A DNA stretch of 64,000 nt from Sipunculus nudus (taxonomy: Eukaryota > Annelida > Sipuncula > Golfingiida > Sipunculidae), in contig CM049311.1 in assembly GCA_026874595.1 (NCBI GenBank), positions 34,887,176-34,951,175 on the forward strand, read 5' to 3'. The notes below the pieces were generated by a model that was given only the letters and a program-made list of their open reading frames with translations, was not told the origin of the DNA and made no database searches. This document shows, piece after piece, positions 1 through 64,000 of the stretch (position 1 is its first letter; each line of letters begins with the position of its first letter). Both the position numbers and the translations under genes were made by a program.

Positions 1-3000
1 TAAGTCGTAATTCTATCCCCCCCCCCCCCCAGCCGCCCCAGTTTCACCCAAGCCTAGGAGACAATGTGACATATCATTCTGTAAATATGGTGCCTTAATC
101 CTGGTTACTTTTTAAGCTTTACACCATTGGGTGACAGAGGATTGTTTGTTAAGTTTTTAGTGCAGCTTTACAGATCCCGGCATGAACTTGACATGGCAAA
201 AATGTTGGTTAGAATTCTGCGGGCTTTTATTATTGTCCTGAATGAATTATTAAAATTTACAAGCCACACAGTTATGGTGCAAATCAGTGACAGAGGACTA
301 TGGTGAGGAATTGGACAAGAGTCCACTTCTTCAAGGACTCTGACTTTGGTGTCCTGGACTCTTTGACTCTAAGTTAAGGACATGATATATATATATATAT
401 ACCACTAAATATACAAAGCTTTAGCTCTGCTTCAGGAAGGAAGTAAAATTGAACATTAAGTCAAAAGCATGTGTATACTAACATAAAATACTTATGTTAA
501 TCTCACTTTATCAATTATTTTTTTTTTACTACAGAGATTTTATTGGTTCAAGATGACTCATCAGTGGGCTTGGACTTTAACAAGGACTAAGACTCTTGTA
601 TCCTATATACTTGTGTACTTTCTAGTCTGTCAGTCAAAGAATTCTTGATGATTTTGAAGTGAGAGATATATTATGTAGAAGTAACAAGTGATCAGATGGA
701 GTTCTGCAATCTGTAGATTGTTTGTTTTGCTAGGTATAAATTTTCTTTTCAGTGGATTCATCTCATCTAAGATCCTAAATATGTGCATCTACAGAGATAA
801 CTGTTGCCCTTTAATTTTTTTAGGGAAAGTTTGAGTGGAGTGTTTAATGTCAAGATATTTAATACAGATCTCTGTGCCAATGTGCCAATTTGCATAAGTG
901 TCAAAGGATAATACGTCCCCATACAGATTATGTTCATGTATATTTTTACATGTTATATCCTGGCTGTGACCTTCGGTTTGTGTGTGCAGTTGTTTTTATA
1001 CAATTAAAAGTTTTTCCCAGAATGTCTTTTTGTCCATCTGTACATCAGAAAAATCACATCCCTGCAGAAGTATTTAGGTAGCTCTTTCATTGCTTGGTAA
1101 ATCTGAGTCAAATATGATACTATTCACCACATTATTTGTAGATTGTTGAATTTGTTAACAGAAATCCTGAAAAATGAGATGCTCCAACTTGTCCCACACT
1201 ATATGTTAGCATCCCGTTTTTCTGTTAATGGCCCTCCAATATTACATTCTGAAAAGTAAAAAAAAAATATCCCCCCCCTCCATTACTGAATTCTGCAGTG
1301 CCCCTTCTGATACACAAGTTTTTATACTAACTAATTGCAATGTGGAGTCTGCTGGTAATTTTTAGTAGACCTTTGCATACCAAAACTTTTACATGGTTCT
1401 TTTTTCAAGAAATTCTGTCGCATAATAATTTATGTGAGATACTTTTAGTGCTGACTCAAAGTTTTATTTACCCTGGGAGAAGCAAAGGTGGTTTTTCTGT
1501 TGATTTTGTGTTTATCTGCACGATAACTCAGAAAGTTTTGTCGATTCAATTGAAATTTGAGTTCTGGTTTGGTATTATGAAAATCTCTATGATTAAAATT
1601 TGGTTCAAATCCCAGTGTAAAGAACCTGAGATGAGCCTATAATGACATATATACCAAATTATATCGCATATTTTTACCAGTATGGGTTATATCGTGATCA
1701 TATGCCCATCTATGAAGCATATTATGTGACATGATGTCACCGAGAACAGTCGCATCAAAGGCATGTGCCGTTTTGTGACAGGTAAGTTGATCAGCACACT
1801 GCGTTATTTCAAGACACGTTTTGAAAAAAAGTTCCCTGGAGCAATGTTTAGGTTTCAAGACACATTTTCAATGTAAAAATATATATGCTTCAAGTCACAT
1901 TTTCAATGGGAAAAGTTCCAATGGGGCAATATATGGGTTTCAGGACACGTTTTCAATGGGAAAAGTTCTCATGGTTCAGTATATAGGTAAACATTCCAAG
2001 GCACCATGATTAAAGCGCAGGGTTTGTGTTCCCATATTGGACACTTTTTTCATTAAATATATTGATGCTCTGATTGGGTAGCCAAAATACATTCTGGACA
2101 AACATTTTAAATTAATATAGCACCAATGAGGACACGTGTTATTGCAGACATTTTGCACTGTAACTATTATTCTCATGTTATTGCAGAATAATATTAGGTC
2201 CCCATTCAGTAGTCATCTGAGGAACATGTGATGTCTGACGACCGAGTTGTGTCATGACGCAGACACACAACGAGGTTGTTTCAGTCTAGTCAAGTGCAGT
2301 ATATGTCATAAGTTGTCATATTATGCTGTTTAGTAGCGGATGGATGAGAGTATAGCGATATTGTATAGTGACATGTAATTGATTAGATAAGGGCATTTTA
2401 AAAGTAATAAACATGTTCCTCAGTATGTCATGTTTATTTCAACAGGTGATCAAGTATTAAGAAACAAGCTGCTTCTTCCACATTGTGTGTATATTATCTT
2501 AACTAATAAATGAGGAGATGGGTATGACATCTAACTACATGTGGTTCCTGTTATTAAAAGAGAAGTAAACTATCACAAACTGGAAATATGCATTCTCAGG
2601 AATGCAGGCCTTGGCCATAAAGGTGATCCCTAAAGCAAGTTGCTCTACAAAACCTTTTTAAATCTCTGATATCAGGCCTATATTCACAGGTTTATTCCTG
2701 CAGATGTTCCAATAATCTGTGCTTGCATATACCTATTCGACCTACATTCCAAGGTTCATATGTGCATAAGTTATTTTACATCTGTGAATATTCTTGAAAG
2801 TCTTCCCTGGACCCAAATCATGAAGTGGATTCACACCAAAGTCTAATTAATACATCCTGAAATTTTCGTGAGATTCTGTTCATGACTGAGAGTTTCATTG
2901 TAAACAAACAAACACATACACACACATGAATGAGAATGAACACATGCCCTCCTGGATGCAGGAGGCAATTATGGATATCTTCTCTGGTGACAATTCATGC

Positions 3001-3082
3001 TTAAAATAGGACAGGAGTGTGCACCATTGACCATTCTAAGCAGAGTAGTGATCTGAAGTTATACATATTTTTGCATTGCCAG
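1..3082. other. Upstream region with no recognised gene
   Basis: AT-rich DNA with a poly-C run at 18-30, a short (TA)n near 388-402, and GGACT/GAGTC-rich words at about 318-375 and 550-600, similar in flavour to the repeat at 48.6 kb. A degenerate direct repeat (TTTCAAGACACATTTTCAATG-like, several copies) runs about 1805-1990. If the gene at 3083 is real, its upstream introns and exons should lie here, but I could not place them. Confidence 0.4.
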
Positions 3083-3351
3083 CAATACCTGCTGAGAAGG
3101 GTTCTTGTGATGCCTCTGTGACAGATGTAAGGCCCTGTTTGTCTCAAGCTGCTCAAAATCTCAGCATGTGCATCCATGTTGATAAACAGAAAAAAAGGTG
3201 TTTGATAGTATATGTGCTCAAGCTGAAAAGGTCACGGATTGTAAAACAGCATTTACAAAACTCTGGTGCATCTGACTTGCCTCCAGATGTCCTTGTTGAA
3301 GGATTTTTCATTTGGTGCCTCCTTCGGCTGGGTATCGTTAATCCTATTCAG
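3083..3351 (+). CDS. Internal exon of an unrecognised plus-strand gene
   Basis: A 269-nt open exon lies between an acceptor (TTTTTGCATTGCCAG) and a donor (ATTCAG|GTACAA). It reads IPAEKGSCDASVTDVRPCLS, then about 70 more residues including DLPPDVLVEGFFIWCLLRLG. The composition looks protein-like: hydrophobic, Cys-bearing helices with few low-complexity runs. The entry phase needs one base from an upstream exon, which I could not identify; a weak candidate ends AAAG|GTGATC near 2623. The exon ends in phase 0 and is compatible with the exon starting at 4613. I do not recognise the family. It would be convergent with DNAJC8. Confidence 0.4.
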
Positions 3352-3385
3352 GTACAATACATATTGCAGTACATTTAAAGCAATA

Positions 3386-4221
3386 CAGTCGAACCTGTCT
3401 TATGTGACCACCCAAGGGACTGGGCACAAGTGGTCATAATTGACAGGTGGTCGTAATTGACAGGTTCTGAACATTAAGGAACTGCACAAATCTAGATGAC
3501 ATGTATGACAGAAATATACATATCAGATCATTTTTATGACTATAAATAAAAACATGTATTTTTTAATTGCACACGTCAAATGTGCATGTACTTATATGAG
3601 TAATTTGATGTGTTGATAAATAAAATGAATTTAAACACAGTTGATTAGAAGGTACTCTACTCATATTTATAGAGGTTCTTCTGACACGATGTTTGTGCTC
3701 AAATGAATGACTCAAAATTGTTTGCTGACGTCACTGGTTACTAACATCACTTGCTTGTTAGGAACATCATTGATAAAAATGTCCACTCTATGAAATAAAG
3801 CTTTTTACATAATGCACTGAATAGATTAAAGACAATTCACAGGGGCACAGATCTAAGATAGGTCGTCACAGTGTGAGCCATGCAGTCATGTCACCCCCTT
3901 GGGGCTCCAGGCCAAGGGTCCCAATAATCACCAGTCTCTGCTCCTTACACACGCACACCGGTAAATCAAAGAGAGCGGTGCAAATGACCGCAACTTCACG
4001 CATGGTCAATCAACCGATCAGTAAGTGCTGGTCAGTGAGAAGCACAAAGAGTGCCCGCATAAGGCAGGTCAGTTAATAAGTAATATGTCTCTTTGGTCAG
4101 GAAAAACTGTCCATAACCATCAGTAGATAATATAACGGAATTTCAAAAGGGACTGATATCTAGTGGTCGTAATAGCCAGGTGCCTGCATTTCACAGGTGG
4201 TTGTTCAGACAGGTTGGACTG
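3386..4221. mobile_element. TA-flanked MITE, pogo/Tc1-mariner type
   Basis: The left end CAGTCGAACCTGTCTTATG and the inverted right end CAGTCCAACCTGTCTGAAC form about 29-bp imperfect TIRs, both continuing into ACCACC, and TA sits on each side. Internal GGTGGTCGTAATTGACAGG words repeat near both ends. It is 836 bp with no transposase, hence a non-autonomous element. The CAGTCGAACC start and TA duplication fit pogo/Tigger-like MITEs. Confidence 0.75.
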
Positions 4222-4612
4222 TACCTGATATGTATTGATGATAAGCTCATTATTTCTTTAAGTGTCTTTATCTGGTTGAAAGCTCTGTGGTTATTTTTTT
4301 TGTAAACAAATAAAGACAAGTTGTTATTTATGTATAGATACACCTCAGTTTTGTGATATCAATCAAAGTCATTGTTACTCGTCAATACAATGATACAGCA
4401 TGCTAAGAGTATCAGTAACCATACTGAGGTGTTGAATTGATATGTGTAGAAATATCTGTATGTTTATACAGCCCTAGTTCCCCCCCCCCCCCCCATTATA
4501 AACATCAAAATAAAATGTGTGTGGGATCTTATTTTTTATTTAAGGTTAAAAGGATAATGTTTAGGTAACAAATGTCAGATATAAAAAAAGGCCTCTTTAA
4601 ACAATTATTCAG

Positions 4613-4861
4613 GCAGTGAATGAAGCCAGTAAATTCTTTTTCATAAACAAATGTGTGCTTGCACATTCAAATGCAACAGCACCACTTCTTGTGCTGCATC
4701 ATTATTTCCAGTATGCCAGTGCCACATATTGTGTTTTAAAAATAAATTTTCAAAGTTCCCTCGTTAGGTGCTGCTGTGGTTACAAGCACTCAAGTTCTAA
4801 ATGGTGTGATACCTATAGAGTCCTTGAATCCAAATTTTCTACCAATTTCCACCCAAGTTGA
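4613..4861 (+). CDS. Possible last exon of the same unrecognised gene
   Basis: The acceptor ACAATTATTCAG is followed in phase 0 by AVNEASKFFFINKCVLAHSN, then ATAPLLVLHHYFQYA, and the frame stays open to TGA at 4859-4861. The first about 40 residues look coding and continue the style of the 3083-3351 exon. The last about 40 (Cys/Ser-rich) are less convincing, so the true exon may end earlier at an unseen donor. No close AATAAA follows. A pogo-type MITE lies in the intron between the two exons. Confidence 0.33.
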   Translation, partial: AVNEASKFFFINKCVLAHSNATAPLLVLHHYFQYASATYCVLKINFQSSLVRCCCGYKHSSSKWCDTYRVLESKFSTNFHPS

Positions 4862-5031
4862 AATATCAGGGATGCTGGTGGGAGTGGTTTAGGAAAGCAT
4901 TCTTATTATCTGGCTCCACTGAAGTATCAGTACAATGTTAATAACAATTTTCAGAATATATTAAAATTATATTGAAAATGTGGTGCTGCTAGCTAGCTCC
5001 TTACATTTTTGAGATGCTGGTAGTATGGGTT

Positions 5032-6953
5032 AATTGACCTAACCACCACAGCCCATATGCTCTGCCCTTTTAACCCCAATTATGCTTCTGGGCCCCCCAA
5101 AACGCTCATACACAGAAGGAGCCCATGCCCATGATTTTGAGAGCTATATACAGGAGAATAGTAACATCACGCAGGTTGATGATGTAAGACATGGCATTGA
5201 CTGACATCATCAGCTGGAATTGCTATATCTCTGGTCTCCAGTGATCAATATGTTACAGTCATTGTGAAGGGTCTTTTGAATTGTCTCATACCAATTATGT
5301 GGCAGGTAAGCCTGGTAGTTGGTGGAATGGCTCCTGCAATCTTTGGCCTAAAACATTTTATACTGTCTCCTTTGTATAACCAAGGGACCCATGGGTCACC
5401 GCCTCAGCTGAAGTTTTATTTACAAGTTTTGTAAATTTGTAATAAAAAAATCTGTATATATAGGTTAAAACATCAGAATTCTAAGTTGCAATAATTATTT
5501 ATCCAGACTGTACATCATATTGGGTCGTTTTATGCATACACATATATTTTATTATTTTTAAATCACAAATGTTTAAACTAAATTTTAAAGAAATAATGCC
5601 ACAACATGGCATTTATTCCGAAAATAAAAGATTCAGTAAATTTGATCAAATAAAAATCATCTTTTCAAATAAAGTATACACACTATAAATTGAATGAGGA
5701 ACAAACAACATTGTGCTTTTTACTATCTCAACTATATTTTATAATTTATCAGATGAACATCCACACTTTCACAATACACCACTTTGTGGACACAATTAAA
5801 TGTGCACTTTAATCATTGTAACCCTGGTGGTATAATACAAAATCTAAAATGTAGCATAGCCTAGAATAAGAATGAATCAAATACAGAAAACATTCATCTA
5901 GTTTATGCATCAGCTGGGGGGGGGGGTGCAGGGCAGAGGGGAAGCCTGTTAGTAGTGGCCAAGCTGAGCCAAGGCAAGCTGCCTGGAGAGGGTTACATAA
6001 CACAAGTGAAGGCTGAACTACTAGGTGGGTTTGATGTAAACAACACTTGACATGGTGTATGAAAATGTGAATAAAAGCTTCTCTTTTTGATCAATTCCTT
6101 TGAAATTTCAGTGTTTGAGGCTTAAATCCTTATGTATGTATGCTGTGAAAATTAAATCAATAGTGCTAACAGGGAAAAAACATGCCACAGCCAAAGTTGG
6201 ACAAAATTTAAGGTATTGATTTTTTTATTTATGCTAATAACTTAAAAAAATTGCAAAATTCAGATCTAATTTTGGGTAAACAATTGAATCTTGATTTAAT
6301 AAACTTATTTCCCTGAAAAAAAGTCTCTAGCTTCAGCAATTCTCATGTTAAGTGAGTAAAAAATATTTGGTGATTTTTAAAAAATTGCAAAATATTTGGG
6401 CCCATAACATCAAAATAATACTCAATACAGACCTCATTTTTTGTTCGTAACAGAAAATGTATGGAAGAATATAAATACTATTAAAATATGATCAAAAACA
6501 GATCAGTGGTTTTGATATTAGGCAGCCTTGAAGTGTAACAATGGCTTTTTTTATGGATAACGGAGGTTTTTCCTTAATATTTAACAGGAAAGAAGTCCTA
6601 GTGACCCAATTTTCGGTATGGTAGGAGATTTTGGGACCTCTAACAGTATGCAAAATGTTGGATTCATAGGTCAAGCTGTTTTAAAATGTGCCCTGTTAAC
6701 GGACAGCCGACAGACAAAGGACCACGACTATAGCTCAGATGAATTATAGTCAGCTGAGCTAAAAACATCCAGGAAAACATCCTGACACAGTTACTGGTTC
6801 AGACTAGATGTGTTCTGTTTGGGAGAGTCGCCCAAATTATGCACTAATCCGGTGACTGACTGTTAACATGATTGGTTGATCGCAACTAATCTGCTCATGT
6901 TTATTAATTGAATATTTGATTAAGGTCACAGGGAGGTCATGGTTAGATCAACG
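5032..6953. mobile_element. Composite TIR element, copy 1
   Basis: The left TIR AATTGACCTAACCA (5032-5045) is matched in inverted, degenerate form at 6940-6953. The segments 5032-5378 and 6766-6953 align along their lengths with the flanks of copy 2 (11679-12030 and 13092-13305). A hairpin-ended insert (5379-6765) sits at the same internal point in both copies. There is no transposase frame and no clear target duplication. Confidence 0.6.
5379..6765 (+). mobile_element. Hairpin-ended element, copy A (inside composite copy 1)
   Basis: The left end has CAAGGGACCCATGGGTCAC followed by CTCAGCTGAAG (5381-5412). The right end is a hairpin, AGCTCAGATGAATT...AGTCAGCTGAGCT (6732-6760), followed by AAAAAC. 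Towards the right end, wording such as GTGCCCTGTTAACGGACAG is shared with the other copies. The interior is AT-rich without a coding frame and includes a poly-G run near 5917-5926. Confidence 0.6.
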
Positions 6954-7520
6954 CCCCATAGCAAAAGCTCACTGGTTTGCTAAAATCTTGCAATCCACAA
7001 GCAATGGACTTTCAGTGGTCAATATTCATTTAACAATTTTTTTAAGCTGGACTTCAGTTTTCAAGGTAGTGAACATAACTACACCAGCAGGTCCTTGCAC
7101 ACACTTTTAAATTGTAAATATAATGAGACAAAGAAAAGTTAAAGAGCTTAGAGCTATATTTGTACACATATATACATCACATGGTTCACAAACATTAGCT
7201 GACACCTGGGCATGCAGTTCTGCAGCTAACATCATGAATATTCATTAACTTTACAAATGATCTGGTCAGATCAACTGTGAATATTCATGAGTTTATATCA
7301 AAATAGCTGACCAAATAATAACAAGTAAGGTACCCTATTGCTTATGCCTAAGCCTGTGTCTTCTGGAAAGAAAAGTGTGTATAAAAAAAATAAACCTATA
7401 CTTAATTTTCATGTCTCCCTGAGTATTTTAGCTGTGGTTTCAGTAATAATTACATAGCACAATATAAGGTGTAAGAGTTGGCCTGAATATCCTTCTGAAG
7501 ATAGATAGGTCACTTTATGA

Positions 7521-8469
7521 AACAAGGGACCCATGGGTCGTGGTGCTCAGCTGAAGTTTTCTGTGTGGTTATTTTCATTTATATAAAATCAAAGCATATG
7601 GAAGATTTTGATTTATTGTTTGCATACTGTGGTTGCCTTTTTGTTCGCGAGGGTTTTAATTTCGCGATATTCGCGAATGGGAAATAATCGCGAAAATGAA
7701 ACCTACGGGAATAATTGGCCAATGGATTACGTCCTTCTTATTTAATGTAGCCAATATTTGTATGGGAATAGATTAGAACAATGACAATTGTTATAATAAG
7801 TTACATCCATGCAGGTATAGGGAAAACGTTCCCCTTAATTTGAACTTAACTACCTGTGCTTTGTGTTGGCCCATTGTTATATGAGAAAAATATCACAAAC
7901 TCATGACTTATTCTCATTATAACACACATAGGTATGGCTTTACCAAATATTTGGGTTCTGGTGAGATTGCGAAAATGAAACCCTCGCGAAACATTAAAAA
8001 TTGAAAAATCGCGAAATTTCAGTCTCGCAAATATGAAGCCAACCACAGTATCTGAATATGAATATTAAGAGGGACTGTGACCGCCTTTAGCAATAGTCAA
8101 TATGGCATATATCATTGGGTTTTTCCTTCTCAGTTCTCGGTTTCAGCACACAACTCTAAACCTTTTGAGGCACTTGTGTATCTATAATGCAACCACGAAA
8201 GAAGAAAGCCTTTTATGGTTTCTATACACCTAATGGAACTAATTATCCTAATTCAAGTGTAAATACTGCTTCATATGCCTAATATAGCTTTGTCCTATTT
8301 ACATGAACAAAAAGTTGTTATTGATTGTGGTGCAAGAATTCCAGGAAAGTTAACAAAGCTATATATAATATTCGACATTTATGTATATACTTCTACCCGG
8401 CCAGGTGGACATTCTACAGACAAAGGTCATTGCTATAGCTCAGATGACTTGAGTCAGCTCAGCTAAAAA
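7521..8469 (+). mobile_element. Hairpin-ended element, copy B
   Basis: The left end is AACAAGGGACCCATGGGTC followed by GTGCTCAGCTGAAG. The right end hairpin is AGCTCAGATGACTT-GAGTCAGCTCAGCT (8437-8464), followed by AAAAAC. It is about 950 bp and stands alone, without the outer TIR element seen around copies A and C. A separate TA-flanked MITE (7627-8048) is nested inside it. Confidence 0.6.
7627..8048. mobile_element. TA-flanked MITE rich in TTCGCGA words, copy 1
   Basis: The ends are CTGTGGTTGCC and its inverse GGCAACCACAG-like (GCCAACCACAG), with TA on each side. It contains repeated TTCGCGAA/AATTTCGCG palindromic words just inside both ends. It is 422 bp and non-coding. A shorter relative lies at 10674-10966. 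Confidence 0.7.
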
Positions 8470-10673
8470 CCAGCTACACACAAGACAGCTGCAGTGGGAG
8501 AATACATCAGACAGAATAAATGGTCATGGACATGGCTTCTGTGATATGCTCTGATGTTAGTTTAACATTTATACAAAGTGATACAGAAATATGTGCATAT
8601 GTGGGCTGATCAAGGGGAAAAGACACCATTAAAGGACCAACTTCTTTTAGTCTACAAAAGCTCTGAGGCTATACACACACAAAAAATTCTTTGTATTCGC
8701 TATATTTTCAGAGAACATTCTATTTTTGGTTGAACGAGCCCCCCTTCCCTGTATTCTTATGAAATAATAGGTCATTTTAAGCTCCCACTTTGTTCCTGCT
8801 TCATACTGCAATTGGTACAGTTATTTTTCAAAATTACAACCACCAACAGGACCTTGATATAGTGGTTGCATTTTTAAGGTTGTCTATGCGAGGTCTTATA
8901 TAATTAGCAAAAATGAATCGGGACTGTGAACAAGTGATCCTTATTTTGAGGTGGTTGTGAAGGGAGGTTTTAATGTATATATAACGGTTTGAAAAACCGC
9001 TGTATGAAAGTGATGGGATAAATTTCATCCATGTCGCACACATCCGTCCTCCTGATTTAACACCAAGAACATGAGCTTTACAGTCCATTCCACCATTTTG
9101 TGTCCACCTTTGTTGTTGCTATGAAATTTGATTAGTTACATATAGAGGTAAAAAAACTGAAATGTAGTTAAGAAGATTAATGGGCCTAATTTTCAACAAG
9201 AGGAAATAAACACAAACTTAACATACCTGTAATATTTAAGAAACACCAACTGAACATAATATTTAAGAAAAGTAATTATTTTAGAATATAAGAAAACATT
9301 CTACATTTGACAACATATCAGCCCCACTTATAGCAGTCAATTTGATGAGCCAAAGATGGTTACTCAACCAGGGACACATCTGATCTGACATCATTGGAAA
9401 GAGTCCAGAAAATTGTGAAATATGAACTGGAGACTTTTTTAAACATTTTTTATTTCATATTTGGTTGTCACTTTCAAATGCAGCTTGAAAAAATATAACA
9501 TTATAGGAAAATGATCTCATAAAAAATGGACACAGGTGGGTGGAACAGGAGTATAACATTTTCATTCTGTCTAAAGCTCAACTAAAACAGGTAAAATATA
9601 CTCACTTTGGCTTTTAAAGGAAGATCACAGCAATGAATAGTAAAAGCAGAACTAAACAAACACTTTAAAAATCAACTTTAGAGTGTCTGTGATGAACAAA
9701 TCTGTTTAAAGTGAATCCTGCCTTCCTCACATAGTGGTCATACAATACAGTCATCCAAGATCTCCTTTTTAACCACTGCTTCGTATAGCAAGGTTCTCGA
9801 AGTTCCACCACCATGGCTGGTAATGAGTGAGGGTAATCAGACCAATAAGTGTGGTATCCAGCTCAAAATTTTAAAGGGGCATAATCAGGAGCAATATTTT
9901 GCCTATTATTTTGCAATTTTATTTCAGTTTTGCTTTATACAAAAGTTCCCCAGCAAAACCATCTCAGCACACAATCTCAGTACCTTGTTTACCAGCTTGT
10001 TATTGTTCTATATGTTGGTAAACACAGTCCACGTGTGTCCATTTACCAGCGGAACATGTTTTACATCTTTTTGGCCAAGTCACTCTGAGCATCTCCTGAT
10101 TGACACAGTGATTATGTGTCACCTGTGTTCGCACCCAATCCACTGCTTTTAACACTCGTTAACAGGAGCAAACAAACTGTTTAGGGCATTACTGGCAGGT
10201 ACAAACTTATTTTAGAGGGAAGAAGTTATTTTTCATGTCAATTCAACATGCTTTGTAGATGACTGGGTCCTTTTAAACATGCGACACCCGCTCTTGTTTG
10301 TCCATACACCCCGATTCTGGTGCAGAGCCAAGAAACACACCAAAGAGAGCAGGTGCCACAAGTTTAAAATTTGGAGCTGGTTGCACATAGCGGAACCACA
10401 CCCTCATTGGTCTGATTAAAATTATCACGCTGTAACCATGACCTAAAGCAAAGGAGATTTGGGATAAAAGCAGTGTATAACTGCTGCGTGAGGAGTGTAA
10501 GTTAATCCATATACTATTCTAATGTTTAAGTGACTGCCCCCTCAAAACAGAAGAATTCCTTTTACGCTTTGGCATCAGCTGATGGTTGTCCTAATGAGAT
10601 CACACTGAAGTTTAGGATACCCATTTCTTTATCCCTGTAACTGTTCTGTGACCTATTTTCAACACAGCATATA
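8470..10673. other. Intergenic region without a recognised gene
   Basis: AT-rich sequence between the repeat block and the 3' end of DNAJC8. No exon-like frame with good splice signals was found on either strand. It may contain the distal DNAJC8 3' UTR or simply intergenic DNA. Confidence 0.4.
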
Positions 10674-10966
10674 CTGTAGTTGGCTTTATATTCACGAGGT
10701 TGAAATTTTGCGATTTCTTCATTTTGAATGTTTTATAAGTTTCATTCATGCAGTTGCACCAGAACCTATGTTCAGCATTTCCAATACCATGCACAGATTA
10801 GATTACTGATTAAAGAACCATGTTTTTAGAAGTGTAATTCTTAACTGTTTGTGCAGATGCATCACATCTTTTTCTTCTTAGTTGACGGGGCATCTTATTC
10901 CTGCGATTATTTCCAATTCGCAAATATTATGAAATTAAAACCCTCATCAACAAAAGGCAACCACAG
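10674..10966. mobile_element. TTCGCGA-type MITE, copy 2
   Basis: CTGTAGTTGGC at the left is inverted to GGCAACCACAG at the right. Interior words such as TTTTGCGATTTC and CAATTCGCAAAT mirror the ends of the copy at 7627-8048. The left flank has TA and the right flank TG, probably a decayed TA. It is 293 bp and non-coding. Confidence 0.6.
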
Positions 10967-11461
10967 TGTGTCATTCATTGTATGAGCTCATTTGCTCTCA
11001 CGGATATACTGTTTTTTTACCAAACCATTTGGGGAATATATAAATACTCTTCCATGTCTGCAGCCTGTTATCAGAGGCTGTTTCATTTTACTTGACAAAA
11101 TACATCTATACATATAAACATGTTGATGAAACCTGCCTGACAGTTTGGTCTATAGAACCTCACGGCAGGAATATACAAGGCAGGCGTTTAGCATGATATC
11201 AAAATCTCAGTCTCTCTAAGTTGTTGGTTACATGAGCATGATGAATTATTCCACTCAAACGCAGCCAAAAATCACCATTGGTAGACAGGCACCTTTACAT
11301 TACATCATTAGATGTGCTCTTTTACTTCATGACCCTGTTGGATTGTTTTCTCCTCTGATACGGTCAGACCTGAAAGAGGCGTGGATGTGATGGCTGCGTT
11401 TTGACGGGATAACGAACACAGATGAGGTGGGCGTGATGATCGAGCTTGATGACTGGTCCCT

Positions 11462-38469
<27,008 letters not shown>

Positions 38470-39829
38470 TTTCTGTATCTGTCACAATCACACTTTTCTC
38501 GGGCCTGAAATGGTCAATCCTTCAATCGCTCGTCTCTTCCCTGTCACAAACACACACTACTTCCACACACACAAACCCTGCAGGTTGCCGCACCAACTGT
38601 TCGTTTGTTCATCGGTCGACAGCGGATGGGCTTTTACTTCCACCGCTACGCGAGATCGCAATTTTGGTACCGTAAAGAATGCTATAACGGGACTCACTGA
38701 AATGCGCACTATAAATTTCCTGTGATTTTATTTCTGATATTCCGCTGAAAATAATATAAAATTCGTCGTTCTACAGTATATGGATCCATTTTTTGTTTTA
38801 AAATGAACATAAAATCCCCAGTAATGACCATTCTTGCACATGACTTCAATGAAGTCTTCATATAATTTATAAGGATTATATGAAATTACAGGCACTTAAA
38901 CGTTGAGTTGTAAGAATGCACCTAAATTTATATATAAATATATTGTTGAATTTCTACAACCTGGTAAAAGGCCATATATTATTTCTCAAACAGTCATTTT
39001 TTTATAAATTAAACAGAAAAACTCGATAACTTAATTAGCTCAAGCGTTTTTCTTGTTAATGTTTAATAAAGGTAAAATATTACAAAGCATGAATTCCTAC
39101 AGAGGTGCTTATCCCTTTGAACATCACAAATGTGAATTAACCTTGCCACTGAGAATGGGAACACATAAACTTTTACATATATATTTAAAAAAAATAACTA
39201 TAGCTGCTTATTAAGTCTTATTAAAATGTACTAAATTATGAAGTCGAAGCCTTCAAACATCCGCCGGTTATTGGTATATATCGTGTTACGCTTCAGTAAC
39301 ACGCGTTTTCCTTTATAGTTAATGCTAGCCGTGAGAATCCGACTCAGTAAAGGCATTGATAATTGAGCTGGTAAGCCTACTTGAGACGTGATTCAAGCAA
39401 TATCGGGGAATGCATCGCAATGGTCTTCTATCATGTTGCATTTATATTGTGCTAATCAACCCATAATCGTAACATTAGGCTACGTATGATGAATTAACAG
39501 AAGAGAAAACATGAGAACTCGTAACACAAACTAAAATTCCGCCCATATGGTAACGAGTCAATTCCTGTATCGCGTATAAGTTGGCTGCAGTATTTATGCG
39601 GTCAGGAATTCAAGAAAAATGCGGAGGTGTTTACCAATACGCTGAGTTTAAAAGTATACTAAAAAAAGCTAACGATTAGTCTGGATTATGGCCTACGTCA
39701 AATAACAGTGTACCTGTAGGCCATGAGGCGTTAATTGTCAGAAATGACGAAAATATTTGCATCCAAGCTCATGGGGCCTAAAATTGCGTTCCTTGCTCAA
39801 AGATGTACTGGGCGGCTTAAACCCATGGC

Positions 39830-42800
39830 GAAAATTTTTGCAGTTTCATGACCTTTGGATTCCTCTCATAAATATTGAAGAGGGTGTCCCTTGGAGCATT
39901 TTGCATGAAACCCTTTAAAATGCAAATTAGCTATCGCATTTATTGGAACTTCTTATTTTACTCATAACTCTCTTAGTCTTTGTCCCATTTTAGAGATTAA
40001 GATGTGTACAACTTTGTTTTCATGGTAGAAGAGTATGGTGAACGTTTAAAACAACCATTTAAGTACTTTTTCATATGCAAATTAGTTGTCGCCATTATTG
40101 GAACTTCTTATTTTGCTCATATCTCTCTTAGTTCTTGTCCTGCTTTAGAGATTTCAAACTACCATTTATTTAATTCTTAATATAGAAATTATAGCTGTCG
40201 CCGTTATTGAAACTTCTAATTTTGTTCATATCTCTATTAGATTTTGTCCTATTTTAGAGATTAAGGTGTCTACACCTATATGTATTCATGGAAGAGGAGT
40301 AAGATGAACCATTTATAAACTACCATTATATTAATTCTTAATATGGAAATTAGTTGTCGCCATTATTGGAACTTCTTATTTTGTTCATATCTCTCTTAGT
40401 TCTTGTTCTATTTTTAGAGATTAAGGTGTCTAAACCCATGTTTTTATGGAAGAGGAGTATGATGAACCATTTTTAAGCTACCATTATATTAATTCTTAAT
40501 ATGGAAATTAGTTGTCGCCATTATTGGAACTTCTTATTTTGCTCATATCTCTCTTAGTTCTTGTCCTGTTTTAGATATTAAGATGTCTACACCTATGTAT
40601 TCATGGAAGAGGAGTATGATGAACCATTTTTAAACTACCATTATATTAATTCTTAATATGGAAATTAGTTCTCGCCATTATTGGAACTTCTTATTTTGCT
40701 CATATCTCTCTTAGTTCTTGTCCTGTTTTAGAGATTTCAAACTACCATTTAATTAATTCTTAATTTAGAAAATTTAGCTGTCGCCGTTATTGGAACTTCT
40801 TATTTTGTTCATATCTCTATTAGATTTTGTCCTATTTTAGAGATTAAGGTGTCTACACCTATGTATTCATGGAAGAGGAGTATGATGAACCATTTTTAAA
40901 CTACCATTATATTAATTCTTAATATGGAAATTAGTTGTCGCCATTATTGGAACTTCTTATTTTGTTCATATCTCTCTTAGTTCTTGTTCTATTTTTAGAG
41001 ATTAAGGTGTCTAAACCCATGTTTTTATGGAAGAGAAGTATTATGAACCATATTTAAGCTACCATTATATTAATTCTTAATATGGAAATTAGTTGTCGCC
41101 ATTACTGGAACTTCTTATTTTGCTCATATCTCTTTTAGTTCTTGTCCTGTTTTAGATATTAAGATGTCTACACCTATGTATTCATGGAAGAGGAGTGTGA
41201 TGAACCATTTTTAAACTACCATTATATTAATTCTTAATATGGAAATTAGTTCTCGCCATTATTGGAACTTCTTATTTTGCTCATATCTCTCTTAGTTCTT
41301 GTCCTGTTTTAGAGATTTCAAACTACCATTTAATTAATTCTTAATTTAGAAAATTTAGCTGTCGCTGTTATTGGAACTTCTTATTTTGTTCATATCTCTC
41401 TTAGTTTTTGTCCTAATTTTAGAGATTAAGGTGTCTAAACCCATGTTTTTATGGAAGTGGAGTATGATGAACCATTTTTAAACTACCATTATATTAATTC
41501 TTAATATGGAAATTAGTTGTCGCCATTATTGGAACTTCTTATTTTGCTCATATCTCTTTTAGTTCTTGTCCTGTTTTAGAGATTTCCAACTACCATTTAA
41601 TTAACTCTTAATATAGAAAATATAGCTGTCGTCGTTATTGGAACTTCTTATTTTGTTCATATCTCTCTTAGTTTCTGTCCTAATTTTAGAGATTAAGGTG
41701 TCTTAACCCATGTTTTTATGGAAGAGGAGTATGATGAACCATTTTTAAACTACAATTTAATTAATTTTTAATATGCAAATTCGCTGTCGCCATTATTGGA
41801 ACTTATTTTGTCCATTATCTCTCTTAGTTTCTGTCCTAATTTTAGAGATTAAAGGTGTCTTAACCCATGTTTTTATGGAAGAGGAGTATGATGAACCATT
41901 TTTAAACTACCATTATATTAATTCTTAATATGGAAATTAGCTGTCGCCTTTATTCCAACTTGTATCTTTCTGAATTCTTGTCCTTTTTAGAGATTAAGGT
42001 GTCTACACTCTACACCTATGTGTTATGGTAGAAGAGTATGATGAACCGTTTCAAACTACCATTTAAACCATTTTATATATGCAAATTATATGTCGCTAAT
42101 ATTGGAACTTCTTATTTTGCCCATATCTCTCTTAGTTCTTGTCCTGTTTTACAGATAAAGGTGTCTACACCTATGTTTTTATGGTAGAGGAGTATGATGA
42201 ACAGTTTCAAACTAAAATTTAATTAATTTTTAATATGCAAATTCGCTGTCGCCATTATTGGAACTTATTTTGTCCATATATCTCTCTTAGTTTTTGTCCT
42301 ATCTTAGAGTTTATGGTGTCTATGTACATCTATGTTTTCATGGTAGAGAAGTATGATCAACCGGTTCAAACTACCATTTAATGAATTTTTTAATAAGCAA
42401 ATTAATCGTCCCCATTATGTGAGCTAGATATAATTATATCATTCTAAATTCCCGTTTTTTATGTGCATTTACTGGCTTAGATGCATGAAAACGTAGGTAG
42501 TCTACGAGGAACAGCTGGAGAAGAGAAGGTAATGTGGAACTAACTCAGGTTATACAACGTCTGTAGTCTCTTAGCTGGTACTCACTGCTATTTGACTATG
42601 CGGCGATCGTCTTTATTTTTGCTAGTCGATCCGAGGCCAACTCGTCTTATATTCTGTATCACTCGTAAACCAAGTGAAGAAGAGCAGATCCTCTAATTGC
42701 TGCGAAAAGCATAAGAACGCCTACACCATCAGTACAAGGAGATTTGTACGATTATCTTCAAATGCTCGTTGAGTTGCGACCATCGTGACAGCGTTCCATT

Positions 42801-44984
42801 GTTTTCAATAAAATTTCGAAAATGGGGCTCCATTTTCTAGAAAAAAATTGTCTTAATGGTAGAAATGGTGAAGGTTATTTGTCACAGCAGCCAATACTGG
42901 AAACTTAACATCCCTAGCAACTCAACCAGTTTTATCCTAACTGGGATTGCATACGTCCAGAACAGACTGGGTGTTCTCCCGTTGTAGGCAGTGCGCATGA
43001 GCAAGGCTACCCCCGACATTCAGGATCTTTACAATCCTATAAACAATTCAAAGTTCTCTACAGAATAAGCAAATATTCCATAACATAAATATTCCATATT
43101 TACTGTGGATGTATAAAATCAATGACGCTGTTCACTAGTTAGGATCTCTTCCAGGTATCCTCGTAATAATTTCAATATTCTTTGGTCTTTTTTGTATAGG
43201 ATGAAACAGTCCTTGTGGCATTTTAAGACGAATTGTTCACCAGCGTATAAACCTTCTCCCAAGTCTGCCGCTTTGCCATCAGTCTTGTTGCGTTGGCTCC
43301 TACTGTGGTAGAGAAACGATCTGATCTGGTATTTATTAGCGGTTTTCTATGATTGGTATGACTGGAAATAGCATTCTTCTTCCATCTTGCACCTTAATTT
43401 GCTAAAAGAAAAAAGGTAAGTTTAGCAAACCTTTTTGCACTTGAATTAAAAACAAGAGAAATGTTAATGGCAACTTTTTAAAAAATCAGGTGTATTAAAA
43501 CGTGCTAACATTTGAATTCTGGAAATCTTACTCGGTTCGAGTGCCCTGTCATTAATCTTTCATGCCCGGCGAATTGGTTCCTTGGGCTATGCCATGACAG
43601 GAGTTCAGTTAGCAGTGCCCACTGAAGCTCCTGAGTTTAAGATTTGAATGGTCTAAAATCAGCTGTTTTTTTTTAATTATTTTAACAAACTCAGATTATC
43701 TATTGACACAGGTGGTTAAAGCTGACGAAATTACATTAAATTTGACTCGTTGACAGGTCTGTGCAGTATATGCTAAATAAATAATGGTCTTCAATCGAAA
43801 TACTATAAGTGCCTATTTTACACACAAAATGATTTGCTGCTTCAATACTAAACTATTTCGGCATGTTCAAATGGCATCAATTATTATTATATTCCCATTT
43901 AAGTATAAATAAGTATATACATATCACATCGTGCTCATTTATCATTTTTTATGGCTAATTCAAATACCATTTTCACTTAGTTAATTCATATCATGCCAAT
44001 TGACTGATTATCACGGCCTATTGAGGCCTAAAATACTTTACTTTTAAATAATAGGCGCAAATGTCAAAAACACAGACTAATACAACGCATTTTCAGTTGT
44101 AAAATAAATAAAATGTTAATTTGCAATTCAAAATTTTTAACGTAAATCCATCACCATGACAATTTAGATTGTAGTCATTTTAGTTTTTAAAGACAGAACA
44201 AGCTGAGGCTAATTTACAAACAGCGCATTAAATGTCAGCATTTTTTTGTCTGTAATAATAAGGAAACATTTACGTACAGAAAGTACAGACATTTTTAAAA
44301 TTCTTTTATTTTTTTCTTAATTTTCATTTCAGTCACTTAATCTCTTCAAAAGGTAATTTTAAATGTTCATCATTAAAACATAGATGAAGATACCTTGATC
44401 TCTAAGATAGGACAGGCACTAAGATAGTTTGAAATGATTCATCATACTCCTCTACCATGAAAACATAGGTGTAGACACCTTATTATCTAAGATAGACAGG
44501 AACTAAGACCGATATGTGCAAAATAAGAAGTTCCAGTAATGGCTACAGCTAATTTGCATATAACAAATTATTAAATAAAACACCAAAGGCTAATTTGAAA
44601 CTGACCATCATAATCCTTGACCATAAAACTATGGGTGTAGACATCTTAATCTCTAAGATAGGACACGGTCAAAGATAGATATGATCAAAAGTAAAAGTTC
44701 AATTAATGGCGACGGCTTATTTGCATATTAAACATTCATTGAATGGTAATTTAAAACCGTTCATCATAATCTTTGACCATGAAAACATGGCTGTAGACAC
44801 CTTGATCTCTAAGATAGAGCAAGGACCAAGAGAAATGTGAGGTAAACTAAAAGTTCCGATAATGGCGACGGCTTATTTGCATATTAATGGGTTTTATGCT
44901 ACATGCTCAAAGTTTTCAGGGCGACACCCTCTCTTGTATTAAAGAGTAGGATCAAAAGGTCATGAAACTGCAAAAATATTTTGT
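39830..44984. mobile_element. Foldback-type element with tandem-repeat arms
   Basis: The outer sequence AAAATTTTTGCAGTTTCATG with ACCTTT (39831 on) reappears inverted at about 44955-44984, and GAGGGTGTC(C/G)C follows in both. The left arm (to about 42400) is 17 or so tandem units with GTCGCCATTATTGGAACTTC, TTATTTTGCTCATATCTCTC and ACACCTATGTATTCATGG; the units are about 158 or about 110 bp in a higher-order pattern of about 584 bp. The right arm (44380-44880) holds about three inverted units. The middle has no coding frame. No target duplication was confirmed. Confidence 0.72.
42420..44380. other. Central segment of the foldback element
   Basis: About 2 kb between the arms, not repetitive internally. 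It has some GC-richer patches (42480-42800) but no frame over 60 codons on either strand, and no splice-bounded exon that I can support. It could be a remnant of an autonomous core. Confidence 0.35.
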
Positions 44985-44999
44985 GCGGACCTGAATGCG

Positions 45000-46250
45000 C
45001 GCTTCTCACGAAATCGTGGGTCTGACTGCCAGACTACTTTATTTCTTACTGTACATACTGATTGTTTTCTCTTCCATTTTCATGAATCTTCTGGACCAGT
45101 AAGGATGTCAGGGAGAACCATCTTTTAGGGTTTTTATGAGTGCAAACTCCTTTACAACTCTTTTTAATATCCACCGGTACATCAAGGTGTATGTACATAT
45201 AAGAGCCAGCGCTGTCAACCTCGTTTGACCCATAGTTGAACTGAGATATAGGTTTTCAAAAAAGTATACTAATGCATTTCTCGCACTTGCAACTGGTGAC
45301 TGGATGAGTTGTAGTCTTGACATTATGATAGAATTTTCAATCACAAAATATTAACAACTCCTCAACAGACTGAGCTGATGCTGTTTACACACTTGGGGCA
45401 CTGGTTAGAGCAGAATCTACCGATATGGGTTTTCAGTTCATAAATTAAAAGGAAATTAACGTGACCAGAATTGATTTGAAATGTTACATAAAGGGACAAG
45501 AACTGGTTTAAATTCTTTACATAAAAACATAATTTAGGGGAAAATTCGGGGGGGGGGGGGGGGAGGGGGAGGGTGCTGCCTACTTCCCCCTCTGGATCTG
45601 GCACTGGTTTTTGCGTGTGTTCATGTGGGCATTTCGGGAATCGGCCAATTATGAAGTATCGATTATATTTTGGTTTGGACCCGACACATGATCCGGCTTT
45701 AAGAAAGTCATCAAGGAGTTTTCACAAATGTAAGTCACTTATGCAAAACTGAGCCTGGGAAATGGGCCGAAAAAGTGAATGGAAATACGTTTTGAATGCA
45801 TCCCACTATAGGGCTTGCATTCCTTAGACTGCATATTCCTAGTTCCCGTATAGCTTTAAAAGTACCACCTTTGTAGAGGATCATGCAGCTAGTTTACACG
45901 CATGTTTATAAATTCTATTCACTCTGTTAAAACTGCAAGTTGGCACACACAGCGGAGTACGTCTTTCTTCTATGTACTCTTCATATTCCTGATGCTGTAA
46001 CCAATAATACTCTACACCATATGCTGGTCGTTAGGCCAACAAAAAATTATTTATTGTCCTATCGATTGACCGCTAATGTTTTCGTTATTTTTCAGGCAAA
46101 GGACTCGGTCCTAAATGCTGTTGCTTATTTGTGTTTTTCCATAATTCCATAAGAGAATCCTTACAGGTTTTGAAAAATGGACCAACTTTTGTATTTAATA
46201 TATGACACATTTCAGGAAATGATGCAAAGATTTGTATTTTTCCTTGTAAA
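45000..46250. other. Gap between foldback element and LINE
   Basis: No gene seen. It contains a poly-G stretch (45549-45571), next to which the inverted CAGTGCCAGATCCAG (45589-45605) resembles a hAT terminus; no partner end was found. Confidence 0.35.
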
Positions 46251-46254
46251 GGTG

Positions 46255-48216
46255 GCATTCCATGCATGCGCCTTGATGTTCACCTAACTAGGGATGACCT
46301 CCATGAGTCAGCATATAAGAGGGGCCATTCAATTGAGACTGCCCTTGGGGGGGGGGGGGGGGGGGTCATGGCTGTACTGATATTTCTGGACCTATCAGCA
46401 GCATATGATACTTTAGATCCCAGTATCTTACATCAGCGTCATAATATATTTTTGGCATAGATTCCTGTGCCTTGAAGTGGTTACAATCATATTCAGTAAA
46501 CAGAGTGCAATGTGTGGTCATTTGTAGCACTACTTCCAGTGACTGAACCTTTATAATTTGACGTGCCTCAGCTAGGGGTCAGTGCTTGGGCCTAAGATAA
46601 ACTGCATATACACAAAGCCAGTCGGTTATATAATCCATAGCATGATTACGCTCTTTACAAAGCGCTTTACCTATAGGGCTACTTCCTATATCGTAAGGCG
46701 CTGTTTGTTATGACCTCGTATCCTGAATTGCAACACCAGAGGGGAGCACTGTATTTTTGTCCAATCAGATGAGACCTTGTGCTGGTTGACAAAGCCAAGC
46801 GAGGAAAACACGGAGCCAATCATATTAATTTCTTTTTGAGTGACAGCTCATCCCCTAGCGTAACCGTCTGAACAGGCCACAGGCTCAGAGAGAATTGCCC
46901 CTGACGTGGTTTGCTTAGGGCCTTGGGCACATAGGATGCTCGGCCGGTGAGCTGTAATTCAAACGAAACGTAACAACAAAGGCTGCGTGCACACCTCGCT
47001 GGCTGGTTTCAGTTCTGCGGACAACAGATACATGGCTACGCTCACACAGTCATAATGTCATAATCGAATCGGTAGATGATGCGAGAATGCAGAGGGAGCA
47101 ATTTAAATTCGACCGGAAACTCTTCAAGCGGCGCTTGAAGCGCGGCAATGGGCGGAGCCAGGATGCCTGTCGAGTGTTTGTTTATTGGCATCTGATTGGC
47201 TGCTTGTCACATCGTACGCACGTTTATTTCAGTGGACAACAAACCGCCATCTGGTGTCTAAATATATCATAAACGGTCAAAGCTGGCAGCGTGAAAATCA
47301 GTTGCTTCTTTAGAAGTGCAAGATTTCCGCTGCCTCGGGAGCGTATAGCATGATATGCACCACTATATTTACGCTGATGATACCCAGGTATATAGTCATC
47401 AAACCAAAGGTCGACTGGGGTTCAATACTGGGAATCCAAACTTTCTGCTTGTGCAAAAAGTTGGATGAGTTCCAATATGCTGATCAGGAAAAAAATTGAA
47501 ATTATAACTTTTTACTTATAACTTCGGGTTCTTTCATCAAAGGGCTACAGCATATCTATTGGAAATGTCGGCTGATGCTTGCGGTACTTTAGTTCAATCT
47601 ATGGTATTTTATAGATTTGATTATGTAAATATTTTGTTGTATGGAATACCAAATATTTAACTGATAGGCTCCAGCGCAGGCAAAATACAACAGCCCGACT
47701 TGTCACAAAATCCAAATGACGAGTTCACATGTTGCCTGTCCTTTTTGGCATTCATTGGCTGCCTGTTGAATATAAGTTGCGATATAAGGTTTTATTATAT
47801 ACTGTTAATTCACTTCATGCACCTACACCAGCGTATATATCGGTGAACTAGTGAAGCGGTACCAACCAGCACGAGTTTTAAGATCAGCCTCTATTGTTCA
47901 GATAAAAGTTCCAAGGTCAAGGACGATTACATACGGAAATAGATCCTTTAGAACTGCAGCTCTCATATTATCGAATAAACTTCCTATAGTCACACTAGAG
48001 ATGAACTCTCATTTTTCGCTCTTAAGAATTTTTTAAAGACTTATCTATTTAAACAAGCATATTTAAATTGGTGGTATAGCTTCTTGTGGTATTGTATGTT
48101 CTTATAGTAGATACATATTATGTATTGTACAGCGCTTTAGAGCATGTTTTTAGAATATGAATAGGGCGCTTTAGAAATGCTGTTTGTTATTATTATAATT
48201 ATTATTTATTATTATG
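46255..48216 (+). mobile_element. Degraded CR1/L2-type LINE, 3' part of reverse transcriptase to tail
   Basis: In shifting frames it shows the hallmarks of a non-LTR reverse transcriptase: ESAYKRGHSIETAL, then AVLIFLDLSAAYDTLDPSIL, an RVQCVV-like segment, and YADDTQVY after the insertion. The C-terminal segment (about 47600-48060) has DRLQRRQNTTARLV-like and VKRYQPARVLRSAS wording, typical of the clade. The 3' end has GCGCTTTAGAAATG then a TTATTATTATT tail (to about 48216). Frameshifts and stops make it inactive. A poly-G run (46348-46366) and a Mutator-like element (46647-47344) interrupt it. Confidence 0.85.
46647..47344 (+). mobile_element. Mutator-like non-autonomous element, copy 2 (inserted in the LINE)
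   Basis: It is a full-length inverted counterpart of 20069-20764. It starts TACGCTCTTTAC and ends CCTCGGGAGCGT, giving terminal inverted ACGCTC. It is flanked by a perfect 10-bp duplication, ATAGCATGAT (46637-46646 and 47345-47354), and LINE reverse-transcriptase sequence resumes directly after it. It is 698 bp. The open frame at 47087-47272 is not conserved as a protein and is taken as chance. Confidence 0.85.
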
Positions 48217-48583
48217 CGTATGTATAATTGAATCACAGCTAAGCGTCCGTTTTAAGCTGATTTACGCATACGTATTGAATATGCATATACGTACCGCATA
48301 CGCATTATTACGCATTCGTTTCATAATCGATTAAACTGTTTACATTCCCATGTAATTGATCGCATATGTTTTATATGAACGCTGATTCAAACACGTCATA
48401 CCTCTTAAATTCTTTCAGAAAAGTAAAGCGGCACGCAAAAACGTAGCGACAAACTTGACACCATTTTCATGAGTATGATCCAATTTCATAAGACTATAAC
48501 CTCATGCTTCATAGAGAGTTCACATATTTCCTGCTGATGAGTAAGGTCGTAAGCTAAAGTGGACATCGGCAGATGGCCCTGGC

Positions 48584-48622
48584 TACTAGGCCTACTACCT
48601 ATATCGTAAGCGCTGTTTGTTC
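48584..48622 (+). mobile_element. Fragment of the Mutator-like element
   Basis: CTACTAGGCCTACTACCTAT followed by ATCGTAAGCGCTGTTTGTT matches the end region of the two full copies (about 46678-46711 and the inverse of 20705-20740). No TIR or duplication remains. Confidence 0.6.
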
Positions 48623-49170
48623 TGAAGGACTCGAATCCGGACTTGGACTCGAGTACGGACCCGAGTCCACTTTTCGAGGACTAGGACTCGGGTTTGGACT
48701 CAATGATCCTGGACTCAGACTTGGACTCGGAGGTCAGGACTAGAGAAATCAGGCTCAGTCCATCTCGAGTCCAGTAAAAGAGAGACTGGTCACCAATTAA
48801 GGTCTTAGGTTAAATTTAGAAAACGTACCGCCAGACTACCCTTGCGAACTTTTGGTAGAATACTATAAACACAATTACATATGAAACCCATGAACGTTGT
48901 GATTTTTATAAATATTGGTCCATATGGAATTATCTTCTGAATATCCAAACAGGACGGACATCTAGATATCTTTACAGAAACAAATGCATGTGCCATCTAA
49001 CATAAAAATACATTTTTTACCCCAAGTTCCGAATTTTATTTTTTTTAAATAAATGCACTTTATTTTTGTCTCGGTTTCTAATATACTCCATTTGGAAAAG
49101 GTGGACTTGGACTCGAACCTCACGGACTCGGACTTGGACTAAGCCTCAACAAACCTGGATTCGGACTTGC
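48622..49170. repeat. GGACTCGGACTT hexamer-rich repeat
   Basis: Two clusters (48622-48775 and 49098-49170) of degenerate GGACTC/GGACTTG words in tandem flank a plain AT-rich middle, so the unit looks like an element with repetitive ends. Similar words occur at 318-375 and 550-600. It is not coding. Confidence 0.6.
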
Positions 49171-49171
49171 A

Positions 49172-49345
49172 CTGCACTCTAAGAAAAAAGGGTTCTTGGG
49201 GGTTCCATGCTGAACCTGTATGGTTCCAGCTGGAACCATGGTTCAAGTTAGAACCGTTTTTGATATCCATGGGTTCCAGATAGCCCACTTAAGGTTCTTC
49301 GTGTGTTCTGCCCTAAGAGAGGAGTGCCTGATAGAACCCTACAGT
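49172..49345. repeat. GGTTCC/GGAACC palindromic repeat
   Basis: It begins ACTCTAAGAAAAAAGGGTTC, then several GGTTCCA and TGGAACC words in both orientations (49196-49280), ending with TAGAACCCTACAG near 49345. The layout resembles short non-autonomous elements with GGTTC-rich ends; no target duplication was established. Confidence 0.4.
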
Positions 49346-49660
49346 ACCATTACGTGTGTGAGTCACTGTCCCCAGCTGCACTCAGAATCTGTATTCACTG
49401 ATTTTGTGTGATAAATAATGTCATTATCTTAACTCATCTTATCTCATATTATCTTTTATAAAATCGCATTATAGTTTCATTTTGTTTTATCTTACCTTAT
49501 GTTATATTATATTTATAAATAATAAAAATAATAGAAATATAGAAATATATAATATGATATAATATTAAATCATAATAGCATATAATATATATTATCAAAC
49601 ATATATATACAAATATATACACACCAAAAATATAAAAATATATAAACATATTTGTATGTG

Positions 49661-49704
<44 letters not shown>

Positions 49705-49712
49705 ATTATATT

Positions 49713-49878
49713 CAGTGGCGGATCCCCTTTTGAGCTAAAACAACTTTTTTTAGGGGTTCAAACCAAATTTTGCGACCCTGACCCCTTACCTTACGGAGTA
49801 GACGACATTTTTTTAGGACTACATTTAGTTTTCCTGCATGGGTTTGACCCTCTCCTTTCCAAAATCCTGTATCCGCCC

Positions 49879-49881
<3 letters not shown>
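49713..49881. mobile_element. Short hAT-like MITE
   Basis: CAGTGGCGGATCCCCTTTT at the left and the inverted TAGGGGCGGATACAGGATTT at the right share the CAG(T/G)GGCGGATCC(A)G-type terminus common in hAT MITEs. The flanks are (TA)-rich, so the 8-bp duplication cannot be read. The minus-strand frame through it is not a gene. Confidence 0.55.

Positions 49882-49935
<54 letters not shown>
49879..49935. repeat. (TA)n microsatellite
   Basis: Uninterrupted TA dinucleotides of about 28 copies next to the hAT-like MITE. Confidence 0.95.
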
Positions 49936-49938
<3 letters not shown>

Positions 49939-50041
49939 TACACCTGATGGCGGTATCGATTTTGTTCATAATGCAAGGCAAGATTAACATTAAACTGACA
50001 ACATAAACTCGACATTTTCCCCCTAAACTCGTCAGAAATAA

Positions 50042-50342
50042 TGAGAAGTGATCCCGTCAGAGCCCTCATCAGCCAGATGGGTTAGTCCAAGCAGCGGGAG
50101 GCGGGCTACGGGTAACGAGTTTGCCTGGTCGGGCGCGAACAGCGGGGGGCGCCTGGCAGCATATGGTCACTCCTGTGTGCTGGCATTCGTAGGCTACTGT
50201 CACGTGGCAGCATCTCAGCGGCCTTTTCGAATGTCTAACAGCTTTGAACGAAGACATCAACAACGGCCATTTTGAATTTGCTTTACCAGTCTCTCTTGAA
50301 AAGTGAAAATTTGCTGAAAAAAGAAGACTCTAAGGGTACGGG
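50042..50342 (+). promoter_or_regulatory. CpG-rich patch, candidate promoter and non-coding first exon
   Basis: An isolated GC- and CpG-rich stretch in AT-rich DNA. It carries AACGGCCATTTTGAA (about 50259-50274), an inverse YY1-type AAAATGGCCG motif, and ends at a strong donor, GGTACGG|GTAAGTTG (50342). That is how a 5' UTR exon of a plus-strand gene would look. No downstream coding exon could be identified, so the gene is hypothetical. Confidence 0.3.
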
Positions 50343-50601
50343 TAAGTTGCTGTGTGGTGGATCGCTTACAAAGACCCGGTATCACTCTGATGTTTAGAAA
50401 ATCTAAGTGTTTTTATACAGCATTAACCCTAGATTCAGCCTTCAATACTGCCCAGACAAAAGGCCAGTTAAAACCACGTGTTCTTGTATTGTGTATATGG
50501 GTGCCCTGGCAGATTGGTCATATTTATGGAGAATAATCTGCAGTGCCATGGGAGTCTGACAATTTGGACTCGATTGCATCAACTGCAGAATAGGGATGGG
50601 T

Positions 50602-50618
50602 CGTATATATGATATATG

Positions 50619-50679
<61 letters not shown>

Positions 50680-50683
50680 GAGA
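50602..50683. repeat. Compound (TA)n(GA)n microsatellite
   Basis: TA dinucleotides run directly into GA dinucleotides (50641-50683). Confidence 0.95.
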
Positions 50684-50784
50684 TGATCATATTATGGAAA
50701 AGCGGTTAAATTTTCGGTTCACAGGTTTTTATTTCGGATGAACGATTTTTCGGATGAACAGTCTTCTGATATACGACGCTCTAC

Positions 50785-50786
<2 letters not shown>

Positions 50787-50848
<62 letters not shown>
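50787..50848. repeat. (TA)n microsatellite
   Basis: Nearly pure TA repeat, one of several in 49.6-54.6 kb. Confidence 0.95.
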
Positions 50849-50852
<4 letters not shown>

Positions 50853-51294
50853 CAATTTTACTTATATATTTTAATAACTTTTTAGTCTTGAAAAAAAGAC
50901 TGTATATTGAGCAGGTATATTAAGTAATCGTGTAATTATCAATCCCTGGTCGCTTTTTTCTAACAAGATTTTGCAGCTGATTCCTGACAGCATGAGTTTC
51001 AATGCCTCTTTATGAGTGCAATATTATATAATACGGCAATAAAATAACTGCTAGGAAACCCTTATTTTAGGATTGGTCCATGGCAATTGGTAGCACTGTC
51101 TATTGTATGAAGATGGAGGGAAAAGGAAAACCCAGGGAAAAGTATAATACCTCTCGCCACCTGGCGGTGGTAAAATAAGACGTCCTCACAAAAAAATTCA
51201 TATATAACTATATTTCAACTATGCATAAATTCAGAACGATTTCCTTCTAATTTGTTTACAAATTATTCTGCATTTCAGATTATTAGGTCACGGG

Positions 51295-51297
<3 letters not shown>

Positions 51298-51350
<53 letters not shown>
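51298..51350. repeat. (TA)n microsatellite
   Basis: Pure TA repeat of about 26 copies. Confidence 0.95.
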
Positions 51351-51353
<3 letters not shown>

Positions 51354-52930
51354 CCGACACTGTATATCACTATGTTATCATAGACACAAATAGTAGCCAG
51401 TTATATTTAAGGAGAGTGCCCATCTCCCTTAGTTATACATACTGGTCCAGAGAAGATGAAGTCGGAGAAGTACCTACTTAATTTCCATATATTATATCAT
51501 AAAACAAATGCCATTATTTTCTCGATATGATGAACTCTACTTCACTCATGTGCGCTCTTGTCGCTGTGAATGCAGCATATGTATATATTAGCAATATACA
51601 GTACATGCATGCGTATGTTAAGAATGTGATGGAAAATACAAAACCATTGAAACCACGCTTAATTGATTAAATTGCTTTTATTTTCAAACGGCATCAATAA
51701 TGAGTAACTGGTTCAGAAAACACTCCTCCTTGAACAAATGTCACAGACAATACATTCAGTCCTGTAATAAAAACTCTTGATATTGCGTCAGGTCATTCAT
51801 TACGCGAACCTGCCGGTGAGCCGAGTTTTTACTTAAGGCCACAAAACATGCTTGTCGGGCTAAGTTCAAGTATGTGCCGGCAGGTATCAACGGTGGGTAT
51901 AGAGTGTGAGCTCCCAGTGGAGTCAATTTATCATCAATGGGTAAGGGGGGGGGGGGGGATGTTCACATTTGAAATATCACATTTTCTCCATTGCACATGT
52001 AATTATATTTACAGTATAGTTAAATTCTAACCCACGCAGGCTCAGACAGATAGTATTTTATATTACATACTCAGAAATAATGTTCAGTTTGGCATCGTGA
52101 TAGTCATAGTCAGTCAAAAGTTTCAAGTTTGTTTAAATGCGTAGGATGTGTTAGTTACTTAATTTAAATGTAACACTTAATATTTATGCTATTTTATGCA
52201 TAATGGTAATTAAATTGAACTTATTTCTCTTACATTGATTGTTCAAATAATTAAATCAGTTTCCCTAGGCACTCCCCATGGTTCGGTTTGGTGCGTTCGG
52301 CTGTCTTAAGTAGTCATCTCTGGCAAAATCGCCTTCAATAAAATGAACAAAAAAGGCATTTAAAATTAATATTAGATCCATGAATTAATTATCATTTTAG
52401 ACCTGGTGTAGTGGTCTTTCTGATGGTATATGTGTCTATGAAATTCACATTCTTATATTTGAAATTTAAACATACTTTAACATTTTAATTTTTTAAAGGT
52501 TCACGATTTTAAGCAAAAAGTACTTCCAGTCGGCTTATACTAAACTCAAAACCGTTTTGTGGTGATTCCTCTCTCATGTTTTTTTTTCTTATTCTAAACT
52601 GAATTTTTAAATATTGATTCAATAAAAAAGTTTTAATTTCATTTTAAAAATGGAACAAACACGATAGAGGAAACAAAAAAGGATTGTGATACAGCCATGT
52701 AGTTAAATATAAGTCCAATAAAAATTCGTTTGCTGTTACTGATTGCTTAAATTTGTGTACCAGTGAAAATTAAAATTAAAACAATGGTAAAATTTCCTAC
52801 ATGAAAATAAATGTAAATTTCATAAATATATATATATACAATCAGAAAAAACTTTGCACCCAGTTTAACAAGCTATATAGTTAATGGGCTGTTATATTCA
52901 TTTGAAACCCCTTTTGGATTATTTTTTAAA
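51351..52930. other. Region with no recognised gene
   Basis: AT-rich DNA with a poly-G run near 51945-51957. No splice-bounded coding segment could be supported on either strand. Confidence 0.4.
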
Positions 52931-52936
52931 TCAGGG

Positions 52937-53092
52937 TTTTTTTTGTCAGGGATGCTACCGTTAGAGTTGGAGAAAACCATCGGTCTTGGACAGTCCGCTA
53001 CAACCCACTCTCACAGCCAAGACGGGAATCGAACCCATGTCTCCATAGGAGAGTAGATTGTTAACACTCGACTGTACTGGCCAAATCATCCC
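52937..53092 (-). mobile_element. tRNA-derived SINE candidate
   Basis: On the minus strand a tRNA-like head (about 53090-53018) has a TGGCCAGTACAG A-box-like start and a perfect B-box, GGTTCGATTCC (53025-53035), with a pairing T stem (ATGGG/CCCGT). A short body follows, then an A8 tail (52944-52937). It is about 155 bp. Target duplications are not clear, so a tRNA pseudogene remains possible. Confidence 0.45.
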
Positions 53093-53473
53093 CTGTAATG
53101 AAAAATAATATGATATTTCAATGCTTTACAGCTATTCATATTTTACATATGATAATGAAAAGATATTTGTTTGATTGACAAACAACAATGGTCATCAGAT
53201 CATAACCCGCCACATTTGTCCATTCGATCGTCAGCAGATGGCGCTCTATGCATGATTAATTGCTTGAATGGAGTTGGTGGTTGTGATGTTGTACGATGCC
53301 AAATTCGTGTCTCTTAGTAAAGGTAAGGCGTATATATATAGAACTTGGGTCTGTTATGTGATGGGCATTGCATCCAAGACAGACACCGGGCCCTGAAGTG
53401 ATTGGCTTCGATCGTCACAAAAATAAACCAGAAATCACTTAAATCTAGCAATGCATGTTTTTATTCTTTCCTA

Positions 53474-53512
53474 AAACAAGGGACCCATAGTTCACGGTGT
53501 TCAGCTGAAGTT
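53474..53512 (+). mobile_element. Orphan left end of the hairpin-ended family
   Basis: AAACAAGGGACCCATAGTTC followed by ACGGTGTTCAGCTGAAGTT matches the left ends of copies A-C. No right-end hairpin in matching orientation follows before copy D, so this is a truncated or disrupted element. Confidence 0.55.
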
Positions 53513-53799
53513 CACCTTGAATGTAAAAATCTAAAATAATAACAAATGGAGATAATGTCTGAATGGAAAATGTAACACAAGTCATGGTTGGTTGATATGC
53601 TAGGTTTGTATTGACGTATAAGAAATATTTTTGTCAATTTTGTATAGAGTATACAGTTGTAATAATAAATAAAGGGGGGGGGGGGGGGGGGTGAGACACC
53701 AGCATATTTATACAGGATATGAAATTCAATCCAACAGAGATTACAGGAAAAAAAGTTGATTCGCAAATTGCTGAATTTTAAAAATGGAGAGTCTGACAG

Positions 53800-54440
53800 G
53801 TAGACAAACAAAGCTGATCACTATACCTCCCATTCTGCTGGGCAGGAAAATTATAAACAAATGATCCTCATTTTTAATTATATCAAATTGTTTTTAAATT
53901 TAACAATTCTATACATTTGCAATATTACACATCTGAATATATAAGTTGCCCTAAAAAATTCAGACTCGATTAGTTTAAACCCATACACATACAGCATATG
54001 AAAGTTATTTCCACAGTGCTTATAGGAAAAATGTTCATAATTAATATATTTAATGAAGAACAGAGAGAAGAAGGACCGACAGAGCTGATCAGAGCAGATT
54101 TCCCATTTGCTTTCGGCAAGGATATGTTTCAATTAGTTCTTATTTTTTTACTATTTTATTTAATTCAGTCAATTTTATACATTTGCAATAAAACTGATGT
54201 ACCCAGTGCAGAGGTGCAAGACTAAGAGGCAAAGTGGGGGGGGGGGGGGGGGGGGGGGAATACAACACATCTGCAGATACATACACGACCAGGACATTCA
54301 AGCCGATCACTTATTTCCCATTCTGCTGAAGTAGGAAAAAAAGAACAAATGTTTGTATTAGATCCTCATTTTTTTATTTCATCTTTTTTATCAAATTTAA
54401 AAAAACATATTTATATGAATATATAAGTTGCATCATCATA
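53800..54440. repeat. Diverged tandem duplicate with poly-G spacers
   Basis: The segment 53810-53960 (CTGATCACTATACCTCCCAT, AAATGATCCTCATTTTTA, ATATATAAGTTGC) recurs at 54298-54440, and a weaker middle relative lies at 54084-54200. Poly-G runs sit at 53673-53690, 54236-54258 and about 54699. It is not coding. Confidence 0.5.
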
Positions 54441-54494
54441 CATCCCTAATTTTGTCACATAACACCACACATTGCATACAAATGTATAAACATG

Positions 54495-54573
<79 letters not shown>
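54495..54573. repeat. (TA)n microsatellite with interruption
   Basis: TA repeats broken once by TACATA. Confidence 0.95.
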
Positions 54574-54574
<1 letters not shown>

Positions 54575-55575
54575 GCCACACAAATATATCTCTATTTTTT
54601 GTCACAAAGTTTATTTTCTTGTGGCTGACTTCATGGCAGAGTTGAAAGTAATCATATAAATACGAGCAGCTTTATATTTGGCAAACTTCTTTTTTGTTGG
54701 GGGGAGGGGGGGGGGGAGGGGATAAACAGAAAATGATTTCTTCCTGGTAATGGGCTAATTATATGCAAAAACTATGGTATAATGAGTAAAAGGGTTATGG
54801 AGAAAACAAAGGCACTTTGATAACGTTCGCTCAAACCTGTATGCCAGGGGTGGGCAAACGAGTCCATGACATTCTCGCATAGAAGAACGCTATCCAATCA
54901 GTTTTTACAGAAATAAATGACGGCCAAGCCAGGGCAATGTTACCAGAGGAGTGTGAAATCTGAGAAAATAAATGTTGCTTTTCTTGAAATGAAGGAAATG
55001 AGTCGTATTTTTTTTAAATATATGAGAAAAACTAAATAGGTGTGCAAATAATTAGCCTTCACACTTGACAGTTTTGGTCACCGTCATGATCTGTACAAAA
55101 AGTTATAAGACACAGGCTATCTTTACATGTTGTTTATAAAAATTACATCCTTACAAGTGTAACGAGCACTGGCCTTAGTACATTCCTGTACCACAGACAA
55201 AAAACATAGCTGTCCAGAGAAATGCAGTCAGGTATTTCTTTTATAAACGGTGGGCTTTCAAATTGGGTTTTACCTGATTTAAAATTTCTTGAAACTAAGT
55301 CAGTTTTACAGAGGAACTCGCTTTCCTTTTTCATCGACAAGTCATCTTTAGTTGTACTCATTTGAATCCTGACGATCCTCTGAAGGGGAGTTAAGAATAT
55401 GAAAATGAAATATATAAAACAAAGCCTTGTGCATCATTCAGTACAGAGAAACTTTTGAAATTTTGCCCCCCCCCCCCCCCAAAATGCATTTTTTCCCTTC
55501 CGTCAACCTATATTTGTAAACCTGTTTTTTAGCTCAGCTGACTGAAAGTCATCTGAGCTATAGCGATCACTCTTT

Positions 55576-55618
55576 GTCCGTCGTCCGTCTGTCCGTCTGT
55601 CCGTCTGTCCGTCCGTTA
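55576..55618. repeat. GTCCGTC(T) tetranucleotide-like run
   Basis: Repeated CCGTCTGT/CCGTCGT words directly inside the hairpin end of copy D. GACGGAC-type words also occur near the corresponding end of copy C (about 13015-13032) and of the 16.6-18.7 kb element (about 18632-18660). Confidence 0.8.
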
Positions 55619-55619
55619 A

Positions 55620-58600
55620 CCAGGCACAAATCGTAACCGCTGGACCTAGAACCTTGTAACTTGGGATTCTGAGAGGTCCATAAAAAATCTCCTTGGAAAC
55701 CAGAAATTAGGTCTCTGTTACCCATATCCTTCGAGCTATGTGGCCCCAAAGTACCCCCCAGAAAAGTCAAAAATTTCATACAAAAACTTCAATATCTCAT
55801 TAACTACTTGACTGATGGTCATGATTTTTGGCATACATATTGATCATGAGATGTTACATCACTTCCTGCAGACTGGTGGCGCCACATGTATTTTTCGATT
55901 TTTTACGAATTTTTTTCTCTATTTTTGAGACCTTTAAAAATGTGAACATCTGTTAACAAGGCACAAATCATAAAGACTGGACTTAGAATCTTAATTCTTG
56001 ACACACTGAGAGGTCCATGAAAAATCTCCTTGGAAACCAGAAATTAGGTCTCTGTTACCCATATCCTTTGAGCTATGGGGCCCCAAAGTACCCCCCAGAA
56101 TAGTAAAAAATTTCATACAAAAACTTCAATATCTCAATAACTACATCACTGATGGTCTTCATTTTTGGCATACATATTGATCATGAGATGTTCGATCAGT
56201 TCCTGCAGACTGGTGGCGCCACATGTATTTTTCGATTTTTTACGAATTTTTTTCTCTATTTTTGAGACCTTTAAAAATGTGAACATCTGTTAACAAGGCA
56301 CAAATCATAAAGACTGGACTTAGAATCTTAATTCTTGACACACTGAGAGGTCCATGAAAAATCTCCTTGGAAACCAGAAATTAGGTCTCTGTTACCCATA
56401 TCCTTTGAGCTATGGGGCCCCAAAGTACCCCCCAGAATAGTAAAAAATTTCATACAAAAACTTCAATATCTCAATAACTACATCACTGATGGTCTTCATT
56501 TTTGGCATACATATTGATCATGAGATGTTCGATCAGTTCCTGCAGACTGGTGGCGCCACCTGTACTGTTTGATTTTTTACGATTTTTTCCTCTATTTTTG
56601 AGACCTTTGAGGATGCTGTCATCTGTTAGCGTGGCACAAATCGTAACGACTGGACCTAGAATCTTCATTTTCGACACACTGAGAGACCTATGAAAAGTCT
56701 CCATGGAAACCAGAAATTAGGTCTCTGTTACCCATATCCTTTGAGCTATGGGGTCCAAAATTACCCCCCAGAATAGTCAAAAATTTCATACAAAAACTTC
56801 AATATCTCATTAACTACATCACTGATGGTCATGATTTTTGACATACATATTGATCATGAGATGTTTCATCAGTTTGTGCAGACTGGTGGCGCCACCTGTA
56901 TTTTTCAATGTTCACGAATTTTTTTCTCCATTTTTGAGACCTTTAAGAATGTAGTTATCTGTCAACAGGGTACAAATTGTAACGACTGGACCTAGAATCT
57001 TCCTTCTTGACACACAGGGAGACCCATGATAAGTCTCCATGGAAACCTGAAATTTGGTCTCTGTTACCCATATCCTTCGAGCTATGTGGCCCCAAAGTAC
57101 CCCCCAGAAAAGTCAAAAATTTCATACAAAAACTTCAATATCTCATTAACTACTTGACTGATGGTCATGATTTTTGGCATACATATTGATCATGAGATGT
57201 TACATCACTTCCTGCAGACTGGTGGCGCCACCTGTATTTTTTTATTTTTTTACGAATTTTTTTCTCTATTTTTGAGACCTTTAAAAATGTGAACATCTGT
57301 TAACAAGGCACAAATCATAAAGACTGGACTTAGAATCTTAATTCTTGACACACTGAGAGATCCATGAAAAATCTCCTTGGAAACCAGAAATTAGGTCTCT
57401 GTTACCCATATCCTTTGAGCTATGGGGCCCCAAAGTACCCCCCAGAATAGTAAAAAATTTCATACAAAAACTTCAATATCTCAATAACTACATCACTGAT
57501 GGTCTTCATTTTTGGCATACATATTGATCATGAGATGTTCGATCAGTTCCTGCAGACTGGTGGCGCCACCTGTACTGTTTGATTTTTTACGATTTTTTCC
57601 TCTATTTTTGAGACCTTTGAGGATGCTGTCATCTGTTAGCGTGGCACAAATCGTAACGACTGGACCTAGAATCTTCATTTTCGACACACTGAGAGACCTA
57701 TGAAAAGTCTCCATGGAAACCAGAATTAGGTCTCTGTTACCCATATCCTTCGAGCTATGGGGCCCAAAATTACCCCCCAGAATAGTCAAAATTTCATACA
57801 AAAACTTCAATATCTCATTAACTACATCACTGATGGTCATGATTTTCGACATACATATTGATCATGAGATGTTTCATCAGTTTGTGCAGACTGGTGGCGC
57901 CACCTGTATTTTTCAATGTTCACGAGTTGTTTTCTCCATTTTTCAGACCTTTAAGGATGTAGTTATCTGTCAACAGGGTACAAATTGTAACGACTGGACC
58001 TAGAATCTTCCTTCTTGACACACAGGGAGACCCATGATAAGTCTCCATGGAAACCTGAAATTTGGTCTCTGTTACCCATATCCTTTGAGCTATGGCACTC
58101 CAAAGTACAGCTCAGAATAATGGAAAATTTGATACAAAAGCTAAAGTATCTGAACAACTAATGCAGAGATAACCATAATTGTTTGCATGGATATTGATCA
58201 TAGAGTGTTTCATAAGTTTCTGCAGACTGGTGGCACCACCTGTATTTGTTCGTTTTCTTTTACGAAATTTTTCTGTATTTTTGAGACCTTTAAAGATATG
58301 AACATATGTTCACAGGGCACAAATCATAAAAACTGGACCAAGAATCTTCATTCTTGACACACAGGGAGACCCATGAAAAGTCTCCATGGAAAACTTGAAA
58401 TTAGGTCTCTGTTACCCATATTCTTTAAGCTGTATGGGTCCAAAATACCCCCCCCCCCCAGAATAATGGAAAATTTGATACAAAAACTGCAGTATTTCAA
58501 TAACTACAACACTGATGGTCATGATTTTAGGCATACATATTGATCATGAGCTGTTCCATCAGTTTCTGCAGACTGGGTGTGCCACCTCTATTTTTTTTTT

Positions 58601-58940
58601 CAAATTTTTACAAATTTTTTTCTTTTTTTTGAGACCTTTAAAGATGTGGTTATCTGTCAACAGGGTACAAATCGCAACAACTGGACCTAGAATCTTCATT
58701 CTTGTCATGCAAGGAGGCCCATGAAAGGTGCCTGTGGAAACTTGAAATTAGGTCTCTGTTACCCATATCCTTCAAGCTATAGGGGTACTCCGAAGTATCC
58801 CTCAGAATAATGGACAATTTGATACAAAAACTGAAGTATCTGAACAACTAATGCAGAGATCACCATGATTTTTTGCATGGATATTGACCATTAAGTGTTT
58901 TTATTAGTTTCTGCAGACTGGTGGAGCCACCTGTATTTTT
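55620..58940. repeat. 337-bp tandem array, ten units
   Basis: The marker GGTCTCTGTTACCCATAT recurs near 55710, 56047, 56384, 56720, 57056, 57394, 57729, 58064, 58404 and 58751, at intervals of 335-347 bp. Each unit also has GGACCTAGAATCTT, ATATTGATCATGAG, CTGCAGACTGGTGGCGCCAC and CTCTATTTTTGAGACCTTTA. A three-unit block of about 1010 bp is duplicated almost exactly (about 56.2-56.85 kb versus 57.2-57.86 kb). The repeated open frames are not genes. Confidence 0.92.
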
Positions 58941-60012
58941 GTATCCGCCAAAACGAAGTTTTGCGGATACTATGTTTTTGACCGAGTTCCTCCGCCGCAG
59001 CGGCGTTCGTTTCCAGAGAGCTCCTCGGAGACTAATGGACCGATTTTTCCCAAACTTACACCTATTATCGGGTCACATGTGAACTGGTGCCTAACCAATT
59101 TGCATTGACCTCTGACCTTTCCTCTCTATCCAGTGTCCATTTGTGGGTCTGTTTCCACTCATAAACCCTCATATCTCGGGAACCGTTTGACCGATCAGGA
59201 AATAAAATTGATACAAATGTAGCCCTTGGATTGCTTTATAACATACACAAAAAATGGTGGCGCCACCTGTAACCATGTTTGCACAGTGTCCATCTGTTCA
59301 TCTGCCTTGGGTTAAAATCACTCATATCTCTGCAGTGAATTGACTAATTCACCTGAAATTCGTCATGTGTATACATCCAGGATAGCTTTCTTGATTTTAT
59401 GACAGGTGGCGCCACCTACGTTCACGTTCACGCTGATGACATCCAAGCTTATATCTCGGGAACCGTTTGACCGATCAGGAAATAAAATTTATACAAATGT
59501 AGCCCTTTGATAGCTCTGTAACATACACAAAAAATGGTGGCGCCACCTGTAACAATGTTTGCACAGCGTCTGTCTGTTAGTCTGCCGTGGCCTAAAATTA
59601 CTCATTTCTCTGTAGTGGTTCGACATAACTGCCTAAAATTTTGCAGGTTTATACATCGTGGACAGCTTTCTTGATTTTATGACAGGTGGCGCCACCTACA
59701 TTCTAGTTAACGCTGGACACATCCAAGCTCATATCTCAGGAACCATTTGACCGATTGGGCCAAAATTGTGCATGTGTTTAGATCTCACATAGGTCTTTAT
59801 CATACACAAAACTGGAGGGGTTACCTGCAAAGATTTTTGCACAGTGTTTGTCTGTTTGTCTGCCATGGGCAAAAATCGCTCATATACATGTAGTGGTTTG
59901 ACTTTTCTGCCTAAAATTTTGCAGGTGTATACAACTTGGACAGCTTTCTGGATTTGTGGTAGGTGGCACAACCTACATACACATTTATAGATACATGTAG
60001 TCACTTGTCGGT
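58940..60012. mobile_element. Nested element with a 281-bp tandem array and a hairpin end
   Basis: It starts with the hairpin GTATCCGCCAAAAC-GAA-GTTTTGCGGATAC (58941-58970). It then has three units of about 281 bp marked by ATATCTC(G/A)GGAACC(G/A)TTTGACCG (59171, 59452, 59733), each with paired GGTGGCGCCACCT-type sites. The copy D array unit is interrupted at CCTGTATTTTT (58939) and resumes at CCCGTATTCTAG (about 60014), so this is an insertion. Confidence 0.6.
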
Positions 60013-60210
60013 TACCCGTATTCTAGTTTTAAAAGTTTACACATTTTTCTCTATTTTTGAGATATATAAATACAGACTAAATCTTGGCCTGTTGGTTAAT
60101 CTGTTTGATGCTTCAGTTGAATGGGTATATACTACCATTCTGATGATAAAATTTCCTTTTGCGAATCTCTTCCCAGTCAGCTGAGCGTCATGACCCATGG
60201 GTCACTTGTT

Positions 60211-60694
60211 AATACATAAAAGAACATGTCGCTCCTGCACTCTGTCTTATGTAGCACTAAAAGAAAGCTGAATAATGACTCCAGAAACCTTGTCCAGGAT
60301 GGATTGTGTGCAACTGCATAGATTCTGAGAAACTTTCTGGTATCATTTATGAAGCAACACAACATAATTCAGTTTCATATAAAGTATTTGTTTGTGTACT
60401 ATTATATGATAGTGTATGAATTATTATTGTATTTTCATAGGGGTAAATTTATCTTTTTGTCGAAGCGGCCCGCTAAAGATGTATCGATTATTTCATTCCC
60501 GGCTCTATTAGCAATTAATGACTAGCCTAGATTCCATGCATCGGTTATTCGAAGTATATAGTATACAGCGCTAGTACATGTATTCAGTATTCAAAGGGAT
60601 ACAATTACAGCGAAATTTTGGGATATTTCTGAGCATTACTGCTGTAATGTAACGAGAGGAAGTCTCAAGCATAAAGTGTTTGACATAGGAGGAA

Positions 60695-60755
<61 letters not shown>

Positions 60756-63700
60756 ACGAAATGGGGTATAATTACATTTGGTAATTCCCCTTCCCAATGT
60801 CGTTTGTGAAAGCTTTTCCTCCCATTAAGGGAACCTAAATTTTAAAGGATGTTCGTGCACAGTTCAATTTTACCCAAGGTTACCTCTTGTTGTTTTTACA
60901 AGCAACTGAACAGAGAGGGTCATTTACCACCTAGAAAGAAAGCACATTTAGCACCTGAACGAAATTAGTCTAACTCGTTCTCACCTACATTGCCGTTTGA
61001 AAACGGAACGAACAAATAAGCAATGTGAAAACTAAGTCCAGGGGGAATGGCGCTGATTGGGAGGTCGGGGGGAAAAGGTCACACAAGCTGTTCTAGAGAT
61101 GACACTTTTCCACTGGGGGGGGGGGGGGGGATTGCTGTGATTTGGTTAAAATTGTTTTCGCCTATGTGCTCCCATTCGTGTTAGCCCATGAGTATATATG
61201 GAAACGCCCTGGTGTTATTACCAAAGGATCGTTTTTATCACGTTGCATTCGCTTATATTTGCCCCCCCCCCCTCCCAAAAAAAAAGTTTTGTTCTCAGGC
61301 ACTTTTTTTCAGAAATCAGGGCGGGCTGGCGATTTTTTTTATCCAATTTTGAATGTTTCGATAAAAATGTCATATGATCAGGGAAAATTATGATAAAAGG
61401 CTTAACAGATTTTTTTTTTTTTGCTCAACACGTAAAAGCACTACACAACAAAGGAAGTCTTATCAAAATTAATTTATCTTCTTGAAAGAAATGTCCGAGC
61501 GGCTGGAGCTCAAAAATTGATAATTTTCTATTGAAAATCAAAATAAAATTTTTTGATACGGGGAAGGGGTGGGGGGTTAAATGGATGCGCGCGGTTTGAG
61601 AACAATACCCTTTTTTCGGCCTTACGGGCCATATATATTATACTGGTAACAGGTCCCCACCTCCACGGAAAGGAGGAGGTTTAGCCTTAAATATTGGGTA
61701 AACACAAAGAAAAAGGTAATTTTCCCCCGGTGAAGGGTGGTAAAATCCCTATACCTCCTCCCTGGTTCCGTCCTTTTGTTCATCATTTTGCATGCGATCG
61801 GTGGCGCTGACGAACCATCCAACAATAAATACTGAGATACATTGGAGAACGCTCCTTATAGATCAATATTCGCAAGAACAATGCACAAATTAAGTAAATG
61901 ATCTCCCTACGAATACAAGCTATCGGACTATTATGATACCCTTAAGCACGTACTTTATTTAGATGTCTCCTTCTTCATCTAAAACCATTGCAGTCGGCTT
62001 GTTATATTTGCCAGTCTCGTAAATATCTTGATTCCTTTGTGTCAAATATAAGGGCCTATGCTCAAAACTCGGTCACTTTTTATACTAAAGAGGACTCGTT
62101 TCTTGTATTGAGTAACAATTACCAAAGGAGTCTATTCCGATAGCTTATGTTTTTTAACTAAAGACTATAACTTGAACCTTTATGAAAATAGGCTAGAAAA
62201 CGCCGATCCAACCGCACACAGGCTGATTGTTTTGTATATATCCAAGTGTTTAAAACATTTAGGGGGCTGCAAACAATTTTAAACACATTCATCAAGGACA
62301 TTTGGCGGCAAGTATGATGAACCAGATTTTTCAAAGGGCGTTTTGCGACTAGTGACCTTTATATTGCCACACATATGCAATTAACCCAATAAAATAGCTA
62401 ATACATCCGTCCCTGAATCTTCCTGACAAGATAAGATCTACTTTTTTTGTATGTATATAGGAAAAGCCAGAGTTGTGTGCTTTGAAAGTCACTTCAATCA
62501 ATACGCCTTGAGCATCTTCTGCAGCTTACGCGAGACAGCGGATTGACATCAGGACAACAAATCTGGATACAATCTACAACCTGCTTAACATTGCCTATGT
62601 GTGAGAAATCCTTATATATTCAATTATATATAAAAAATATATCAATTAAAGATCAATGAAAACATGAAGTTCAACATTGTCCAGACAGCTGATGACGGGG
62701 AATTTTACCGTTTATATGGATTTTTCAAGAACTGAACGTTTAACAATTAATGTTAATTTTTCTTATTCTTTTTTGGCGGATAATGAAAAGAAAAACCCAG
62801 GTAGATTTCACTAAAACAAAATTTCACACTTCTTGTATGCAGATTGCACTACAAGTTTTGTCACTTTTGTAATTTGTAGATAGAGCGCATAAGCATTAGG
62901 GCATATTTAGCTTTATTGATATGCATCCACTTAATTCCGAGGTTTAGGTCAATTGGAACTTCATATGACGAAATTTATTACGAACTGCGTGTCGCTTCTG
63001 ATAAAAATGAAAATGAGGGAAGCAGGGGCGTTAATATAGTGGGATGGGGGTATATATCCCCCACTTTTTGGCAAGGATGGATTGCCAATGTATATATTCA
63101 TTCACCAACACCATTCAGAGAATAATATTTATATATTGCAAATGAAATATATTAATAAGTAAATGTATATAGACTTTGGTTCATCTATGAGTTAACTATG
63201 AATTATCATATACACATTATACATTATAATACATTATTTTCTAAAACCTTATACTTAATTGTAATATATTTGAAATGTGTCATACAGACGCAAGAACGGT
63301 ATATATATATATATGTATATGTATGTGTGTGTGTATCTGTGTCTGTGGGTCTGTGTCTGCGTGTCACCGCCCCACCCTTGAAGATAAATTGACGCAATTG
63401 TCGGGAAGGATGAACGCCACCAAGGTTTATACCAGATAAATGGTGGCGACTTTTTACATGGGTAAATATTGCCTTATTTATGAGATCTAAGATTGAGGTA
63501 GCGAAGGAAAGTGATTAATTGACGATGATTAAAAAACAGGAATTTATTGATATTTAATGCCTGTCGCTTTCAAAGTATACATCCAAGACGGACCAGGCAT
63601 ATTTGGAAAGAAACGAATGTGTCTAGTGAAAAAAAATCAGTGGGACCTAAGCTGAAATCCAATATCTACTGTCTGTATTGGCTAGTTTCGGATTTCCACG

Positions 63701-64000
63701 GCAGTCCCATATTAATTGGACGGCTTATGGTAAGCTTCCGGACAAAACGGGCTCTACAGATTCTGGGTCAATACAGGGAACATGCCATACTGAAATAAAT
63801 ACTGACATTTCCTTTTTTAGGTAAAGCCAGTTATCTTTTCATTAACAGAAATATGTCAAGAAAATTGAAACCATTCCGGAACATTTTTTTGCGAAAGATT
63901 TATTCTTTTTATTAAAAATATGAAATGAAAATAATGAGCGTTAAGTTCAATTCTATAGTTCAATGAATACCTTCTCCTTATCTTGTGAGCTTTTTTTTTT
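60211..64000. other. Right end of the window, no recognised gene
   Basis: It has a (GA)n microsatellite at 60700-60752, poly-G near 61117-61130, poly-C near 61262-61274, and a (TA)n then (TG)n stretch at 63299-63350. No exon with convincing splice signals was found on either strand. Confidence 0.4.
60700..60752. repeat. (GA)n microsatellite
   Basis: Pure GA repeat of about 26 copies. Confidence 0.95.

Follow-up and report, generated by a model that had tools for sequence, protein, structure and literature searches.

The HINE and DINE-1 elements, as portrayed in PMC4067079, carry a 5' subTIR with a palindrome or an IR, a 3' subTIR and a 3' palindrome, with subTIRs of 12–15 or 13 bp; they contain internal microsatellite or tandem repeats, insert in T-rich DNA without duplication and have a Rep/helicase/endonuclease partner. 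The elements of Sipunculus nudus described here resemble them in this architecture, whereas their end sequences differ, their subTIRs agree exactly over a shorter length and they show tandem 5' ends. A further parallel may be drawn with Cg_HINE of the Pacific oyster: PMC7492417, which also names the Pearl elements of bivalves, describes a comparable LF (subTIR, IR and a mostly 4-nt microsatellite) and RF (subTIR and palindrome), a satellite-like central array and a group 2 with related flanks but unrelated arrays, and reports that the elements could not be related to any of 10 autonomous Helentrons.

The window analysed is a 64,000-nt stretch of the 1.43-Gb S. nudus genome (assembly GCA_026874595.1, contig CM049311.1), in which a sequence-only reading had described four copies of a family with conserved ends, plus an orphan end. 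The four copies (c1–c4) are present where that reading placed them, and the orphan 3' (palindrome) end at 53474-53512 is recovered by an end profile. With a probability of about 0.93, c1–c4 and the orphan are HINEs, i.e., non-autonomous Helentron-type rolling-circle transposons mobilised in trans via their ends, since these ends and their order match the HINE/DINE-1 descriptions. The type, which the sequence-only reading left unnamed, is already known, and the family itself is new; in Helentron terms its hairpin end is the 5' end, which corrects the earlier account. Pearl elements, with their flanks, microsatellite and tandem core, can be likened to those of S. nudus by description only. The features of the window are:

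5379..6765, minus strand: c1, probable HINE copy, 1387 bp
about 6728-6765, minus strand: 5' T-run, subTIR and IR of c1
near 5402-5411, minus strand: 3' subTIR of c1, with its palindrome at 5386-5397
7521..8469, minus strand: c2, probable HINE copy, 949 bp, palindrome at 7528-7539
12031..13091, minus strand: c3, probable HINE copy, 1061 bp
16630..18707, minus strand: second HINE-like family, with a TATGCCCCCGCC..GGCTGGGGCATA hairpin, a microsatellite-like stretch, a 180-bp array and, on the 3' side, GGCGGGGGCAT, the palindrome GTGTCGTTCCGACAC and CTAGTTTT
53474..53830, minus strand: orphan, 3' end at 53474-53512
55526..60210, plus strand: c4, probable HINE copy, about 4.7 kb (start at 55525 in the sequence-only reading)
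55526..55562, plus strand: 5' T-run, subTIR AGCTCAGCTGACT and complementary IR of c4, DNA hairpin of -10.6 kcal/mol, z -3.9
55575-55616, plus strand: (GTCC)n of c4, then its 336-bp array (x9.8) at 55615-58940
58941..60030, plus strand: HINE-like element nested in c4, with hairpin GTATCCGCCAAAAC..GTTTTGCGGATAC, a 280-bp array and a CTAGTTTT end; ends placed by eye
60175..60210, plus strand: 3' subTIR, GACCCATGGGTC palindrome (60192-60203) and CTTGTT end of c4

Ends, interiors and insertion sites

Read from the hairpin end (minus strand in c1–c3, plus in c4), the elements comprise oligo-T, the subTIR AGCTCAGCTGACT, a complementary IR and often (GTCC)n, followed by a variable interior, the 3' subTIR, the CCATGG palindrome and the CTTGTT end. 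The end profiles, being built from these same copies, match them by construction: five 3' (palindrome) ends, orphan included, at E 6.9e-11 to 2.2e-12, and four full-length 5' (hairpin) ends at E 1.4e-19 to 2.7e-22. Independently of the profiles, the window holds 8 matches to TATAGCTCAGATGA with at most 2 mismatches against 0.71 expected and 6 to GACCCATGGGTC against 1.17 expected; scanning for structure alone yields 7 clusters, vs 0–3 in 40 shuffles. As previously noticed, GCTCAGCTGA reads inward at both ends of c1–c4, exactly or with 1–2 mismatches (two at the c3 palindrome end); the two subTIRs agree exactly over only about 8–12 bp by eye, which in c1–c3, c4 being the exception, falls below the 11–15 bp of the papers. 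An IR complementary to the 5' subTIR follows at a spacing within about 1–22 nt in 4/4 window copies, and the 3' palindrome is exact in c1, c2 and c4, with one mismatch in c3 and two in the orphan, whose decayed 5' remnant near 53807-53830 was seen by eye only. The asymmetry claimed for the ends stands as a pair of sequences; as folding it stands at the hairpin end, which clearly beats shuffles in 3/4 copies (z -3.2, -0.95, -3.8 and -3.9), and not at the palindrome end, which does so in 0/5 (z +0.8, +1.0, -1.0, -0.8 and +1.3).

The perfect 5' hairpin occurs 21,811 times genome-wide (10,759 on the plus and 11,052 on the minus strand), against 0 on either strand for its reversed control. Within a 200-kb C1 sample the two ends co-occur in fixed order and orientation, as the family reading supposes, and no breakdown of this co-occurrence was seen there: 48 5' ends lie on the minus strand vs 1 on the plus, and 42 3' ends vs 1. 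Pairing them with no further 5' end in between gives 28 elements, among them the four window copies; 5' ends also occur in tandem, at distances of a few hundred bp. A GTCC-type array lies near the 5' end in 16/28 elements, including c4, and none was reported in c1, c2 or c3. An IR-arm query of viral_contigs returned a single match, judged to be chance, in a contig dense with bacterial-type open frames; nothing was found when viral_contigs was scanned with the 3' end or genome_contigs with the hairpin.

That unlike interiors carry the same ends agrees with the earlier suggestion of exchangeable cargo. No similarity above the shuffle maximum was detected between the interior of c1 and those of c2, c3 and the first 700 bp of c4, or between that of c2 and those of c3 and c4, and no other member of the 28 paired elements sampled matches c2 over more than 400 bp, its interior being unlike those of the other sampled copies. 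Over most of its length c1 is similar to two 3.3–3.7-kb C1 copies (best piece 84.5% over 933 bp), and c3, which contains about one 336-bp-type monomer (12694-13009), is 73.7% identical to c4 over 407 bp. Of the arrays assigned to c4 as cargo, the first (336-bp) one is retained; the second belongs to the separate element nested at 58941–about 60030, which sits in the T-run of a 336-bp monomer, the remaining monomers serving as its empty site.

A junction-spanning empty site was found for 14/28 paired copies, mostly at T-runs and without target duplication; several of these sites have an uncertain junction or are weak, as with 77% over 87 bp and 74% over 108 bp. Mismatched-flank joins in ten rotations gave 0–3/28. 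The sample searched yielded such a site for 0/4 window copies. The window copies themselves lack a target duplication, as had been observed, and a fixed-length duplication is absent at the 14 sampled sites, some of them weak. A T-run of at least 5 stands ahead of AGCTCAG in 22/28 elements, and TT or more behind CTTG in 25/28.

Among the proposals of the sequence-only reading, end-directed mobilisation with exchangeable interiors is supported by the co-occurrence of the ends, their sharing among unlike elements and the clean empty sites of sampled copies. We infer a course in which a Rep (HUH nuclease)–PIF1 helicase–endonuclease protein, encoded elsewhere, would act on both ends, recognising the folded 5' end; one strand would be peeled off from the 5' T-run/subTIR/IR hairpin, halting at the 3' palindrome, and be pasted into a T-run, the target not being duplicated. 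Since only the ends would be required, the interiors would be free to change, presumably through deletion, nested insertion and tandem-array growth.

Orientation of insertions and the paralogous pair

The bacterial IS200/IS605 elements employ a Y1 TnpA that is not known to have a helicase. PMC5371812 characterises them by single-strand transposition with an insertion orientation that tracks replication; their mechanism serves as an analogue of the orientation pattern only. In S. nudus, orientation is balanced genome-wide and locally concordant on C1, nested copies included: the family of c1–c4 (family 1) shows 11 orientation runs vs 26.5 expected, and fewer runs persist upon thinning to 10 kb (28/100,000 shuffles), the effect fading at 20 kb (1,389/100,000) and 50 kb (10,472/100,000). 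The second family, whose hairpin pattern occurs 2,550 times genome-wide, agrees in orientation in 43/50 pairs closer than 100 kb on C1, 19/21 at 20–50 kb, with 43 runs vs 51.0 expected when taken alone (3249/50,000 shuffles) and no excess after 20-kb thinning. Its orientation agrees with the nearest family-1 element in 9/11 cases, but at least 9 are reached in 1799/5000 circular shifts; with the family-1 majority within 100 kb it agrees in 10/11.

This agreement might arise from nested or tandem growth rather than from replication, an account to which we give somewhat less than even odds. Of 53 5' flanks, family interior makes up 29 with matching orientation and 2 with the opposite one, the other 22 being non-family, the tandem 5' ends fit such growth, and thinning to 20 kb weakens the run effect in family 1 and abolishes it in family 2. 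Against it stand the shortage of family-1 runs that survives 10-kb thinning, the 20–50-kb agreement in family 2, nine reference elements without a consistent excess of T-runs over A-runs, and the confinement of self-matches of at least 3.5 kb (10 rows in the sample) to one piece. These matches, near-neighbour and array-like, also led to the rejection of large segmental duplication as the cause, and a strand asymmetry of T-runs was rejected with 848 T5 vs 982 A5 plus-strand runs in the 200-kb C1 sample, where the elements stand at 1:48.

Local agreement is likewise what would be expected if the elements inserted into the single-stranded DNA of replication forks. By analogy, Helentron-type insertion may, rather doubtfully, target the single-stranded DNA of one fork arm, so that orientation domains would record fork direction in the way that the orientation of IS200/IS605 does in bacteria; such domains would, just as tentatively, extend over tens of kb to about 1 Mb, and the tens of thousands of copies would then form a fossil map of replication direction. 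Should such domains recur throughout the genome and in different families, and be missing from a control repeat, rolling-circle transposition in animals would be tied to DNA replication, and fork direction in a non-model animal could be read from its sequence alone.

Overlooked previously, c1 and c3 sit at corresponding sites in two segments that are paralogous to each other. Their homologous flanks on both sides and their common start and end could reflect a single ancestral insertion that was copied along with the host segment and later exchanged in its interior (e.g., by gene conversion between copies), which appears unlikely given an interior similarity not above shuffles (80 vs mean 98.5) and a c1 5' end closer to C1 subfamilies (91–92%) than to c3 (82%). 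The dissimilar interiors and the affinity of the c1 5' end favour two insertions at a preferred T-run.

A candidate autonomous partner and other transposon classes

The seven window frames match no Pfam family up to E 0.1. The autonomous member that the sequence-only reading had sought has one candidate, at C17:35625476-35640366, where 14.9 kb contain both family ends, 336-bp monomers and, between these ends, a 2342-aa Rep/helicase/endonuclease-like open frame; its last 2166 aa match Pfam Helitron_like_N, PIF1 and, weakly, Exo_endo_phos (20.5 bits, under the cut-off of 24.5). The C17 ends are 95% and 94% identical to those of c4, the highest among 8 comparisons, and the monomers 76.5% over 1298 bp, c4 being the nearest to the C17 Helentron of the copies compared. 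Judged by this single locus, in which a pair of 5' ends stands in tandem at a distance of 724 bp, the C17 element may well be an autonomous partner, and we infer that its protein or a close relative moves c4. Unlike Cg_HINE, to which the likeness is by description only (PMC7492417), S. nudus has one candidate partner with the ends and monomers of c4; a very abundant family is hereby provided with a candidate of a kind for which the oyster study found no link to its own elements.

A C13 relative is 92.8% identical to C17 over 6 kb, the match stopping just past the reading frame, and no family 3' end lies in the 3 kb fetched beyond that frame. Its protein has Exo_endo_phos_2 above the cut-off (32.8 vs 27.4), and the C-terminus of the C17 frame diverges from it. 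The long-frame Helentron on C11 was rejected as the partner, as the 10 kb examined, a segment that stops short of the 5' side, lack any family end. Neither the C13 nor the C11 stretch compared revealed another coding copy flanked by both ends.

Cut-and-paste (DDE) MITEs, moved by a TIR transposase through short inverted repeats, would share the inverted repeat common to both ends and the MITE-like size of c2, yet are very improbable in the face of the asymmetric hairpin and palindrome ends, the 14 empty sites (some weak), which show insertion in T-runs and no duplication of fixed length, and the Rep/PIF1 frame between the same ends at C17. Equally improbable are canonical Helitrons or Helitron2, which have a rolling-circle protein and hairpin ends in common with Helentrons: the former call for 5' TC and 3' CTRR ends and A^T insertion in place of the T-run/AGCTCAG, CTTGTT and T-runs found here, and the latter for a Rep/helicase without the endonuclease domain seen in the C13 relative and weakly in C17, and the RGSPH motif fits a Helentron. 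This motif, the Helentron-type Rep motif 2 with S before PH, reads RGSPHIH in C17 and C13 and RGSPHAH in C11.

Conserved ends and differing interiors

Each of the four copies claimed by the sequence-only reading is present in the window, as is the orphan end; they are here read as HINEs, i.e., non-autonomous Helentrons (family 1):

5379-6765, minus strand, copy c1
7521-8469, minus strand, copy c2
12031-13091, minus strand, copy c3
55526-60210, plus strand, copy c4
53474-53512, orphan palindrome-type (3') end

Read from the hairpin (5') end, c1-c4 display oligo-T, AGCTCAGCTGACT, 2-7 nt and AGTCATCTGAGCTATAG, and after the interior CAGCTGAGC, 4-5 nt, GACCCATGGGTC and CCCTTGTT, with single-base variants between copies; among them, c4 has a (GTCC)n stretch between 5' hairpin and interior. 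In a scan for structure only (hairpin, distant inverted copy and palindrome, no sequence supplied), 40 shuffles gave 0-3 clusters and the window 7; these 7 include c1, c4, the c3 5' end paired with the c2 3' end and, counted twice, a HINE-like element at ~16630-18707 (minus strand; family 2) with its parts ordered as in family 1 in different letters, while two clusters look like chance pairings. HINEs with satellite-like arrays are described from Drosophila, mites and oyster (PMC4067079, PMC7492417). The second array type of c4 is a further HINE-like element nested in a T-run of the 336-bp monomer, its empty site being the remaining 336-bp monomers of c4. Three degenerate tandem units at 53780-54340 carry a motif resembling, by eye, GATCACTATACCTCCCATTCTGCTG.

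Across the 1.43-Gb genome, AGCTCAGNTGACT occurs 39,451 times on the plus and 39,403 times on the minus strand (reversed control 14 and 11), where one complete 5' end may yield two matches; for the whole perfect 5' hairpin the counts are 10,759 and 11,052, with none on either strand in the control. Profile searches of the window and 200 kb of contig C1, the latter selected for matches, returned 53 5' ends and 48 3' ends; without the window, both kinds run in the same direction (3' ends 42 minus, 1 plus; 5' ends 48 minus, 1 plus). In this sample 28 elements pair both ends in matching orientation with no 5' end in between, in keeping with the proposed co-occurrence of the ends. On C1, tandem 5' ends also lie a few hundred bases apart (e.g., 190968/191200 and 223497/223755).

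Subfamilies picked out by the author among the 28 paired elements (length, elements, identity)
~2.5-2.65 kb, nine elements, 92.5-97.6%
1.9 kb, three elements, 96.5-97.3%
3.3-3.7 kb, two elements, 96%

Roughly 0.7-1.2 kb is common to these C1 subfamilies, with which c1 groups; c2, c3 and c4 fall outside them. Since the subfamilies overlap only in part and c2-c4 lie outside, the ends are common to partly or wholly different interiors, as the sequence-only reading had it.

Insertion sites

When the flanks of the 28 elements were joined and searched against the sampled DNA, junction-spanning empty sites emerged for 14/28, as against 0-3/28 for mismatched joins (ten rotations). Several of these empty sites are weak or leave the junction uncertain, and all 14 belong to copies other than those of the window. 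The clean ones are a T-run or TT, differing by only a few T, and no duplication longer than this was seen at the clean sites of the sampled elements; these non-window copies agree with the earlier remark that no classical target duplication is visible. Family interior flanks 31/53 5' ends, many copies lying within other family members.

The flanks of c1 and c3 are homologous on both sides (local scores 150 and 299 vs shuffle maxima 76 and 59), with the two copies at the same place: the paralogous host segments, 5032-5410 and 11679-12063, are ~70% alike and carry them at the same position. Their interiors show no match (score 80 vs shuffle mean 98.5), c1 being allied with the C1 subfamilies and c3 having monomers in common with c4. 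Judged from these alignments, two insertions at one preferred T-run seem likelier than a single insertion whose interior was exchanged.

Candidate coding partner

A Helitron_like_N search of the genome found 143 matching places, and three long-frame loci (on C17, C13 and C11) were inspected, among them:

C17, 35640366-35625476, minus strand, a pair of family 5' ends (spacing 724 bp), open frame, family 3' end

This locus also has GTCC-type repeats and 336-bp monomers resembling those of c4, and the two ends of c4 match its own at 95% and 94% identity. The frame codes for 2342 aa, with the family 3' end ~1 kb past it; in the final 2166 aa of the frame there are matches to Helitron_like_N (4.7e-27), to PIF1 (6.1e-23) and, weakly and under the cut-off, to Exo_endo_phos (4.5e-4). 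The Rep motif is RGSPHIH, and the RGSPH type is given as the Helentron form in PMC4067079. The C13 relative is 92.8% identical to C17 over 6 kb, the similarity ending just past the frame, and the 3 kb examined beyond the frame lack a family 3' end; the C11 locus has no family ends in the 10 kb examined, the 5' side lying outside the range in both. The likely autonomous partner is therefore represented by a single locus, C17, where a Rep/PIF1-coding frame stands between family ends.

Orientation along C1 and other repeats in the window

Genome-wide, the strands are balanced (family 1 49:51, family 2 1274:1276), and the local balance on C1 departs from this evenness. The sets compared are the matches listed, all on C1, with nested and tandem copies included and pairs not independent. 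The first 100 family-1 hairpins listed (96 kb-3.18 Mb; 15 plus, 85 minus) form 11 runs vs 26.5 expected, with 0/100,000 shuffles giving as few; after thinning, this becomes 28 at 10 kb, 1,389 at 20 kb and 10,472 at 50 kb. Among these hairpins, pairs 1-200 kb apart agree at 0.87-0.92 and those >200 kb apart at 0.71-0.73; a 15:85 mix, as found locally, would give 0.74, and the genome-wide ratio 0.5. Looser AGCTCAGNTGACT matches listed present the same picture (9 runs; 0/200,000 shuffles), and in one 10-kb piece of a plus stretch of C1, 4/4 5' ends and 2/2 3' ends are on plus. For family-2 matches listed over 34 Mb of C1, agreement is 12/12 at <20 kb, 19/21 at 20-50 kb, 12/17 at 50-100 kb and about half farther apart; their mild run deficit (43 vs 51.0 expected; 3249/50,000 shuffles) is absent once thinned to 20 kb. 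Between families, 9/11 agree in orientation, a value reached by 1799/5000 circular shifts. Such a local pattern would be expected if the elements insert into DNA that is single-stranded on one arm of the replication fork; a bacterial precedent for insertion into single-stranded fork DNA is described (PMC5371812), and the titles and opening lines of the abstracts listed yielded no report of Helitron orientation following replication.

The window also holds 96-99-bp tandem repeats round (TA)n (~8 kb, 26986-35271), to which a fragment lying 2 kb downstream is related (37309-37433), and a 157-bp tandem array (39890-42418), followed 2-5 kb downstream by a diverged portion in inverted orientation (44495-44912), the latter two possibly being arms of one element. 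A 700-bp repeat lies at 20068-20766 and 46646-47346 in opposite orientations (91% identity), with a third copy on C1 (89%).
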